A stretch of DNA of 55,211 nt. It comes from Fundidesulfovibrio agrisoli. GTDB taxonomy: Bacteria; Desulfobacterota; Desulfovibrionia; Desulfovibrionales; Desulfovibrionaceae. The stretch's first letter is position 1; each line of letters opens with the position of its first letter. The DNA is taken from the NCBI RefSeq assembly GCF_022808715.1, contig NZ_JAKZKX010000017.1, forward strand, positions 29,494 to 84,704. Direction: 5' to 3'. This document shows, in pieces, positions 1 through 55,211 of this stretch. The notes under the pieces are model-generated. The model saw only the letters and a program-made list of their open reading frames with translations, searched no databases and had not been told where the DNA came from. Made by a program: the position numbers and the translations under genes.

Positions 1-60
1 AAAATTTCTTCCACCCACCCCCCCGCGCCCCCCCCCCCCCCGGCGCCCCCCCCGCTTCGT
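1..60. repeat. C-rich low-complexity tract at window edge
   Basis: Long runs of C broken by a few G and A follow an AT-rich start (aaaatttcttcc). No gene is visible here. The tract resembles the mirror image of the poly-G tract at 22404-22425, which lies in a degenerate hairpin with an AT-rich apex. It could be one arm of a similar hairpin cut by the window edge, or a homopolymer sequencing or assembly artefact. Confidence 0.5.
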
Positions 61-74
61 TTTCGGGCAGGGGC

Positions 75-464
75 TCACTCGCCCAGGTCGAGGTAGGTCT
101 CGCCGGATTTTAAAAACTCATTGATTTTCTTGTACATCTGGCTGGCCTTGCGGGAGGCCTCCACGGCGGCCTTGGGGTCGCTCGCGCGGGCGTTGAGCGT
201 GTAGAAGCTCACGGAAGGCTGCGAGAACTGCACGGCGATCACTAGCGGCAGCGCGCCGCCCGCATCCTTGATCTTGGCGGCCACCTGGGCCTCGTCCGCC
301 CCTTCGATGGGGTTGAGCAGGGTCACGGTGGCGTGCTGGTTGGCGTTGAGGGTGGTCTTTCCGTAGTGGATCCACTTGCCCTGGGCCTCGGCCGCCAGGG
401 CCTGGCCGCAGAGGCAGACGGCCAGCACCAGGGCCAGTGCGGAAGCTTTCAGGAATCTGAGCAT
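75..464 (-). CDS. Small secreted protein of unknown function
   Basis: A 129-aa protein is read from the ATG at 464, which has a good ribosome site (GGAGGG) about 9 bases upstream. An upstream in-frame start at 554 lacks this support. The N-terminus (MLRFLKASALALVLAVCLCG...ALAAEA) is a typical Sec signal peptide with an AxA cleavage site, so the mature protein of roughly 105 aa is probably periplasmic. The mature part mixes beta-strand-like stretches (ATVTLLNP, LPLVIAVQF) with a charged C-terminal helix. I do not recognise a family. It follows the DUF2334 gene on the same strand with an 86-base gap, so the two may be co-transcribed. Confidence 0.75.
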   Translation of the reverse strand: MLRFLKASALALVLAVCLCGQALAAEAQGKWIHYGKTTLNANQHATVTLLNPIEGADEAQVAAKIKDAGGALPLVIAVQFSQPSVSFYTLNARASDPKAAVEASRKASQMYKKINEFLKSGETYLDLGE

Positions 465-550
465 GGATGCGCCCTCCGTATGCGTTGCGAAGTGATACGG
501 AAAGTACGCGAATGCGCCCGGATGGCAAGGCGTTCGCGGGGCGGCGCGCC

Positions 551-2107
551 TCACTGTCCAGAGAGCAGCAGCGCGCTTATCCCACCCACCGGGGCGACCG
601 GAGGCGCCTTGCCCACCGGCACGAAGGTGTAGCCCTCGGCCTGGATGCCCTCCACCATTTCCTTGAGGTAGGCGATGTCCAGGAAGGGGTGGAAGTAGCA
701 GCCAGCCCAGCCGTCGCGCACCACCTTCACCAGCCGGGCCAGGGCGATGGCGTCGGCGGGCAGGCGCGGGGGCGTCTCATAGGGGCTTATGTAGTTGCAG
801 GTTTCGGGCAGGCGTCTCGTGCCGTAGGCGTCGCGTTCGATGGTGTAGGGGGCGAACTGCTCCCTGAACTGGTACTTCCCGTTGTTGTCCAGGGCGAAAT
901 AGACGCCCCGGTCCAGCGCCAGGGGGAAGAAGCGGGCGAACACGCCGTAGTCCGTGGGCGAGGCCAGGTAATGCGGCGTGAGCCAGGCCACGGGGTAGAG
1001 GTTGGCCTTCCTGAGCAGGCTCAGGCCCGTGGTCAGCCTGTCCGTGGCCCACTGTTCGCTGTCCTCCGGGATGAAGCCCACGTAGCGCGTGGACCCGTCG
1101 GCCTTGCGCGTCACCCGGTAGAACTCCCAGTCGTCCGCGCTGACCCCGGTCTCGGGGTTCTTCACGGTGGAATACTGGTGCGTGTAGCCGTGCATGATGA
1201 CGCGGCCGCCCCGCCTGGTCATGTACTGCACGGCTGCCAGCGTCTCCGGGGCCTCGGTCCAGGTGGAGGAATACGGCTTCTCGTAAACGTGGCGCGGGTC
1301 CTCGTATTGGGGGATCACGCTTATGGCGAAGGGGATTTTGCGGGAATACAGGTAGTCCGCGATGGCCCTGAGCTGCGCCGGGTTCTGGTGGGTGTGCACG
1401 TCCTCGATGCGCAGCACGGCCTGGTGGTTTTCGCTCACGCCGCTTTCCAGCACGTCGTGCAACACGTCGCAGAAGGCCAGGGCCCTGTCCGCATAGACCA
1501 CGTTGTCGAAGGGATTGTCCGCCACGTAGTAGAGGTTCTTCGAACGCAGGATGTAGGGCGTGGTCTCGCCGGAGCTCTTCGCCAGGGCGATCACCCGCGC
1601 GTCGGGGCGGTCCTCCAGCGTGGTCATGGTCAGGTCCCCGCCGTTTCGCGGCAGGTCCGTCCCTTTGTACTCCACGGCGGACCAGTCCGTGGAGTTGACT
1701 ATCTTCACGTAGTTGAGGCCGAACTTTTCCTGGAACTGGGCCTGGGTCGAGCCCCAGGCGATCCTGTGCAGGTTGTAGTTGATCCAGACCAGCTTCGTGT
1801 TCGTGTTCAGTGCGTCCTGAATGAAGTTCTGGTTCAGGGCCGCATTGAAGGTCGTGCCCAGGTAGAACACCACATCATAGGCGGCGGACTCGTTTTGCGT
1901 ATAGGCGTCGACCGGATGCGAAACCACTACCGTGTTGAAGTGGCTGAGCAGATTCTTCAATTGCGTCGTGGAGAGCTCGCCGTTCCAGGCGCTTGTGCCC
2001 GAGCCGTCATAGACGACCAGCACGTTTTTCAATGCCTGAGCCAGACAAGGCGCGGCAATCGTCAATACAAGGCATAGGGCGATACACATTGCCCGAACGG
2101 ATTTCAT
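551..2107 (-). CDS. Secreted DUF2334 polysaccharide-deacetylase-like protein
   Basis: The 518-aa product starts with a clear signal peptide (MKSVRAMCIALCLVLTIAAPCLA), so it is exported. Residues 25-200 look like a flavodoxin- or ThuA-like alpha/beta domain (VLVVYDGSG, YDVVFYLGTTF). The C-terminal half has the marks of DUF2334 in the NodB-type deacetylase superfamily: RIEDVHTHQNP with the acidic residue and histidines expected of a metal site, FAISVIPQY, and GGRVIMHGYTHQY. Such proteins are thought to act on cell-surface or extracellular polysaccharide. The substrate cannot be read from the sequence. A small secreted protein follows in the same direction. Confidence 0.8.
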   Translation of the reverse strand: MKSVRAMCIALCLVLTIAAPCLAQALKNVLVVYDGSGTSAWNGELSTTQLKNLLSHFNTVVVSHPVDAYTQNESAAYDVVFYLGTTFNAALNQNFIQDALNTNTKLVWINYNLHRIAWGSTQAQFQEKFGLNYVKIVNSTDWSAVEYKGTDLPRNGGDLTMTTLEDRPDARVIALAKSSGETTPYILRSKNLYYVADNPFDNVVYADRALAFCDVLHDVLESGVSENHQAVLRIEDVHTHQNPAQLRAIADYLYSRKIPFAISVIPQYEDPRHVYEKPYSSTWTEAPETLAAVQYMTRRGGRVIMHGYTHQYSTVKNPETGVSADDWEFYRVTRKADGSTRYVGFIPEDSEQWATDRLTTGLSLLRKANLYPVAWLTPHYLASPTDYGVFARFFPLALDRGVYFALDNNGKYQFREQFAPYTIERDAYGTRRLPETCNYISPYETPPRLPADAIALARLVKVVRDGWAGCYFHPFLDIAYLKEMVEGIQAEGYTFVPVGKAPPVAPVGGISALLLSGQ

Positions 2108-2253
2108 ACGTGACCCTCACAAATTACGAAGACAACCCTACGTCTGCTGTCGGGAACCACATAGCACAACAAGGGCTGCTTGCATATACTACAGGCCAAT
2201 TGGTGCGAGGGTTTTGGGCGTGAATCGCGAGCCTCTTCGTTGGCCGCACGCAT

Positions 2254-2278
2254 CCCCGAGGGGCATGGCGCCCCGGGG
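2254..2278 (-). terminator. GC-rich hairpin just after the fdhD-like gene
   Basis: On the minus strand, a CCCCGGGGC / GCCCCTCGGGG stem lies 7 bases past the stop of the FdhD-like gene. It has no U-tract, so it is only a weak candidate terminator or mRNA 3'-end stabiliser. Confidence 0.3.
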
Positions 2279-2284
2279 CCGGTC

Positions 2285-3055
2285 CTAGCCAGCCAGCCTT
2301 CCGGGATCGCTGTAGACCCTGAAGCCGCCCGCGTCGACGTTGCCGATGAGCGTCAGCCCATGCTCCCGCGCCGACTCCACGGCCAGGGCCGTGGCCGCCG
2401 CCGTGGAGGCAAGCACCGGGATGCCCGCCCGCACGGCCTTGTGCACGATCTCTGAGGCCACCCGCCCGGTGCTCACGACCATCTTGTCCCCGGTGGGCAG
2501 CCCTTCCAGCAGGCACTGGCCCGCCAGGGTGTCGATGGCGTTGTGGCGGCCTATGTCCGAGCGGAACAGGAGCATCTCTCCGGCCGAGCACAGCGAGGCG
2601 TTGTGGCAGCCGCGGGTCAGGCGGTAGAGGTCCGAGCGGGCGTGCAGTTCCGCAGCCAGGCGGACGACCGCCGCCGGGTCCACCCAGCCCTTAGCGAGCG
2701 GCAGCTGGGTCCGGAGCCTCTGCCCCTGGCCCGCCAGCACGCGCCCGAGCCCGGAGGTCACGCTCAGGGCGTGCGCCCGGGGCTGGCTGTTTCGCAGCGC
2801 CACGCGGGCCTCCAGGGCGTCCGGCCCCTCTTCCACGTCCAGGGTTGCGATGTCCCGCGCGGATTCGATCAGCCCGCAGGAGAGCAGGTACCCCGCCGCC
2901 AGGAAGCGCGGGTGCGCGCCGGTAAACATGAGCCGCACGAGCTCCCGCCCGTTGACCACCATGCGCAACGGCACTTCGCGGATGGCCCGCACGCGAGCCG
3001 CCCGGAACACGCCGTCGCGGTATTCGAGCACATCGAAAGGGTGGTCCGTGGCCAT
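2285..3055 (-). CDS. FdhD-family sulfurtransferase homologue lacking the CxxC motif
   Basis: The 256-aa protein aligns with FdhD along its full length: EVPLRMVVNGRELVRLMFT, FLAAGYLLSCGLIES, SDIGRHNAIDTLAGQ, VVSTGRVASEIVHKA, AATALAVESAREHGLTLIG. FdhD passes sulfur from IscS to the molybdenum or tungsten bis-pterin cofactor before it enters formate dehydrogenase. E. coli FdhD uses a CxxC pair (GCGVCG). Here that region reads TSGLGR at residues 100-105, with no cysteine. Two cysteines sit instead in the second conserved loop, RGCHNASLC (C150 and C156). The gene diverges from an aldehyde-oxidoreductase-like operon, so it may serve that enzyme rather than a formate dehydrogenase (inference). The start is ATG at 3055 with GGAG upstream. 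Confidence 0.85.
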   Translation of the reverse strand: MATDHPFDVLEYRDGVFRAARVRAIREVPLRMVVNGRELVRLMFTGAHPRFLAAGYLLSCGLIESARDIATLDVEEGPDALEARVALRNSQPRAHALSVTSGLGRVLAGQGQRLRTQLPLAKGWVDPAAVVRLAAELHARSDLYRLTRGCHNASLCSAGEMLLFRSDIGRHNAIDTLAGQCLLEGLPTGDKMVVSTGRVASEIVHKAVRAGIPVLASTAAATALAVESAREHGLTLIGNVDAGGFRVYSDPGRLAG

Positions 3056-3181
3056 GTTCGCTCCGCCGCGCCCGCGATTGCCTGCCGGGCCTGCTTGCGC
3101 TAGGGATTACAGACATTGACCGGAAAGGCCAAGCCCGGCCGCCCCGGGAGCCGGCCCTGAGCCGTTCAGGCGGGAGGTGGC

Positions 3182-3931
3182 ATGGACCGCGACTTCGACA
3201 TCACGCGCATCCGCGAGGCCGCCCGCGCCGCCGGGATGGGGGAAGCGCTCTCCCGGCGGGGGTTCCTGCTCCTTTCCGCATCCACCGCCGCCGCAGTCAC
3301 CGCGCTGGGCCTCTGCGAGGCCCTGGGCGCGGACGCGCCGCTGGTCATCCTGGACAACGCCAAGGGCATGATCCTGGCCGACCCCACCCGCTGCGTGGGC
3401 TGCCAGCGCTGCGAGCTGGCCTGCGTGGAGTACAACGAGGGCAGGTCCCAGCCGTCGCTGGCGCGCATCAAGATTTCCCGATCCCTCAATTTCGGCCCAG
3501 GCGGGCCGGGCGGCGCGCAGGGGGCCTGGGGCAACGGCCTGGTGGTCCAGGGCGTGTGCCGCCAGTGCCCGCACCCCGTGCCCTGCGCCACGGCCTGCCC
3601 CAACGACGCCATCCGCCTCGACCCCGCCACCGGGGCGCGCGTGGTGGACGGCCAGGCCTGCGTGGGCTGCAAGCTCTGCCAGCGCTCCTGCCCCTGGAAC
3701 ATGCTCGTCTTCGACGAGGAAACCCAGAAGACGACCAAGTGCTTCCTCTGCGGCGGCAGCCCCAAATGCGTGGAGGCCTGCCCGGCCGACGCCCTGCGCT
3801 ACGTCCCCTGGCGCGACACGACCCGCGAGGCACCGGCCAGGGCCGCGTCCCTTTCCCTGATAACGCCCGAGAAGACCGCATCCTGCCTGGAATGCCACGT
3901 GCCCGGACGCCCCGGGACCGTCACCAAATAG
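3182..3931 (+). CDS. YdhY-like ferredoxin with four 4Fe-4S clusters and Tat-like N-terminus
   Basis: This 249-aa electron carrier has four cysteine groups of the 4Fe-4S type: CVGCQRCELAC, CRQCPHPVPCATAC, CVGCKLCQRSC and CFLCGGSPKCVEAC, plus a C-terminal CLEC. Its layout matches E. coli YdhY, including the glycine-rich stretch after IKISRSLNFG. Residues 24-29 read SRRGFL before a hydrophobic stretch, a Tat-like signal, although its partner oxidoreductase has none. E. coli YdhY also has a hydrophobic N-terminus, so this may be an anchor. The ATG at 3182 has GGGAGG just upstream. The oxidoreductase gene starts 18 bases after the stop, so this protein is probably its electron-transfer subunit. 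Confidence 0.85.
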   Translation: MDRDFDITRIREAARAAGMGEALSRRGFLLLSASTAAAVTALGLCEALGADAPLVILDNAKGMILADPTRCVGCQRCELACVEYNEGRSQPSLARIKISRSLNFGPGGPGGAQGAWGNGLVVQGVCRQCPHPVPCATACPNDAIRLDPATGARVVDGQACVGCKLCQRSCPWNMLVFDEETQKTTKCFLCGGSPKCVEACPADALRYVPWRDTTREAPARAASLSLITPEKTASCLECHVPGRPGTVTK

Positions 3932-3949
3932 CACGGCAAGGAGTTTCCC

Positions 3950-6067
3950 ATGGCCAGCGCGACAGGAGGCTTTGCCGGAAAAGTTCTGCGGGTGGACCTC
4001 TCCACGGGCGCAGTCAGCACCGAAAGCACCGTTGAGAGATACCTGGACGTCCTGGGGGGCACGGGCATCGGCTACCGCGTGCTCTGGGACGAGGTCCCCG
4101 CCGGCACGGGCGCCTTCGACCCGGCCAACAAGATCGTGTTCGCCACGGGCGTCCTGGCGGGCACGGGCGTGCCCTGCAACGGACGCACCGCCGTGACCAC
4201 CATCTTCCCCACCTGCTGGCCCAAGCCCCTGGTGGGCTCGGGGCACATGGGCGGGCAGTTCGCGGCCAAGCTCAAGTACGCGGGCTACGACGCCCTGATC
4301 GTGGAAGGCAAGGCCGACCGCCCGGTGTGGATCAGCATCCGCAACTCCCAGGTGCAAATACGCGACGCGCGCGGCCTCTGGGGCGAGGGCATCCGCCGCG
4401 CCACCCTGGAGATCAGCCGTGAGATGGGCGGCGAGTGCGCCGTGGCGGCCATCGGCCAAGCGGGCGAGAAGCTCGCGCCCATGGCCATCGTGGCCAACTC
4501 CGTCTCCCACTCGGCGGGCGGCGTGGGCGGCGTCATGGGCTCCAAGAACCTCAAGGCCGTGGCCGTGCAGGGCGACGGCGCTGTGCGCCTGGCCGGGGAC
4601 AAGGGCGAGTGGGAGCGGCTGGTCAAGTTTCACCTCTCGATCCTGGGCGGCAACAACCAGCATGTGGTGCCGAGCTTCCCCACGCCGCAGTCGGAATACT
4701 ACAACCCCGGCTCCCGCTGGGTGGGCGAGCCGGGCAGGCGCTGGGGCGCGGCCGAGCCCCCCGTGGAGATCACCGGCAACATCCGCGACCTCAACCGCAT
4801 CGCCTACCGCACCAACAGCGCGGCCTTCTACCTGGGCGCCAACGCCTGGCAGTACACGGTGCGCGGCAACGGCTGCACGGGCTGCCCCATACGCTGCCAC
4901 ACCATCGTCAAGGTGCCCTCGGTGGCGGCGAAATACGGCGTGGGGGAGATGGGGCAGAACACCTGCGCCGGGCTGCTCTTCGGGCGCGGCTTCTTCAGGA
5001 AGCTCGCCGCCGGGGACAAGAGCCACACCTCGCTGGAGGCCTGCATGCTGGGCATGCACCTGGCCGACGACCTGGGGCTCTGGTGCAACTACGGCCAGCT
5101 CCAGCGCGACCTCATCAAGCTCTATTACGACGGCACGCTCAAGGCCAAGCTAGGGGCCAAGGAGTACGACTCCATCCCCTGGGACAAGTACGAGAGCGGC
5201 GACCCCGCCTTCCTGCTGGACATGATCCCGCGCATCGCCAACCGCCAAGGGGAGCTCGGCGCGGTGCTCAGCCAGGGCACGGCGGGCCTGTTCACGGCCT
5301 GGTCCATCACCGAGCGGGACTGGAGCCAGGACAAGGAGACGGCCTACTGGAAGATGGGCCACCCCAAGCACCACGCCAACGAGGACGACGGCCAGTGCGG
5401 CGTCATCATCAACACCCAGTACAACCGGGACGCCCAATGCCACTCGCACGTCAACTTCGTGCGCAACGGCCTGCCCCTGGCGGTGCAGAAGCGGCTGGCC
5501 GCCGAGACCTGGGGCTCGCCCGAGGCGGTGGACGCCGTGGGCGACTACACCCCCGCCAACGTCTACAAGGCGCGCCGGGCCAAGTGGGCGCTCATCCGCA
5601 AGGAGCTTCACGACTCCCTGGGCCTGTGCAACTGGATGGGCCCCTGGGTGGCCTCCCCGCTCAAGGAGCGCGACTACGGCGGCGACGACAGCCTGGAGTC
5701 GAAGTTCTTCAGCCTGGCCACCGGCCTGAAAACAAACCGGGAGGAGCTGGACCGGATGGGCGAGCGCATCTTCGTGCTGCACCGGGCCCTCACCCAGCGC
5801 GACATGGGCGAGCCCGACCTTCGCTCGCGCCACGACACCGTGCCCGACTGGGTCTTCAAGGACGCCAACGGCGCGGCCCCCTTCAGCAAGGGGACCACCC
5901 GCATGGACCGTGAGGACATCGCCAAGGCCATGGACCTGTTCTACGAGGTCATGGACTGGGACCGCGCCACGGGCGCGCCCACCATGGAGGCGTACGCCCG
6001 GCTGGGCCTCCAGGACGTGGGCAGGCGGATGCAGGCCCTGAAGCTGACGCCGGGGACCAGAGGATGA
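3950..6067 (+). CDS. Aldehyde ferredoxin oxidoreductase family protein (YdhV-like)
   Basis: The 705-aa length is close to YdhV (about 700 aa) and longer than archaeal AOR (about 605 aa). The N-terminal domain opens with GGFAGKVLRVDLSTG and GGTGIGYRVLWDEV, typical of the pterin-binding AOR N-domain. The 4Fe-4S ligands are visible as C309, C312 and C316 (NGCTGCPIRC), with C560 (LGLCNWMG) as the likely fourth. The family uses a tungsten or molybdenum bis-pterin to oxidise aldehydes or reduce carboxylates. The substrate of YdhV-type members is not established. It lies between the YdhY-like ferredoxin and a small gene whose ATG overlaps its stop by 4 bases. The enzyme itself has no export signal. 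Confidence 0.88.
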   Translation: MASATGGFAGKVLRVDLSTGAVSTESTVERYLDVLGGTGIGYRVLWDEVPAGTGAFDPANKIVFATGVLAGTGVPCNGRTAVTTIFPTCWPKPLVGSGHMGGQFAAKLKYAGYDALIVEGKADRPVWISIRNSQVQIRDARGLWGEGIRRATLEISREMGGECAVAAIGQAGEKLAPMAIVANSVSHSAGGVGGVMGSKNLKAVAVQGDGAVRLAGDKGEWERLVKFHLSILGGNNQHVVPSFPTPQSEYYNPGSRWVGEPGRRWGAAEPPVEITGNIRDLNRIAYRTNSAAFYLGANAWQYTVRGNGCTGCPIRCHTIVKVPSVAAKYGVGEMGQNTCAGLLFGRGFFRKLAAGDKSHTSLEACMLGMHLADDLGLWCNYGQLQRDLIKLYYDGTLKAKLGAKEYDSIPWDKYESGDPAFLLDMIPRIANRQGELGAVLSQGTAGLFTAWSITERDWSQDKETAYWKMGHPKHHANEDDGQCGVIINTQYNRDAQCHSHVNFVRNGLPLAVQKRLAAETWGSPEAVDAVGDYTPANVYKARRAKWALIRKELHDSLGLCNWMGPWVASPLKERDYGGDDSLESKFFSLATGLKTNREELDRMGERIFVLHRALTQRDMGEPDLRSRHDTVPDWVFKDANGAAPFSKGTTRMDREDIAKAMDLFYEVMDWDRATGAPTMEAYARLGLQDVGRRMQALKLTPGTRG

Positions 6068-6612
6068 ACTCCGCAGGCGAGGACTGGGAGGAGGCAGCGG
6101 CCGAGGCCGTCAGGGAGGCCAGCCGCCAGGGCCGGGCCGTGTCGGCGGCCGAGGTGCTGGAGGCGCTGGCCGCGCGAGGCTTCGACGTCACATCGCCGGA
6201 CGCCGGCGAGAAGGCGGAGGCTGCCCTGCGCGCCCATGCGGGCCTGGCCTGCTTCGCCGGGGCGGACGGCGCGGCGCGCTACCACGACCCCGCCCTGCTC
6301 AGCGCCACCTACGCCGGGATCATGGACCGCAAGGCGAGCCCGACGCTGCTCATGGCCGAGGAGATCCGCGCCAACTCTCGGGAATACCCACGCCCGGTGC
6401 CCGTGGAGCTGTTCGAGGCCGAGCCCTTCGGGCTCACCCCGGAACAGATCGGCGACGCCCTGCGGGCCATGGCCGAAAACCCCGCGTTCGAGGACATCGC
6501 CTTCACGGCCACCAGCACAGGGGCGGTCTACCTGTTCTCTTCGCGAAGCCTGGAGCCGGGGTACGCCAAGTTCCTGGCCGAACACGCCCAGAACCTGGCC
6601 ATGAATCCCTGA
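6064..6612 (+). CDS. Unknown protein coupled to the YdhV-like gene
   Basis: The 182-aa protein starts at an ATG overlapping the oxidoreductase stop (ATGA), so translation is coupled. The N-terminal 85 residues look helical and acidic. The C-terminal half contains ANSREYPRPVPVELFEAEPFGLTPEQIGDALRAMAENPAFEDIAF, a winged-helix-like or accessory-domain pattern. There is no signal peptide, membrane segment or cysteine cluster (only one Cys). It sits where YdhW lies in the E. coli ydhYVW order, so it may be the functional counterpart, but I could not establish homology. A chaperone or cofactor-insertion role is speculative. Confidence 0.7.
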   Translation: MNSAGEDWEEAAAEAVREASRQGRAVSAAEVLEALAARGFDVTSPDAGEKAEAALRAHAGLACFAGADGAARYHDPALLSATYAGIMDRKASPTLLMAEEIRANSREYPRPVPVELFEAEPFGLTPEQIGDALRAMAENPAFEDIAFTATSTGAVYLFSSRSLEPGYAKFLAEHAQNLAMNP

Positions 6613-6788
6613 GGGGCACCCAGGCCCCGGCAGGCCGCGCGCCGTCCGCATGGCGCACGGAGCCGGGCCGGGGTGCGTCCTGGCCAGCGGACTCCCGCGG
6701 CTTGATCCGGTGCGCCCAACGCCCGCCCCACCCTGCATCCCGCAGCTTCCAATTTCGTCCGGGAGGCGGCCGTCTGCCGAAAATGACT

Positions 6789-6836
6789 TGAGGTTCGGCT
6801 CTGAAGCCCCTCCGGGAGCGACAAAGCCGAACCTCA
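6789..6836. terminator. Inverted repeat between convergent genes
   Basis: A perfect 12-bp inverted repeat, TGAGGTTCGGCT / AGCCGAACCTCA, encloses a 24-base loop. It lies in the 256-base gap between two genes that point at each other, where a bidirectional terminator is expected. There is no U-tract on either strand, so termination is inferred from position and pairing only. Confidence 0.45.
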
Positions 6837-6868
6837 TGAACAAGCGTGCGGTCATGAAGCGGTCGAGG

Positions 6869-8296
6869 CTACTTGACCTCCCTGACCGCCGGCACGGTCC
6901 ATGAGCCGTCCAGTATCGAAGGCTTCGTCTCCTTCGGCCAGTAGAGCCGCAGCATGAGGATGAACTTGTCCTTGGGCGCCGGGAGCCAGTTGGATTCCCT
7001 GTCCGCCCCGGGGCTCATGTGCTGGATGTAGAGGTCGACCGAGCCGTCGGGGTTCGGTTTGAGATTCTGCCTGGCGCTGATGCTCTGGCGGTTGATCGGG
7101 TTTTTTACAAAGAAGTAGTCCTTGTCATACATGGTCAGCGACCAAAAACCCGCCGCCGGGGGAAGCTGCCCCTTCTCGAAGTGCATCACGTAATTCTTCT
7201 CGCCGTTATAGGACTCGAGGACGTTGGGGCCTTCGGAGGTGGGATACACGGCGTCCTGGGGCCTGTTGGCGCCCAGCCCGATGGCGGTTATCAGCGCGCG
7301 CTGGATGTAATTGGTGCCGTAGAGGCCGGTCCTGGTCGTGAAGACCCAGCCGTTTTCAAGCTTCATGTCGCCCGCGACAATGCCCTCCTTCAGCCAGAGC
7401 ATGATCTTGTCGTTGGCGATCCGCGGCACGGTCGAGAACGCCTCGAGCGCTAGCGGGCTGAGCCTGCTCCCGTCGAAGGGCTTCCCCGGAACGATCCCGA
7501 GCTTGGCCATCTTCGCCAGCATGGGCTTGTCGGCGGGGGCCGGCGGGTTGTCCTTCATGAGCTGCGCCAGCAGGTTGAAGTAGTCGTGAGCGCTCAGGGC
7601 GTTGACCTGCTCACGCACGGCAAGCTTCATATCCATGGCGGGGTCCACTTTCCCGGCAGGGGGCGTGTACGGCTTGCCATACGCGCTGAGCGGAACGAGC
7701 GAGATCTCGTCCTGCAGCTTGTGCACGGTCGCGTAGTCCTCCGGCGTTCCCGTGCAGTAGATGCGCCCGAGCAGCCAGACGATGCCGGTGGGCGACTTGT
7801 ACTCCTTCACGCCCTCGGGCAGCTTGCCCTTCCAGCCCGGGCCGGTGATGGCGTACTTCTGCGGTCCCGTTCCGGTGGTGCGCTTGCCGGGGACCTGGAA
7901 GACGTCCGTCCAGCCGTCGAGCATGGGGAAGAGGTAATAGCGGTCGTTGGCGTCCGGCAAGGTGAGCACGTAGGGCTCCTGGCTCACGTTGATCCACGCT
8001 GTGGTGTAGAGCGTGTCGGCGTTCGGCGCGGTCACGTCGCGGAACTCGGCCGTTGGGTACTCGCGCATCCTGACAAACTGCCCCATTGGAGCTCGCGTTC
8101 CTTCCGGCTTCTCGACGTTGGTCATGACGCGCCTGGTCATTTCCATGGTCACAAGCGGGTACCCGTAGATGTAGGCCTCCACGCCAAGCGCAACGGCCTC
8201 AAAGGGATTGTCTTTGGCCTGGCTGGAGCCAAAGGGGATCGCAACGGACAACAGCATGACGTACAAAATGAATTTTGCCCTGGAAATTACACTCAT
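6869..8296 (-). CDS. Secreted DUF1254/DUF1214 domain protein
   Basis: The 475-aa product has an N-terminal signal (FILYVMLLSVAIPFGSSQA). It then shows the DUF1254 domain (EAYIYGYPLVTMEMTRR, NADTLYTTAWINVSQEPYVLTLPD, RYYLFPMLDGWTDVF) and a C-terminal DUF1214 domain (GFWSLTMYDKDYFFV, RQSISARQNLKPNPDGSVDLYIQ, NWLPAPKDKFILMLRLYWP). The biochemical role of these envelope proteins is not known to me. I chose the ATG at 8296 because AGGAG lies about 9 bases upstream. A longer reading from a TTG at 8317 would bury that ribosome site. It is transcribed convergently to the oxidoreductase operon and has no obvious partner. Confidence 0.85.
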   Translation of the reverse strand: MSVISRAKFILYVMLLSVAIPFGSSQAKDNPFEAVALGVEAYIYGYPLVTMEMTRRVMTNVEKPEGTRAPMGQFVRMREYPTAEFRDVTAPNADTLYTTAWINVSQEPYVLTLPDANDRYYLFPMLDGWTDVFQVPGKRTTGTGPQKYAITGPGWKGKLPEGVKEYKSPTGIVWLLGRIYCTGTPEDYATVHKLQDEISLVPLSAYGKPYTPPAGKVDPAMDMKLAVREQVNALSAHDYFNLLAQLMKDNPPAPADKPMLAKMAKLGIVPGKPFDGSRLSPLALEAFSTVPRIANDKIMLWLKEGIVAGDMKLENGWVFTTRTGLYGTNYIQRALITAIGLGANRPQDAVYPTSEGPNVLESYNGEKNYVMHFEKGQLPPAAGFWSLTMYDKDYFFVKNPINRQSISARQNLKPNPDGSVDLYIQHMSPGADRESNWLPAPKDKFILMLRLYWPKETKPSILDGSWTVPAVREVK

Positions 8297-9042
8297 GAAG
8301 CTTCGCTCCTGTTGCAATAGTTTGTCCTCTTACAACCAGACGCATACAGCTGTGCGCGACCGTTCTATAATGACGAGAATGTCCTGGCGCATCAGAACGC
8401 CCTGTACGGCGGAAACAAACGGTTCAATCTCGAAACGTGGAGCCCGCAGCCGGAGTCGGGCCTGGAAGATGGTTGCGATCGGGACGATCCACACCGGATG
8501 ACGACCCAATAAGTATATAACCACAGGGCAGATCGCGGTGCAACCGCAACCTCAAATTTTCTCCTGAGTTCCAACTCTGCGGGGTTATTGCAAGGGCGAT
8601 CCCTCCCTGACAGACACCAACCGCCCCCCCCGGAGCAGGCCCGGCAATGCTCCGCGCAGGCAACCACAGCGTCCCCCCGATGACCGCGATGCGGAACACC
8701 AGGTTTATCCGAAACTCAGGCCGCCAGGAAATACAAGAGGCCGAGGCTGACCAGCCAGCCACCCATAAATGCCCTGAGAACGGGATCAGCCTGGCCAACC
8801 CTGCAAATCGAAGGTCGGATACGGAGCATGGAGGCTTCTTGCGTGCAACAATTGAAGGAACTTGAGCCGAACGCGGCAGACTGAAGCAGACGAGGCCGGG
8901 CGCCCCTGGAAAACCAAGCCGCAAAAGTTGTGATCGCAACAATAGTACCGGGCCACCCAAATCCGGGATACGCCAGGGACTAAACCGCAGGGATTAGGGT
9001 GTAGAACAGATCCAGCACTCTCAATTGGCGCGCTATTTTGAA
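8297..9042. other. Gene-poor stretch with decayed coding remnants
   Basis: No intact gene is convincing across about 745 bases, and base composition is less GC-biased than in neighbouring genes. On the plus strand, 8342-8512 reads as a protein-like tail (NDENVLAHQNALYGGNKRF...) that ends in TAA without a start. On the minus strand, about 8600-8830 resembles a broken small membrane protein (listed separately). The stretch ends at the tRNA-Leu gene, a common landing site for mobile DNA, but no integrase or attachment repeat was seen. Confidence 0.5.
8600..8830 (-). pseudogene. Possible remnant of a DUF4345-like membrane protein
   Basis: Reading the minus strand and switching frame gives RFAGL, then DPVLRAFMGGWLVSLGLLYFLAA, then RPEFRINLVFRIAVIGGTLWL. 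This order resembles small DUF4345-type membrane proteins, which have a repeated hydrophobic helix with a short R-rich linker. At least two frameshifts are needed to join the pieces, so if real it is a dead gene. The match rests on memory of the family pattern and could be chance. Confidence 0.3.
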
Positions 9043-9130
9043 TGGTACCCGAGGTCGGGCTCGAACCGACAAGGAGTTGCCTCCGAGGGATTTTAAGTCC
9101 CTTGTGTCTACCAATTCCACCACTCGGGCA
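9043..9130 (-). tRNA. tRNA-Leu (anticodon UAA)
   Basis: Read on the minus strand, the 88 bases fold as a class II tRNA. The 7-bp acceptor stem is TGCCCGA/TCGGGTA with one G-U pair. The anticodon arm has loop CTTAAAA (anticodon TAA), followed by a long variable arm and a T-arm with GGTTCGAGCCC. The 3' CCA is encoded at 9045-9043. The anticodon and long variable arm identify leucine. Confidence 0.96.
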
Positions 9131-9207
9131 TCGTGAGGGAAGCTGTTTCTAGCCGCCCGCATCCGTGCCGTCAATCACGGGTCTTGGCCCCGGGGGTTCC
9201 TGCTGAT

Positions 9208-10536
9208 ATGGGTTCGCCCATGTCACACTCACGCAACCGGCTGGTGGTGTTGGGCCTGGACGGCCTGCCTCTTTCCCTGGCGCGCTCGCTCTGCGCGGGC
9301 GGCAAGCTGCCCAATCTAGCGACGCTTGCGCTCTCGCCCAATGCCCGCGCCATGCGCGCCGAGCTGCCCGAGCTGTCCCCGGTCAACTGGGCCTCGGTGG
9401 TCACGGGGTTGAACCCGGGCGGGCACGGCGTGTTCGGCTTCAGCCGCATCGATCCGGCCACGTACACCCTCTCGCTCACGGACTCCTCCGCCATCCAGGC
9501 CCCCACGCTCTTCGAGCGCCTGGGGGCGCAGCACCGCACCTCCAAGGTCATCAATCTGCCCGGAGCCTACCCGGCTCGGCCCATGCCCGGCATGCTGGTG
9601 GCCGGCTTCGTGGCGCACGACCTGGCCCGCGCGGTGCACCCGCCCTTCCTGGCCTCCATCCTGGAGGGCGAGGGCTACGTGCTGGAGGCCGACACCACGC
9701 GCGGCGTCTCCGACCCGGACTACCTGCTCTCCCAGCTGCGACTCACGCTGCGCTCCCGACGCAAGGCCCTGGACCTGTTCTGGCCCGACCTGGCCTGGGA
9801 CGCCTTCATGCTGGTGCTCACCGAGACGGACCGCATCTTCCACTTCTTTTATCCGGCCGTGGCCAACCCGGAGCACGCCCTGCACGGGGCCTTCATGGAG
9901 CTGCTCGCCGAGTGGGACGCGCTCATCGGCTTCGTGCTGGAGCTGTACAACGCGCTGCCCGAGCCGAAGCGCCTGGTCGTGCTGGCGGACCACGGCTTCA
10001 CCGAATGCACCGCTGAGCTGGACCTCAACGTCTGGCTCATGCAGCAGGGGCTGCTCAAGCTCAAGGGGCTCGGATCGAACGAATTCGACAGCCAGGCCAT
10101 CGCGCCCCACGAGTCCGCGGCCTTCGCCCTGGACCCCGGCCGCATCTACATCAACGTCAAGGAGCGCTTCGCGCGCGGCGTGTTCCACCAGTACATCGCG
10201 GACAAGCTGCGCGGCGAGCTCAAGGCCGCGCTCATGGAGCTGCGCGTGGACGGCAAGCCCGCCCTGGCCGCCGTGCACGAGGCCCAGGAGATCTACTCCG
10301 GCCCCTTCGTCTCCCGCGCGCCGGACCTGATCTGCGAGCCGATGCCCGGCATCTCGCTCACGGGCAAGTTCAACCGCACCGAGCTCACCGGGCTCTACGG
10401 CCGCTTCGGCTGCCACACCCCCGGCGACGCCTTCTTCTACGACTCGGCGGGCTCCGCGCCCGAAACCGTCAGCGCCGCCGGGCGCGAGCTGTTCGCCCAC
10501 TTCGGCCTGACCCCAGAGGCCCGCCAGTGGCCATAG
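9208..10536 (+). CDS. Alkaline-phosphatase-superfamily phosphodiesterase / nucleotide pyrophosphatase
   Basis: The protein is about 442 aa from the ATG at 9208. Another ATG at 9220 is equally possible, and GGGGG lies upstream of both. It shows the type I phosphodiesterase pattern: VVLGLDGLPLSLA with the first metal-binding Asp, ELSPVNWASVVTGLNPGGHGVFGF with the PxxW active-site loop and GxHGxxGF, VLTETDRIFHFFYP, and VVLADHGFTEC with the second metal site. No signal peptide or membrane segment is evident, so it is probably cytoplasmic. Such enzymes hydrolyse phosphodiester or pyrophosphate bonds, and the substrate here is unknown. Its last 10 bases overlap the start of the helicase gene. Confidence 0.85.
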   Translation: MGSPMSHSRNRLVVLGLDGLPLSLARSLCAGGKLPNLATLALSPNARAMRAELPELSPVNWASVVTGLNPGGHGVFGFSRIDPATYTLSLTDSSAIQAPTLFERLGAQHRTSKVINLPGAYPARPMPGMLVAGFVAHDLARAVHPPFLASILEGEGYVLEADTTRGVSDPDYLLSQLRLTLRSRRKALDLFWPDLAWDAFMLVLTETDRIFHFFYPAVANPEHALHGAFMELLAEWDALIGFVLELYNALPEPKRLVVLADHGFTECTAELDLNVWLMQQGLLKLKGLGSNEFDSQAIAPHESAAFALDPGRIYINVKERFARGVFHQYIADKLRGELKAALMELRVDGKPALAAVHEAQEIYSGPFVSRAPDLICEPMPGISLTGKFNRTELTGLYGRFGCHTPGDAFFYDSAGSAPETVSAAGRELFAHFGLTPEARQWP

Positions 10537-12719
10537 ACTTCGCCAGCCAGCTGAACCCGGCCCAGCTCGAGGCGGTGATGGCCACCGACGGCCCGGTGCT
10601 GGTCATCGCCGGCGCGGGCTCGGGCAAGACGCGCACCCTGGTGCACCGCCTGGCCCGCCTGGTGGAGCTTAACGTGGAGCCCTCCTCCATCCTGCTGCTC
10701 ACCTTCACGCGCAAGGCCGCCACGGAGATGCTGCACCGCGCCGAGCGCCTCCTGGGCATGACCCTGGGCGGTGTGCAGGGCGGCACCTTCCACTCCTTCT
10801 GCTTCGCCACGCTCAGGCGCTACCCGCAACTGGCGGGCGCGGGCGGGGTGAGCGTCATGGACCGCTCCGACGCCGAGGACGTCATGGGCCAGGTGCTGGG
10901 CCAGTTGGGCGCGGGCAAGGGCGACAAGAGCTTCCCCAAGAAGGGCTTCGTGCTGGAGCTTCTGAGCAAGGCCCGCAACAAGGAGCTCACCGTCCACGAC
11001 GTGCTCTCCCGCGAGGCCTACCAGCTCCTGCCCCACGCGGCCACGCTGGAGGAGGCGGGCGACGCCTACCAGGAGTACAAGCAGAGCCACGGCCTGCTGG
11101 ACTACGACGACATGCTCTTCACCCTGGAGCGGGTGCTCCTTCAGAACCCGGAGATGCTCGAGGCCATGCGCCGCCGCCACCGCTACATCATGGTGGACGA
11201 ATACCAGGACACCAACCTGGTGCAGGCCCGGCTGGTGCGCCTGCTGGCGGGCGACGCGGGCAACGTGATGGCCGTGGGCGACGACGCCCAGTCCATCTAC
11301 GCCTTCCGGGGCGCCAACGTGGAGAACATCCTGAGCTTCCCGCGCATCTACGAGGGCACGCGGGTGATCCGCCTGGAGCAGAACTACCGCTCCACCCAGC
11401 CCATCCTGGACCTGACCAACGAGGTGCTGCGCCACGCCAAGGACCGCTTCGACAAGAACCTCTTCTCGGAACGCCTGGACGGGCCGCGCCCCGAGCTCAT
11501 CAAGGCCTACTCCGACCAGACCCAGGCCCGCCTGGTGGTGGAGAAGGTCCGCGAGCTCAAGCGCCGCTACATGCCCTGCGAGATCGCGGTGCTCTTCCGC
11601 GCGGGGTACCAGTCCTACTCGCTGGAGATCGGGCTGAACAAGGAGGGCATCGCCTTCCAGAAATTCGGTGGGCTGCGCTTCTCGGAAGCGGCCCACGTCA
11701 AGGACGCGGTGGCCTTCCTGCGCGTGACCCACAACCCCCGCGACGTGGTGGCCTGGAAGCGCGTGCTGACCCTGGTGGACAAGGTGGGCGAGAAGACGGC
11801 CCTCAAGCTGGCCGCAGCCGTGCGCGACGGCGAGGGCGGGGTGATCGAGAGCCACCGCAAGAAGAACCCCGGCCTCAACGCCCTGTTCGCCTTCCTGGAG
11901 GACCTGCGCGCCGAGCCCGGCGGCCCCCAGGCCATGCTGGAGCGCGCCGTGGCCTTCTACACGCCCACGCTCATGCACCTGCACCCCGAGGACTACCCGC
12001 GCCGCCTGCACGGCCTGGAGCAGCTGGGCCAGATCGCCCAGAACTACGCCCACCTGGAGCCCTTCCTGGCCGACCTGGCCCTGGAGAACCCCGAGGAGGA
12101 GCGCAAGGGCGTGCGGGAGGACGCCGTGGTGCTCTCCACGGTGCACTCGGCCAAGGGCCTTGAGTGGCCCGCCGTGATCCTCATCGACCTGGTGGACGAC
12201 CGCTTCCCCTCCCGCCACGCCCTGGCCCGCCCGGAGGACCTGGAGGAGGAGCGCCGCCTGCTCTACGTGGCCTGCACCCGCGCCAAGGACGAACTGAGCC
12301 TGTTCGTGCCCGGCACCGTGTTCAACCGGGGCGGGGGCGGCTCCCAGCCGGCCATGCCCAGCCTGTTCATCCGCGAACTGCCGCGCGAGCTCTACAGCGA
12401 AAAGCGCGAGACCTTCTCCGGCGCGCTGGCCGACGCCTCGGCCAGGGTGGAATCCCTGGCCCCGATGAGCCACCGCCCGTCCGGGCATCCAGCGCCCACG
12501 CCGGCCCCGGCGCAAGCCCCCGTGGCCAACCCGGCCGCAGTGGGCTCAGGGCCGTCGCCCTTCGCCTCCTCCTCGGACGGCCCCCTGGGCTTCTGCCGCC
12601 ACAAAATCTTCGGCCGGGGCAAGATCGTGGCCCGCCTGGACGGCGGCAAGTGCCGGGTGAACTTCCCGGGCTTCGGGCTCAAGGTCATCCTCTCAGACTA
12701 TCTGGAGCTTGAAACGTGA
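10527..12719 (+). CDS. UvrD/Rep-type ATP-dependent DNA helicase
   Basis: The 730-aa superfamily 1A helicase has motifs in canonical order: Q-motif LNPAQLEAV, Walker A AGAGSGKT, LLTFTRKAA (Ia), VDEYQDTN (II), GDDAQSIYAFRGA (III), LEQNYRST (IV), TVHSAKGLEW (V) and EERRLLYVACTRAK (VI). The C-terminus (GRGKIVARLDGGKCRVNFPGFGLKVI) looks like the small Tudor-like tail of UvrD/PcrA proteins. It should unwind DNA 3' to 5' in repair or replication-fork rescue. The GTG start at 10527 lies inside the end of the phosphodiesterase gene, and its stop overlaps the next GTG. Whether this is the main UvrD or a paralogue cannot be told here. Confidence 0.93.
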   Translation: MAIDFASQLNPAQLEAVMATDGPVLVIAGAGSGKTRTLVHRLARLVELNVEPSSILLLTFTRKAATEMLHRAERLLGMTLGGVQGGTFHSFCFATLRRYPQLAGAGGVSVMDRSDAEDVMGQVLGQLGAGKGDKSFPKKGFVLELLSKARNKELTVHDVLSREAYQLLPHAATLEEAGDAYQEYKQSHGLLDYDDMLFTLERVLLQNPEMLEAMRRRHRYIMVDEYQDTNLVQARLVRLLAGDAGNVMAVGDDAQSIYAFRGANVENILSFPRIYEGTRVIRLEQNYRSTQPILDLTNEVLRHAKDRFDKNLFSERLDGPRPELIKAYSDQTQARLVVEKVRELKRRYMPCEIAVLFRAGYQSYSLEIGLNKEGIAFQKFGGLRFSEAAHVKDAVAFLRVTHNPRDVVAWKRVLTLVDKVGEKTALKLAAAVRDGEGGVIESHRKKNPGLNALFAFLEDLRAEPGGPQAMLERAVAFYTPTLMHLHPEDYPRRLHGLEQLGQIAQNYAHLEPFLADLALENPEEERKGVREDAVVLSTVHSAKGLEWPAVILIDLVDDRFPSRHALARPEDLEEERRLLYVACTRAKDELSLFVPGTVFNRGGGGSQPAMPSLFIRELPRELYSEKRETFSGALADASARVESLAPMSHRPSGHPAPTPAPAQAPVANPAAVGSGPSPFASSSDGPLGFCRHKIFGRGKIVARLDGGKCRVNFPGFGLKVILSDYLELET

Positions 12720-14749
12720 GCGTGCGGGTCAGGCTTTTCCTGCTGCTGCTGGCGCTGACCGTGGCGCCCATGCTGCTCATGCGCCTCAACGGGCGGGTGG
12801 CGATGCAGACCCTGGCCGATCACCTGACCAACCGCTCCGCCCGCCTGCTGGTGGCCAAGGCCAAGGAGCAGATGCTGCTGCTCGTGCAGGACCACGCCCA
12901 GCTCTGGCAGAAGGAGGGTCAGCTCCTGCAGCAGACCCTGCGCGTCCAGGCCGTGGCCGTGGAGGACGCCCTGGAGGCCAGCCGCGACACGGACCTGACC
13001 GAGGCCTACCGCCTCTCCACCCCGCCGGGCGACACCCCGCTGCGCGGCCAGATCACCGTGCTGGAGGACGGGCGCGTCATCTCCTCCAATGAGAGCGCGC
13101 GCATGCCCCGCTCCTTCGACGCCAGGCAGACCATCTGGTACCGCCTGGCCCAGGGCGGGCAAGGCATCGTCTGGACCGCGCCCGTCATCGACCCGGGCAC
13201 CCGGCGAGTGGGCATCACCCTCTCCACCGCCATCAAGGACGCCTCGGGCCGCGTGCTGGGCGTCACCGCGCTCACCGCGCCGTTCTCCATCGGCGGTTTC
13301 AGCCGGGAGCACATGCGCTCCATCTCGGAGCGCTCCAAGACCTTCCTGGTTGACTACGACCCGCCGGATACGCCCGGCCAGGGCTTCTCCATCATCGGCG
13401 AGGCCGACCCCAACCCGGAGGAGCCAGCCGGCGCGTCCGGCCAGAGCATGGGCCAGGGCATGGGCCAGAGCATGGGCCAGGGCATGATGCACGGCGCTGG
13501 GCACGGCCAGGGGATGCTCGGGCTCTCGGCGCCGCGCTGGCTCACGCCGGACGACCCCATCGACATGTCCCTGGTCAGGAGCGACCTCAAGCGCGGATTA
13601 AGCGGCGTGCGCCAAGCCGAGATCAACGGCAAGGACTACCTCTGGGCCTACGCCCCCACCGGGGTCAAGAACACGGCCCTGGTGCTCATCGCGCCCAAGA
13701 GCGACGCCGCCGCCGACGCGGAGCGGGCCTCGGAGTTCATCCAGACCAGTTTCAGCGAACAGCTGCACCTGACCCTGGTCATCCTGCTGGCCGCCCTGTT
13801 GGCCGTGGTGGCCGCCGCCTGGTTCGTGGCCCGGGGCTTCACCCGGCCCATCACGGCCCTGGCCGAAGCCTGGGAGAAGGTCGCCCACGGCGACTTCACC
13901 GTGCGCGTGAAGCCGGGGGGCGGCGGGGAGATCACCGCCCTGGGTCAGAGCTTCAACGAAATGATCCCCCATCTGGAGGAGCACACCCGGCTCAAGCACT
14001 CCATGGCCCTGGCCAGGGAGGTGCACCGCCTGCTGCTGCCCGGCACCCTGCCCACCGTGGCCGGGTTGGACATGGCCGCCCGCTCCATACCCTGCGAGGA
14101 CACCGGCGGAGACTCCTACGACGTCATCCCCCGCGCGCACGGGCTGCCCGGCCTCACGGCGGCCATGGTGGGCGACGTCTCCGGCCACGGCCTGGACGCG
14201 GCCCTGCTCATGGCCACGGCGCGGGCCCTGGTGCGCATGCGGGTCCGGCAGCCCGGCAACGCGGCCCAGACCATCACGGACGTCTCCGCCCTGCTCGCCC
14301 AGGACACCTACGGCACCGGCCGCTTCATGACCATGTTCTACATCGAGCTCGACGCCCGCTCCCGGCGCATGGCCTGGGTGCGCGCCGGGCACGACCCGGC
14401 CATCCTCTACCGGGCCGGGGAGGACACCTTCGACGAGCTGCACGGCCAGGGCGTGCCCCTGGGCGTGCTGGAGCAGCGCTCCTTCGCCCAGTCCGAGCAG
14501 GCCTGGCCCGCCCCGGGCGACGTGCTGCTCATCGGCTCCGACGGCATCTGGGAGGCGCGCGGGCCCGACGGGACCATGTTCGGCAAGCAGCGCGTGCGCG
14601 AGGTGATGCGCGCCAACGCCTCCCGCTCGGCGGCCGCCATCATGGAGGCCGTGCTGGAGGAGCTGAGCGCCTTCCAGCAGGACGTGCCCTCCGCCGACGA
14701 CGTGACCCTGCTGGTGCTCAAACCCCTCAACCCGGAGCGTAACGCATGA
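12716..14749 (+). CDS. SpoIIE-type PP2C phosphatase with sensor domain and HAMP
   Basis: The 677-aa membrane protein has an N-terminal transmembrane helix (LFLLLLALTVAPMLLM) and a periplasmic Cache-like sensor region to about residue 345. A second helix (LTLVILLAALLAVVAAAWFVA), a HAMP domain and a C-terminal SpoIIE/PP2C domain follow. The last includes LAREVHRLLLPGTLP, GGDSYDVI, VGDVSGHGLDAALLMA, FMTMFYIELD, VRAGHDPAILYR and GSDGIWEA, with the metal-binding aspartates present. Such proteins dephosphorylate anti-sigma-factor antagonists. Residues 242-267 form an odd Met/Gly/Gln-rich repeat in the sensor region. The GTG start overlaps the helicase stop, and the next gene overlaps its stop by 4 bases. 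Confidence 0.88.
   Translation: MSVRVRLFLLLLALTVAPMLLMRLNGRVAMQTLADHLTNRSARLLVAKAKEQMLLLVQDHAQLWQKEGQLLQQTLRVQAVAVEDALEASRDTDLTEAYRLSTPPGDTPLRGQITVLEDGRVISSNESARMPRSFDARQTIWYRLAQGGQGIVWTAPVIDPGTRRVGITLSTAIKDASGRVLGVTALTAPFSIGGFSREHMRSISERSKTFLVDYDPPDTPGQGFSIIGEADPNPEEPAGASGQSMGQGMGQSMGQGMMHGAGHGQGMLGLSAPRWLTPDDPIDMSLVRSDLKRGLSGVRQAEINGKDYLWAYAPTGVKNTALVLIAPKSDAAADAERASEFIQTSFSEQLHLTLVILLAALLAVVAAAWFVARGFTRPITALAEAWEKVAHGDFTVRVKPGGGGEITALGQSFNEMIPHLEEHTRLKHSMALAREVHRLLLPGTLPTVAGLDMAARSIPCEDTGGDSYDVIPRAHGLPGLTAAMVGDVSGHGLDAALLMATARALVRMRVRQPGNAAQTITDVSALLAQDTYGTGRFMTMFYIELDARSRRMAWVRAGHDPAILYRAGEDTFDELHGQGVPLGVLEQRSFAQSEQAWPAPGDVLLIGSDGIWEARGPDGTMFGKQRVREVMRANASRSAAAIMEAVLEELSAFQQDVPSADDVTLLVLKPLNPERNA
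13439..13486 (+). repeat. In-frame 24-bp tandem repeat (GQSMGQGM x2)
   Basis: Two exact 24-bp copies lie back to back, each made of two near-identical 12-bp halves. They encode GQSMGQGM twice and are followed by a related MHGAGHGQGM. The tract sits in the predicted periplasmic part of the SpoIIE-type phosphatase. Its regularity suggests recent slippage, so length may vary between strains. Confidence 0.9.
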
Positions 14750-14991
14750 TCCTCCCCGAGAAGGACGCCCGCTTCAAGGTCTGCCCCCTGCTGGCCACCC
14801 CCGACGGCAAGATGCGCTTCTGCCAGGGCGCCCAGTGCATGATGTGGCGTTTCGCCGAAGACCAGGAGGGCGGCGAGCCATCAGGGTTCTGCGGCCTGGC
14901 CTGCGCGCCCGTGGCCGCCGCCAAGAAGGCCCAGGCCATGGGTTTCATGGCCGCGGGAGCAAAAAAAGAGCCGGAAAACCCCTTCGGGTGA
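14746..14991 (+). CDS. Small cysteine-rich protein
   Basis: The 81-aa soluble protein starts at an ATG overlapping the stop of the SpoIIE-type phosphatase. It has five cysteines: one in FKVCPLL, a pair in RFCQGAQCMMW and a pair in GFCGLACAP. This spacing could bind zinc or an iron-sulfur cluster. I do not recognise the family. Tight coupling suggests a role with the phosphatase or the response regulator that follows 60 bases later. Confidence 0.7.
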   Translation: MILPEKDARFKVCPLLATPDGKMRFCQGAQCMMWRFAEDQEGGEPSGFCGLACAPVAAAKKAQAMGFMAAGAKKEPENPFG

Positions 14992-15051
14992 GCCGAGCTT
15001 TGACACGGTGCCGGGCTCGGGGTATGAGCACCCCGCCCGGAGCAACCACCC

Positions 15052-15450
15052 ATGCGCGCACTCATCATCGACGACGACCCGGTCAACCGCCTTTACCTGC
15101 AAGAGGTCCTGTCCCCCTATGCGGAGACGGCTTCGGCCGACTCCGGCGAGTCGGGGCTCGATCTGTTCCGCAAGTCCATGAACTCGACCAGCGCCTTCGA
15201 CGCCGTGCTGCTCGACGTGCAGATGCCCGGCATGGACGGCCACCAGACCCTGCGCAAGATCCGCGGCATGGAGCGCGACGCGGGCCTCACCCCCGCCGAG
15301 GAGGCCACGGTGCTGATGGTCTCCGGCTCGGGCGGCAGCCAGGACATCAAACGGGCCTTCTTCCAGGGCGGGGCGCTCAGCTACCTGACCAAGCCCGTGG
15401 ACCCGGAGCAGCTCATTGACGAGTTGCGGAAGTTCGGCCTCATCGGTTAA
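15052..15450 (+). CDS. Single-domain response regulator (CheY-like receiver)
   Basis: The 132-aa protein is a lone receiver domain: acidic pocket IIDDD at residues 5-9, phospho-acceptor D55 in VLLDVQMPG, the Ser switch in LMVSGSGG, and the conserved lysine in YLTKPVDP. With no output domain it must act by protein-protein contact or phosphotransfer. It sits 60 bases after the small Cys-rich gene downstream of the SpoIIE-type phosphatase, but no kinase is adjacent, so its partner is not evident. Confidence 0.92.
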   Translation: MRALIIDDDPVNRLYLQEVLSPYAETASADSGESGLDLFRKSMNSTSAFDAVLLDVQMPGMDGHQTLRKIRGMERDAGLTPAEEATVLMVSGSGGSQDIKRAFFQGGALSYLTKPVDPEQLIDELRKFGLIG

Positions 15451-15489
15451 TCTGCCCCCGTCTCCATTTCGACCCCGCTGGAGGTACAC

Positions 15490-16254
15490 ATGCGCGCCCG
15501 CTCCCTGGCCGTGCTCATCGTGCTTCTCCTTGTCCCGGTGCTCTCCGCCCGCGACGACGCCCTGCCCGAGGGCTTCGTGCGCCTGCGCGCCGTGGCCCCG
15601 GGCATCCCGCAGGACATCCGCTACCACGGCTCCCACAACTTCCTCGGGCGCCCCGTGGCCGGTTACGAGGCCCCGGAGTGCATCCTGAGCAGACAGGCCG
15701 CCGACGCCCTCAAGGCCGTGGCCGACGAGCTGGCCGCCGGCGGCCAGGGCGTGCTCGTGTTCGACTGCTACCGCCCGCAGCGCGCCGTGGAGGACTTCGT
15801 GGCTTGGAGCAAGCTCCCCGGCGACCAGAAGACCAAGGGTGAGTTCTACCCCAACGTGGACAAGAAGGACTTCTTCAAGCTGGGCTACGTGGCCGAGAAG
15901 TCGGGCCATTCGCGCGGGTCCACCGTGGACCTGACCATCATCCCCCTGCCCGCCCCGCAGCCCGGGGCCTACGCGCCGGGCCAGCCGCTCACTCCCTGCA
16001 CCGCGCCCTACGGCCAGCGCTACAACGACGGCGGCATCGACATGGGCACCGGCTACGACTGCATGGACGAGAAATCCCACCCGCTGACGGGCGACGTGCC
16101 CGCCGAGGCCAAGGCCAACAGGCTCAGGCTGCGCGAGCTGATGGTGAAGCATGGCTTCGCGCCCTATGACTACGAGTGGTGGCACTTCACCCTGAAGAAC
16201 GAGCCCTTCCCCAAGACCTATTTCGACTTCCCGGTGACCGCCGGGAACCCGTAG
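15490..16254 (+). CDS. Secreted VanX/DdpX-type D-Ala-D-Ala dipeptidase
   Basis: The 254-aa protein has a signal peptide (RARSLAVLIVLLLVPVLSA). It carries the zinc dipeptidase signature: SGHSRGSTVDLT supplies His and Asp ligands, YEWWHF supplies the catalytic Glu and third ligand His, and DCYRP carries the substrate Arg. VanX-type enzymes cleave free D-Ala-D-Ala. Exported members are usually linked to peptidoglycan turnover and recycling rather than vancomycin resistance, and no vanH/vanA genes are nearby. GGAGG lies just before the ATG. An Ivy-like gene follows after 12 bases, so both probably act in the periplasm on cell-wall matters. Confidence 0.9.
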   Translation: MRARSLAVLIVLLLVPVLSARDDALPEGFVRLRAVAPGIPQDIRYHGSHNFLGRPVAGYEAPECILSRQAADALKAVADELAAGGQGVLVFDCYRPQRAVEDFVAWSKLPGDQKTKGEFYPNVDKKDFFKLGYVAEKSGHSRGSTVDLTIIPLPAPQPGAYAPGQPLTPCTAPYGQRYNDGGIDMGTGYDCMDEKSHPLTGDVPAEAKANRLRLRELMVKHGFAPYDYEWWHFTLKNEPFPKTYFDFPVTAGNP

Positions 16255-16266
16255 GGAGGCCCGCCG

Positions 16267-16779
16267 ATGCGCCTCACCCGTAGCCGCCCGCCCCTCCGGC
16301 CCCTCCTGCTGGCGCTGGCCGTGATCGCCGCGCTCTCCTTCGGCGCGCTGTCGCCCCGGGCCGTGGCGGCTCAGAGCGCCCTGCCCCCCGATACGGCGGC
16401 CTTCCTGGAATCGCTCGTGGGGAAGTACCCCGACTCCCGAATCCTGAACGACCCGCGCCTCAAACCTTTGCTCGTCGCCACTCTGGGCCCGCGCCGCTTC
16501 GCCCAACTGGTGCGGGGCTGGGGCAACAGGATCAACGACGTGGTGGTCTCGCCCATCGAGAAGCAGCAGGACGCCATCGTCATCACGGCCTGCAAGCCCC
16601 ACGACTGCCTGGCCTTCAACGCCACCATCTACGTGAATTTGAAGGACGGCTCGGTGCAGGCCTGCTGGCGCGCCGAAGCCGGGGAGCCCGCCTTCGACCA
16701 GTGGCTCACCCCCCAGGGGGCCAAGGCCCTGGAAGACGGGGAGTGCACCGCCACCCGGCGGGAGCGGCGGGACATCTAG
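16267..16779 (+). CDS. Ivy-like inhibitor of vertebrate lysozyme, periplasmic
   Basis: The 170-aa protein has a long signal peptide (PLLLALAVIAALSFGALSPRAVAA). The diagnostic feature is ITACKPHDCLAFN at about residues 101-113. CKPHDC is the loop of Ivy proteins that inserts into the lysozyme active site and is closed by a disulfide. A following strand (ATIYVNLKDGSVQACW) and an upstream PLLVATLGPRRFAQLVRGWG also fit the family. Overall similarity is otherwise low, and the target lysozyme or lytic transglycosylase is unknown. It follows the dipeptidase gene by 12 bases and starts with ATG after GGAGG. Confidence 0.72.
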   Translation: MRLTRSRPPLRPLLLALAVIAALSFGALSPRAVAAQSALPPDTAAFLESLVGKYPDSRILNDPRLKPLLVATLGPRRFAQLVRGWGNRINDVVVSPIEKQQDAIVITACKPHDCLAFNATIYVNLKDGSVQACWRAEAGEPAFDQWLTPQGAKALEDGECTATRRERRDI

Positions 16780-16830
16780 CCGATCCAAGGCGGCGCCCCC
16801 CTCGCGTTTGCGGTTTTTCGCAAAACCCGC

Positions 16831-16860
16831 TTGACAACCTTCGCCGGGGGCGCGTACCCA
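16831..16860 (+). promoter_or_regulatory. Probable promoter of the aro-trp supra-operon
   Basis: A perfect -35 hexamer, TTGACA (16831-16836), is followed after 18 bases by a weak -10, TACCCA (16855-16860). If this is right, transcription would begin just before or at the leader-peptide ATG at 16869, making the leader nearly leaderless. Position and the -35 match are the support. The poor -10 is the weakness. Confidence 0.5.
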
Positions 16861-16868
16861 TACGGCCC

Positions 16869-16958
16869 ATGCAGACCCCCAACTTTGCCGCTGGCTTCTT
16901 TAACTGGTTTTATTTTTGGTTTAGCCGCGCCAGCGGTTCGGGGAGGGGTGCACGGTAA
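16869..16958 (+). CDS. Aromatic-rich attenuator leader peptide (29 aa)
   Basis: A 29-codon reading frame contains FFNWFYFWF at residues 10-18: five Phe, two Trp and one Tyr in nine codons. It ends TAA, followed 24 bases later by an intrinsic terminator hairpin. The aromatic codons lie exactly between attenuator segments 1 and 2. Ribosome stalling for lack of charged tRNA-Phe, -Trp or -Tyr would therefore favour the antiterminator. No strong ribosome site precedes the ATG, which fits the possibility of a leaderless start. The frame stays open upstream, but only this part makes sense as a gene. Confidence 0.85.
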   Translation: MQTPNFAAGFFNWFYFWFSRASGSGRGAR

Positions 16959-17008
16959 CGCAAGTTAACCACACCACACCGAGGGCCGCTGGCAAACGCC
17001 GGCGGCCC
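16888..17008 (+). promoter_or_regulatory. Attenuator with 1:2, 2:3 and 3:4 pairings controlling aro-trp genes
   Basis: Segment 1 (CCGCTGGC, 16888-16895) pairs perfectly with segment 2 (GCCAGCGG, 16929-16936). Segment 2 pairs equally with segment 3 (CCGCTGGC, 16986-16993), and segment 3 is the left arm of the terminator (3:4). Segments 1 and 3 are the same 8-mer, so the choice is strictly exclusive. A ribosome stalled on the aromatic codons (16896-16922) would free segment 2 and allow the 2:3 antiterminator. A freely moving ribosome would favour 3:4 and termination. Confidence 0.85.
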
Positions 17009-17017
17009 TTTTGTTTT
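16983..17017 (+). terminator. Attenuator terminator
   Basis: An 11-bp GC-rich stem, GGGCCGCTGGC / GCCGGCGGCCC with one G-U pair and a 4-base loop, is followed by TTTTGTTTT. This is a textbook intrinsic terminator between the leader peptide and the first structural gene of the operon. Confidence 0.92.
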
Positions 17018-17073
17018 ATCCAGGAGTCCGCCGGGGAAGGCGGAAATCGGTGCAAAACCGGAGGGAAAGTACA

Positions 17074-17871
17074 ATGCTCATCGGAAAAGCCGTACGTCTG
17101 GAACGCATCTTCAACCGCAACAACAACCGCACCATCATCGTCCCCATGGACCACGGCGTCACCGTGGGCCCCATCGAGGGCCTCATCGACATGCGCGAGA
17201 CCATCAACCAGGTGGCCGAGGGCGGCGCCAACGCGGTTCTGATGCACAAGGGCCTGGTGCGCTGCTCCCACCGCGGGCGCGGCCGCGACGTGGGCCTCAT
17301 CATCCATCTCTCCGCCTCCACCACCATTTCCCCCTTCCCCAACGCCAAGACCCTGGTGGGCACCGTCGAAGACGCGCTGAAGCTCGGCGCGGACGCCGTG
17401 TCCCTGCACATCAACCTGGGCGACGAGACAGAGCGCCACATGCTGGAGGACTTCGGCCGCATCAGCTCCTCCGCTTCCGAGTGGGGCGTGCCCGTGCTGG
17501 CCATGGTCTACGCGCGCGGCCCCAAGGTGAAGAACGAGTACGACCCCGGCGTGGTGGCCCACTGCGCCCGCGTCGGCCTGGAGTTGGGCGCGGACGTGGT
17601 CAAGGTGCCCTACACCGGCGACGTGGAGACCTTCGCCCAGGTCTGCGACGCCTGCTGCATCCCGGTGGTCATCGCGGGCGGCCCCAAACTCTCCGACGTG
17701 CGCGACCTGGTGACCATGGCCCACGACTCCGTGCAGGCGGGCGGCTCCGGCCTGTCCATCGGCCGCAACATCTTCCAGTACGCCCAGCCCGCGCGCCTGG
17801 TGCAGGCCCTGCACGGCGTGGTGCACCTGAACTGGGAAGTCGAACAGGCCATGGAACTCCTCAAGGACTAG
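17074..17871 (+). CDS. 2-amino-3,7-dideoxy-D-threo-hept-6-ulosonate synthase (class I aldolase family)
   Basis: The 265-aa protein belongs to the DhnA/FbaB class I aldolases. [11 protein letters not shown] (D26) and [11 protein letters not shown] (K177, the likely Schiff-base lysine) are visible, with GGPK for phosphate binding. Its place directly before a DHQ synthase II gene and pheA identifies it as ADH synthase, the first step of the alternative shikimate entry known from methanogens. That route makes 3-dehydroquinate without DAHP. A plain fructose-bisphosphate aldolase is less likely in this context. I chose the ATG at 17074 because GGAGGG lies 8 bases upstream. It is the first gene after the attenuator. 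Confidence 0.88.
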
Positions 17872-17872
17872 C

Positions 17873-17993
17873 AGCCTGTTGAAAAATTCCCGCTGGCTGC
17901 GTTGCTTCAAAAAAGTCAAACCCTCACGTATGCCAGATACGCTTCGGCCTTGACTATTTCTTGCGCCTTGCCAGCGAGCTTTTTGAACAGGCT
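17873..17993. repeat. 121-bp inverted-repeat element, copy 1
   Basis: The element begins AGCCTGTTGAAAAA and ends TTTTTGAACAGGCT. Almost the whole length can fold as one long imperfect hairpin with apex CGTAT/ATACG. A second copy of equal length lies at 42360-42480. Both begin one base after a TAG stop, and both are followed by ATCGATTCAG. It has no coding capacity and looks like a MITE- or REP-like element. Here it sits inside the aro-trp operon, so it must be transcribed. Confidence 0.9.
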
Positions 17994-18035
17994 GAACAAA
18001 TCGATTCAGCTACGGGCTGCTAGGAGACGAAATTA

Positions 18036-19007
18036 ATGAAATCCGTTTGGTTTTCCGCCCTGCCTTTCGACAAGACCCTGGTCACCCTGGCCCTGGAGTC
18101 CGGCGTTGACGCCATCGTGACCGACACAGCCCACGCGGGCGACGTGCGCGCCCTGGGCCGCGTGGAGGTGCTCACCCCGGAGAACGTCACCTACGTGACG
18201 CTTTCCTCCAAGGCCGACGAGGACACGGCCATCGCCGCGCTCAAATCCGGCGGCAAGTCCGTGCTCAAGCTCGGCTGGGAGATCATCCCCGTGGAGAACA
18301 TCCTGGCCCAGTCCGAAGGGCTGGGCGTGGAGGTCGCCGACGCGGACCAGGCCCGCCTGGCCGCGGGCATCCTGGAGCGCGGCGTGGACGTGGTGGTGGT
18401 GCTGCCCGAGGCGGCGAAGGAGCTCAAGAAGATCGTGGCCGACGTCAAGCTCTCACAGGGTTGCGCCCGCCTGGCCAAGGCCGTGGTCACGGCCATCAAG
18501 CCCGCAGGGCTCGGCCACCGGGTCTGCGTGGACACCATGAGCATGTTCAAGAAGGGCCAGGGCATGCTCATCGGCAACTCCAGCGCCTTCACCTTCCTGG
18601 TGCACGCCGAGACCGAATCCAACCCGTACGTGGCCGCGCGGCCCTTCCGCGTGAACGCCGGGGCCGTGCACGCCTACGCCATCATGCCAGGCGACAAGAC
18701 CAACTACCTGGAGGAGCTCTCCTCCGGGGACGAGGTGCTGGTGGTGGGCGCGGACGGAGCCACCTCCCTGGCCACCATCGGCCGGGTCAAGGTGGAGGTG
18801 CGGCCCATGCTCCAGATCACGGCCCGCTGCGGCGACGCCGAGGGCACCGTGTTCCTGCAGAACGCCGAGACCATCCGCCTCACCCGCCCCGGCGGCGAGC
18901 CCGTGAGCGTGGTCAGCCTCAAGGAGGGCGACGAGATCCTCTGCAGCACGGACCAGGCCGGCCGCCACTTCGGCATGCGCATCTGCGAAGAGATCAAGGA
19001 GGGCTAG
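18036..19007 (+). CDS. 3-dehydroquinate synthase II
   Basis: The 323-aa protein matches the archaeal-type DHQ synthase (AroB'), which oxidises and cyclises the ADH synthase product with NAD+ to 3-dehydroquinate. Conserved stretches include ALESGVDAIVTD, GWEIIPVENILA, GLGHRVCVDTMSMFKKGQGMLIGNSSAFTFLVHAETESNPYVAARPFRVNAGAVHAY and GDKTNYLEEL. It is unrelated to classical AroB. The ATG has AGGAG 10 bases upstream. It is separated from the preceding gene by the 121-bp repeat element, and pheA follows after one base. Confidence 0.92.
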   Translation: MKSVWFSALPFDKTLVTLALESGVDAIVTDTAHAGDVRALGRVEVLTPENVTYVTLSSKADEDTAIAALKSGGKSVLKLGWEIIPVENILAQSEGLGVEVADADQARLAAGILERGVDVVVVLPEAAKELKKIVADVKLSQGCARLAKAVVTAIKPAGLGHRVCVDTMSMFKKGQGMLIGNSSAFTFLVHAETESNPYVAARPFRVNAGAVHAYAIMPGDKTNYLEELSSGDEVLVVGADGATSLATIGRVKVEVRPMLQITARCGDAEGTVFLQNAETIRLTRPGGEPVSVVSLKEGDEILCSTDQAGRHFGMRICEEIKEG

Positions 19008-19008
19008 G

Positions 19009-20145
19009 ATGACGCTCGAGACGGACGATCCCGCGCGCGACGCCCCCTTGGACCACATCCGCGAGGCCATCGACGCGGCGGACAAGCAGCTCCTGGAACT
19101 GCTCAACAAGCGCGCGGCCTACTCGCTGGAGGTGGGCCGGCTCAAGGCGGGCAGCAACGAGCCCGTGTTCAAGCCCTTCCGCGAAAAGGAAGTGCTGGAG
19201 AAGCTCACCCGCGCCAACCCCGGCCCCCTGCCCAACGAGCACCTGCGCGCCATCTACCGGGAGATACTCTCCAGTTCGCGCAGGCTGCAGCGCACCCAGA
19301 AGGTGGCCTACCTGGGGCCGGAGGGCACGTTCTCCTACTTCGCGGCGTCGAGCTACCTGGGCGCCAGCGCTGACTTCCAGCCCTGCTCGGGCATCGACGA
19401 GGTGTTCGAGGCCGTGAGCCTGCGCGACGCGGAACTGGGCGTGATCCCGCTGGAGAACTCGCTCCAGGGCACCGTGGGCCAGAGCCTGGACATGTTCCTG
19501 CGCCACGACGTGTACATCCAGGCCGAAATGTACTGCAAGATCAGCCACTCGCTGCTCTCCAAGGGCACGGACCTCTCGCGCATCGAGGAGGTCTACTCCC
19601 ACCCGCAGCCCCTGGCCCAGTGCGGGGCCTGGCTCAAGGCCCACCTGCCCCTGGCCCGGGTGATCCCCACGGAGTCCACCGCTGCGGCGGCAAGGCGCGT
19701 GGTCTACAACCCCAAGGCGGCGGCCATCGGCCACGTGAAGCTCTCCGAGATGCTGGGGCTGAACGTCCTGGCCACCCGCATCGAGGACCTGCCCGACAAC
19801 TGGACCCGCTTCCTGGTGATCGGGCCAAGCGAAACCAAGACCGGCAGCCGCGACAAGACCTCCATCCTGTTCACCCTGCCGGACAAGCCGGGCGCGCTCT
19901 CGGCCGTGCTCTCCCGCCTGGCGGGCGAGGGCATCAACATGACCAAGCTGGAGTCGCGCCCGCTGCGCGGCGAGAAGTGGAAATACGTCTTCTTCGCGGA
20001 CCTCCAGTGCGACCTGGGCGCGGACCAGTTCCAGGCCGTGGTGTCCGACCTGCGCCACGAGCTGCACTCCCTGCGCATCCTGGGCAGCTACCCCACGGGC
20101 CCGCACCTGGACGTTTCCGGCTCCGCCGTGGTGGAGAGGGGATAA
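19009..20145 (+). CDS. pheA: Bifunctional chorismate mutase / prephenate dehydratase
   Basis: The 378-aa protein has three parts. An AroQ-type chorismate mutase helix bundle spans about residues 8-90 (LDHIREAIDAADKQLLELLNKRAAYSLEVGRLK). Prephenate dehydratase spans about 97-280 (VAYLGPEGTFSYFAA, LGVIPLENSLQGTVGQSLD, and the catalytic TRF in DNWTRFLVIG). A regulatory ACT domain spans about 285-370 (DKPGALSAVLSRLAGEGINMTKLESRPLRGEKWKYVFF). It converts chorismate to phenylpyruvate, and the ACT domain usually gives feedback inhibition by phenylalanine. ATG lies one base after the preceding stop, and aroA follows after 2 bases. Confidence 0.95.
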   Translation: MTLETDDPARDAPLDHIREAIDAADKQLLELLNKRAAYSLEVGRLKAGSNEPVFKPFREKEVLEKLTRANPGPLPNEHLRAIYREILSSSRRLQRTQKVAYLGPEGTFSYFAASSYLGASADFQPCSGIDEVFEAVSLRDAELGVIPLENSLQGTVGQSLDMFLRHDVYIQAEMYCKISHSLLSKGTDLSRIEEVYSHPQPLAQCGAWLKAHLPLARVIPTESTAAAARRVVYNPKAAAIGHVKLSEMLGLNVLATRIEDLPDNWTRFLVIGPSETKTGSRDKTSILFTLPDKPGALSAVLSRLAGEGINMTKLESRPLRGEKWKYVFFADLQCDLGADQFQAVVSDLRHELHSLRILGSYPTGPHLDVSGSAVVERG

Positions 20146-20147
20146 CA

Positions 20148-21461
20148 ATGGCAGACACCATCGACATCCAGGCCCCGGCGTCCAAGTCGGTCTCGCACCG
20201 GGCCATGATCTGCGCGGCCCTGGCAAGGGGGACCTCCCTGGTCAGCCGCGCCCTGGAATCCGACGACCTGATCCGCACCCGGCAGTGCCTGGAGGCCGCC
20301 GGGGCGAAGTTCGAGAAGATCCCCGAAGGCTGGAGCGTCACCGGCGTGGGCGGCCAGCCCAAGGGCGGCGCGCTCTCCCCGGCGGACTGCAACGTGGGGG
20401 AGTCCGGCACCACCTGCCGCCTGCTCACGGCTGTGCTGGCCGCCGGGCGGGGCATGTTCCTGGTGCACGGGGAGGGGCGCATGCATTCCCGGCCCATCGG
20501 GCAGCTCACCGGGGCGCTGGTCCCGCTGGGGCCGCGCTTCGAGTGGCAGGGCCAGCCCGGCTACCCGCCCTTCGTCATCCGCACCGAGGGCCTCTCCGGC
20601 GGCGAGACCGCCATCGCCCTGGACGAATCCAGCCAGTACCTCTCGGGCATCCTGCTGGCCGCGCCCATGGCCGCCGGGCCGCTCACCGTGGGCGTGGCGG
20701 GCGAGAAGGTGGTCTCCTGGCCTTACGTGTCGCTCACGCTCATGGCCATGGCCGACTTCGGCGCGGACGTGGAGGTGAAGACCCTGGAAGGCGACGAGTG
20801 GGTCTCCACCGCCTTCACCGACGTGACCAGAGTGACCCCGGGGCGCATCCGCTTCGAGGTCAAGCCCGGGCAGTACCGCGCCCGGCCCTACGTGGTGGAG
20901 GCCGACTGGTCCAACGCCTCGTACTTCCTGGCGGCCGGTGCCGTGGGCCCGCGCCCGGTGCGCGTGATCGGGCTGCGGCGGGACTCGCTGCAGGGCGACC
21001 GCGCCATCCTGGACATCCTCGAGCGCATGGGCGCTAGCATCGCCTGGGGCGAATCCGGCGTCACCGTGAGCCCCCGGGGCCTGCGCGGCGTGGAGCTGGA
21101 CATGGGCTCCTGCCCTGACCTGGTGCCCACGGTCTGCGCCGTGGCCGCACGGGCCACCGGGAGCACCACCATCCGCAACGTGGCGCACCTGCGCATCAAG
21201 GAGTCCGACCGGTTGGCAGCCTGCGCCCAGGAGCTGCGCAAGGCCGGGGCCGAAGTGGAGACCTTCGCCGACGGCCTGACCGTGACTCCGGGGCCGATCC
21301 CAACCGGGCGGGCTATCGAGTTCAGCACCTACGACGACCACCGCATGGCCATGAGCATGTCGCTCTTCGAGCTGGCCGGCGTGGAGGTGCGGCTGGACAA
21401 CCCCGGCTGCGTGGCCAAGAGCTTCCCCGGGTTCTTCGAGCAGTGGGGGCGCACGCGTTGA
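20148..21461 (+). CDS. aroA: 3-phosphoshikimate 1-carboxyvinyltransferase (EPSP synthase)
   Basis: The 437-aa enzyme joins shikimate-3-phosphate with PEP to form EPSP. Signatures are PASKSVSHRAMICAALA near the N-terminus, NVGESGTTCRLL for PEP binding, LDESSQYLSGILLAAP, SCPDLVPTVCAVAA with the catalytic Asp, NVAHLRIKESDRL and YDDHRMAMSMSL. The length is normal for the family. The ATG at 20148 follows GAGAGGGG, 2 bases after the pheA stop. The tyrA start overlaps its stop codon. Confidence 0.95.
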   Translation: MADTIDIQAPASKSVSHRAMICAALARGTSLVSRALESDDLIRTRQCLEAAGAKFEKIPEGWSVTGVGGQPKGGALSPADCNVGESGTTCRLLTAVLAAGRGMFLVHGEGRMHSRPIGQLTGALVPLGPRFEWQGQPGYPPFVIRTEGLSGGETAIALDESSQYLSGILLAAPMAAGPLTVGVAGEKVVSWPYVSLTLMAMADFGADVEVKTLEGDEWVSTAFTDVTRVTPGRIRFEVKPGQYRARPYVVEADWSNASYFLAAGAVGPRPVRVIGLRRDSLQGDRAILDILERMGASIAWGESGVTVSPRGLRGVELDMGSCPDLVPTVCAVAARATGSTTIRNVAHLRIKESDRLAACAQELRKAGAEVETFADGLTVTPGPIPTGRAIEFSTYDDHRMAMSMSLFELAGVEVRLDNPGCVAKSFPGFFEQWGRTR

Positions 21462-22261
21462 GCACAGCGCAAGCCATCCGCACGCTCACCGTGGTGGGCT
21501 CCAAGGGCAAGATGGGCCGCATGATCGTGGCCCGCTGCCGCAAGGAGGGCCTGGCCTGCCACGAGCTGGACCAGCCCCTGGACGAGGCCGAGGCGCGGCG
21601 CGTGCTGCCCCGCTCGGACCTGGTGCTCCTGTGCGTGCCCGCCCAGGCGCTCACAGAGGTGCTGGCCTGGCTTAAGCCCATGATCCCCAAGGGCACCATC
21701 GTGGCGGACATCTGCTCCGTGAAGGTGCGGCCCATGGACGAAATGCTGGCCCTGCACCAGGGGCCGGTGGTGGGTACGCACCCGCTGTTCGGGCCGGTGC
21801 CGCCCGAGGGGGAGCCGCTGCGCGTGGCCGTATGCCACGGGCGCGGGGAGGAGGCCTGCCGCCAGGCCACGGAGCTGATGGCCCGGCTTGGCTTCGCGCC
21901 CTTCAACGCCGACGCCCACGACCATGACCGGGCCATGGCCTACGTGCAGGGGCTCAACTTCGTGACCACGGTGGCCTATCTGGCCTCACAGGCCAACCAC
22001 GAGGAGTTCGCCCGCTATTTGACGCCGTCGTTCATGCGGCGCCTCGAATCGGCCAGGAAGCTGATTTTGGAGGACGCGGGGCTGTTCAGGCTGCTGTTCG
22101 AGGCCAACCCCTACAGCCTGGAGGCCGTGCGCTCGTACAGGAACTACCTGAACGTGGCCGCCGGCGGCGACCTGGAGCTGCTGGTGGAGCGGGCCAAAGG
22201 CTGGTGGCCGGATGGCGGCAAGCCGGGCGGAGCGAAAGGTTTTTCGCGGGGGAAGAAATAA
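21458..22261 (+). CDS. tyrA: Prephenate (or arogenate) dehydrogenase
   Basis: The 267-aa protein has an N-terminal Rossmann fold of the TyrA kind (LTVVGSKGKMGRMIVARC), then DLVLLCVPAQALTEVL, GTIVADICSVKVRPMDEML, GPVVGTHPLFGPVPP with the catalytic His, and the helical C-terminal domain (HDHDRAMAYVQGLNFVTTVAYL). It oxidises prephenate towards tyrosine. There is no ACT domain, so feedback control, if any, lies elsewhere. I prefer the TTG at 21458: it overlaps the aroA stop (TTGA) and has GGGGGCG upstream. A GTG at 21443 is the alternative. A repeat-filled gap of 470 bases follows before trpE. Confidence 0.9.
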   Translation: MSTAQAIRTLTVVGSKGKMGRMIVARCRKEGLACHELDQPLDEAEARRVLPRSDLVLLCVPAQALTEVLAWLKPMIPKGTIVADICSVKVRPMDEMLALHQGPVVGTHPLFGPVPPEGEPLRVAVCHGRGEEACRQATELMARLGFAPFNADAHDHDRAMAYVQGLNFVTTVAYLASQANHEEFARYLTPSFMRRLESARKLILEDAGLFRLLFEANPYSLEAVRSYRNYLNVAAGGDLELLVERAKGWWPDGGKPGGAKGFSRGKK

Positions 22262-22290
22262 GGGTTTCTTTTTCATAATGGCCCGTGGTG

Positions 22291-22357
22291 CCCCTCCTGC
22301 AGCCGCACCCGTGCCATATATTTGAAGAATATGACCCGGGTGCGGCTGCCGGAGGGG
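22291..22357. repeat. Conserved-apex hairpin H1 (apex in minus orientation)
   Basis: Arms 22291-22311 and 22337-22357 pair over 21 positions with one mismatch. The inner part folds further as CATAT/ATATG around a 9-base loop, ATTTGAAGA. The apex contains ATATATTTGAAGAA, the reverse complement of the TTCTTCAAATATAT core found in H2 and H3. The arm sequence is unrelated to the arms of the other copies. It begins 29 bases after the tyrA stop. No U-tract follows, so a terminator role is unlikely. Confidence 0.9.
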
Positions 22358-22370
22358 GCCCCCTCGCCCT

Positions 22371-22425
22371 CCCCCCGCTTTCAATTTTTTTTTTATATTC
22401 GGCGGGGGGGGGGGGGGGGGGGGGG
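22371..22425. repeat. Degenerate hairpin H5 with T10 and G22 homopolymer tracts
   Basis: A CCCCCCGC arm (22371-22378) pairs with GCGGGGGG (22402-22409). The loop reads TTTCAA, ten T, then ATATTCGG, which looks like a damaged version of the H-family apex (TTCTTCAA...ATATCGG). The right arm runs into 22 consecutive G (22404-22425). The homopolymers could be real slippage products or sequencing error. Confidence 0.5.
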
Positions 22426-22506
22426 CCACCACGGACCCAGGCCGCACGGTTGGATGCGAGACAGAAAGAATCCGACCGCAGATGATTGAAAACGCGGTGA
22501 CGCGAG

Positions 22507-22600
22507 CCGTTGCCCGGCCCTGTCCCGCGAGGAAGGTGAAAGGCCATATTCTTCAAATATATGGTATTTCACCAACGAGCGGGACAGGGCCGGGCAACGG
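22507..22600. repeat. Conserved-apex hairpin H2 (apex in plus orientation)
   Basis: Arms 22507-22528 and 22579-22600 are a perfect 22-bp inverted repeat. Inside it, GGTGAAA/TTTCACC (22535-22541/22567-22573) and CCATAT/ATATGG (22544-22549/22559-22564) also pair, leaving the 9-base loop TCTTCAAAT (22550-22558). That loop is the exact complement of the H1 loop. The apex core TTCTTCAAATATAT is identical to H3 and, inverted, to H1 and H4. Confidence 0.92.
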
Positions 22601-22634
22601 ACGATGCGAATGAGCAGTCCCACGATGTGGGATT

Positions 22635-22669
22635 CCAAAGGGAGGAACTCCCTTTGGCCGCCGGAGGCA
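22635..22669. repeat. Second hairpin motif, copy A, next to H2
   Basis: CCAAAGGGAG/CTCCCTTTGG forms a 10-bp stem with loop GAA, followed by GCCGCCGGAGGC. Reverse-complemented, it has the same architecture as copy B at 55052-55085: GCCTCCGGCGGC, then CCAAAGGG, a variable tip and the returning arm. It lies 34 bases beyond the H2 right arm and immediately upstream of trpE. Confidence 0.8.
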
Positions 22670-22731
22670 TTTCCCGGCACGCTTGGACGACATACAACGA
22701 AACGAAGCAACGACTACGACAAGGACGCGCC

Positions 22732-24144
22732 ATGATCGAGCTCCTGCAAGAAGCAAAGTGGCTGCCCGCCGACGTGCAGACCCCAATCAGCCTGTACCTC
22801 GGGCTGGTGGGCGACAGGCCGGGCATACTCTTCGAGTCCGCCGAGGTGGACGGCCGCCTGGGCCGCTACTCGATCCTGGCCTGGGATTTCCGCCTCACGG
22901 CCCAATGCCAGGAGGGCAAGCTCCTGCTCACCACCCGGGACGACCGCCTGAAGCCCCTCGAGGAGCTCTCGGGCCTGCCCTTCCTGGACGGCGTGCGCCA
23001 GCTCATGGCCGCCATCACCGTCACCCCCCCGGACGACGCGGGCGAGCTCCCGGCCATCACCCGGGGCCTCTACGGCTACTTCGGCTACGCCTCGGCCGCG
23101 CTGTTCACGCCCAAGCTGGCCAAGGTCATCCCCCCCAAGGACATGGACGTGACCCTGGTGCTGCCCGGCCACGTGGTGCTCTTCGACCACCTGCGCCACC
23201 GCTGCTGCCTGCTCACCCTGGGCGGCGGCATGCGCCCCAAGCTGGACACCACCAACGTGCTGCGCACGATGGACAAGCCCGAGATGGGCGCGGTGCTGCA
23301 CCACCCCGGCGAGCAGCCTTTCCTTGAGAACGTGCGCAAGGCCAAGGAGATGATCCGCCAGGGCGAGTGCATCCAGGTGGTGCTCTCCAACCGCTTCCAC
23401 GCACCCTTCAACGGCGATCCCTTCGCAGTGTACCGCAGGCTCAGGCAGGTGAACCCCTCGCCCTACATGTTCTTCGTGCGCCTGCCGAGGCTCACGCTGG
23501 TGGGCTCCTCCCCGGAGTTCCTGGTGCGCTGCGTGGACGGCAAGCTGACCACCGCGCCCATCGCCGGCACGCGCCCGCGCGGCAAGGACGAAGCCCAGGA
23601 CGAACAGTTCGCGCAGGACCTCCTGGCCGACCCCAAGGAGCGCGCCGAGCACGTGATGCTCGTTGACCTGGGCCGCAACGACCTGGGCCGCATCGCCACC
23701 CCGGGCAGCGTGCGCGTTGAGAAATTCATGCAGGTGGAGCGGTTCTCCCACGTTTTGCACCTGACCTCCTACGTGACGGCCAAGCTCAAGGAGGGCCTGG
23801 ACGCCCTGGACGTGATCGGCTCCGTGTTCCCGGCGGGCACGGTGAGCGGCGCGCCCAAGGTCCGCGCCATGGAGATCATCGCGGAGCTGGAGACCATCGC
23901 GCGCGGCCCCTACGCCGGGGCCATCGGCTGGCTCGGCCTGGACAAGGGCCGCGTGGACCTGGACACCGGCATCCTCATCCGCTCCATGTGGTTCAAGGAC
24001 GGCATGGTCCACTGGCAGACCGGCGCGGGCATCGTCTACGACTCGATCCCCGAGATGGAATGGAAGGAAGTGCACAACAAGGCCCGCGTGCTCGCCGAAG
24101 TGCTTGCAAAACAGGAGGAAGGCGATGTTTTTGCTCGTCGATAA
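22732..24144 (+). CDS. trpE: Anthranilate synthase component I
   Basis: The 470-aa chorismate-utilising enzyme makes anthranilate from chorismate with ammonia supplied by TrpG. The N-terminus carries the Trp-sensing region (ILFESAEVDGRLGRYSIL). The catalytic C-terminal half shows IQVVLSNRF, PSPYMFFVRL, LVGSSPEFLVR, IAGTRPRGKDEAQDEQFAQDLLADPKERAEHVMLVDLGRNDLGRI, FPAGTVSGAPKVRAMEII and GAIGWLGLD. The frame is open further upstream through the repeat region, but ATG 22732 with AAGGA 7 bases before it fits the family start. It overlaps trpG by 20 bases. Confidence 0.95.
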   Translation: MIELLQEAKWLPADVQTPISLYLGLVGDRPGILFESAEVDGRLGRYSILAWDFRLTAQCQEGKLLLTTRDDRLKPLEELSGLPFLDGVRQLMAAITVTPPDDAGELPAITRGLYGYFGYASAALFTPKLAKVIPPKDMDVTLVLPGHVVLFDHLRHRCCLLTLGGGMRPKLDTTNVLRTMDKPEMGAVLHHPGEQPFLENVRKAKEMIRQGECIQVVLSNRFHAPFNGDPFAVYRRLRQVNPSPYMFFVRLPRLTLVGSSPEFLVRCVDGKLTTAPIAGTRPRGKDEAQDEQFAQDLLADPKERAEHVMLVDLGRNDLGRIATPGSVRVEKFMQVERFSHVLHLTSYVTAKLKEGLDALDVIGSVFPAGTVSGAPKVRAMEIIAELETIARGPYAGAIGWLGLDKGRVDLDTGILIRSMWFKDGMVHWQTGAGIVYDSIPEMEWKEVHNKARVLAEVLAKQEEGDVFARR

Positions 24145-24697
24145 CTTCGATTCGTTCACCTTCAATCTGGTGCAGTACTTCCAGCAGCTCGGCCTGGACC
24201 CCGTGGTCAAGACCAACGACGACCCGGAGATCATCGAGCTGGCCAAGTCCGGCAAGGTGGAGCGCTGCTGCATCTCCCCCGGCCCCAGCAGGCCGGAGAA
24301 CGCCGGGCTCTGCCTGGAGTTCCTGAACCACCTGCCCAAGAAGACGCCGCTTCTGGGCGTGTGCCTGGGGCACCAGATCCTGGGGCATTACGCGGGCGCG
24401 CCCGTGGTGGTGGCGGACAGGATCATGCACGGCAAGACCAGCCAGGTGACCCACCGGGAAACGGGGCTCTTCGAGGGCGTGCCCAACCCCATGGAGGTCT
24501 GTAGGTACCACTCGCTGCTGGTTCTGGCGCACAAGGCCCCGGAGAAGTTGGAGATCACCGCCTGGACCGACGAGAACGAGGTCATGGGGCTCAGGTGGAA
24601 GGACCGCCCCTGGGTGGGTGTGCAGTTCCACCCGGAGAGCGTGCTCACGCCCGACGGCATGAAGCTGCTCAAGAATTTCCCGGAGAAGATTAGTTAA
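24125..24697 (+). CDS. trpG: Anthranilate synthase component II (glutamine amidotransferase)
   Basis: The 190-aa class I glutamine amidotransferase feeds ammonia to TrpE. It has LLVDNFDSFTFNLVQYF at the N-terminus, oxyanion loop SPGPSRP, nucleophile Cys in LLGVCLGHQ, and the His/Glu pair in GVQFHPESVLTPDG. ATG 24125 has AGGAGGAAGG upstream and lies inside the last 20 bases of trpE, so the two subunits are translationally coupled. It is not fused to trpD, and in this window two unrelated genes separate it from trpD. Confidence 0.95.
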   Translation: MFLLVDNFDSFTFNLVQYFQQLGLDPVVKTNDDPEIIELAKSGKVERCCISPGPSRPENAGLCLEFLNHLPKKTPLLGVCLGHQILGHYAGAPVVVADRIMHGKTSQVTHRETGLFEGVPNPMEVCRYHSLLVLAHKAPEKLEITAWTDENEVMGLRWKDRPWVGVQFHPESVLTPDGMKLLKNFPEKIS

Positions 24698-24718
24698 TCC
24701 TGAACAGCTTGAACGATC

Positions 24719-25930
24719 ATGAAAAAGAGTATCAAACACCAATCAGCAAAAGGGATACGTGCGCAGGAGTGGTGCAGTTTCCCACGAAAAATGATTGGTT
24801 TTCTTTTTAATTACTCAGGAATTAAAGCAATTTGGTGGATGGTTTCTCCTCCAAAATCTGATCAGTCCAATGAAAAACCATCCACCTTTGCACTGTGGGC
24901 AGTTGGCGTTTATACAGCAGTATTCACACTCGCCATGACAAGGCATGACAGTGCAGCAAAAATCCTGGAGACGCGACTATCAACGGTTTCATCGCAAATA
25001 TCGAACAAAGAAACAAGACAAGTTGCCCTTCAAAGATTGATAGAGATACAGAAAAGCACATGCCCAATAAAGCCTGACTACTTCAACCCGCTCACAATAC
25101 TGCTATCATTAGCTGGAGACGAAGCGAAAAATAAAAGCATAATTCAGTCAACAAAAGAGTTAATCACAATTTATAAGCTTGATCTGCACGACATCGACTT
25201 GTCTGGCCTTGATGTCGATGGGGTAAAGGGGCTCGATCATGCTAACTTTACTGGAAGCGATCTCTCATTTTCAAACTTTTCTAACACGATTGTTAACAAC
25301 TCTAACTTTTCTGGTGCCGACCTCAGAGGAGCAAATTTCTATAATTCAACATGTCGAGACAGTAATTTTATAAATGCATGCATGATTGGAACGAGCTTTA
25401 CTCACTCAAATCTAGAAAGATGTACATTTAACAACATCTCGAAACAATCCTGCCCAAAAAATAATATTTTTGTTAAGGGATACGCCATTGACAACTCAAT
25501 CCCAGGGAATGATGAAACAAAAATAAAACACTCCGGAAGCCTAGGTGAAATAACATACCCATCAATTGTTGATAAAATCAAAAATACGCTTGGGATGGAA
25601 ACCACAAGAATATTCCGCATGAAAGACAAATTCGCATCAAAATTATACTACACTCAACACGAAAATGTGGAGTTATACTTTGACCACTGCGAACTTGACG
25701 GAACGTCGTTCACAAATTCGGACTTAGCTGGATCGTTCTTTATATATTGCAATTTAATAAATACATTAATACAGCCAAACCAACTATTATCTGTGAACTC
25801 TTTATACGGATCAAAGCTTAACGACGCTCAATTAAGGATTCTCAGTGCCAGAAACGAGCTAATTAACGACACACCAAAACCGCGGAGAAAGATACGTATG
25901 ATTATCTCCGATGGTAACTACAGCAAATAA
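24719..25930 (+). CDS. AT-rich pentapeptide-repeat membrane protein inserted in the trp operon
   Basis: The 403-aa protein is encoded by strikingly AT-rich DNA with codons such as AAA, ATA and AAT that neighbours avoid, a strong sign of horizontal transfer. Residues about 59-75 (FALWAVGVYTAVFTLAM) look like a membrane helix. Pentapeptide repeats follow at about 150-240 (LDLSGLD, ANFTGSDLSFSNF, NNSNFSGADLRGANF, SNFINACMIGTSF) and again at about 315-350 (CELDGTSFTNSDLAGSFF). These fold as a right-handed beta-helix. Function is unknown. ATG 24719 has no good ribosome site. It begins 21 bases after trpG and is followed by a DUF2971 gene. Confidence 0.85.
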   Translation: MKKSIKHQSAKGIRAQEWCSFPRKMIGFLFNYSGIKAIWWMVSPPKSDQSNEKPSTFALWAVGVYTAVFTLAMTRHDSAAKILETRLSTVSSQISNKETRQVALQRLIEIQKSTCPIKPDYFNPLTILLSLAGDEAKNKSIIQSTKELITIYKLDLHDIDLSGLDVDGVKGLDHANFTGSDLSFSNFSNTIVNNSNFSGADLRGANFYNSTCRDSNFINACMIGTSFTHSNLERCTFNNISKQSCPKNNIFVKGYAIDNSIPGNDETKIKHSGSLGEITYPSIVDKIKNTLGMETTRIFRMKDKFASKLYYTQHENVELYFDHCELDGTSFTNSDLAGSFFIYCNLINTLIQPNQLLSVNSLYGSKLNDAQLRILSARNELINDTPKPRRKIRMIISDGNYSK

Positions 25931-25964
25931 TTATAACGCAAAATTAAAGCTAGGCGAGTGATCC

Positions 25965-26699
25965 ATGCCCCTCTCCATCCGCAACCTCTCCAACGGCGAC
26001 GAGGCCGGGAGCGAAACCACCCTGTGGAAGTACCTGACGTTCGAGAAGTTTCTCGACTTCCTGCTCATGAAGCGTCTGTACTTCCGCCGCGTGGACCGTC
26101 TCCACGACCCTTACGAGTGCCTGATGCCGCCGGGCATGTACGCCACCGCCAGGGACGAGGAAAGCCCGGAGAGCTGGAAGCGTTTCCTGAAGCGCCACGA
26201 CGACTACATCAGCAACGAGCGCTCCAAGGTGTTCGTGAACTCCTGGCACGTGAGCGAGCACGAGTCCGAGGCCATGTGGAAGCTCTTCGGGGGCAGCGGC
26301 CACTCCCTGGCGGTGCAGACCACCTTCGGCGCTCTGTCCAGCGAACTGGCCCCCCACGACCTCACCGCAGGCAAGGTGCTCTACAAGGACGTGGCCCAGG
26401 ACGACTGCCAGATCAGCGACATCTACGACTTCTCCCTGCTCAAGCGCAGGCCCTTCGAGCACGAGAAGGAGTTCCGGCTGATCTTCATCAACGACGAGGG
26501 CGACCAGAACCCCCGGCTTCTGGACCCAAACGGCCTGCACATCACCGTGGAACCGGCGCACATCATCGAGAGCATCTACGTCTCGCCCCTCTCCGAGCCG
26601 TGGCAGTACGAGCTCTCGCTGGCCATCATCAAGCGGGAGGGGCTCTCGGACAGGGTGACGCGCTCGACGCTGTTCAACTGCCCGGTGATGCGCAAATAA
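25965..26699 (+). CDS. DUF2971 domain protein inserted in the trp operon
   Basis: The 244-aa soluble protein has the DUF2971 pattern: LWKYLTFEKFLDFLLMKRLYFRRVDRLHDPYEC near the N-terminus, FVNSWHVSEHESEAMWKLFGGSGHSLAVQT in the middle, and FEHEKEFRLIFINDE near the C-terminus. Unlike the preceding pentapeptide gene it is GC-rich, so the two may not have arrived together, or this one is better ameliorated. DUF2971 proteins are often found in variable genome regions, but their activity is unknown to me. It lies 34 bases after the pentapeptide gene and 70 bases before trpD. Confidence 0.82.
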   Translation: MPLSIRNLSNGDEAGSETTLWKYLTFEKFLDFLLMKRLYFRRVDRLHDPYECLMPPGMYATARDEESPESWKRFLKRHDDYISNERSKVFVNSWHVSEHESEAMWKLFGGSGHSLAVQTTFGALSSELAPHDLTAGKVLYKDVAQDDCQISDIYDFSLLKRRPFEHEKEFRLIFINDEGDQNPRLLDPNGLHITVEPAHIIESIYVSPLSEPWQYELSLAIIKREGLSDRVTRSTLFNCPVMRK

Positions 26700-26717
26700 A
26701 ACGCTGAACGATTTTCC

Positions 26718-26737
26718 CGCCCGGCGAGCGCCGGGCG
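26718..26737 (+). other. Short GC hairpin before trpD
   Basis: CGCCCGGC/GCCGGGCG with a GAGC tetraloop lies between the DUF2971 gene and trpD. No U-tract follows on the plus strand. It may affect transcript stability or partial readthrough at the point where trp genes resume. Confidence 0.4.
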
Positions 26738-26769
26738 ACGCCGAAACGACAGGCAAGAAGGAGCCCGCG

Positions 26770-27768
26770 ATGGAAGTCCTCGAACATCTGGCCATAGGCA
26801 AGAACCTTACCGAAGAGCAGGCGCTGGCCTCGTTCCGCGCCATGTACAAGGGCGAGATGCCCGCCTCCTGCGTGGGCGCGTTCCTCATGGGCCTCAAGAC
26901 CAAGGGCGAGACCGGGCTGGAGATCGCCTGCGGCGTCAAGGCCGCCCTGGAGGAGGCCCGCCTGGTGCCCGGCCTCGAAGGCGACCGCATCGACACCTGC
27001 GGCACCGGCGGGGACAACACCTGCTCCTTCAACTGCTCCACGGCCGTGGCCATGTACCTTGCCGCGCTCGGCCACAAGGTGGTCAAGCACGGCAACCGCT
27101 CCGTGTCCTCCACCTGCGGCTCGGCCGACGTGCTGGAGTCGCTCGGCGTTGGCCTCACCGTGGAGCCCGACGCCGTGGCCGACGCCCTGGCCCAGCGCAA
27201 CTTCGTGTTCCTGTTCGCGCCCAACTTCCACCCGGCCTTCAAGCGCATCATGCCCATCCGCAAGGAGCTCGGCGCGCGCACGCTCTTCAACCTCATGGGG
27301 CCGCTGCTCAACCCGGCCCGGCCCACGCATCAGCTTTTGGGCGTGCCCACGGCCTCCTTCGTGCCGCTCATCGCGGAGGCGCTCTCGCTCTCGGGCGTGC
27401 GCAACGCCGCCGTGGTGCACGGCGCGGGCGGCTTCGACGAGCTCTCGCCCTTCGGCCCGGCCGAGGTCTGCTGGGTGCGCGACGGCTGGATGCGCCGCGA
27501 CCGCATCGACCCCCTGGACTACGGCATCCCCCGCCACAAGCTCTCCGACGTGGCCGTGGCCAGCAAGGACGAGGCCGTGGCCGTGCTCATCGAGCTGATC
27601 CAGGGCGACGGCCCCCAGGCCATGAAGGACATGCTGGCCCTGAACCTGGGCACCGCCCTGCACCTCCTGGAGCCCGCCCTGACCCTCAAGCAAGGCATCG
27701 ACAAGGCCCGCGACGCCATCGCCTCCCGCGCGGCCGCCGGCTTCTGGAGCCAGTTGACCCATGCTTAA
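26770..27768 (+). CDS. trpD: Anthranilate phosphoribosyltransferase
   Basis: The 332-aa enzyme transfers phosphoribose from PRPP to anthranilate. The PRPP-binding DTCGTGGDNTCSFNCST, the anthranilate-site KHGNRSVSSTCGSADVLESLG, and GARTLFNLMGPLLNPA are all present, as is the N-terminal helical region (EEQALASFRAMYKGEMP). It has no fused amidotransferase. ATG follows AAGGAG. The stop overlaps trpC by 8 bases. Confidence 0.95.
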   Translation: MEVLEHLAIGKNLTEEQALASFRAMYKGEMPASCVGAFLMGLKTKGETGLEIACGVKAALEEARLVPGLEGDRIDTCGTGGDNTCSFNCSTAVAMYLAALGHKVVKHGNRSVSSTCGSADVLESLGVGLTVEPDAVADALAQRNFVFLFAPNFHPAFKRIMPIRKELGARTLFNLMGPLLNPARPTHQLLGVPTASFVPLIAEALSLSGVRNAAVVHGAGGFDELSPFGPAEVCWVRDGWMRRDRIDPLDYGIPRHKLSDVAVASKDEAVAVLIELIQGDGPQAMKDMLALNLGTALHLLEPALTLKQGIDKARDAIASRAAAGFWSQLTHA

Positions 27769-28528
27769 CCGATTCCGCGAAGCCAAGCAGGCCGAGATCG
27801 AGCGCCTCGTCAAACTGGAGGACGAGGGCCTCATGCCCCCGCCCTTCGAGGGCGAACGCCCGGACTTCATCCGCGCCCTGTGGGAGAACGGCCCCGGCGC
27901 GGTGATCGCCGAGTACAAGCGGGCCTCGCCCTCGCGCGGGGAGATCAACATGGGCCTCACCCCCGAGCAGGCGGCCGATGCCTACAGGAAGGCCGGAGCC
28001 GCGGCCATGTCCGTGCTCACGGAGGAGGTCTACTTCAAGGGCAGCCTGGAGTACCTCTCCCGCATGGCCGGCGCTGGCCTGCCCCTGCTCCGCAAGGACT
28101 TCATCCTGCACCCCGTGCAGGTGATCCACACGGCCTCCACCCCGGCCTCGGCCCTGCTGCTCATCGCGCGCATGTGCGAGGCGGAGGAGCTGCGCGCCAT
28201 GCTGGGCCTGGCCGAAGCCTTCGGACTGGCCTGCGTGGTGGAGGTGTTCGACGAGGCCGACCTTAACAAGGTGGAGCCGCTGGAGCCCGAGATCATCCAG
28301 GTGAACAACCGCGACCTGGACAAGCTGACCACGGATTTCGCCGTGTCCGAGCGGCTGGCCGCGCGCAAGCAGGAAGGCCAGATATGGATCAGCGCCAGCG
28401 GGATAAAGACTCGGCAGGACGTGGAGCGCATGGCCGCGCTGGGCTACGACGCCGTGCTGGTGGGGACCTCGCTCATGAGCGGGGAGGACCCGGGCGCGGC
28501 CCTGGCCGGGCTGACTGGACGAAGGTAG
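27761..28528 (+). CDS. trpC: Indole-3-glycerol phosphate synthase
   Basis: The 255-aa TIM-barrel enzyme closes the indole ring. Conserved active-site strands are visible: VIAEYKRASPSRGEI with the catalytic Lys, LTEEVYFKGSLEYL, LPLLRKDFIL, CVVEVFDEADL, IQVNNRDLDKL, ISASGIKT and AVLVGTSLM. It is a stand-alone enzyme, not fused to TrpF. ATG lies inside the end of trpD, and trpF follows after 7 bases. Confidence 0.95.
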   Translation: MLNRFREAKQAEIERLVKLEDEGLMPPPFEGERPDFIRALWENGPGAVIAEYKRASPSRGEINMGLTPEQAADAYRKAGAAAMSVLTEEVYFKGSLEYLSRMAGAGLPLLRKDFILHPVQVIHTASTPASALLLIARMCEAEELRAMLGLAEAFGLACVVEVFDEADLNKVEPLEPEIIQVNNRDLDKLTTDFAVSERLAARKQEGQIWISASGIKTRQDVERMAALGYDAVLVGTSLMSGEDPGAALAGLTGRR

Positions 28529-28535
28529 AGCCGAC

Positions 28536-29159
28536 GTGAAACCGCTCATAAAAGTTTGCGGCATGACCCTGCCCGAACAGGTTGCCGCCATAGACGCCCT
28601 GGGCGCGGACTTCCTGGGCTTCATCTTCGCGGCCAGGAGCCCGCGATGCGTCGCGCCCGGCCACGTGGCCTCCATCGCGCGCGGGCGGGCCAGGCGCGTG
28701 GGCGTGTTCGTGGAGCAGTCCGCCGCCGAGGTGCGCTCCATCATGGACGCGGCCGGGCTGGACTTCGCCCAGCTCCACGCCGGGCAGGACGAGGCCTTCT
28801 GCCGCGAGGTCGGGCCGGAGCGCGTCATCAGGGCCTTCTGGCCCCAGCGCCACGCCTCGCCTGCCGAGCTGGAGGCCGAGATGGCCCGCTACGCGGACTC
28901 CTGCTCCATGATGCTTTTGGACGCGGGCACCTCGGGCGGGGGCCACGGCACGAGCCTGGATTTTTCCGCCCTGGCCGGGCTCAAGGTCCCCCGGCCGTGG
29001 CTGCTGGCGGGCGGCCTTTCCCCGCTCAACGCCCAGGAGGCGCTTGAGCTGGCCCGCCCCGCCGGACTGGACATCAACTCCGGGGTCGAAACCGCGCCCG
29101 GCGTCAAGGATCTGGACAAGGTTTCGCAAACCATAGACATCGCAGCACGCAGCAAATAG
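28536..29159 (+). CDS. trpF: Phosphoribosylanthranilate isomerase
   Basis: The 207-aa TIM barrel starts with IKVCGMTLPEQV (catalytic Cys) and has LGFIFAARSPRCV, VGVFVEQSAAEV, FAQLHAGQDE, MLLDAGTSGGGHG (catalytic Asp) and LLAGGLSPLNAQEAL, then GLDINSGVETAPGVKDLDKV near the end. It catalyses the Amadori rearrangement of phosphoribosylanthranilate. The start is GTG at 28536, 7 bases after trpC. trpB follows after 12 bases. Confidence 0.95.
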   Translation: MKPLIKVCGMTLPEQVAAIDALGADFLGFIFAARSPRCVAPGHVASIARGRARRVGVFVEQSAAEVRSIMDAAGLDFAQLHAGQDEAFCREVGPERVIRAFWPQRHASPAELEAEMARYADSCSMMLLDAGTSGGGHGTSLDFSALAGLKVPRPWLLAGGLSPLNAQEALELARPAGLDINSGVETAPGVKDLDKVSQTIDIAARSK

Positions 29160-29171
29160 AGGCTACCACCC

Positions 29172-30350
29172 ATGCAGAAAGGTTATTTCGGATCGTTCGG
29201 AGGCATGTTCGTGCCGGAACTGCTCATGCCGCCGCTCCTCGAAATCGAGGAGGCCATGAACACCATCGTGCCCAGCGAGGCCTTCCAGAAAGAATTCAAC
29301 GCCATGCTGGAGGACTACGTGGGCCGCCCCTCGGCCCTGTACCGCTGCCCCAACCTCTCGAAGAAGCTGGGCTTCAACCTCTGGCTCAAGCGCGAGGACC
29401 TGAACCACACGGGCGCGCACAAGATCAACAACGCCCTGGGCCAGGGCCTGCTGTGCAGGCACATGGGCAAGAAGGTGCTCCTGGCGGAGACGGGCGCGGG
29501 CATGCACGGCGTGGCCACGGCCACGGCGGCGGCCATGCTGGGCCTGGACTGCGTGGTGTACATGGGCGCCACGGACGTGGTGCGCCAGTCGCACAACGTG
29601 CGGCGCATGGGCCTGCTGGGCGCCACGGTGGTGCCCATCGAATCCGGCACGCAGACCTTGAAGGACGCCATCAACGCCGCCCTGCGCCGCTGGATCGCGG
29701 ACCAGCGCACCACCCACTACTGCTTCGGCACGGCGGCCGGGCCGCACCCCTTCCCCACGCTGGTGCGCATGTTCCAGTCCGTCATCAGCCGGGAGGCCAG
29801 GGCCCAGATGCTTAAAAAAGCGGGCAAGCTGCCCGACTACGTGGTGGCCTGCGTGGGCGGCGGCTCCAATGCCATCGGGGCCTTCAACGAGTTCATCCCC
29901 GACGAGGGCGTTCAGCTCATCGGCGTGGAGGCCGCCGGCACCGGCGAGCCGGGCTGCCACCACTCCGCGCCCCTGAACCTGGGCACCCCCGGCGTGCTGC
30001 ACGGGGCCATGAGCATGCTCCTGCAGACCGAGGACGGCCAGATCGAGCCCTCGCACTCCATCGCCCCGGGCCTGGACTACCCCGGCGTGGGCCCCGAGCA
30101 CGCCCACCTGCAGGACTGCGGCCGCGCCCGCTACGTCACCGTCAACGACGGCCAGGCCCTGAGCGCCTTCCACACGCTCAGCCGCTCCGAGGGCATCATC
30201 CCGGCGCTGGAGAGCTCCCACGCGGTGGCCTGGGCCATCGAGAACGCGGCCGAGATCCCCAAGGGCAGCGACGTGCTGGTCTGCCTCTCCGGGCGCGGCG
30301 ACAAGGACATCGGCATCATCGAGGAGTACGAGGCCAAGAAGGGCTGCTAG
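29172..30350 (+). CDS. trpB: Tryptophan synthase beta chain
   Basis: The 392-aa PLP enzyme condenses indole with serine. It begins GYFGSFGGMFVPELLMPPLLEI, carries the PLP lysine in REDLNHTGAHKINNALGQ, AETGAGMHGVATATAAA, the cofactor phosphate loop CVGGGSNAIG and the C-terminal LSGRGDKDIG. This is the standard TrpB1 type that pairs with TrpA. A 255-base gap containing the long hairpin H3 separates it from trpA, unusual for a pair that is often tightly spaced. Confidence 0.96.
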   Translation: MQKGYFGSFGGMFVPELLMPPLLEIEEAMNTIVPSEAFQKEFNAMLEDYVGRPSALYRCPNLSKKLGFNLWLKREDLNHTGAHKINNALGQGLLCRHMGKKVLLAETGAGMHGVATATAAAMLGLDCVVYMGATDVVRQSHNVRRMGLLGATVVPIESGTQTLKDAINAALRRWIADQRTTHYCFGTAAGPHPFPTLVRMFQSVISREARAQMLKKAGKLPDYVVACVGGGSNAIGAFNEFIPDEGVQLIGVEAAGTGEPGCHHSAPLNLGTPGVLHGAMSMLLQTEDGQIEPSHSIAPGLDYPGVGPEHAHLQDCGRARYVTVNDGQALSAFHTLSRSEGIIPALESSHAVAWAIENAAEIPKGSDVLVCLSGRGDKDIGIIEEYEAKKGC

Positions 30351-30447
30351 CCCTGAAGCCGTATTCCAGGCGATCCAGGTTCGTGTTATCCCCCTGCAAT
30401 CCGAAAGGATCGCGCAGGGCCTAGAACTTCCAGAGTGAGGCCCGGAC

Positions 30448-30552
30448 GCCTTCTGCCTCCTCCCCCGGCCCCTGCTCCCCGAGGCGCGACGATTTTCTTC
30501 AAATATATCGGCGTGCCTCGGGGAGCAGGGGCCGGGGGAGGAGGCAGAAGGC
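30448..30552. repeat. Conserved-apex hairpin H3 between trpB and trpA
   Basis: Arms 30448-30485 and 30515-30552 are a perfect 38-bp inverted repeat, the longest of the family. The 29-base apex holds TTCTTCAAATATAT and pairs further through GATTT/ATATC with one T-T mismatch, leaving loop TCTTCAAAT. The arm sequence shares nothing with H1, H2 or H4. It begins 97 bases after the trpB stop, ends 53 bases before the trpA ATG, and would be transcribed with the operon. Confidence 0.95.
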
Positions 30553-30605
30553 CCGAACGACCAGAACTCTTACAGATTCAACCGCAGCCAATCGGAGGCA
30601 ACCTC

Positions 30606-31367
30606 ATGTCCATCCTCACCGAACGCATCCGCGCCGCCAACGCCTCCGGCCGCAAGGCCGTCATCCCCTACCTGCCGGGCGGTTTCCCGGACCGCGACCG
30701 CTTCTGGAAGGAGCTGGCCGCGCTGGACGCGGGCGGAGCCGACGTCATCGAGATCGGCGTGCCCTTCTCCGACCCCGTGGCCGACGGCCCCACCGTGGAG
30801 CAGGCCAGCCTGGACTGCCTGGAGCAGGGCGTGACCCTGGCCTGGATTTTGAACGAGTTGAGCTGCCGCAAGGGCACCTTCAAGGCCGGGCTGGTGCTCA
30901 TGGGCTACTACAACCCCTTCCTGCAGTACGGGCTGGAGCGCCTGGCCATGGACTGCGCGGCTGCGGGCGTCTCCGGGCTCATCATCCCGGACCTGCCCCT
31001 GGAGGAGGCCGAGCCCGTGGCCGAGATACTCTCCGGCTCCGGCGTGGACATCATCTGCCTCATCGGCCTGAACACCCCGGAAGACCGCTTGAAAGCCTAC
31101 GCCAAGGCTGCGCGCGGGTTCGTGTACTTCGTCTCGGTGCTGGGCACCACGGGCATGCGCGAGAGCCTGCCGGAAGAGGTGCTCCAGAAGCTGGACGAGG
31201 TGCGCCCCATGTTCAACATGCCCATCGCCCTGGGTTTCGGCATCTCGCGCCCGGAGCAGGTGGCCCCCTTCGGGGACCGCATCGACGCCGTGGTCATCGG
31301 CTCGGCCCTGGTCAAGCACCTGCGCGACGGCGGCACCGGCGAGAGCTTCATGCAGGGCTGGCGCTGA
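30606..31367 (+). CDS. trpA: Tryptophan synthase alpha chain
   Basis: The 253-aa TIM barrel cleaves indole-3-glycerol phosphate and channels indole to TrpB. The catalytic Glu is in DVIEIGVPFSDPVADGPTVEQAS and the catalytic Asp in GLIIPDLPLEEAE. GYYNPFLQYG, VYFVSVLGTTG and ALGFGISRPEQV also fit. An upstream in-frame extension runs through the H3 hairpin and is not a real start. ATG 30606 has GGAGG upstream. It is the last biosynthetic gene of the operon. Confidence 0.95.
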   Translation: MSILTERIRAANASGRKAVIPYLPGGFPDRDRFWKELAALDAGGADVIEIGVPFSDPVADGPTVEQASLDCLEQGVTLAWILNELSCRKGTFKAGLVLMGYYNPFLQYGLERLAMDCAAAGVSGLIIPDLPLEEAEPVAEILSGSGVDIICLIGLNTPEDRLKAYAKAARGFVYFVSVLGTTGMRESLPEEVLQKLDEVRPMFNMPIALGFGISRPEQVAPFGDRIDAVVIGSALVKHLRDGGTGESFMQGWR

Positions 31368-31488
31368 GCCGGGCCTGACGCCCTGCCGGGGGATTCCCTC
31401 CGGCGGCGAAAGTCCGCCTCACGAGGCGGGCGGATAAGAATGCGCTTCGCCGCACCCCGACTGCGGCGTGAAACACGAGACAACTCCC

Positions 31489-31522
31489 GGCGCGGCGGGC
31501 CTGCCCGCCGCGTCGCCTTTTT
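31489..31522 (+). terminator. Terminator at the end of the aro-trp operon
   Basis: A GCGGCGGGC/GCCCGCCGC stem with short loop, extended by further GC pairs, is followed by TTTTT (31518-31522). It lies 122 bases after trpA and 15 bases before the EamA start, and is the first good intrinsic terminator since the attenuator. Confidence 0.8.
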
Positions 31523-31536
31523 GGGGGCGCGAACGA

Positions 31537-32403
31537 ATGACCTGGGTCGCGTTGATGCTGATTGCGGCTTTCTGCCAGGCCGTGAAGGATCTCTGCCTCA
31601 AGCGCAGCGTGGCGGGCGTGGACGGGCTGGCCGTTGTCTGGGCCTACTGCCTGACCACCGCGCTCTTCATCGCGCCCTTCGCCCTGCGCGAGGGCATCCC
31701 CGCCATTACGCCCATGTTCTGGGTCTGCCTGGCCTGCACCGGGCCGCTGGCGGTGGTCACCTTCCACTTCTACGTCAAATCCCTTGAACTGTCCGACCTC
31801 TCGCTCTCGGCCCCCATGCTCACGGCCACCCCGCTCTTCCTGCTGCTCACCTCGCCCCTGATGCTGGGCGAGTTCCCGGACCCCATGGGCCTGGTGGGCA
31901 TCGTGACCCTGGTGGTGGGCTCCTACGTGATGAACCTGAGCCACATGAAGAACGGCGTGTTCGAGCCCTTCAAGGCGCTCGTGCGCGCGCCCGGGCCGCG
32001 CTACATGCTGCTGGTGGCCTTTTTGTGGTCCGTCTCGGCCAACATCGACAAGATCGGGCTGCGCAACTCCTCCCCGCTGTTCTGGATCACCTGCGCCTTC
32101 GGGTTCACGGCGCTCCTGCTCACGCCCCTGGTCTGGCGCAGGACGCACCGGGGCTTCGCCCAGGTGCTTCAGGCCCCCTGGTACCTGCTGGCCACGGGCC
32201 TGCTGGAGGCCGCCACCTGCATCGGCCAGATGCAGGCCCTGACCATGACCATCGTGCCCTACGTCATCGCGGTGAAGCGCATGAGCGCGGTGTTCGCGGT
32301 GCTACTCGGGTGGCTGGTGCTGCGCGAGGGCAGCGTGCGGGAGCGCCTGGCGGGCGCGGCCCTCATGGTGCTGGGGGTTTTTCTCATCGCGTTTTTGGGG
32401 TAG
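31537..32403 (+). CDS. EamA/DMT-family transporter
   Basis: The 288-aa inner-membrane protein has about ten hydrophobic helices in two repeated halves (MTWVALMLIAAFCQAVKDLCLK, FWVCLACTGPLAVVTFHFYV, VGIVTLVVGSYVMNL, YMLLVAFLWSVSANIDKIGL, FAVLLGWLVLREG, ALMVLGVFLIAFLG). These are typical of drug/metabolite transporters. Its substrate is unknown. ATG 31537 has GGGGGCG upstream. A longer frame from a GTG at 31468 would overlap the operon terminator. It lies 9 bases before a PaaK-like ligase gene. Confidence 0.85.
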   Translation: MTWVALMLIAAFCQAVKDLCLKRSVAGVDGLAVVWAYCLTTALFIAPFALREGIPAITPMFWVCLACTGPLAVVTFHFYVKSLELSDLSLSAPMLTATPLFLLLTSPLMLGEFPDPMGLVGIVTLVVGSYVMNLSHMKNGVFEPFKALVRAPGPRYMLLVAFLWSVSANIDKIGLRNSSPLFWITCAFGFTALLLTPLVWRRTHRGFAQVLQAPWYLLATGLLEAATCIGQMQALTMTIVPYVIAVKRMSAVFAVLLGWLVLREGSVRERLAGAALMVLGVFLIAFLG

Positions 32404-32412
32404 GCTGCCGCC

Positions 32413-33717
32413 ATGTCCACTCCCCAGCGCTTCATCCCCCATCTCTCCGAGGACGAACTGGCCGCACGGCAGACCGAGGGCCTGAACTGGACCCTGAACC
32501 ACGCCTACGCGGGCTGCCCCGCCTACCGCGAGAAGCTTGCCGCCAGCGGCTGGCAGCCGGGCCAGGCCCTGACCCTGGACGACCTCCGGCGCCTGCCCCT
32601 CACCTCCGTGGAGGACCTGCGCCAGGGCTACCCCCTGCCCCTGCTCTCCGTGCCGCAGGAGCAGGTGGTGCGGGTGCACGCCTCCTCCGGCACCACGGGC
32701 AAGCGCAAGGTGCTGGCCTACACCCAGGGCGACATCGACACCTGGAAGCACATGTTCGCCCGCTGCTACGAGCTGGCCGGGCTCACCGCGCTGGACCGCG
32801 TGCAGATCGCCGTGGGCTACGGCCTCTGGACCGCCGGGGCGGGCTTCCAGCTGGGCTGCGAGCACTTCGGGGCCATGGCCGTGCCCGTGGGCCCCGGCAA
32901 CATGGAGATCCACCTGCAGCTCCTGGAGGACATGGGCACCACCGTGCTCTGCTCCACCGCCTCCATGGCCCTGCTCATGGCCGAGGAGGTGCACAAGCGC
33001 CGCCTGAAGGACAAGATCGCCCTCAAGAAGGCCATCTTCGGGGCCGAGACGCACTCCGACAAGATGCGCGAGCGCATCCACGAGATGCTCGGCGTCCAGG
33101 AGAGCTTCGACATCGTGGGCATGACCGAGCTGTACGGCCCGGGCACCGGCCTGGAGTGCTCCGCGCACCACGGCATCCACTACTGGGCGGATCTGTACAT
33201 CCTCGAGATCCTGAACCCGGAGACGCTCGAGCCCGTGGCCCCGGGCGAGATCGGCGAGATGGTGGTCACCACGCTGCGCAAAGAGGCCGCGCCCCTGATC
33301 CGCTACCGCACGCGTGACCTGACCCGGCTCATCCCCGGGGAGTGCCCCTGCGGCGTGAGCATGCCGCGCCACGAGCGGCTGCTGGGCCGCTCGGACGACA
33401 TGATCATCTTCCGGGGCGTGAACATCTACCCCGGCCAGATCGCGGCCGTGATCGAACACTTCAAGGAACTGGGCAGCGAGTTCCGCATCCAGCTCTTCCG
33501 CAAAGGCGGCAAGGACCAGATGCTCCTGCAGGTGGAGCGCCGCCCCGAGACCGACCCCACGTACGACCAGAACCTCTCCAACGCCGTGTCGGAGGAACTG
33601 CGCAAGCAGGTGATGGTGCGGGCCTGGGTGGAGGTGGTTGGGCAAGGCGAGCTGCCGCGCAGCTTCGGCAAGACCAAGCGCGTGGTGGACGACCGCGAGA
33701 GCGGCGAGCAGGGGTGA
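32413..33717 (+). CDS. PaaK-like phenylacetate-CoA ligase (AMP-forming)
   Basis: The 434-aa adenylate-forming enzyme has the compact PaaK layout: HASSGTTGKRKVLAYTQGDI (P-loop), FGAETHSDKMRERIHEML, GMTELYGPGTGLECSAHHGIHYW, GEIGEMVVTTLRKEAAPLIRYRTRDLTR, and C-terminal RSDDMIIFRGVNIYPGQI. It probably activates phenylacetate or a related aryl acid to its CoA thioester. In anaerobes such ligases commonly take part in aromatic amino acid breakdown, and its place after the aro-trp operon is suggestive. The substrate is inferred from family only. Confidence 0.88.
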   Translation: MSTPQRFIPHLSEDELAARQTEGLNWTLNHAYAGCPAYREKLAASGWQPGQALTLDDLRRLPLTSVEDLRQGYPLPLLSVPQEQVVRVHASSGTTGKRKVLAYTQGDIDTWKHMFARCYELAGLTALDRVQIAVGYGLWTAGAGFQLGCEHFGAMAVPVGPGNMEIHLQLLEDMGTTVLCSTASMALLMAEEVHKRRLKDKIALKKAIFGAETHSDKMRERIHEMLGVQESFDIVGMTELYGPGTGLECSAHHGIHYWADLYILEILNPETLEPVAPGEIGEMVVTTLRKEAAPLIRYRTRDLTRLIPGECPCGVSMPRHERLLGRSDDMIIFRGVNIYPGQIAAVIEHFKELGSEFRIQLFRKGGKDQMLLQVERRPETDPTYDQNLSNAVSEELRKQVMVRAWVEVVGQGELPRSFGKTKRVVDDRESGEQG

Positions 33718-33842
33718 GGGGCCATCTGTCTGATATCGCCCGGCTAGGCCCGAAAAGGGGTGTTCGCCAAAGCCCCACGGCCATTCTTATCGTCATCTGA
33801 CCTCGCCGCGCGCAAGCAGCGCGTGCGTCCAGGAGTTCCCGC

Positions 33843-34982
33843 ATGAGCACCTCCACCGCCGATTTCTTCCTGTCCCCCCCGCGCATCGTTTACGGGCCGG
33901 GTTCGCTCTCCTGCCTCGGCGGCGAGGCCGCCAAGCTCGGGCGCAAGGCCCTCGTCGTCACCGGGCGGGGTTCCTCGGCCAAGAGCGGCAGCCTGGAGAA
34001 GGTCCGCCAGGCCCTGCTGGGCGGCGGCCTGGAGGTGACGGTGTTCGCGGAGGTGGAGCCGGACCCGTCGGTTGCGACGGTGGAGAAAGGCGTGGCCCTG
34101 GCCCGGGAACGCGGCTGCGACCTGATCGTGGCCCTGGGCGGCGGCAGCCCCCTGGACGCGGGCAAGGCCATCTCGCTCATGCTGGGCAACCCCGGCAGCA
34201 TCCAGGATTACGAGGCCAGCGCCCCGGAACGCTCCGGACCGCCGGTCATAGCCATCCCCACCACCGCCGGAACCGGCAGCGAGGTCACGCGAATCGCCGT
34301 CATCACCGACACCGCCGCGAAGAGGAAGACGCCCATCTTCGGGGACATGATGGTGCCCGCCCTGGCCATCCTGGACGCGGAGCTGACCGTCTCCATGCCC
34401 CGCCACGTGACGGCGGCCACGGGCATGGACGCCCTGACCCACGCCATCGAGGCCTATCTCTCCAGGAAGGCCAACCTGCTCACGGACCCGCTGGCCCTGG
34501 CCGCCATCAGCACCATCGCCGCCAACCTGCCCGTGGCGCTCGACTACCCGGAGGATCTGGAGGCCCGGCAGGAGATGCTCCTGGGCCAGCTCCAGGCCGG
34601 GCTGGCCTTCTCCAACAGTTCGGTGGGGCTGGTGCACTCCATGTCGCGCCCGCTGGGGGCCATGTTCGGCGTGCCGCACGGCGCGGCCAACGCCATGCTG
34701 CTGCCCGCCGTGACGGCCTACAATTTGTCGCGCTGCAAGAAGCGGCTGGGAGGGGTGGCGCTGGCCCTGGGCTGCCGCGAGCCCTCGGCCAAGGCCGCGG
34801 TGTGGGCGCTCAAGGATCTGTTCGCGGAGACGGGGCTGCCCGCGAAGCTCTCGGACTACGGGGTCACGGAGGAGGCCATCCCGGCCATGAGCGAGGACGC
34901 CCTGGCCGCCGGGAGCTCGCGCCTGAACCCGCGCCAGCCCGAGCTTGCGGATATCGAGGGGATTTATCGTTCGCTGCTGTAG
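33843..34982 (+). CDS. Iron-containing alcohol dehydrogenase
   Basis: The 379-aa group III dehydrogenase shows the NAD-binding GGGSPLDAGKAISLML and PTTAGTGSEVTRIAVITD. Its metal ligands are in ATGMDALTHAIEAYLS (Asp and His) and VHSMSRPLGAMFGVPHGAANAMLLP (two His). It interconverts alcohols and aldehydes. Sulfate reducers of this group typically carry several such enzymes for ethanol oxidation. ATG is preceded by AGGAG. A 125-base gap to the ligase gene shows nothing clear, so it may have its own promoter. Confidence 0.93.
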   Translation: MSTSTADFFLSPPRIVYGPGSLSCLGGEAAKLGRKALVVTGRGSSAKSGSLEKVRQALLGGGLEVTVFAEVEPDPSVATVEKGVALARERGCDLIVALGGGSPLDAGKAISLMLGNPGSIQDYEASAPERSGPPVIAIPTTAGTGSEVTRIAVITDTAAKRKTPIFGDMMVPALAILDAELTVSMPRHVTAATGMDALTHAIEAYLSRKANLLTDPLALAAISTIAANLPVALDYPEDLEARQEMLLGQLQAGLAFSNSSVGLVHSMSRPLGAMFGVPHGAANAMLLPAVTAYNLSRCKKRLGGVALALGCREPSAKAAVWALKDLFAETGLPAKLSDYGVTEEAIPAMSEDALAAGSSRLNPRQPELADIEGIYRSLL

Positions 34983-35073
34983 GCGTACGGCGTCTGCTCG
35001 CCGAACGCCCCAACACCGGTCAGACATTCATTTCTCCCGATGAGGCGTCGCCTCGACCGGGAAACGTCGCATA

Positions 35074-35112
35074 GGCCTGACGGCCCTCCTAAGCGAGGAG
35101 GACCGTCAGGCC
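35074..35112. terminator. Hairpin between convergent adh and ahcY genes
   Basis: GGCCTGACGGCCCTCCT pairs with AGGAGGACCGTCAGGCC around AAGCG (one mismatch), 7 bases from the end of ahcY. The two genes converge here, so a bidirectional terminator is likely. No long U-tract is present. Confidence 0.65.
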
Positions 35113-35118
35113 GTGCCA

Positions 35119-36543
35119 TTAATAGCGGTAGTGCTCCGGCTTGTACGGGCCGTCGGCGCTCATGCCCATGTACTTGGCCTGCTCGGGGGTCAGGCGCTCG
35201 AGCTGCGCGCCCAGGCGCTCCAGGTGCAGCCTGGCCACTTCCTCGTCCAGGATCTTGGGCAGGGTGTACACGCCCACCGCGTAGTCCTTCTGGGCCAGCT
35301 CGATCTGGGCCAGGGCCTGGTTGGTGAAGCTGTTGGACATGACGAAGCTGGGGTGGCCGGTGGCGCAGCCCAGGTTCACCAGGCGGCCTTCGGCCAGCAC
35401 CAGGATGGAGTTGCCGTTCTTCATGGTCCATTTGTCCACCAGGGGCTTGATCTCCACCTTTTTGCAGTGGGGGGTGGACTCCAGGTAGTGCATGGCGATT
35501 TCGGAGTCGAAGTGGCCGATGTTGCAGACGATGGCGCCGTCGCGCATCTTTTCCATGTGCGAGCCGTTGATGACGTCGAAGCAGCCCGTGGCGGTGACGA
35601 AGATGTCGCCCATGGAGCATGCCTTGTCCATGGTGGTCACTTCGTAGCCTTCCATGGCGGCCTGGAGCGCGCAGATGGGGTCGATCTCGGTGACGATCAC
35701 GCGCGCGCCGAAGCCGCGCATGGAGTGGGCGCAGCCCTTGCCCACGTCGCCGTAGCCGGCCACCACCACGACCTTGCCCGCAACCATCACGTCGGTGGCG
35801 CGCTTGATGCCGTCCGCCAGGGACTCGCGGCAGCCGTAGAGGTTGTCGAACTTGGACTTGGTCACCGAGTCGTTGACGTTGATGGCCGGGAAGAGCAATT
35901 CGCCGTCCTTCATCATCTGGTAGAGGCGGTGCACGCCGGTGGTGGTCTCCTCGGAGACGCCCTTGATCTTGGCGGCCATGCGCTGGAAGCGGGTGGGGTC
36001 GGCCTTCACGGAGGCGGCCACGCGCTCCTGGATGATGGCGAACTCCTTGTTGTCGGAGGGCTTGTCCAGGATGGAGGGGTCCTTCTCGGCCTTGACGCCG
36101 TAGTGGATGAACAGGGTGGCGTCGCCGCCGTCGTCCACGATCAGGTCGGGGCCGGAGCCGTCGGGCCAGGTCAGGGCCATCTCCGTGCACCACCAGTAGT
36201 CTTCCAGGGTCTCGCCCTTCCAGGCGAACACGGCGGCGGTCTTGGCCTCGGCGATGGCCGCGGCGGCGTTGTCCTGGGTGGAGTAGATGTTGCAGCTGGC
36301 CCAGCGCAGGTCCGCGCCCAGCTCGTACAGGGTCTCGATGAGCATGGCGGTCTGGATGGTCATGTGCAGGCTGCCCGCGACCTTCAGGCCCTTGAGCGGC
36401 TTCTGCGGGCCGTACTTGGCGCGCACGGCCATGAGGCCGGGCATCTCGTTCTCGGCGATGACCATTTCCTTGCGGCCCCAATCGGCCTGGGACATGTCGG
36501 CGACCATGTTGGACAGGGTCAGGTCCAGGGGTTTGACGCTCAT
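35119..36543 (-). CDS. ahcY: Adenosylhomocysteinase
   Basis: The 474-aa enzyme hydrolyses S-adenosylhomocysteine to homocysteine and adenosine, removing the inhibitory product of methyltransferases. Signatures: [63 protein letters not shown], and the NAD fold [31 protein letters not shown]. It ends with KPEHYRY. I chose ATG 36543, which has AAGGAG 6 bases upstream. It follows the ArsR-methyltransferase gene, and the two with the BenE-like gene look like one transcript. Confidence 0.96.
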
Positions 36544-36553
36544 TGCGTTCTCC

Positions 36554-37462
36554 TTACTTTTCGGGCCGCAGGGCATCGAAAATGCCCAGCTCCAGGCCCA
36601 GTTTTATGCTGTGTCGTTCCATGCCGTTCGCCGCGAACCCGGCCTGTTCCAGCCAGGAGCGCACTTCGGCGGGGTCGAAGCCGAGCCAGCGGTCGCCGTA
36701 GCGCTGCCGCATGAGCTCGGCGTCATGCTTGAGATAGTCCACCACGATGAGCCGCCCGCCCGGGGCCACCACGCGGCGCGCCTCGCGCAGGGCGCGGGCG
36801 GGGTCGGAAAGATGGTGCAGGGTCAGGCTCAGCACCGCGATGTCGGCCTCGGCGTCGGCCAGGGGCAGGTGCTCCAGCTCCCCCACGCGCAGGCTGGCGG
36901 CCTCCAGTTCGGGGGCGCGCCGGGCCAGCTCCAGCATGGCCGGGGAGGCGTCCACCCCGATGAGGCGCCGGCACTTGGCCGAAAGCGCGGCCAGCAGCTC
37001 GCCCGGGCCGCAGCCCAGGTCCGCGATGACGCCGCACAGGGGCAGGCGCTTGAGGATCAGGCCCTCCAGGTCCAGGTCGCCCAGCACCTCGCGGCGCATG
37101 GCCCGCCAGTCCGGCGCGATGGCGTTGAAGAAGCTGCGCGTCTCGCGTTTGCGGGCCTCCAGTACCTCGCTTGCACGCTGGAGGTCCTCCTTGGGGCCGC
37201 AGTCCGCGATGAGCGGGGTCACGGCTTCGAGCAGCGCGGAGGGCTGGGTGCCGTAGAACACCCACAGCCCATCGCGCCTGGCCGTGAGCAGCCCGGACTC
37301 CACCAGGATGCGCAGATGGCGCGAGATGCGGCTCTGGCCCATGCCCAGCACGGCCACGATCTCGCCCACGTTGAGCTCGTGGCGGGTCAGCAGGCGCATC
37401 AGGCGCAGGCGCGTCTCGTCGGCCAGGGCCTTGAAGGCCGCCAGGCAGGGACAGCCGCTCAC
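36554..37462 (-). CDS. ArsR-type regulator fused to a methyltransferase domain (SahR-like)
   Basis: The 302-aa protein has an N-terminal ArsR winged helix ([50 protein letters not shown]). A C-terminal class I SAM-dependent methyltransferase-like domain follows ([63 protein letters not shown]). This architecture beside ahcY fits SahR, a regulator of the SAM/SAH cycle in Proteobacteria. The methyltransferase-like domain probably senses SAH. A palindrome upstream of the first gene is the likely operator. The GTG start overlaps the stop of the BenE-like gene by 4 bases. Confidence 0.85.
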
Positions 37463-38658
37463 GGGTGCGTCCTGGTGAGGATGCGGTCGGCCAGCAGGCC
37501 GCCGATCAGGCCCCAGAAGGCGGAGCCGATGCCGAAGAAGCTCACCCCTGAGATGGTCAGCAACAGGGTGACCAGGGCGGCCTCGCGCCGGGTGGCGTCC
37601 TCCATGGCCTGGGAGAGGCCCGAGGCTATGGCCCCGAACAGCGCCAGCCCCGAGACCACGGCGATGAGCGCCCCGGGCAGCGCCGTGAACAGGCCCACCA
37701 GGGCCGCGCCGAACACGCCCACAAGCAGGTAGAAGACGCCGCAGACCACGGCCGCCACGTAGCGCCGGGCCGGGTCCGGGTGGGATTCGGGGCCGGTGCA
37801 GATGGCCGCCGTGATGGCCGCCAGGTTCACGCCGTGGCAGCCGAAGGGGGCCAGCAGCGTGGAGGCCAGCCCCGTGACCCAGACCAGTGGGTTGCCGGGT
37901 GTGTGATAGCCGCTGGCGCGCATGACGCCGAGGCCCGTGGCGTTCTGGCCGGTCATGGTCACCAGGAACAGGGGCAGGCCCAGGCCCACCACCGCGCCCG
38001 GGGTGAACACCGGCGGGGTGAACACGGGCGTGGCCAGGGAGGCGTGCACGGTGGAGAAATCAAGCGCGCCCTGGGCCCAGGCGGCGACGAAGCCGGAAAA
38101 GAGCGTGCAGACGATGGCGTAGCGCGGGGTGAGCCGCTTGGCCGCCAGGTAGGCCGCCACCATGACCCCGGCCAGCAGCGGGGCCTTGGCCAGGTAGCCG
38201 AACACGTCCACGCCGAAGCGCAGCAGGATGCCCGCCAACATGGCCGAGACGATGGGCCGGGGGATGCGGTCCATCATGGCCTGGAACACGCCGCTGGCCC
38301 CTGCCACCGTGATGAGCGCCCCGGCCGCCACGAAGGCCCCGATGGCCTCGGGGTACGGATAGGCCGCCCAGCCGGTCGCCAGCAAGGCCACCCCGGGGGT
38401 TGACCAGGCCGTAACCACCGGGTCGCGGTAGCGCAGCGAAAGCCAGATCCCCGTGACGCCCGAGCCGATGCAGATGGCCCAGATCCAGCTGGAGAGCTGC
38501 GCGGGCGAGAGGTTCGCGGCCGAGGCGGCCTGGAAGATGATGGCCGCCGGCCCCCCGAAGGAGACGGCCACCGCCACCAGCCCGGCGGTGACGGCCGAGA
38601 GGGAGGCGTCCTTGAAGAGGGACCGAGAAGCGGTGGGTGTATATGCGGCTATGCTCAT
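37459..38658 (-). CDS. BenE-family permease in the ahcY cluster
   Basis: The 399-aa membrane protein has about 12 hydrophobic helices and BenE signatures (TAGLVAVAVSFGGPAAIIFQAA, DPVVTAWSTPGVALLATG, PAFGCHGVNLAAITAAICTG-like segment near residues 255-275, TMTGQNATGLGVM). BenE itself is a benzoate/proton symporter, but its position as first gene of a SAH-recycling operon suggests another cargo. ATG 38658 has no clear ribosome site and lies 12 bases from the operator, so the transcript could be leaderless. It is translationally coupled to the regulator gene. Confidence 0.85.
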   Translation of the reverse strand: MSIAAYTPTASRSLFKDASLSAVTAGLVAVAVSFGGPAAIIFQAASAANLSPAQLSSWIWAICIGSGVTGIWLSLRYRDPVVTAWSTPGVALLATGWAAYPYPEAIGAFVAAGALITVAGASGVFQAMMDRIPRPIVSAMLAGILLRFGVDVFGYLAKAPLLAGVMVAAYLAAKRLTPRYAIVCTLFSGFVAAWAQGALDFSTVHASLATPVFTPPVFTPGAVVGLGLPLFLVTMTGQNATGLGVMRASGYHTPGNPLVWVTGLASTLLAPFGCHGVNLAAITAAICTGPESHPDPARRYVAAVVCGVFYLLVGVFGAALVGLFTALPGALIAVVSGLALFGAIASGLSQAMEDATRREAALVTLLLTISGVSFFGIGSAFWGLIGGLLADRILTRTHP

Positions 38659-38669
38659 GCGTGAATCTT

Positions 38670-38691
38670 TATATCAAGATATGTTGATATA
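38670..38691. promoter_or_regulatory. Palindromic operator for the SahR-like regulator
   Basis: ATATCAA-GATATG-TTGATAT (38671-38690) is a perfect 7-bp inverted repeat with a 6-base centre, extended by one A-T pair on each side. It lies 12 bases upstream of the BenE-like start codon, where core promoter elements must be. The size and AT-rich half-sites suit an ArsR-family dimer, so autoregulation of the permease-regulator-ahcY operon is likely. Confidence 0.75.
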
Positions 38692-38751
38692 CTGTTTAGC
38701 GGCCTTCCCTTGGGTGGTCAAGGAAATTCGTGAGGAGGGGACGGAGGGGAA

Positions 38752-40347
38752 TCAGCCGGGCCGGTGCACGGGCAAGGTGAAGCTGAACACGCTGCCGCCG
38801 CCCTGCCCCGGCTCCACCCAGATGCGCCCGCCGTAGTGCTCCACGATGTGGCGGCAGATGGCCAGGCCCAGGCCCGTGCCCTTGGGCTTGTCCTTGAGGG
38901 TGTCCTTGCGGTCGTGCTGGTGGAATTTGTCGAAGATCTTCTCGGTCTCTTCCGGGGAGATGCCAGGGCCGGTATCCTCCACGCAGACCACGAGCATGCC
39001 GCGCTCGTCCACCCCGGCCTCCACGAGCACGTGGCCCTCCTGGGTGAACTTGATGGCGTTGTCCAGCAGGTTGATGAGCACCTGGTGGATGCGGTCGCGG
39101 TCGGCATGGACCACGGGCAGGGTCACGGGCAGGTCCAGCCGGAGCTGCACGCCCGGCCTGTTCTCCAGGCGGCCCTCCACGGCCATGACCGCGTCCGCGG
39201 TGACGTCCACCACGTCCAATATCTCGTCGCGCCAGACCATCTTGCCGGACTCTATCCGCGAGAGGTCCAGCACGTCGTTGATGAGCCGGGTCAGGCGTTC
39301 GGACTCCTTCTCCACGATGTCGAGGTTGCGCAGGATGCGCTCGGCCTTGGGCTGCAGGCTGCCGCCCGGCTCGGGGGTGAAGAACTTCTGGAAGTCCTTC
39401 TCGATGAGCTTGGCGAAGCCCAGGATGGAGGTCAGGGGCGTGCGCAGCTCGTGCGACACGGAGGAGAGAAAGCCCGACTTCAGGCGCTCCAGCTGCTTGA
39501 GCTGCCGGTTGGCGGCCTCCATCTCGGCCACCTTGCGGAACAGGGCCTTGGTGCGCACCTCCACCTTGTTCTCCAGGCGCTGGTTCAGGGCTTCCAGCAG
39601 TGCCTCGGCCTTCTTGCGGCTGCGCACCTCGTCCTTGAGGCGGTCCATGGCGCTCTTGAGTTCGGAGGTTTTCTCCTCGATGAGGCGCTCCTGGCCGTCG
39701 CGGATGAGGCGCAGCTCCCCCTCGGAGGCGGCCAGGCGGTCGACCTTCTCCTCCAGGGCCTGGTTCATGTCCTGGATGCGCCGGTAGAGGTAGTGGCTCT
39801 CCAGGGCCTGGGCGGTGTTGTTCAGGATGATGGAGAGGATGGAGAGGGTCACCTCGCTGACGCCCCCGGCCATGTCCCCGAGTTCGGCCACGAACATGCC
39901 CCTGGTGCGGGAGGCCGTGGTGACCACGTGCAGCAGGCGGCGCGACCCGCCAGAGCACAGGGGGGAGAGCACCGCGCGCTTCTCGCGCAGGGCGAAGGCG
40001 AAGCAGCCGTCGTCTATGCGGGCGTCGACGAATTCCTGCAGTTCGGGCTGCGCGGAAGCCGGCTGGCACAGGGCGAACCTGAACGAGGAGTCGGCCTCGT
40101 CCACCAGCATGATGCCCATGCAAGTGAAGGGCAGAAGCCCCGCGATGCGCTCCAGGCACAGGCGCAGGATGGGCTCCGGCCCGTCCAGCCGGGCCATGCT
40201 CATGGAAAAGTCGGAGAGGGCCGCGGCCTGGTCCAGGGCGTCCAGCGCGAAGCGCGTGGTGCCCTCCAGGTGCCTGACGGCCGCCGGTTCCTCCGCGTTG
40301 TCGCCGAGGCCCCCGGCCAGGGAGATTTTTTCGCTAGTTGGCGCCAT
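38752..40347 (-). CDS. GAF-type sensor histidine kinase
   Basis: The 531-aa soluble kinase has a GAF-like sensory region at about residues 45-190 (LRLCLERIAGLLPFTCMGIMLVDEADSS), a coiled coil at about 195-290, a HisKA dimerisation domain with the phospho-accepting His in SVSHELRTPL, and a HATPase domain (HQVLINLLDNAIKFT, VEDTGPGISPEETEKIFDKFHQHD, KGTGLGLAICRHIVEHYGG). No membrane helix is seen. It overlaps the HDOD gene by 14 bases, so the pair probably works together. The response regulator is not adjacent. Confidence 0.9.
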   Translation of the reverse strand: MAPTSEKISLAGGLGDNAEEPAAVRHLEGTTRFALDALDQAAALSDFSMSMARLDGPEPILRLCLERIAGLLPFTCMGIMLVDEADSSFRFALCQPASAQPELQEFVDARIDDGCFAFALREKRAVLSPLCSGGSRRLLHVVTTASRTRGMFVAELGDMAGGVSEVTLSILSIILNNTAQALESHYLYRRIQDMNQALEEKVDRLAASEGELRLIRDGQERLIEEKTSELKSAMDRLKDEVRSRKKAEALLEALNQRLENKVEVRTKALFRKVAEMEAANRQLKQLERLKSGFLSSVSHELRTPLTSILGFAKLIEKDFQKFFTPEPGGSLQPKAERILRNLDIVEKESERLTRLINDVLDLSRIESGKMVWRDEILDVVDVTADAVMAVEGRLENRPGVQLRLDLPVTLPVVHADRDRIHQVLINLLDNAIKFTQEGHVLVEAGVDERGMLVVCVEDTGPGISPEETEKIFDKFHQHDRKDTLKDKPKGTGLGLAICRHIVEHYGGRIWVEPGQGGGSVFSFTLPVHRPG

Positions 40348-41587
40348 GGCTCATGAACACCCTTTCCAGGTGGTCCAGTTGGTTCTCCACCCGTTCGAAA
40401 ACCGTGCAGGCCACGCCGGAGGGCGCGCCAAGGCGGTCGAAAGCTTCCGTGGAGAACGGCATGAGCACGGTCTGGCCGCCGGAGCCGAACACCAGGGCCT
40501 CCGCCAGGAAGTCCGCCGTGTGCACGATGGCCGCCTCGCGCACCTCGGGGCAATTGAGGGGTTTGTGGTGGTAGCCTGCGGCCTGGACCAGCCCGGGGGG
40601 CAGCTTCCAGGTTTTGAGCAGGGCTGCTCCGGCCTTGGCGTGGTCCAGGCCCAGGATGTGGCGCTCGGCGGCGCAGAGCGTCCAGCCCTGCCCGCGCGCA
40701 AGCTCCAGGGCGGCGCACTCCTTGCGGGGTTCGCGCAGCAGCAGGAGCAGCAGACCCACGTCGTGCAGCAGGCCGCCCACGAAATAACGCTCCGTGTTGG
40801 GCAGCCCCACGGCCGAGGCCAGGGCCCGCGCCCCGCAGGCCGTGGCCAGGCAGTGCCGCCAGAAGCCGCGCACGTCCAGGGAGGCGTGGGAGACGTCCTT
40901 GAAGAGGTCCATCACGGCCATGCCCAGGGCCAGGGCCGAAAGCTGCTGCACGCCGATGATGGTCACCGCGCGGGAAATGGTGTCGATGCGCTGGGAGAAG
41001 CCGTAGAACGGGCTGTTGACCACCTTGAGCAGCCGCGCGGAGAGCCCGGGGTCGCCCTGGATGATCTCGGCCAGTTCGACGGGGAAGGCGGAAGGGTCGT
41101 CCATGACCTGCGCCAGCCGGGCCAGCACCTCGGGCATGGCCCCGATGACGGGGTTGGATTCGGCCAGGGCCTTGGGGTCCAGCGGGGCCTGCGAGGGCGG
41201 GCCTTGCAGCGGAAGAGGGGTGACGCCGGGGGGCACGCGAAAGCTGTCGCCCCGGTTCAGCCGGGCCTCCAGCCGGGCCACCGCCAGGCGGTGGACGTCG
41301 CCGACGAAGGGGTGGGATGCGGGGTTGTTGGCCAGCCTGAGGGCCACGATCTCCCGGGCCAGAGCCGCGTTGCCCGGGTCTGCGTCCTGCTGCGGGTCAT
41401 CGGCGGCGCCATCACCGGCGCAGGACGGCTCTTCGCCCAGCACCGCGACCTCGGCCACGCCCCAGGCCTTGAGCACGGAGATGAACCGCTCCGTCAGGAG
41501 GGTTCCCTCGCCCATGAGCAGCCTGCCGTTGACGTCGCGCACGGGCCTGGTCAGCGTCAGGCCGGGCCGAAGCTCGCTCACCCACAT
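40334..41587 (-). CDS. HDOD-domain signalling protein
   Basis: The 417-aa protein has an N-terminal domain of about 50 residues (GLTLTRPVRDVNGRLLMGEGTLLTERFISVLKAWGV), as often seen before HD-type output domains. After a low-complexity linker comes an HDOD domain at about 145-350 (LAEIIQGDPGLSARLLKVVNSPFYGFSQRIDTISRAVTIIGVQQLSALAL). It retains GGLLHDVGLLLLL with the HD pair. HDOD proteins act in signalling and motility control, usually without proven phosphodiesterase activity. The downstream kinase starts inside its end, indicating coupled synthesis. Confidence 0.88.
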   Translation of the reverse strand: MWVSELRPGLTLTRPVRDVNGRLLMGEGTLLTERFISVLKAWGVAEVAVLGEEPSCAGDGAADDPQQDADPGNAALAREIVALRLANNPASHPFVGDVHRLAVARLEARLNRGDSFRVPPGVTPLPLQGPPSQAPLDPKALAESNPVIGAMPEVLARLAQVMDDPSAFPVELAEIIQGDPGLSARLLKVVNSPFYGFSQRIDTISRAVTIIGVQQLSALALGMAVMDLFKDVSHASLDVRGFWRHCLATACGARALASAVGLPNTERYFVGGLLHDVGLLLLLLREPRKECAALELARGQGWTLCAAERHILGLDHAKAGAALLKTWKLPPGLVQAAGYHHKPLNCPEVREAAIVHTADFLAEALVFGSGGQTVLMPFSTEAFDRLGAPSGVACTVFERVENQLDHLERVFMSHGAN

Positions 41588-41710
41588 GCCACAACTCCGT
41601 CCGGCCCTGCTTCAAGGGCCTCACATCCTTGCATTCCGAAAGAGTATACATGGACAGCAGGGCGGATGCAAACCCTTGGCGAGCGGCCCGAAACGGCGTA
41701 GGCAGGCTCC

Positions 41711-42358
41711 ATGACGAATCCAGACATCAAGGCCCCCATGCTCCCTGAAGAGATCGAGCGCCTGAGCTTCTCCATCATCGACTCCGAGGTTCCCGAGCCC
41801 CGCCCCTTCACGGGCCTGGAGTGGGAAGTGGCCCGCAGGCTGATCCACACCTCCGCCGACTTCGAGATGCCGTCCTTGCTGCGTTTCTCCCCCGGAGCCG
41901 TGGACGCGGGCGTGGCCGCCCTGCGCGCCGGGGCCACCATAGTCACGGACACCTTCATGTGCCTCAAGGGCATCCCCCGGCGGCGCATGGACGCCCTGGG
42001 CTGCCGCACAGTCTGCTTCATGGAGGATCCGGACGTGGCCGAAAAGGCCCGCGAAGCCGGAACCACCCGGGCCAGGATGGCCGTGGAGGCCGCCGCCGGG
42101 CTGGCGGGGCCGCTGATCTTCGCGGTGGGCAACGCGCCCACGGCGCTGCTAAGGCTCATGGAGTTGATGGATGAGGGCCGGCTGGCCCCCGCGCTGGTGG
42201 TGGGGATGCCAGTGGGCTTCGTCAACGCGGCGGAGTCGAAGGACATGCTCATCGCGCGCGGCGACGCGCCCTATGTGGCCCTGGCCGGGCGTAAGGGCGG
42301 CTCGGCCCTGGCGGCGGCCTGCGTCAACGCCCTGGCCGAGGCGGCGCTCAGGCGCTAG
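41711..42358 (+). CDS. cbiC: Cobalt-precorrin-8 methylmutase
   Basis: The 215-aa enzyme moves a methyl group in the corrin ring during anaerobic cobalamin synthesis. It has the CbiC/CobH pattern: catalytic His46 in ARRLIHTSADFEM, GATIVTDTFMCLKGIPRRRM, PLIFAVGNAPTALLRLMEL, VVGMPVGFVNAAESKDML and GRKGGSALAAACVNAL. It stands alone here. No other cob or cbi genes are in the window. It is divergent from the HDOD gene, and the 121-bp repeat copy 2 begins one base after its TAG stop. Confidence 0.93.
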   Translation: MTNPDIKAPMLPEEIERLSFSIIDSEVPEPRPFTGLEWEVARRLIHTSADFEMPSLLRFSPGAVDAGVAALRAGATIVTDTFMCLKGIPRRRMDALGCRTVCFMEDPDVAEKAREAGTTRARMAVEAAAGLAGPLIFAVGNAPTALLRLMELMDEGRLAPALVVGMPVGFVNAAESKDMLIARGDAPYVALAGRKGGSALAAACVNALAEAALRR

Positions 42359-42359
42359 G

Positions 42360-42480
42360 AGCCTGTTGCAAAATTCCCGCTGGCTGCGTTGCTTCAAAAA
42401 AGTCAAACCCTCGCGTATGTCAACTACGCGTCGGGCCTGACTTTTTCTTGCGCCTTGCCAACGATTATTTTGAACAGGCT
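42360..42480. repeat. 121-bp inverted-repeat element, copy 2
   Basis: Same length and ends as copy 1 at 17873-17993 (AGCCTGTTGCAAAA ... TTTTGAACAGGCT), with about 20 scattered differences concentrated at the apex, where pairing (CGCGTA/TACGCG) is kept. It sits between cbiC and the convergent GGDEF/EAL gene and, like copy 1, starts one base after a TAG stop and is followed by ATCGATTCAG. Confidence 0.9.
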
Positions 42481-42512
42481 GAATTGATCGATTCAGGCCT
42501 GGAGTGAGCAGC

Positions 42513-45512
42513 CTAATCGGGCTGGGCCAGCGCCGTCTTGAGGTATTCCTGCGCGGCCCCGGCCCCCAGCGGCCTGGCGAAGAGGTAGCCCTGGCCCAGG
42601 GCGCAGCCCATGTGGCCGAGCGTCTCCAGCTCCTCCCGGCGCTCGATGCCCTCGGCCACCACGGAAAGCTCCAGGCTGGCGGCCAGCTGCACGATGGCCC
42701 GGACGATCTGGCGGTTGTCGCGGTCGCTGTCCAGGTTGCGCACGAAGGAGCGGTCCACCTTGAGGGCGTCCACCGGGAAGCGGCGGAGGTAGGCCAGGGA
42801 TGAGTAGCCCGTCCCGAAGTCGTCGATCATGATCTGCAGCCCGAGCTTCTTCAGCTCGCCAAGCATCTCCACGGCGCGCTCCGCGTTCTGCATGACCACG
42901 CTCTCGGTGATCTCAAGCTTCACCGCCCCGCTGGGCAGGCCCGAATCGCGCAGGATGGCCCCCACCCGTTCGGTGAGGTCCGCCTGCATGAACTGCCGCC
43001 CCGAGAGGTTGACGCTCACGCTGAGCCCCTGCGCGCCCGGAATGGAGGCGCGCCAGCGGGCCAGTTGGGAGCAGGCTTCGGAGAGTATCCACTCGCCCAG
43101 GTTGAGGATCAGGCCCGAGGCCTCGGCCACGGGGATGAACTCGGCCGGGCTCACCAGCCCACGCTCCGGGTGCTTCCAGCGCATCAGGGCCTCGAACCCC
43201 GTGGGCCTGCCGTCCGGCAGGGAGACCAGGGGCTGGTAGGCCACGAAGAGCTCCCCGCGCTCCAGGGCGCGACGCAGGTCGTTCTCCAGGATCAGCCTGG
43301 AGCGCACCTCGTTGTGCATGGCCTGGTCGAAGATGCAGCTCTCGCCCTTGCCCAGGGACTTGGCCTTGAACATGGCGGTGTCCACGTCGCGCAGCACGTC
43401 CTCGGAGCTTTTGTAGCCCCCTTGGCCCAGAACCACGCCCACGCTGGCGGAGACGAAGAGCTCGTAGCCCTGCAGGTGCTCGGGGCGCGAAAGCTCCCGG
43501 CGGATGCGCTCCACCAGCTCCAGCGCGGCCCCGGAGCAGTCGCCCGCCTCCAGCAGCACGGCGAACTCGTCGCCGCCCATGCGCGCAAGCATGCCCCGGG
43601 GGCCGATCGTCCTGCGCAGGCGCAGGCTCACGGCCATGAGCAGGTTGTCGCCCAGGGTGTGGCCCAGGCCGTCGTTGACCACCTTGAAGTCGTCCAGGTC
43701 CAGGAAGAGCACGGCGAAGTCATGCCCGCCGCCCTGCCTGGAGAGGGCCGCGTCCAGCCTGAGCTTGAACTGGGCCCGGTTGGGCAGGCCGGTGAGCTCG
43801 TCGAAGAAGGCCTGGCGCTTGAGCCGCTCCTGGGCGCGCACGCGATCGGTGATGTCCTCGAAGACCACAACCGCGCCGGAGAGCTTGTCGCCAGAGAACA
43901 GGGGCGTGGAGAAATATTCCACCGGGAAGCTGGAGCCGTCCTTGCGCCAGTACACTTCGTCGGTGATGTGGCGGAACTTGCCGTCCTTGAGCGTCAGCTC
44001 CAGGGGGCACTCCTCCAGGGGATAGACCGAGCCGTCCGGGCGGGTGTGGTGGAAGAGCCAGTGCGCCTCGTGCCCCAGCAGCTCGCTCGAAGAAAATCCG
44101 GTGATCCTCTCCACGGCCGGGTTGGCGAAGCTGATGCGCCCCCGCAGGTCCAGCCCGAAGATGCCCTGGCTCACCGAGTTGAGTATGGCCGCGTTGCGCT
44201 CGCCCAGGGCCTCCAGCCGCTGCTCGGCCTGGAGGCGGGCCACCGCCTCGGAGAGCACGTTGGCCACGGCCTGCAGGGTGTGGATCTCGTCCTCCGTGAA
44301 GCGCCGGGGGGAAAGGGAGTGCACGCCCAGGGTGCCGTAGGGCTGCTCCGCCCCCAGGATGGCCACGCTCATGCCGCTGACCACGCCGTGTTCGCGCATG
44401 ATCCGCGATGGCCTGAAGCGGCTCTCGGTGTCGATGTGCTCCATGATGACCGGCGCGTTGGACTTGAGCGCCAGCCCGGAGTGCGAGGCGTCCAGCGCCA
44501 CCCGCGCCGTGCCCACGCTGCCCGGCCGCCAGCCTACGCCCGCGCGCAGCAGCAGGTCGCCCTCCGGGGTGAGCTCCAGCATGGTGGTCAGCTCGACGCC
44601 GAACAGGGTGGATACCAGCCTGCAGGTCTTGTCCATGAGCTCGTCCAGGCTCTGGCTGGCCAGGGCGAACAGCCCCAGCTCCGCCACCACGCCCTGCTGG
44701 AAGGCCTGCCTGCGCAGGTGGGCCATGTTGCCGCGCTGCTGGGTGATGTCGCGGGCGAAGACGGCCACCCGGGTGACCGCCCCCGCGTCGTCGAACACGG
44801 GCAGCAGGTTGTTGTCGAATATCAGCGCCTCGCGGTTGTCCTCGAAGCGCATGGGCTGGCCGCTCTCGATCACCCGGCCGACGCGGGCCATCCGCTCGCG
44901 GGCCACGTCCGCGGACATGAACTCGGCCATGTTGCGCCCAATCACGGAGCGGGCGTCCTGGGAGGCCATCTTGCGGGCTCCGTGCTCGTTGATGTCCAGG
45001 ATGGTGCCGTCGCGGTCCAGCAGGAACATGGAGTCGAGGATGGCGTCGAGCAGGGCGCGGCTGTCTCGCTCCTTGCTTCTGAGCGCGTCCAGGGAACGCC
45101 GGTTCAGCTCTTCCCGCTCGGTCACCAAGGCGGTGACGTCAACCAGGAGCAGGGTCATGCCGGAGGGCGCGCCGGGCAGATGCGCGGCCGCCGCCAGGAT
45201 GCGCCTGGTTTCCCCGGGCGCGGGCAGCTGCAGCTCGCCCCGGGAGGGCTCGGCCTCGGTGCAGGCCTCCAGCAGGGCTTCGAGCGGAGCGCGGCAGGCT
45301 TGGGGGAACAGTTCGAAAACCGGCGCGCCGGAGCCTGGTACGGCCGCGCCGAGCAGGGCCTCGAAGGCGGGGTTGGCCATGAGCACGCGGCGGGAGGCGT
45401 CCAGCACGGCCACGGCCTCCCCAAGGGAGGAGGCCATGACGCCGCAGCAGGCTTCGTCCCAGGGCCAGCGGCCTTCCGGCGCGGGGGTCTTGGGCTGGTC
45501 CGGTCCGGTCAT
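42513..45512 (-). CDS. Multi-sensor GGDEF-EAL cyclic-di-GMP protein
   Basis: The 999-aa soluble protein has in order: a PAS-like domain (about 25-130), a PAS domain (about 150-255, ending DITQQRG), a GAF domain (about 265-420), another PAS with PAC (about 435-555, ending VVVFEDITDRV), GGDEF (about 565-725) and EAL (about 740-985). The GGDEF core ARMGGDEFAV is intact, but the usual RxxD inhibitory site reads GPRG. The EAL domain keeps FEALMRW, IDDFGTGYSSL and VVAEGIE. Both synthesis and breakdown of cyclic-di-GMP are therefore possible. It lies 7 bases beyond ychF on the same strand. Confidence 0.93.
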   Translation of the reverse strand: MTGPDQPKTPAPEGRWPWDEACCGVMASSLGEAVAVLDASRRVLMANPAFEALLGAAVPGSGAPVFELFPQACRAPLEALLEACTEAEPSRGELQLPAPGETRRILAAAAHLPGAPSGMTLLLVDVTALVTEREELNRRSLDALRSKERDSRALLDAILDSMFLLDRDGTILDINEHGARKMASQDARSVIGRNMAEFMSADVARERMARVGRVIESGQPMRFEDNREALIFDNNLLPVFDDAGAVTRVAVFARDITQQRGNMAHLRRQAFQQGVVAELGLFALASQSLDELMDKTCRLVSTLFGVELTTMLELTPEGDLLLRAGVGWRPGSVGTARVALDASHSGLALKSNAPVIMEHIDTESRFRPSRIMREHGVVSGMSVAILGAEQPYGTLGVHSLSPRRFTEDEIHTLQAVANVLSEAVARLQAEQRLEALGERNAAILNSVSQGIFGLDLRGRISFANPAVERITGFSSSELLGHEAHWLFHHTRPDGSVYPLEECPLELTLKDGKFRHITDEVYWRKDGSSFPVEYFSTPLFSGDKLSGAVVVFEDITDRVRAQERLKRQAFFDELTGLPNRAQFKLRLDAALSRQGGGHDFAVLFLDLDDFKVVNDGLGHTLGDNLLMAVSLRLRRTIGPRGMLARMGGDEFAVLLEAGDCSGAALELVERIRRELSRPEHLQGYELFVSASVGVVLGQGGYKSSEDVLRDVDTAMFKAKSLGKGESCIFDQAMHNEVRSRLILENDLRRALERGELFVAYQPLVSLPDGRPTGFEALMRWKHPERGLVSPAEFIPVAEASGLILNLGEWILSEACSQLARWRASIPGAQGLSVSVNLSGRQFMQADLTERVGAILRDSGLPSGAVKLEITESVVMQNAERAVEMLGELKKLGLQIMIDDFGTGYSSLAYLRRFPVDALKVDRSFVRNLDSDRDNRQIVRAIVQLAASLELSVVAEGIERREELETLGHMGCALGQGYLFARPLGAGAAQEYLKTALAQPD

Positions 45513-45519
45513 GATGGGC

Positions 45520-46620
45520 TCACACGTTGAACAGGAAGTGGATCACGTCCCCGTCGCGCACCACGTACTCCTTGCCTTCCAGGCGCAGCACGCCCGCCGA
45601 GCGGCAGGCCGCTTCGGAGCCGTTGGCCACGTAGTCGCTGTAGGAGATGACCTCGGCCCGGATGAAGCCGCGCTCGAAATCCGTGTGGATGGCCGAGGCC
45701 GCCTTGGGGGCCTTCCAGCCGTCTTGGATGGTCCAGGCGCGGACCTCCTTTGGGCCCACGGTGAAGTAGCTGATGAGCCCGAGCACCCCGTAGCCGGTGC
45801 GGATCACCTGATCGAGGCCGGAGCTTTCGACCCCGTAGGATTCCAAAAATTCCTTGCGCTCCGCGTCGTCGAGGCCGCCCATCTCCTCCTCCATGCGGGC
45901 CGAAACCTTGACCACGGGCGAGCCGGTCTTGGCGGCGTGGGCGCGCACGGCCTGCACCTCGGGGCCGTCCTCGCCGAGGCCGTCCTCGGACACGTTGGCG
46001 CAGTAGATCACCTTCTTGGCCGTGATGGGGCCCATCTCCGCGAAGAGCTCGGCCATGGCGGCCTCGTCGGAACCAGGCATGGAGGAGGCGGGCTTGCCCT
46101 CCATCAGGTGTGCCAGCAGCTTCTCGGCCGCGGCCAGCTTGGCCTGGTGTTCCTTGCCGGCCTTGGCCTGCTTGCGCAGGCGGTCCATGCGGTTCTCCAG
46201 GGCCTGGGCGTCCGCCAGGATCAGCTCCGTCTCGATGACCTCGATGTCTTCAAGCGGGTTCACGCCGCCGTGAACGTGCACCACGTCGTCGTCCACGAAG
46301 CAGCGCACCACGTGCAGGATGGCCTGGGTCTCGCGGATGTTGGCCAGGAACTTGTTGCCCAGGCCCTCGCCCTTGCTCGCGCCCTTGACCAGGCCCGCGA
46401 TGTCCGTGAACTCCACGGTGGCGGGCAGCACGCGCTGGGGATTGGCGATGCGGGCCAGGGCGTCCAGGCGGGGGTCGGGCACGGGGGCCACGGCCTTGTT
46501 GGGCTCGATGGTGCAGAAGGGATAGTTGGCGGCCTGGGCGTTCTGGGCCCTGGTCAGGGCATTGAACAGGGTGGACTTGCCCACGTTGGGCAGCCCGACG
46601 ATGCCTATGGAAAGAGACAT
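45520..46620 (-). CDS. ychF: Redox-regulated ATPase/GTPase YchF (Obg family)
   Basis: The 366-aa P-loop protein starts SLSIGIVGLPNVGKSTLFNALT and has DIAGLVKGASKGEGLGNKFL. It has NVSEDG in place of the NKxD motif, the change that gives YchF its ATP preference. A coiled-coil region and a C-terminal TGS domain (TVGPKEVRAWTIQDGWKAPKAASAIHTDFERGFIRAEV) follow. It binds ribosomes and acts in translation and stress. I chose ATG 46620 because the family starts there. The open frame upstream, to 46944, is antisense to the kinase gene and not conserved in type. Confidence 0.95.
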   Translation of the reverse strand: MSLSIGIVGLPNVGKSTLFNALTRAQNAQAANYPFCTIEPNKAVAPVPDPRLDALARIANPQRVLPATVEFTDIAGLVKGASKGEGLGNKFLANIRETQAILHVVRCFVDDDVVHVHGGVNPLEDIEVIETELILADAQALENRMDRLRKQAKAGKEHQAKLAAAEKLLAHLMEGKPASSMPGSDEAAMAELFAEMGPITAKKVIYCANVSEDGLGEDGPEVQAVRAHAAKTGSPVVKVSARMEEEMGGLDDAERKEFLESYGVESSGLDQVIRTGYGVLGLISYFTVGPKEVRAWTIQDGWKAPKAASAIHTDFERGFIRAEVISYSDYVANGSEAACRSAGVLRLEGKEYVVRDGDVIHFLFNV

Positions 46621-46798
46621 GGCGATCACCTTGGAGATGCAGGGATTATTGGGCGCGCACAGGACTGCCCTCGCGAGCGCGGCGCGCAACGCGGGCACAT
46701 AGCGCGGCTCGGCCCCGGAGTCCAGCACTACCGGAGCCCCTTGGCTTGCGGCCCGGGCTTTGGTATCGCCGCCCGAGGCGCACCGCGCCGCCCAAGCC

Positions 46799-48589
46799 AT
46801 GCCCAGCATACAACCGACCCAACGCCCTTCGCTTACGGCCCTGGCCGCCTGCCTGCTGCTGGCGGCGCTGGCCCTGCTCGCCCCGGCGCGGCCCTGCCCG
46901 GCCCAAAGCAGGGAGATCCCCGGCGTGAGCCGCCCCATCGTCATCGGGGGCGACCGGGACTACCCGCCCTACGAGTTCCTGGACAAGAACGGCCAGCCCG
47001 CGGGCTACAACGTGGACCTCAGCCGGGCCATCGCCGAGGTCATGGGCCTCACCGTGGAGTTCCGCCTGGGGGCCTGGGCCGAGATGCGCGCCGCCCTGGC
47101 CCGGGGCGAAGTGGACATCCTGGAGGGCATGTCCTACTCCGAGGAGCGCCTGCAGGAGGTGGAGTTCACCCCGCCGCACACCACCGTGGTGCACTCCGTG
47201 TTCGCCCGCAAGGACCTGCCGCCCGTCTCCTCCCTGGAGGACCTGCGCGGCCGCAACATCGTCATGCACCGGGGCGGCATCATGCACGACACCCTGGCGG
47301 GCATGGGCTTCACGGACGAGCTGCACTTCAGCGACACCCCGGCCGACGCCCTGCGCATGGTGGCCTCGGGCCACTGCGACTACGCTGTCACGGCCATGCT
47401 CCCCGGGCTCTACATCATCCGCGAGAACAAGCTGGACAACCTCTACGTGGCCGCCAACTCGGTGGCCACGGTGCGCTACGGCTACGCCGTGAAGAAGGGC
47501 AACACCGCCCTCAAGGAGCGCTTCAGCGAAGGCCTGGCCATCATCGACAAGACGGGCAAGTACGAGCAGATACGCCAGAAGTGGCTGGGCGTGCTGGAGG
47601 CCCGCCCCGTGCAGTGGGAGGCCGTGCTCTACTACGTGGGCGCGGTGGTGGCCCCGCTGGTGCTGCTGCTCGGGGCCACGGTGCTCTGGTCGCATTCGCT
47701 CAGGCGCAAGGTGGCCGAGCGAACGCGCTCCCTGACCAACGCCCTGGACCAGCTGGGCCGCAACCAGCAGCAGCTGGTGCAGGCGGACAAGATGGCGGCG
47801 CTGGGCATCCTGGTTTCGGGCGTGGCCCACGAGATCAACAACCCCAACGGCCTGATCCTGCTGAACATCCCCATCCTGCGCAAGGTCCAGGCGGACACGG
47901 CCCGCATCCTGGACGAGCACCTCGCCCGGCACGGGGAGTTCCGCCTGGGCGGCATCCCCTACGAGCGCATGCGCCGCGAGCTGCCCGCCATGCTGGAGGA
48001 GATGTTCGACGGCGCGCAGCGCATCAAGCGCATCGTCAACGACCTCAAGGATTTCGCCCGCAGCGACGAGGCCCGCGCCCGTGAGCCCGTGGACGTCAAC
48101 CAGGCCGCGGGCAAGGCCGCGCGCCTGCTGGACCGCGCCATCCGCCAGGCCACGGACCGCTTCTCCCTGGACCTTGGCCAGGGCCTGCCCCCGGTGCTGG
48201 GCAACGCCCAGCGCATCGAGCAGGTGGTGGTCAACCTGTTGCTCAACGCCTGCCAGGCCCTGCCGGACCGCACCCGCGCCGTGACCCTCGCCACCCGCTA
48301 CAACCGCGACTCCGATTGCGTGGAGCTCACCGTGCGCGACGAGGGCGTGGGCATCGCCCCCGAGCACATGCCCCACCTCACGGACCCCTTCTTCACCACC
48401 AAGCGCGCCCAGGGCGGCACGGGCCTGGGCCTCTCCGTGTCGGCGGGCATCGTCAAGGACATGGGCGGCGTGCTGGAGTTCCAGTCCAGCCCGGGTCACG
48501 GCACCGCCGCGACCCTCTCCCTGCCCGCCGCGCAACAGGCTTCGCAGCCGGGCCCGGCTCCCGGCGTCCCGGAGGAGCAACTGCCGTGA
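46799..48589 (+). CDS. Sensor kinase with periplasmic solute-binding (SBP_bac_3) domain
   Basis: The 596-aa protein has a signal/anchor (LTALAACLLLAALALLAPARP) and a family-3 solute-binding domain at about residues 40-265 (IVIGGDRDYPPYEFLDKNGQPAGYNVDLSRAIAEVMG, DILEGMSYSEER). A transmembrane helix (YYVGAVVAPLVLLLGATVLW), HisKA with GVAHEINNPNGL, and HATPase (VVVNLLLNACQALP, DEGVGIAPEHMPHL, GGTGLGLSVSAGIV) follow. It should sense a small periplasmic ligand. The start is uncertain because no ribosome site is obvious, and ATG 46799 best fits the signal peptide. The downstream activator gene overlaps its stop. Confidence 0.9.
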   Translation: MPSIQPTQRPSLTALAACLLLAALALLAPARPCPAQSREIPGVSRPIVIGGDRDYPPYEFLDKNGQPAGYNVDLSRAIAEVMGLTVEFRLGAWAEMRAALARGEVDILEGMSYSEERLQEVEFTPPHTTVVHSVFARKDLPPVSSLEDLRGRNIVMHRGGIMHDTLAGMGFTDELHFSDTPADALRMVASGHCDYAVTAMLPGLYIIRENKLDNLYVAANSVATVRYGYAVKKGNTALKERFSEGLAIIDKTGKYEQIRQKWLGVLEARPVQWEAVLYYVGAVVAPLVLLLGATVLWSHSLRRKVAERTRSLTNALDQLGRNQQQLVQADKMAALGILVSGVAHEINNPNGLILLNIPILRKVQADTARILDEHLARHGEFRLGGIPYERMRRELPAMLEEMFDGAQRIKRIVNDLKDFARSDEARAREPVDVNQAAGKAARLLDRAIRQATDRFSLDLGQGLPPVLGNAQRIEQVVVNLLLNACQALPDRTRAVTLATRYNRDSDCVELTVRDEGVGIAPEHMPHLTDPFFTTKRAQGGTGLGLSVSAGIVKDMGGVLEFQSSPGHGTAATLSLPAAQQASQPGPAPGVPEEQLP

Positions 48590-49998
48590 ACACACCCTCC
48601 CCTTCCTTCACGATCCTGCTGGTGGACGACGAGCCCGCCTGGCTGCGCTCCATGGCCCTGACCCTGGAGAGCGCCGCGGGCATCACCAACACCCTCCCCT
48701 GCCAGGACAGCTCCCAGGTGATGGGCATCCTGGAGCGCGGCGGCGTGGGCCTCGTGCTCCTGGACCTGAACATGCCGGGCCTCGGCGGCGAGGAGCTGCT
48801 GGCCCTGATCGCGGAGCGCCACCCGGAGATCGCCTGCATCGTGGTCAGCGGCATGGACCAGCTGGCCGGGGCCATCCGCTGCATGAAGCTGGGGGCCTAC
48901 GATTATCTGGTGAAGACCGACGAGGAGGAGCGCATCGTGGGCGGCGTGCTGCGCGCCGTGCGCATGCTGGAGCTACGCGACGAGAACCGCGAGGTGGCCA
49001 GCCGCCTTGTCACCGGCGGGCCGCGCCAGCCCGAGGCCTTCACCGGCATCGTCACCCGCAGCCGGGCCATGCGCGCCATCTTCGCCTACGTGGAGGCCGT
49101 GGCCGCCAGCCCCCAGCCCCTGCTCGTCACCGGGGAGAGCGGCGTGGGCAAGGAGCAGCTGGTGCGCGCGGCCCACGCCCTGAGCGGGCGCGCCGGGCCG
49201 CTGGTGGCCCTCAACGCCGCCGGGCTGGACGACGCCGTCTTCGCGGACACCCTCTTCGGCCACGTGCGCGGGGCCTACACCGGCGCGGACGCCCCCAGGC
49301 GCGGCATGATCGAGGAGGCCGCCGAGGGCACCCTGTTCCTGGACGAGATCGGCGACCTGAGCGTGGCCTCGCAGGTGAAGCTCTTGCGCCTGCTCCAGGA
49401 GGGCGAGTTCTACCCCCTCGGCAGCGACCAGCCCCGGCGCATCCGCGCCCGCATCGTGGTGGCCACCCACTGCGACCTGGCCGCCAAGGAGGCCGCCGGA
49501 ACCTTCCGCCGCGACCTCTACTACCGCCTGCGCACCCACCACGTGCACGTGCCCCCGCTTCGGGAGCGCAGGGAGGACATCGAGCCCCTGCTGGCCCACT
49601 TCCTGGACGAATGCTCCCGGGAGCTGGGCCGGCCCAGGCCCGCCCTGCCGCCCGAACTGGCGCGGCGGCTGGCGGCCTACCCTTTCCCGGGCAACGTGCG
49701 CGAACTGCGGGCCATGGTCTACGACGCGGTGAGCGTGCGGCGCGGCGCGGCCCTGCCCCAGGAGCCCTTCCTCAAGGCCCTCGGCAGATTCGCCCCTGAA
49801 ACCGGAGCGCAGCCCGGAGCGGAGAACCCCTTCGCCGCCTTCGAGAACCTGCCCAGCCTCTCCGAGGCGGCCCGCCTGCTGGTGGACGAGGCCATGCGCC
49901 GCTCGGGCGGCAACCAGACCCTGGCCGCGCGGCTGCTGGGCATCTCGCAGCCCGCGCTGAGCAAGCGCCTGAAGCTCAGCCGCCACGACGGGGCCTGA
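48586..49998 (+). CDS. Sigma-54-dependent response regulator (NtrC family)
   Basis: The 470-aa regulator has a receiver domain (LLVDDEP, phospho-acceptor D60 in VLLDLNMPG, LVKTDEEER), a sigma-54 AAA+ domain (Walker A TGESGVGKE, GAYTGA loop in GHVRGAYTGADAPRRG, Walker B LFLDEIGDL, RRDLYYRL, FPGNVRELR) and a C-terminal Fis-type helix-turn-helix (GGNQTLAARLLGISQPALSKRL). GTG 48586 has GGAGGAG upstream and overlaps the kinase stop by 4 bases. The sigma-54 promoter and paired palindromes just downstream, before the transporter gene, make that operon its probable target. Confidence 0.93.
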   Translation: MNTPSPSFTILLVDDEPAWLRSMALTLESAAGITNTLPCQDSSQVMGILERGGVGLVLLDLNMPGLGGEELLALIAERHPEIACIVVSGMDQLAGAIRCMKLGAYDYLVKTDEEERIVGGVLRAVRMLELRDENREVASRLVTGGPRQPEAFTGIVTRSRAMRAIFAYVEAVAASPQPLLVTGESGVGKEQLVRAAHALSGRAGPLVALNAAGLDDAVFADTLFGHVRGAYTGADAPRRGMIEEAAEGTLFLDEIGDLSVASQVKLLRLLQEGEFYPLGSDQPRRIRARIVVATHCDLAAKEAAGTFRRDLYYRLRTHHVHVPPLRERREDIEPLLAHFLDECSRELGRPRPALPPELARRLAAYPFPGNVRELRAMVYDAVSVRRGAALPQEPFLKALGRFAPETGAQPGAENPFAAFENLPSLSEAARLLVDEAMRRSGGNQTLAARLLGISQPALSKRLKLSRHDGA

Positions 49999-50110
49999 GC
50001 CCCCGCGCCGGGCAAGCCTGGCGACGCGCGCCCCTTGGCGCACTCCGCCGCAAAGCCGCCCCGCCCGCGTTCCCTGTGGGCGGCGCTGACGCTCATGCGC
50101 TTCTGCCACG

Positions 50111-50128
50111 CCATAACCAGGGTTATGG
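50111..50128. promoter_or_regulatory. Upstream activator site 1
   Basis: CCATAACC-AG-GGTTATGG is a perfect inverted repeat with 8-bp arms. It lies about 175 bases upstream of a sigma-54 promoter and just beyond the gene for an NtrC-family activator. It shares the arms CATAAC/GTTATG with the second site. Confidence 0.8.
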
Positions 50129-50198
50129 GGTCGCAACCGGGAAATAACCAGCCCAACTACTTGTAATCACAGCTATTATCTCAGAAGGTCCGCAAGGC

Positions 50199-50214
50199 CA
50201 TAACTTTGGTTATG
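50199..50214. promoter_or_regulatory. Upstream activator site 2
   Basis: CATAAC-TTTG-GTTATG repeats the arms of site 1 with the same 16-base overall length. The two centres are 87 bases apart, roughly eight helical turns. A half-site (ATAACC) also lies between them near 50146. Confidence 0.8.
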
Positions 50215-50291
50215 ACCGACCAGGCCTTCGTCCGCCCTCCACGCAGACGCAACCACCTATCATTTCAGGATAAATCCACCCCGTGCCGATT

Positions 50292-50308
50292 TGGCATCGT
50301 CCCTGCTT
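50292..50308 (+). promoter_or_regulatory. Sigma-54 promoter of the transporter-fumarase operon
   Basis: TGGCATCGTCCCTGCTT has the invariant GG (50293-50294) and GC (50305-50306) exactly 10 bases apart, as in TGGCAC-N5-TTGC. It lies 84 bases before the DASS transporter ATG and downstream of two palindromic activator sites. Confidence 0.82.
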
Positions 50309-50391
50309 AAAGGGAGCGCCGCACCCCGCCAGTGGCGGGCAGGCGGCGGACCAAGATTCCGGGCATAGCAACCTCAAGCACAGGAGTGGAA

Positions 50392-51822
50392 ATGAGCCTG
50401 AACTTCAAGGCCCTTGCGCCGCTGATCGTCGGGGCGGTGTTGTGGGCGCTGCCGGTTCCCGCCGGGCTGGCCCCCAACGCATGGGCGTATTTCGCCATCT
50501 TCGCGGCCGTGGTGGTCGCCCTCATCCTGGAGCCCATCGCTCCGGCCCTGGCCGGCCTGGCGGGCGTGACCCTGGCGGCGCTCTTCAAGCTGGTGCCCAT
50601 GGCCGCCGGCAAGGACCCCTCCGCGGCCGACGCCATCAAGTGGGCGCTCTCGGGCTTCTCCGACGGCACGGTCTGGCTGATCTTCGGCGCGTTCATGTTC
50701 GCCCTGGGCTATGAGAAAACCGGCCTTGGCAAGCGCCTGGCGCTGTCGCTCATCAAGGTCATGGGCAAGAAGGCCCTGGGCCTGGGGTACGCCGTCGCCC
50801 TGGCGGACCTGATCCTGGCGCCGTTCATGCCCTCCAACACCGCCCGCAGCGGCGGCACCATCTTCCCGGTCATCAAGAACATCCCCCCGCTCTACGGCTC
50901 CACCCCGGAGGACAACCCGCGCGGCCTCGGCGGCTACCTGATGTGGACGGCGCTGGCCACCACCTGCGTGACCTCCTCCATGTTCCTCACCAGCCTGGCG
51001 CCCAACATCCTGGCCCAGTCCCTGGTGGAAAAGACCACCAAGGTCGTGCTCAACTGGAACGACTGGTTCATGGGCTTCCTGCCGGTGGGCATCGTGCTCT
51101 TCGCCATCACCCCGCTGCTGGCCTACATCCTCTACCCGCCCACCAAGAAGTCCTCCGACGACGCCCCCATCTGGGCGGGCAACGAGCTCAAGAAGCTGGG
51201 CTCCATCACCTCCCGCGAGATCCTCATGGCCGTGCTGGCCCTGGGCGCCCTCCTGAGCTGGATCTTCCTGAAGGACCAGGTGCAGGCCACCACCGTGGCC
51301 CTTGCCGCCATCTGCCTGATGGTGGTGTTCAAGGTGGTCAGCTGGGACGACGTGATCGGCTACAAGCAGGCCTGGAACGTGCTGGCCTGGTTCGCCACCC
51401 TGGTCACCCTGGCCGACGGGCTGAACAAGGTGGGCTTCCTGGCCTGGTTCGCCAAGAGCATCTCCGGCTCCATGGTGGGCCTCTCGCCAACGGCCACCAT
51501 GGTCGGCCTGGTGCTGGTGTTCTTCCTGAGCCACTACATGTTCGCCAGCGTCACCGCACACGTGGCGGCCATGCTGCCCGTGATGCTGGCCGCCGCCATG
51601 AACGTGCCCGGGCTGGATATCAGGCTGGTCTCCATCCTGCTCTGCGGGACGCTCGGCATCATGGGCGTCATCACGCCCTACGGCACCGGCCCCTCCCCCA
51701 TCTACTACGGATCGGGCTACGTGAAGGGCAAGGACTTCTGGATCCTCGGCCTGGTGTTCGGCATCGTCTACCTCGGCGCGTTCCTGCTCATCGGCTTCCC
51801 CTGGAACCTCGCCCGGGCCTAG
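50392..51822 (+). CDS. DASS-family anion (dicarboxylate) transporter
   Basis: The 476-aa inner-membrane protein has about 12 hydrophobic segments and the DASS/CitT signatures: FGAFMFALGYEKTGLGKRLAL, ADLILAPFMPSNTARSGGTIFPVI (the SNT motif), TSLAPNILAQ, and LCGTLGIMGVITPYGTGPSPIYYGSGY near the C-terminus. Members carry di- and tricarboxylates such as malate, fumarate, tartrate or citrate. ATG 50392 has AGGAG upstream. It is driven by the sigma-54 promoter and followed by a two-subunit fumarase-type enzyme, so the cargo is probably a C4-dicarboxylate or tartrate-like acid. Confidence 0.9.
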   Translation: MSLNFKALAPLIVGAVLWALPVPAGLAPNAWAYFAIFAAVVVALILEPIAPALAGLAGVTLAALFKLVPMAAGKDPSAADAIKWALSGFSDGTVWLIFGAFMFALGYEKTGLGKRLALSLIKVMGKKALGLGYAVALADLILAPFMPSNTARSGGTIFPVIKNIPPLYGSTPEDNPRGLGGYLMWTALATTCVTSSMFLTSLAPNILAQSLVEKTTKVVLNWNDWFMGFLPVGIVLFAITPLLAYILYPPTKKSSDDAPIWAGNELKKLGSITSREILMAVLALGALLSWIFLKDQVQATTVALAAICLMVVFKVVSWDDVIGYKQAWNVLAWFATLVTLADGLNKVGFLAWFAKSISGSMVGLSPTATMVGLVLVFFLSHYMFASVTAHVAAMLPVMLAAAMNVPGLDIRLVSILLCGTLGIMGVITPYGTGPSPIYYGSGYVKGKDFWILGLVFGIVYLGAFLLIGFPWNLARA

Positions 51823-51852
51823 GCGCGGCGATTCCCGTTTCCCTCCTCGCGT

Positions 51853-51876
51853 CCCGGGCGGCTTCGGCCGCCCGGG
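51853..51876 (+). other. Stable intercistronic hairpin with UUCG loop
   Basis: CCCGGGCGGC/GCCGCCCGGG with a TTCG tetraloop lies between the transporter and the fumarase alpha gene. No U-tract follows, so it is more likely to set differential mRNA stability than to terminate. Confidence 0.6.
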
Positions 51877-51896
51877 GCCCCTCCCAAGGAGACACC

Positions 51897-52730
51897 ATGC
51901 GGGTCATTTCATCCCAAAGCGTCGAGGACGCCGTGGCCGGGCTGTGCGTCACGGCCAACCGGCACCTGCCGCCGGACGTGCGCCGGGCCTTCCTGCACCG
52001 CCAGGCCGCCGAAAGCCCGCTGGGCAGAGAGGCCCTGCGCCAACTGCTGGACAACGCCGAACTGGCCGGGCAGCTGGGCCTGCCCCTCTGCCAGGACTGC
52101 GGGTTGGCCGTGTTCTTCGTGGAGCACGGCGAGGACGCGCGCGTTCAAGGCCTGCCGGTGCGCGAGGCCGTCAACCGGGGCATGGTCCGGGGCTACCGCG
52201 AAGGCTACCTGCGCAAGTCCACCTGCGACCCCTTCACCCGCGACAACCCCGGGGACAACTCCCCGGCCGTGGTGCATTTCGACATGGTGCCCGGCGATAC
52301 GCTGCGCATCTCCATGATGGTCCAGGGCGCAAGCGCGGAGTATTCCCGCGCCGCCATGCTGGACCCGGCCCTGGGCGTGCAGGGCGTGCGCGAGTTCGCC
52401 ATCCGTGGCGTGGCCGAGGCCTGCCGGGGCGTGTGCGCCCCCATGGTGGTCGGCCTCGGGGTGGGCGGCAGCTTCGAGTGGGCCGCGCAGGCTGCCGCTC
52501 GCGCCCTGCTGCGCCCGCTGGACATCGAGAACCCCGACCCCTTCCTGGCCGGGCTGGAGCAGTCCCTCACACAGGCCGCGAACCGGCTGGGCGCAGGGCC
52601 GCTGGGCCTGGGCGGGGCCACGACCTGCCTGGGCGTGAGCGCCCTGGCCGCGCCCTGCCACCCCGGCACCCTGCCCGTGGCCCTGGCCATCCAGTGCCAC
52701 TCGGCCCGGCGCGGGGAGGTGACGCTGTGA
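51897..52730 (+). CDS. Class I fumarate hydratase / tartrate dehydratase alpha subunit
   Basis: The 277-aa protein matches the alpha subunit of two-subunit, oxygen-sensitive Fe-S hydratases. It shows PLCQDCGLAVFFVEHG, FTRDNPGDNSPAVVHFDMVPGDTLRISMMVQGASAEYSRAAML, GVCAPMVVGLGVGGSFEWAAQAA and GGATTCLGVSALAAPCHPGTLPVALAIQCH. Several cysteines are in place to bind the 4Fe-4S cluster. Length fits two-subunit fumarase (about 280 aa) better than TtdA (about 300 aa). Adjacent transport suggests use of an imported hydroxy-acid or fumarate. AAGGAGA precedes the ATG, and the beta gene overlaps by 4 bases. Confidence 0.9.
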   Translation: MRVISSQSVEDAVAGLCVTANRHLPPDVRRAFLHRQAAESPLGREALRQLLDNAELAGQLGLPLCQDCGLAVFFVEHGEDARVQGLPVREAVNRGMVRGYREGYLRKSTCDPFTRDNPGDNSPAVVHFDMVPGDTLRISMMVQGASAEYSRAAMLDPALGVQGVREFAIRGVAEACRGVCAPMVVGLGVGGSFEWAAQAAARALLRPLDIENPDPFLAGLEQSLTQAANRLGAGPLGLGGATTCLGVSALAAPCHPGTLPVALAIQCHSARRGEVTL

Positions 52731-53284
52731 TCCGCACCCACGCCCTGTCCACGCCCCTCAGCGCCCAGGCCGCCTCGGAGCTGCGCAGCGGCGACGTGGC
52801 CTACCTCACGGGCTTCCTGCTGGCGGGGCGCGAACCGGCCCACCAGCGCCTCCTGGAGGATCTGGAGCGCGGCAGCCCCCCGGTGGAGCTGGAAGGGGCC
52901 GTGATCTACTACGTGGGCCCCAGCCCCATGACCCCGCAACGGCCCATCGGCGCGGCCGGGCCCAGCTCCGCCTGGCGCATGGACCCCTACACGCCGCGCC
53001 TGCTCCAGGCCGGAGTGCGAGCCACCATCGGCAAGGGCGCGCGCGGCCCCGAAGTGCTCACTGCCATGCGCCTTCACGGGGCCGTGTACCTCGCCGCCAC
53101 GGGAGGTGCCGGGGCCCTGCTCTCGCTGTGCGTGCGGGAGGTCAGCATCGCGGCCTACCCGGAACTCGGGCCAGAGGCCCTGCACCTGCTGCGCGTGGAA
53201 AAGTTCCCCCTGACGGTGGTCAACGACAGCCTGGGCGGCGAACTCTACGCAGCGCCGGACCTGGACGCCGCCCTTCACGGCTAG
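52727..53284 (+). CDS. Class I fumarate hydratase / tartrate dehydratase beta subunit
   Basis: The 185-aa protein is the partner swivelling domain: LRSGDVAYLTGFLLAGREPAHQRLLEDL, GAVIYYVGPSPMTPQRPIGAAGPSSAWRMDPYTPRLLQAGVRATIGKG and GAVYLAATGGAGALLSLCV. GTG 52727 overlaps the alpha stop with GGGGAGG just before it. Together with alpha it should hydrate fumarate to malate or dehydrate tartrate. Sequence alone does not settle the substrate. Confidence 0.9.
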   Translation: MIRTHALSTPLSAQAASELRSGDVAYLTGFLLAGREPAHQRLLEDLERGSPPVELEGAVIYYVGPSPMTPQRPIGAAGPSSAWRMDPYTPRLLQAGVRATIGKGARGPEVLTAMRLHGAVYLAATGGAGALLSLCVREVSIAAYPELGPEALHLLRVEKFPLTVVNDSLGGELYAAPDLDAALHG

Positions 53285-53384
53285 AAGGGCTCCGAACCGA
53301 TCGAAAACCGCCCCGAAGCGGATGCTTTCCGCCCCGCCCCGTGCTATGGGTGCCTAAACAGCATCCGCCGCCCTCGGGGGACCA

Positions 53385-55031
53385 ATGCTCCGACGCTTCT
53401 CCATCTCTGCGCGCCTGTTCGGCCTTGCCGGGCTCGTGCTGCTCTCGGCTGTGGGCACCCTCGTGGTGCTGGGCCTGGCTTCCACGCGCCTGGAAAAGAT
53501 GATGGTCCGGCACACCCAGACCACCCTGCTCGAATCCGAAAAGATCAAGATCAAGGCCCTGACGCACTCCATGTCCCTGGCTCTGGCCAACGCCATGGCC
53601 GACATCCCCGACGAGGCCAAGCGCACCAGGCTGGCCCGCAAGGCCGTGGACCCCGTGCGCTTCGAGGACGACGCCTCCGGCTACTTCTTCATCTACCGGG
53701 GCACCACCAACGTGGCCCTGCCCCCCCGCCCCGAACTGGTGGGGCGCGACCTCAACGACTTCGTGGACCGCAACGGCGTCTACTACGTGCGGGAGCTGGC
53801 CCGCCAGGCCGAGTTGGGCGGCGGTTACGTGCATTACGTCTTCACCAAGCCCGACGGCGTGCTCGAGGAGAAGGTCAGCTACGCCGAGCCCATCCCCGGC
53901 ACGGACCTCTGGATCGGCACCGGGGTCTACCTGGACCGCGTCAACCGGGAGATGCGCTCCATCGCCAACGTGGTCACCGAGCTGTTCGAGACGGTGCTCG
54001 GCGCGGCCGCCGGGGCCACTGTCCTGATGATGGCGCTGCTCTGCCTGGCCTGCCTGGCCATCGCCCACAGCGTGGTGCGTCCGCTGGCGGAAGTGACCGA
54101 CGCGGCCGAGCGCATCGCCGGGGGCGACCTGGACACCCGGCTCTCCGCCGGAGGCCGCGACGAGGCCACCCGGATGCAGGCCGCGCTCAACCGCATGACG
54201 CAGATCCTGCGGCGCAACATCAGCGAGATCGAGGCCCGCCGCCAGGAAGCGGAGGACAAGGCCAACCTGGCCCAGCAGGCCCTGCGCGAGGCCCGCCGCG
54301 CCGGCGAGGAGGTCGTGGTGCAGGTGGCCCGGCGCATCGAGAGCCTGCAGAAGATATCCTCCTCCGTGGCGCACCAGTTGCGCAACCCCACCACCATCAT
54401 CGGCGGCCTGGCCGGGCTGCTGCTCAAGAAGCCCACCCTGCGCGAGCGCTACCTGGACTACCTCGACGGCATCGTGGAGGCCGCCCGGCGCATCGAGCAC
54501 ATCACCGCCGCCGTGAAGGAGTACAGCGCCATCCGCCTGGGCAGGCTCAGCCCCACCTCCGGCGCGGACCTGCTGGAGAAGGCCCGGACAGCCGCCGAGG
54601 CCCTGGCCCAGGCCATGAACAAGCAGGTGGTCTGGACCCTGGAGGACGACGGCTCCGTGGTGCGGGCCGACGCCGAACTGCTGGCGTTGGCGGTGCGGGA
54701 GGTGGCCATCAACGCCGTGGAGGCCCTGGAAAAGGACGAGGGGCACATCGCCATGAGCTCCCGGCGAGAGGAGGAGTGGCTGGTCATCACCGTGCAGGAC
54801 GACGGGCGCGGCATCACCGCCGAGGACATGCTCTACGTGCTGGACCCCTTCCACAGCACCAAGCCCGTGGGCGTGGGCATGGGCCTGACCAAGGCCCAGC
54901 GAATCCTGCAGGAGCACGGCGGCTCCATCAGCGTGGAAAGCTCCCCGGGCAACGGGACCACGGTGCGCATGCGCCTGCGCACGGACCTCAGGGAGCTGCC
55001 CGTGCCCGGCGGGGAGCCGGTGGCCGTGTAG
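53385..55031 (+). CDS. Cache-domain sensor histidine kinase with HAMP
   Basis: The 548-aa membrane kinase has an N-terminal helix (LFGLAGLVLLSAVGTLVVLGL) and a single periplasmic Cache domain (GYFFIYRGTTNVALPPRPELVGRDLNDFVD, YVHYVFTKPDGVLEEKVSYAEPIPGTDLWIGTGVYLD). A second helix (AAAGATVLMMALLCLACLAIAH), HAMP, a HisKA-like helix with SVAHQLRNPTTIIGGL, and HATPase (VREVAINAVEAL, VQDDGRGITAEDMLYVLDPFHSTKPVGVGMGLTKAQRIL) follow. The phospho-His region reads HQLRNP. No regulator gene is adjacent. It begins 100 bases after the fumarase beta gene and may sense a related carboxylate. Confidence 0.9.
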   Translation: MLRRFSISARLFGLAGLVLLSAVGTLVVLGLASTRLEKMMVRHTQTTLLESEKIKIKALTHSMSLALANAMADIPDEAKRTRLARKAVDPVRFEDDASGYFFIYRGTTNVALPPRPELVGRDLNDFVDRNGVYYVRELARQAELGGGYVHYVFTKPDGVLEEKVSYAEPIPGTDLWIGTGVYLDRVNREMRSIANVVTELFETVLGAAAGATVLMMALLCLACLAIAHSVVRPLAEVTDAAERIAGGDLDTRLSAGGRDEATRMQAALNRMTQILRRNISEIEARRQEAEDKANLAQQALREARRAGEEVVVQVARRIESLQKISSSVAHQLRNPTTIIGGLAGLLLKKPTLRERYLDYLDGIVEAARRIEHITAAVKEYSAIRLGRLSPTSGADLLEKARTAAEALAQAMNKQVVWTLEDDGSVVRADAELLALAVREVAINAVEALEKDEGHIAMSSRREEEWLVITVQDDGRGITAEDMLYVLDPFHSTKPVGVGMGLTKAQRILQEHGGSISVESSPGNGTTVRMRLRTDLRELPVPGGEPVAV

Positions 55032-55051
55032 GCGGGGGAATGGGTGGAGGC

Positions 55052-55085
55052 GCCTCCGGCGGCCAAAGGGCCTTCGGCCCTCTGG
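55052..55085. repeat. Second hairpin motif, copy B, next to H4
   Basis: GCCTCCGGCGGC is followed by a CCAAAGGGCC/GGCCCTCTGG stem (one mismatch) with a TTC tip. It has the same plan as copy A beside H2. Its tip differs (CC/GG instead of AG/CT), but the pairing is kept. It lies 22 bases outside the left arm of H4, so relative order and orientation to the hairpin match those of copy A and H2. Confidence 0.8.
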
Positions 55086-55107
55086 ACTCCCGTATAATTG
55101 GGTTTGA

Positions 55108-55198
55108 GTCTCCCAGGTGGCCTGCGGGGGGACGGCGCACGCCGATATATTTGAAGAACATCGTCCTGCGCCGTCCCCCCGCAGGCCACCTTGGAGAC
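55108..55198. repeat. Conserved-apex hairpin H4 (apex in minus orientation)
   Basis: Arms 55108-55139 and 55167-55198 pair over 32 positions with a single mismatch. The 27-base apex contains ATATATTTGAAGAA. Its flanks read CGCCGAT and ATCGTC, closely matching the reverse complement of the H3 apex flanks. The arm sequence is unrelated to those of the other copies. It ends 13 bases before the window end. Confidence 0.92.
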
Positions 55199-55211
55199 AC
55201 CGCGGATCACG

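Follow-up and report, generated by a model that had tools for sequence, protein, structure and literature searches.

Interspersed palindromes of bacteria usually conserve their stem. ERIC copies conserve their stem sequence, and the conservation of integron attC sites sits at the base. REP elements, as described in PMC3733652, have stems of 5-13 bp and carry a GTAG or CGTC tag, and their families keep the stem sequence. Template switching is reported to homogenise arms and to invert spacers (PMC8604942). In this work, we describe dozens of intergenic hairpins, four of them in a 55,211-nt stretch of Fundidesulfovibrio agrisoli DNA (the window), whose near-constant nine-letter loop and differing stems point to an undescribed repeat family kept for shape and loop and not for stem sequence. 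The family is multi-copy and intergenic, probably lineage-specific, and its copies vary between relatives. Our literature searches returned no title or abstract opening describing such a family, and term searches of PMC2267715 and PMC8632094 gave no match.

Results

The first-pass annotation of the window had reported four long hairpins (H1 to H4) with a common apex, and these are real. Their core occurs exactly at 22316-22329 (minus strand), 22549-22562 (plus), 30495-30508 (plus) and 55145-55158 (minus); with up to two mismatches allowed it was counted 4 times in the window compared to 0.01 expected, and 0 of 100 shuffles reached 4. The list of inverted repeats in the window has 19 entries, of which the hairpins are the first four, with fold z values of -7.5, -12.2, -15.4 and -12.0 for H1, H2, H3 and H4, respectively. 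H1 (22280..22368, minus strand; loop TCTTCAAAT at 22320..22328) is a type A hairpin supported by inverted-repeat listing and folding. Its outer left arm is apparently damaged in this assembly: poly-T and poly-G occupy about 22380-22425, whereas its ortholog, G003 C20:56267, forms a stem of 40 rungs. H2 (22507..22600, plus strand; loop TCTTCAAAT at 22550..22558) lies upstream of trpE and consists of a 22-bp outer stem, an internal loop and a 14-bp apical part, its ortholog being G003 C20:56040. Near H1 and H2 the promoter scan found no sigma-70-like promoter and the terminator scan no terminator; the latter accepts loops of 3-8 only, so that both hairpins are invisible to it. H3 (30448..30552, plus strand; loop TCTTCAAAT at 30496..30504), a hairpin of 46-48 bp between trpB and trpA, shows 3 both-sided changes relative to its ortholog, G003 C20:48999. 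H4 (55108..55198, minus strand; loop TCTTCAAAT at 55149..55157) is a type A hairpin having 41 rungs and the foot GTCTCC/GGAGAC. The closing pairs are CC/GG in H2 and CG/CG in H3 and H4, as had been claimed. The 14-base apex, which had been called invariant, is exact in H1-H4, but across the family it is the 9-nt loop that is conserved. Between trpC and trpF (28533..28536, unstranded) the window has a hairpin-free site; G003 is longer there by ~350 nt, which include a type A hairpin that may have been gained in G003 or lost here. This hairpin of G003 is antisense to the trp gene cluster.

The own genome (G000) has 59 places on the list and G003 has 53, while model matches number 52 in G002, 20 in G001 and 38 in the single-contig genome G342, which belongs to another genus and where 17 of the matches parse as hairpins. 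None of the 124 places parsed in four genomes of the genus is inside a predicted gene. The core has 25 copies in the own genome, all at hairpin apices by eye (16 are complete, 8 abut a contig end and show part of their arms, and 1 is split by an insertion sequence), and 35 of 36 core matches in G003 are placed likewise, the exception being L114; some contig-end copies there show only a few bases of one arm. Whether the core is common outside hairpins had been raised as a question, and by these counts it is not. The longer GATATTCTTCAAATATATC was found elsewhere in 19 stretches (15 genome contigs and 4 viral), none of which resembles such a hairpin by eye within 40 bases. In viral contigs three patterns gave no match and a fourth gave 4 chance matches, and one composite type B query had no match in phage and plasmid collections. 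Copies are clustered in places.

The 9-nt loop of the 124 parsed places is TCTTCAAAT in 94, TCTTCCGAT in 17 and some other variant in 13, counts that represent a biased sample since the places were located with a model containing the loop. The pairs beside the loop covary (GATAT/ATATC, GATGT/ACATC, GACAT/ATGTC, GATCG/CGATC and GGCGTAT/ATGCGCC). Across two genera the apical stem is 97.4% paired, and its score is 0.893 compared to 0.290 when shuffled and at most 0.131 when slid, for 32 rows that were selected by loop (a 26-row version was also made). One of its pairs is U.G in 19 of the 32 rows. Two measures of the apical-stem count, namely pairs changed on both sides (392/500) and further pair types (476/500), were within the shuffles. 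In one hairpin the loop is inverted between orthologous sites.

Stems are mostly ~36-54 bp across the hairpin copies, and 56 of 87 hairpins have 40-42 rungs, the usual range for G000 and G003. In an alignment of 28 rows, selected as gap-free and well paired, both-sided changes are seen at 30 of 32 pairs, with a score of 0.808 compared to 0.199 when shuffled and at most 0.160 when slid. Between the ortholog stems of 20 hairpins 139 pairs have changed, and 52 of these went from one Watson-Crick pair to another by changes on both sides. Compensatory stem changes, a criterion for structured RNA, are present, though the two apical-stem measures above did not exceed the shuffles. The both-sided ortholog changes comprise 25 transitions and 27 transversions, a ratio like that of single changes (38:42), and hence there is no preference for G-U intermediates, a result that DNA template switching would explain no less well.

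With strand-symmetric scoring, the mismatches of the 87 hairpins are G.T in 163 cases versus A.C in 33, and purine-purine in 163 versus pyrimidine-pyrimidine in 44. More than 12 pairs from the loop, the corresponding ratios are 76:24 and 59:29. The 33 copies of G000 and G003 having the core pattern give a G.T:A.C ratio of 52:10, and 22:7 beyond 12 pairs. This one-strand bias is found in G000, G003 and G001, and is absent for G.T:A.C in G342 (20:23 in 17 copies), where the symmetry perhaps reflects the scoring of its internal loop as A.C. G086 copies also have an internal loop.

At tandem-gene sites 42 copies are sense and 15 antisense, and convergent sites outnumber divergent ones by 45 to 1. 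When G342 is set aside, the sense to antisense ratio at tandem sites becomes 28:14 (p 0.04), and G000 by itself gives 15:8 (p 0.21). As for replichore orientation in G342, the best among many tried splits was 26 to 12 of 38, which is not convincing. A flank-motif pattern, itself too loose, was present on the 5' side only in 32 of 83 copies, on the 3' side only in 2, on both in 6 and on neither in 43.

In G002, 22 of the 52 matches, chosen for their tied high scores, share the inner 36 arm positions, with identity reaching background near position 54; the unit is therefore the whole hairpin. Type B copies in G000 and G003 also have arms that are alike by eye. Both observations leave unsupported a capture of target sequence as arms, one form of the earlier suggestion of a mobile core that generates or captures inverted repeats around itself, and the unrelated arms would be better explained by long divergence under pairing constraint. 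Presence or absence at orthologous sites was seen at 28533-28536 of the window, at G003 C3:183986 and at others, each of which may reflect a gain or a loss. The G000 ortholog of G003 C1:402794 retains the right arm without left arm and core, and G003 C1:427118 and G000 C13:48850 each have a short core-less hairpin as counterpart in the other genome. The hairpin of G003 C1:54902 is absent from G000, where the element's flanks are retained. Arms existing without the core, which the first pass had set against a family, thus do occur as a lone right arm and as short core-less hairpins, but, given that flanks belonging to the element persist, we tentatively read such sites as deletions.

Discussion

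Loop conservation, covariation, strand-biased mismatches and sense placement together favour selection acting on a single folded strand, for which RNA is the simplest candidate. Our leading though tentative reading, held with a little less than even confidence, is that these are multi-copy intergenic hairpin elements acting as single-stranded folds, most likely of RNA. Such an element would be a rod of ~36-54 bp with a cap loop, UCUUCAAAU or UCUUCCGAU, and a short covarying stem. Recognition would involve the loop, the apical stem (with its U.G pair in many copies) and an approximate rod length, the rod sequence being free provided that pairing is kept. The folded strand would be transcribed, and a putative trans factor would bind loop and rod. 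New copies may come about via some mobilisation, the arms may be kept matched by fold selection along with template-switch homogenisation, and copies may be lost by slippage across the hairpin. The earlier interpretation is supported in part. Selection on a recognised loop is supported, in that the loop is mostly kept, the closing stem covaries across two genera, mismatches are strand-biased and placement is sense-biased, weakly so without G342; the capture alternative is not supported. Against the RNA reading are the position of H3 within the trp gene cluster, the antisense trpC-trpF copy of G003, the G.T:A.C symmetry in G342, the two apical-stem measures within the shuffles, the lack of a sigma-70-like promoter near H1 and H2, and the loop inverted between orthologous sites in one hairpin. 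The dependence of the sense bias on G342 and the imperfect uniformity of the loop also weaken the RNA reading and strengthen a DNA-level rival.

That serious rival is a miniature mobile DNA repeat, MITE- or REP-like, in which an enzyme acts on a single-stranded DNA hairpin and template switching alone keeps the arms matched. We regard it as possible, if on balance improbable. Copies that vary among close relatives and are clustered, the similar inner arms of the examined G002 copies, the loop inverted between orthologous sites and both-sided changes without transition bias are all in its favour, and G.T pairing is possible in single-stranded DNA too. However, neutral template switching would not be expected to give the loop-relative strand bias or the sense bias, target-site duplications were not recognised, and none of the 7 genus genomes has a Y1 transposase.

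The convergent preference, sense bias, intergenic location and very stable folds would also agree with a role in terminating transcription of the upstream gene, or as a barrier at its 3' end, with the loop bound by protein. This appears improbable considering that by eye no T-run follows the stems of H1-H4, that 8 of the 22 G002 copies and many of the 21 aligned G086 copies have, by eye, a separate terminator-like hairpin ahead of the element, that H3 is between trpB and trpA, and that the element is a median of 150 nt from the upstream stop codon. Control of the trp genes by an attenuator or leader, to which the positions of H1-H2 before trpE and H3 before trpA might point, is hardly credible, as 55 of the 59 own-genome places lie outside the window and the genome-wide distribution disfavours it. 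Inverted repeats made by the assembler, or by sequencing, are similarly far-fetched: contig ends account for 21 of the 59 G000 places and for 8 of the 53 G003 places, and some copies are beside N runs or poly-G, but the matches in single-contig G342, the orthologs in two assemblies and the covariation argue otherwise, and hairpins would break assemblies more readily than assemblies would make hairpins.

Beyond the single-stranded fold, a new class of mobile hairpin may be considered, a rather unlikely proposal in our estimate, in which a putative trans factor would bind the UCUUCAAAU-capped rod and spread it in bursts, only rod pairing being kept and RAYT, reverse transcriptase and integron integrase not being needed. 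In each genome dozens of hairpins retain a nine-base loop and roughly the length of the rod, whose sequence drifts through changes on both sides of its pairs. The family is thus a natural experiment on the maintenance of long duplexes, in which RNA-fold selection and template-switch homogenisation are separable, and an undiscovered loop-binding or mobilising factor is predicted in two genera.

Comparison with known systems

Similar to the structured RNAs of Rfam 15, the hairpins have a covarying stem and a conserved loop; only a tRNA reached its gathering score in the window and in ten loci with family members, where miRNA-precursor look-alikes were below gathering scores. CUUCAAA is presumably the sequence of the tRNA-Sec anticodon loop, a likeness that we dropped because variant TCTTCCGAT breaks the identity. 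A peptide-coding hairpin is unlikely given A/T-ending loop codons in a GC-rich genome, yet one frame through the hairpin, with stops in 28 of 82 copies, is open in 54; the remaining two frames have stops in 48 and 47 copies.

REP/REPIN elements with RAYT (TnpA-REP) are likewise multi-copy intergenic palindromes with one strand recognised and copy number varying among relatives. We rejected REP/RAYT mobilisation because no such enzyme (Y1_Tnp, PF01797) was found in the 7 genus genomes, G342 being outside this search; it is present in 38 of 119 family genomes, G086 included. No GTAG or CGTC tag was noticed in the hairpins by eye. Unlike in the REP elements of PMC3733652, stems here are mostly ~36-54 bp, the loop is conserved and the stem sequence is free. 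Mobilisation by reverse transcriptase was rejected since RVT_1 (PF00078) has no match in G002 or G342, nor in G001 or G086; there are 1 in G000 and 2 in G003, and 5 of 12 genomes overall have it. Integron mobilisation was rejected as no integrase (TIGR02249) was above cut-off in 12 genomes; sub-cut-off matches occurred in 12/12 genomes and 14/14 controls. ERIC and other long imperfect palindromes are comparable in being ~120 nt, intergenic and present in dozens of copies, but the hairpins described here keep their loop while their stems drift via paired changes. The attC sites share variable stems and strand-specific folding with our hairpins, whose conservation, unlike that of attC, is mainly at the apex.

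The window hairpins

The four long hairpins that the first-pass annotation had described in the window, H1 (22280-22368, minus strand), H2 (22507-22600, plus), H3 (30448-30552, plus) and H4 (55108-55198, minus), do exist with an identical apex, and they fold far better than shuffled sequence. Window genes were called with a codon-usage script and then assigned with Pfam; H1 and H2 are flanked by a prephenate-dehydrogenase-like gene and trpE, H3 was placed between trpB and trpA, and a histidine kinase gene lies upstream of H4. Beside H1 (22380-22425) there is a poly-T and poly-G run where the ortholog in a close relative (G003) has a clean continuing stem; sequencing or assembly probably failed at this hairpin. 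Another hairpin that is common between genes, CCAAAGGG...CCCTTTGG flanked by GCCTCCGGCGGC and CTTCGCG, occurs at 22635-22672, 55058-55092 and many other loci, often adjoining copies of the loop family, on the 3' side of type B copies or the 5' side of type A copies.

Family size and distribution

The 14-nt core has 25 matches in the own genome (G000; 19 exact, 6 with one mismatch) and 36 in G003; judged by eye, 25 of 25 and 35 of 36 sit at the apex of a hairpin. A covariance model built on 28 copies (R1) returned 85 rows in the own genome at E up to 0.1, often counting both strands of one site; 59 distinct places were listed there, 21 of them at contig ends. The same model matched 24 times in G086. 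Under strict filters, a second model (R2; 26 rows, several genomes) had matches in 10 of 348 genomes from the order, representing 2 of 59 genera. Fuller scoring of nine genomes gave counts of 52 (G002), 38 (G342), 20 (G001), 19 (G006), 4 (G005), 2 (G004) and 1 (G107), with no match in G030 or G123. G342, which belongs to another genus, is a single contig, and this argues against hairpins created by assembly. Family structure and GC content would suggest a Desulfovibrionaceae genus as host. The hairpin family is real and large, and no description of it was found in the literature searched or in Rfam.

Apparent halves of single hairpins were seen at contig ends (G000 C37/C52 and C11/C27; G003 C5/C22); counts of copies may be inaccurate for assemblies of this kind. 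In G342, two pairs of same-strand matches, each spaced by about 200 bases (C1:2935224/2935408 and C1:3030172/3030386), suggest tandem or clustered gain.

Hairpin anatomy

Among 124 places, the 9-nt loop was TCTTCAAAT at 94, TCTTCCGAT at 17 and another form at 13. By genome, TCTTCAAAT was the loop in 16 of 17 parsed G342 copies and 17 of 22 G086/G107 copies, where parsing demanded a close loop. The closing stem has about 5-7 pairs and covaries between genera; in 32 rows, 97.4% of cells were paired, with U.G at one position in 19 rows. Its covariation score was 0.893 versus 0.290 in shuffled and at most 0.131 in slid controls; in the same 32 rows, neither both-sided pair changes nor the number of pair types exceeded shuffles. 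Outward there is often an internal loop or mismatch and then the long stem, or rod. Rod and apex together span 40-42 pair positions in 56 of 87 hairpins (G000, G003, G001, G005), 36-38 in 14 of 17 G342 copies, and a median of about 53 (range 26-60) in 22 G002 copies.

By eye, G000 and G003 hold type A, whose foot is often GTCTCC/GGAGAC, and type B, with core GATGTTCTTCAAATACAGC and arms more alike. The flank consensus of 19 type A copies is 5' CGCc.TGaacCg.gtt and 3' Tc.AAcccaA. GATCG-closed forms (G001, G002, G005, G006) and GGCGTAT-closed forms (the other genus) were likewise distinguished by eye.

Strand bias and gene orientation

Mismatches were counted on the loop strand under a scheme in which G.T and A.C score equally. 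The 87 hairpins gave 163 G.T versus 33 A.C and 163 purine-purine versus 44 pyrimidine-pyrimidine mismatches (76:24 and 59:29 distant from the loop). For the 33 core-pattern G000/G003 hairpins the ratios were 52:10 and 51:16; distant from the loop they were 22:7 and 20:9, the latter not significant (p 0.06). G.T:A.C was 56:6 in G002, whose copies are closely related to one another. G342 ran counter to the trend (20:23), with purine-purine:pyrimidine-pyrimidine at 28:2.

None of the 124 places lies within a predicted gene. The orientation count, drawn from G000, non-orthologous G003, G001, G005, G002 and G342, gave 42 sense and 15 antisense places between tandem genes, 45 convergent and 1 divergent; the tandem ratio was 28:14 without G342 (p 0.04) and 15:8 in G000 alone (p 0.21). 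Mismatch bias and placement favour, but not decisively, folding of a single strand, for which RNA is the simplest candidate. The family is best read as an amplifying intergenic element that is structured and probably transcribed; a mobile DNA repeat is a close rival. We infer a binding factor, a mobiliser and a function for it.

Turnover and arm matching

In unpolarised comparisons, a type B copy of G003 is absent from G000, and at window 28533-28536, a bare site, the G003 counterpart contains some 350 nt that include a type A copy. Elsewhere one genome of a pair has the element flanks but no hairpin, a single arm but no core, or a coreless hairpin of reduced length; slippage between short repeats would produce such forms, and a failed library or assembly might do so too. 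One hairpin loop carries an IS1595-family insertion sequence with the 8-bp duplication TTGAAGAA at both sides (L021 1500-2260, G000 C3). The 22 G002 copies, chosen for tied scores, are alike over the inner 36 positions (identity 0.85 to 1.00); outer positions vary, often together with their pairing partners, and likeness stops near position 54. At orthologous sites G000 C12:269516 and G003 C1:621594, the same hairpin and flanks hold the loop in opposite orientation.

In 20 orthologous G000/G003 hairpins, 139 stem pairs differ. Both sides changed and stayed Watson-Crick in 52, which are scattered (25 transitions, 27 transversions), and 7 changed otherwise on both sides. Among changes on one side only, 26 were switches between Watson-Crick and G.T pairs, 11 involved A.C, 39 involved other mismatches, and in 4 both states were non-Watson-Crick. 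Arm homogenisation and spacer inversion are reported effects of template switching at inverted repeats (PMC8604942), so this process probably contributes to arm matching; alone it does not explain the strand bias.
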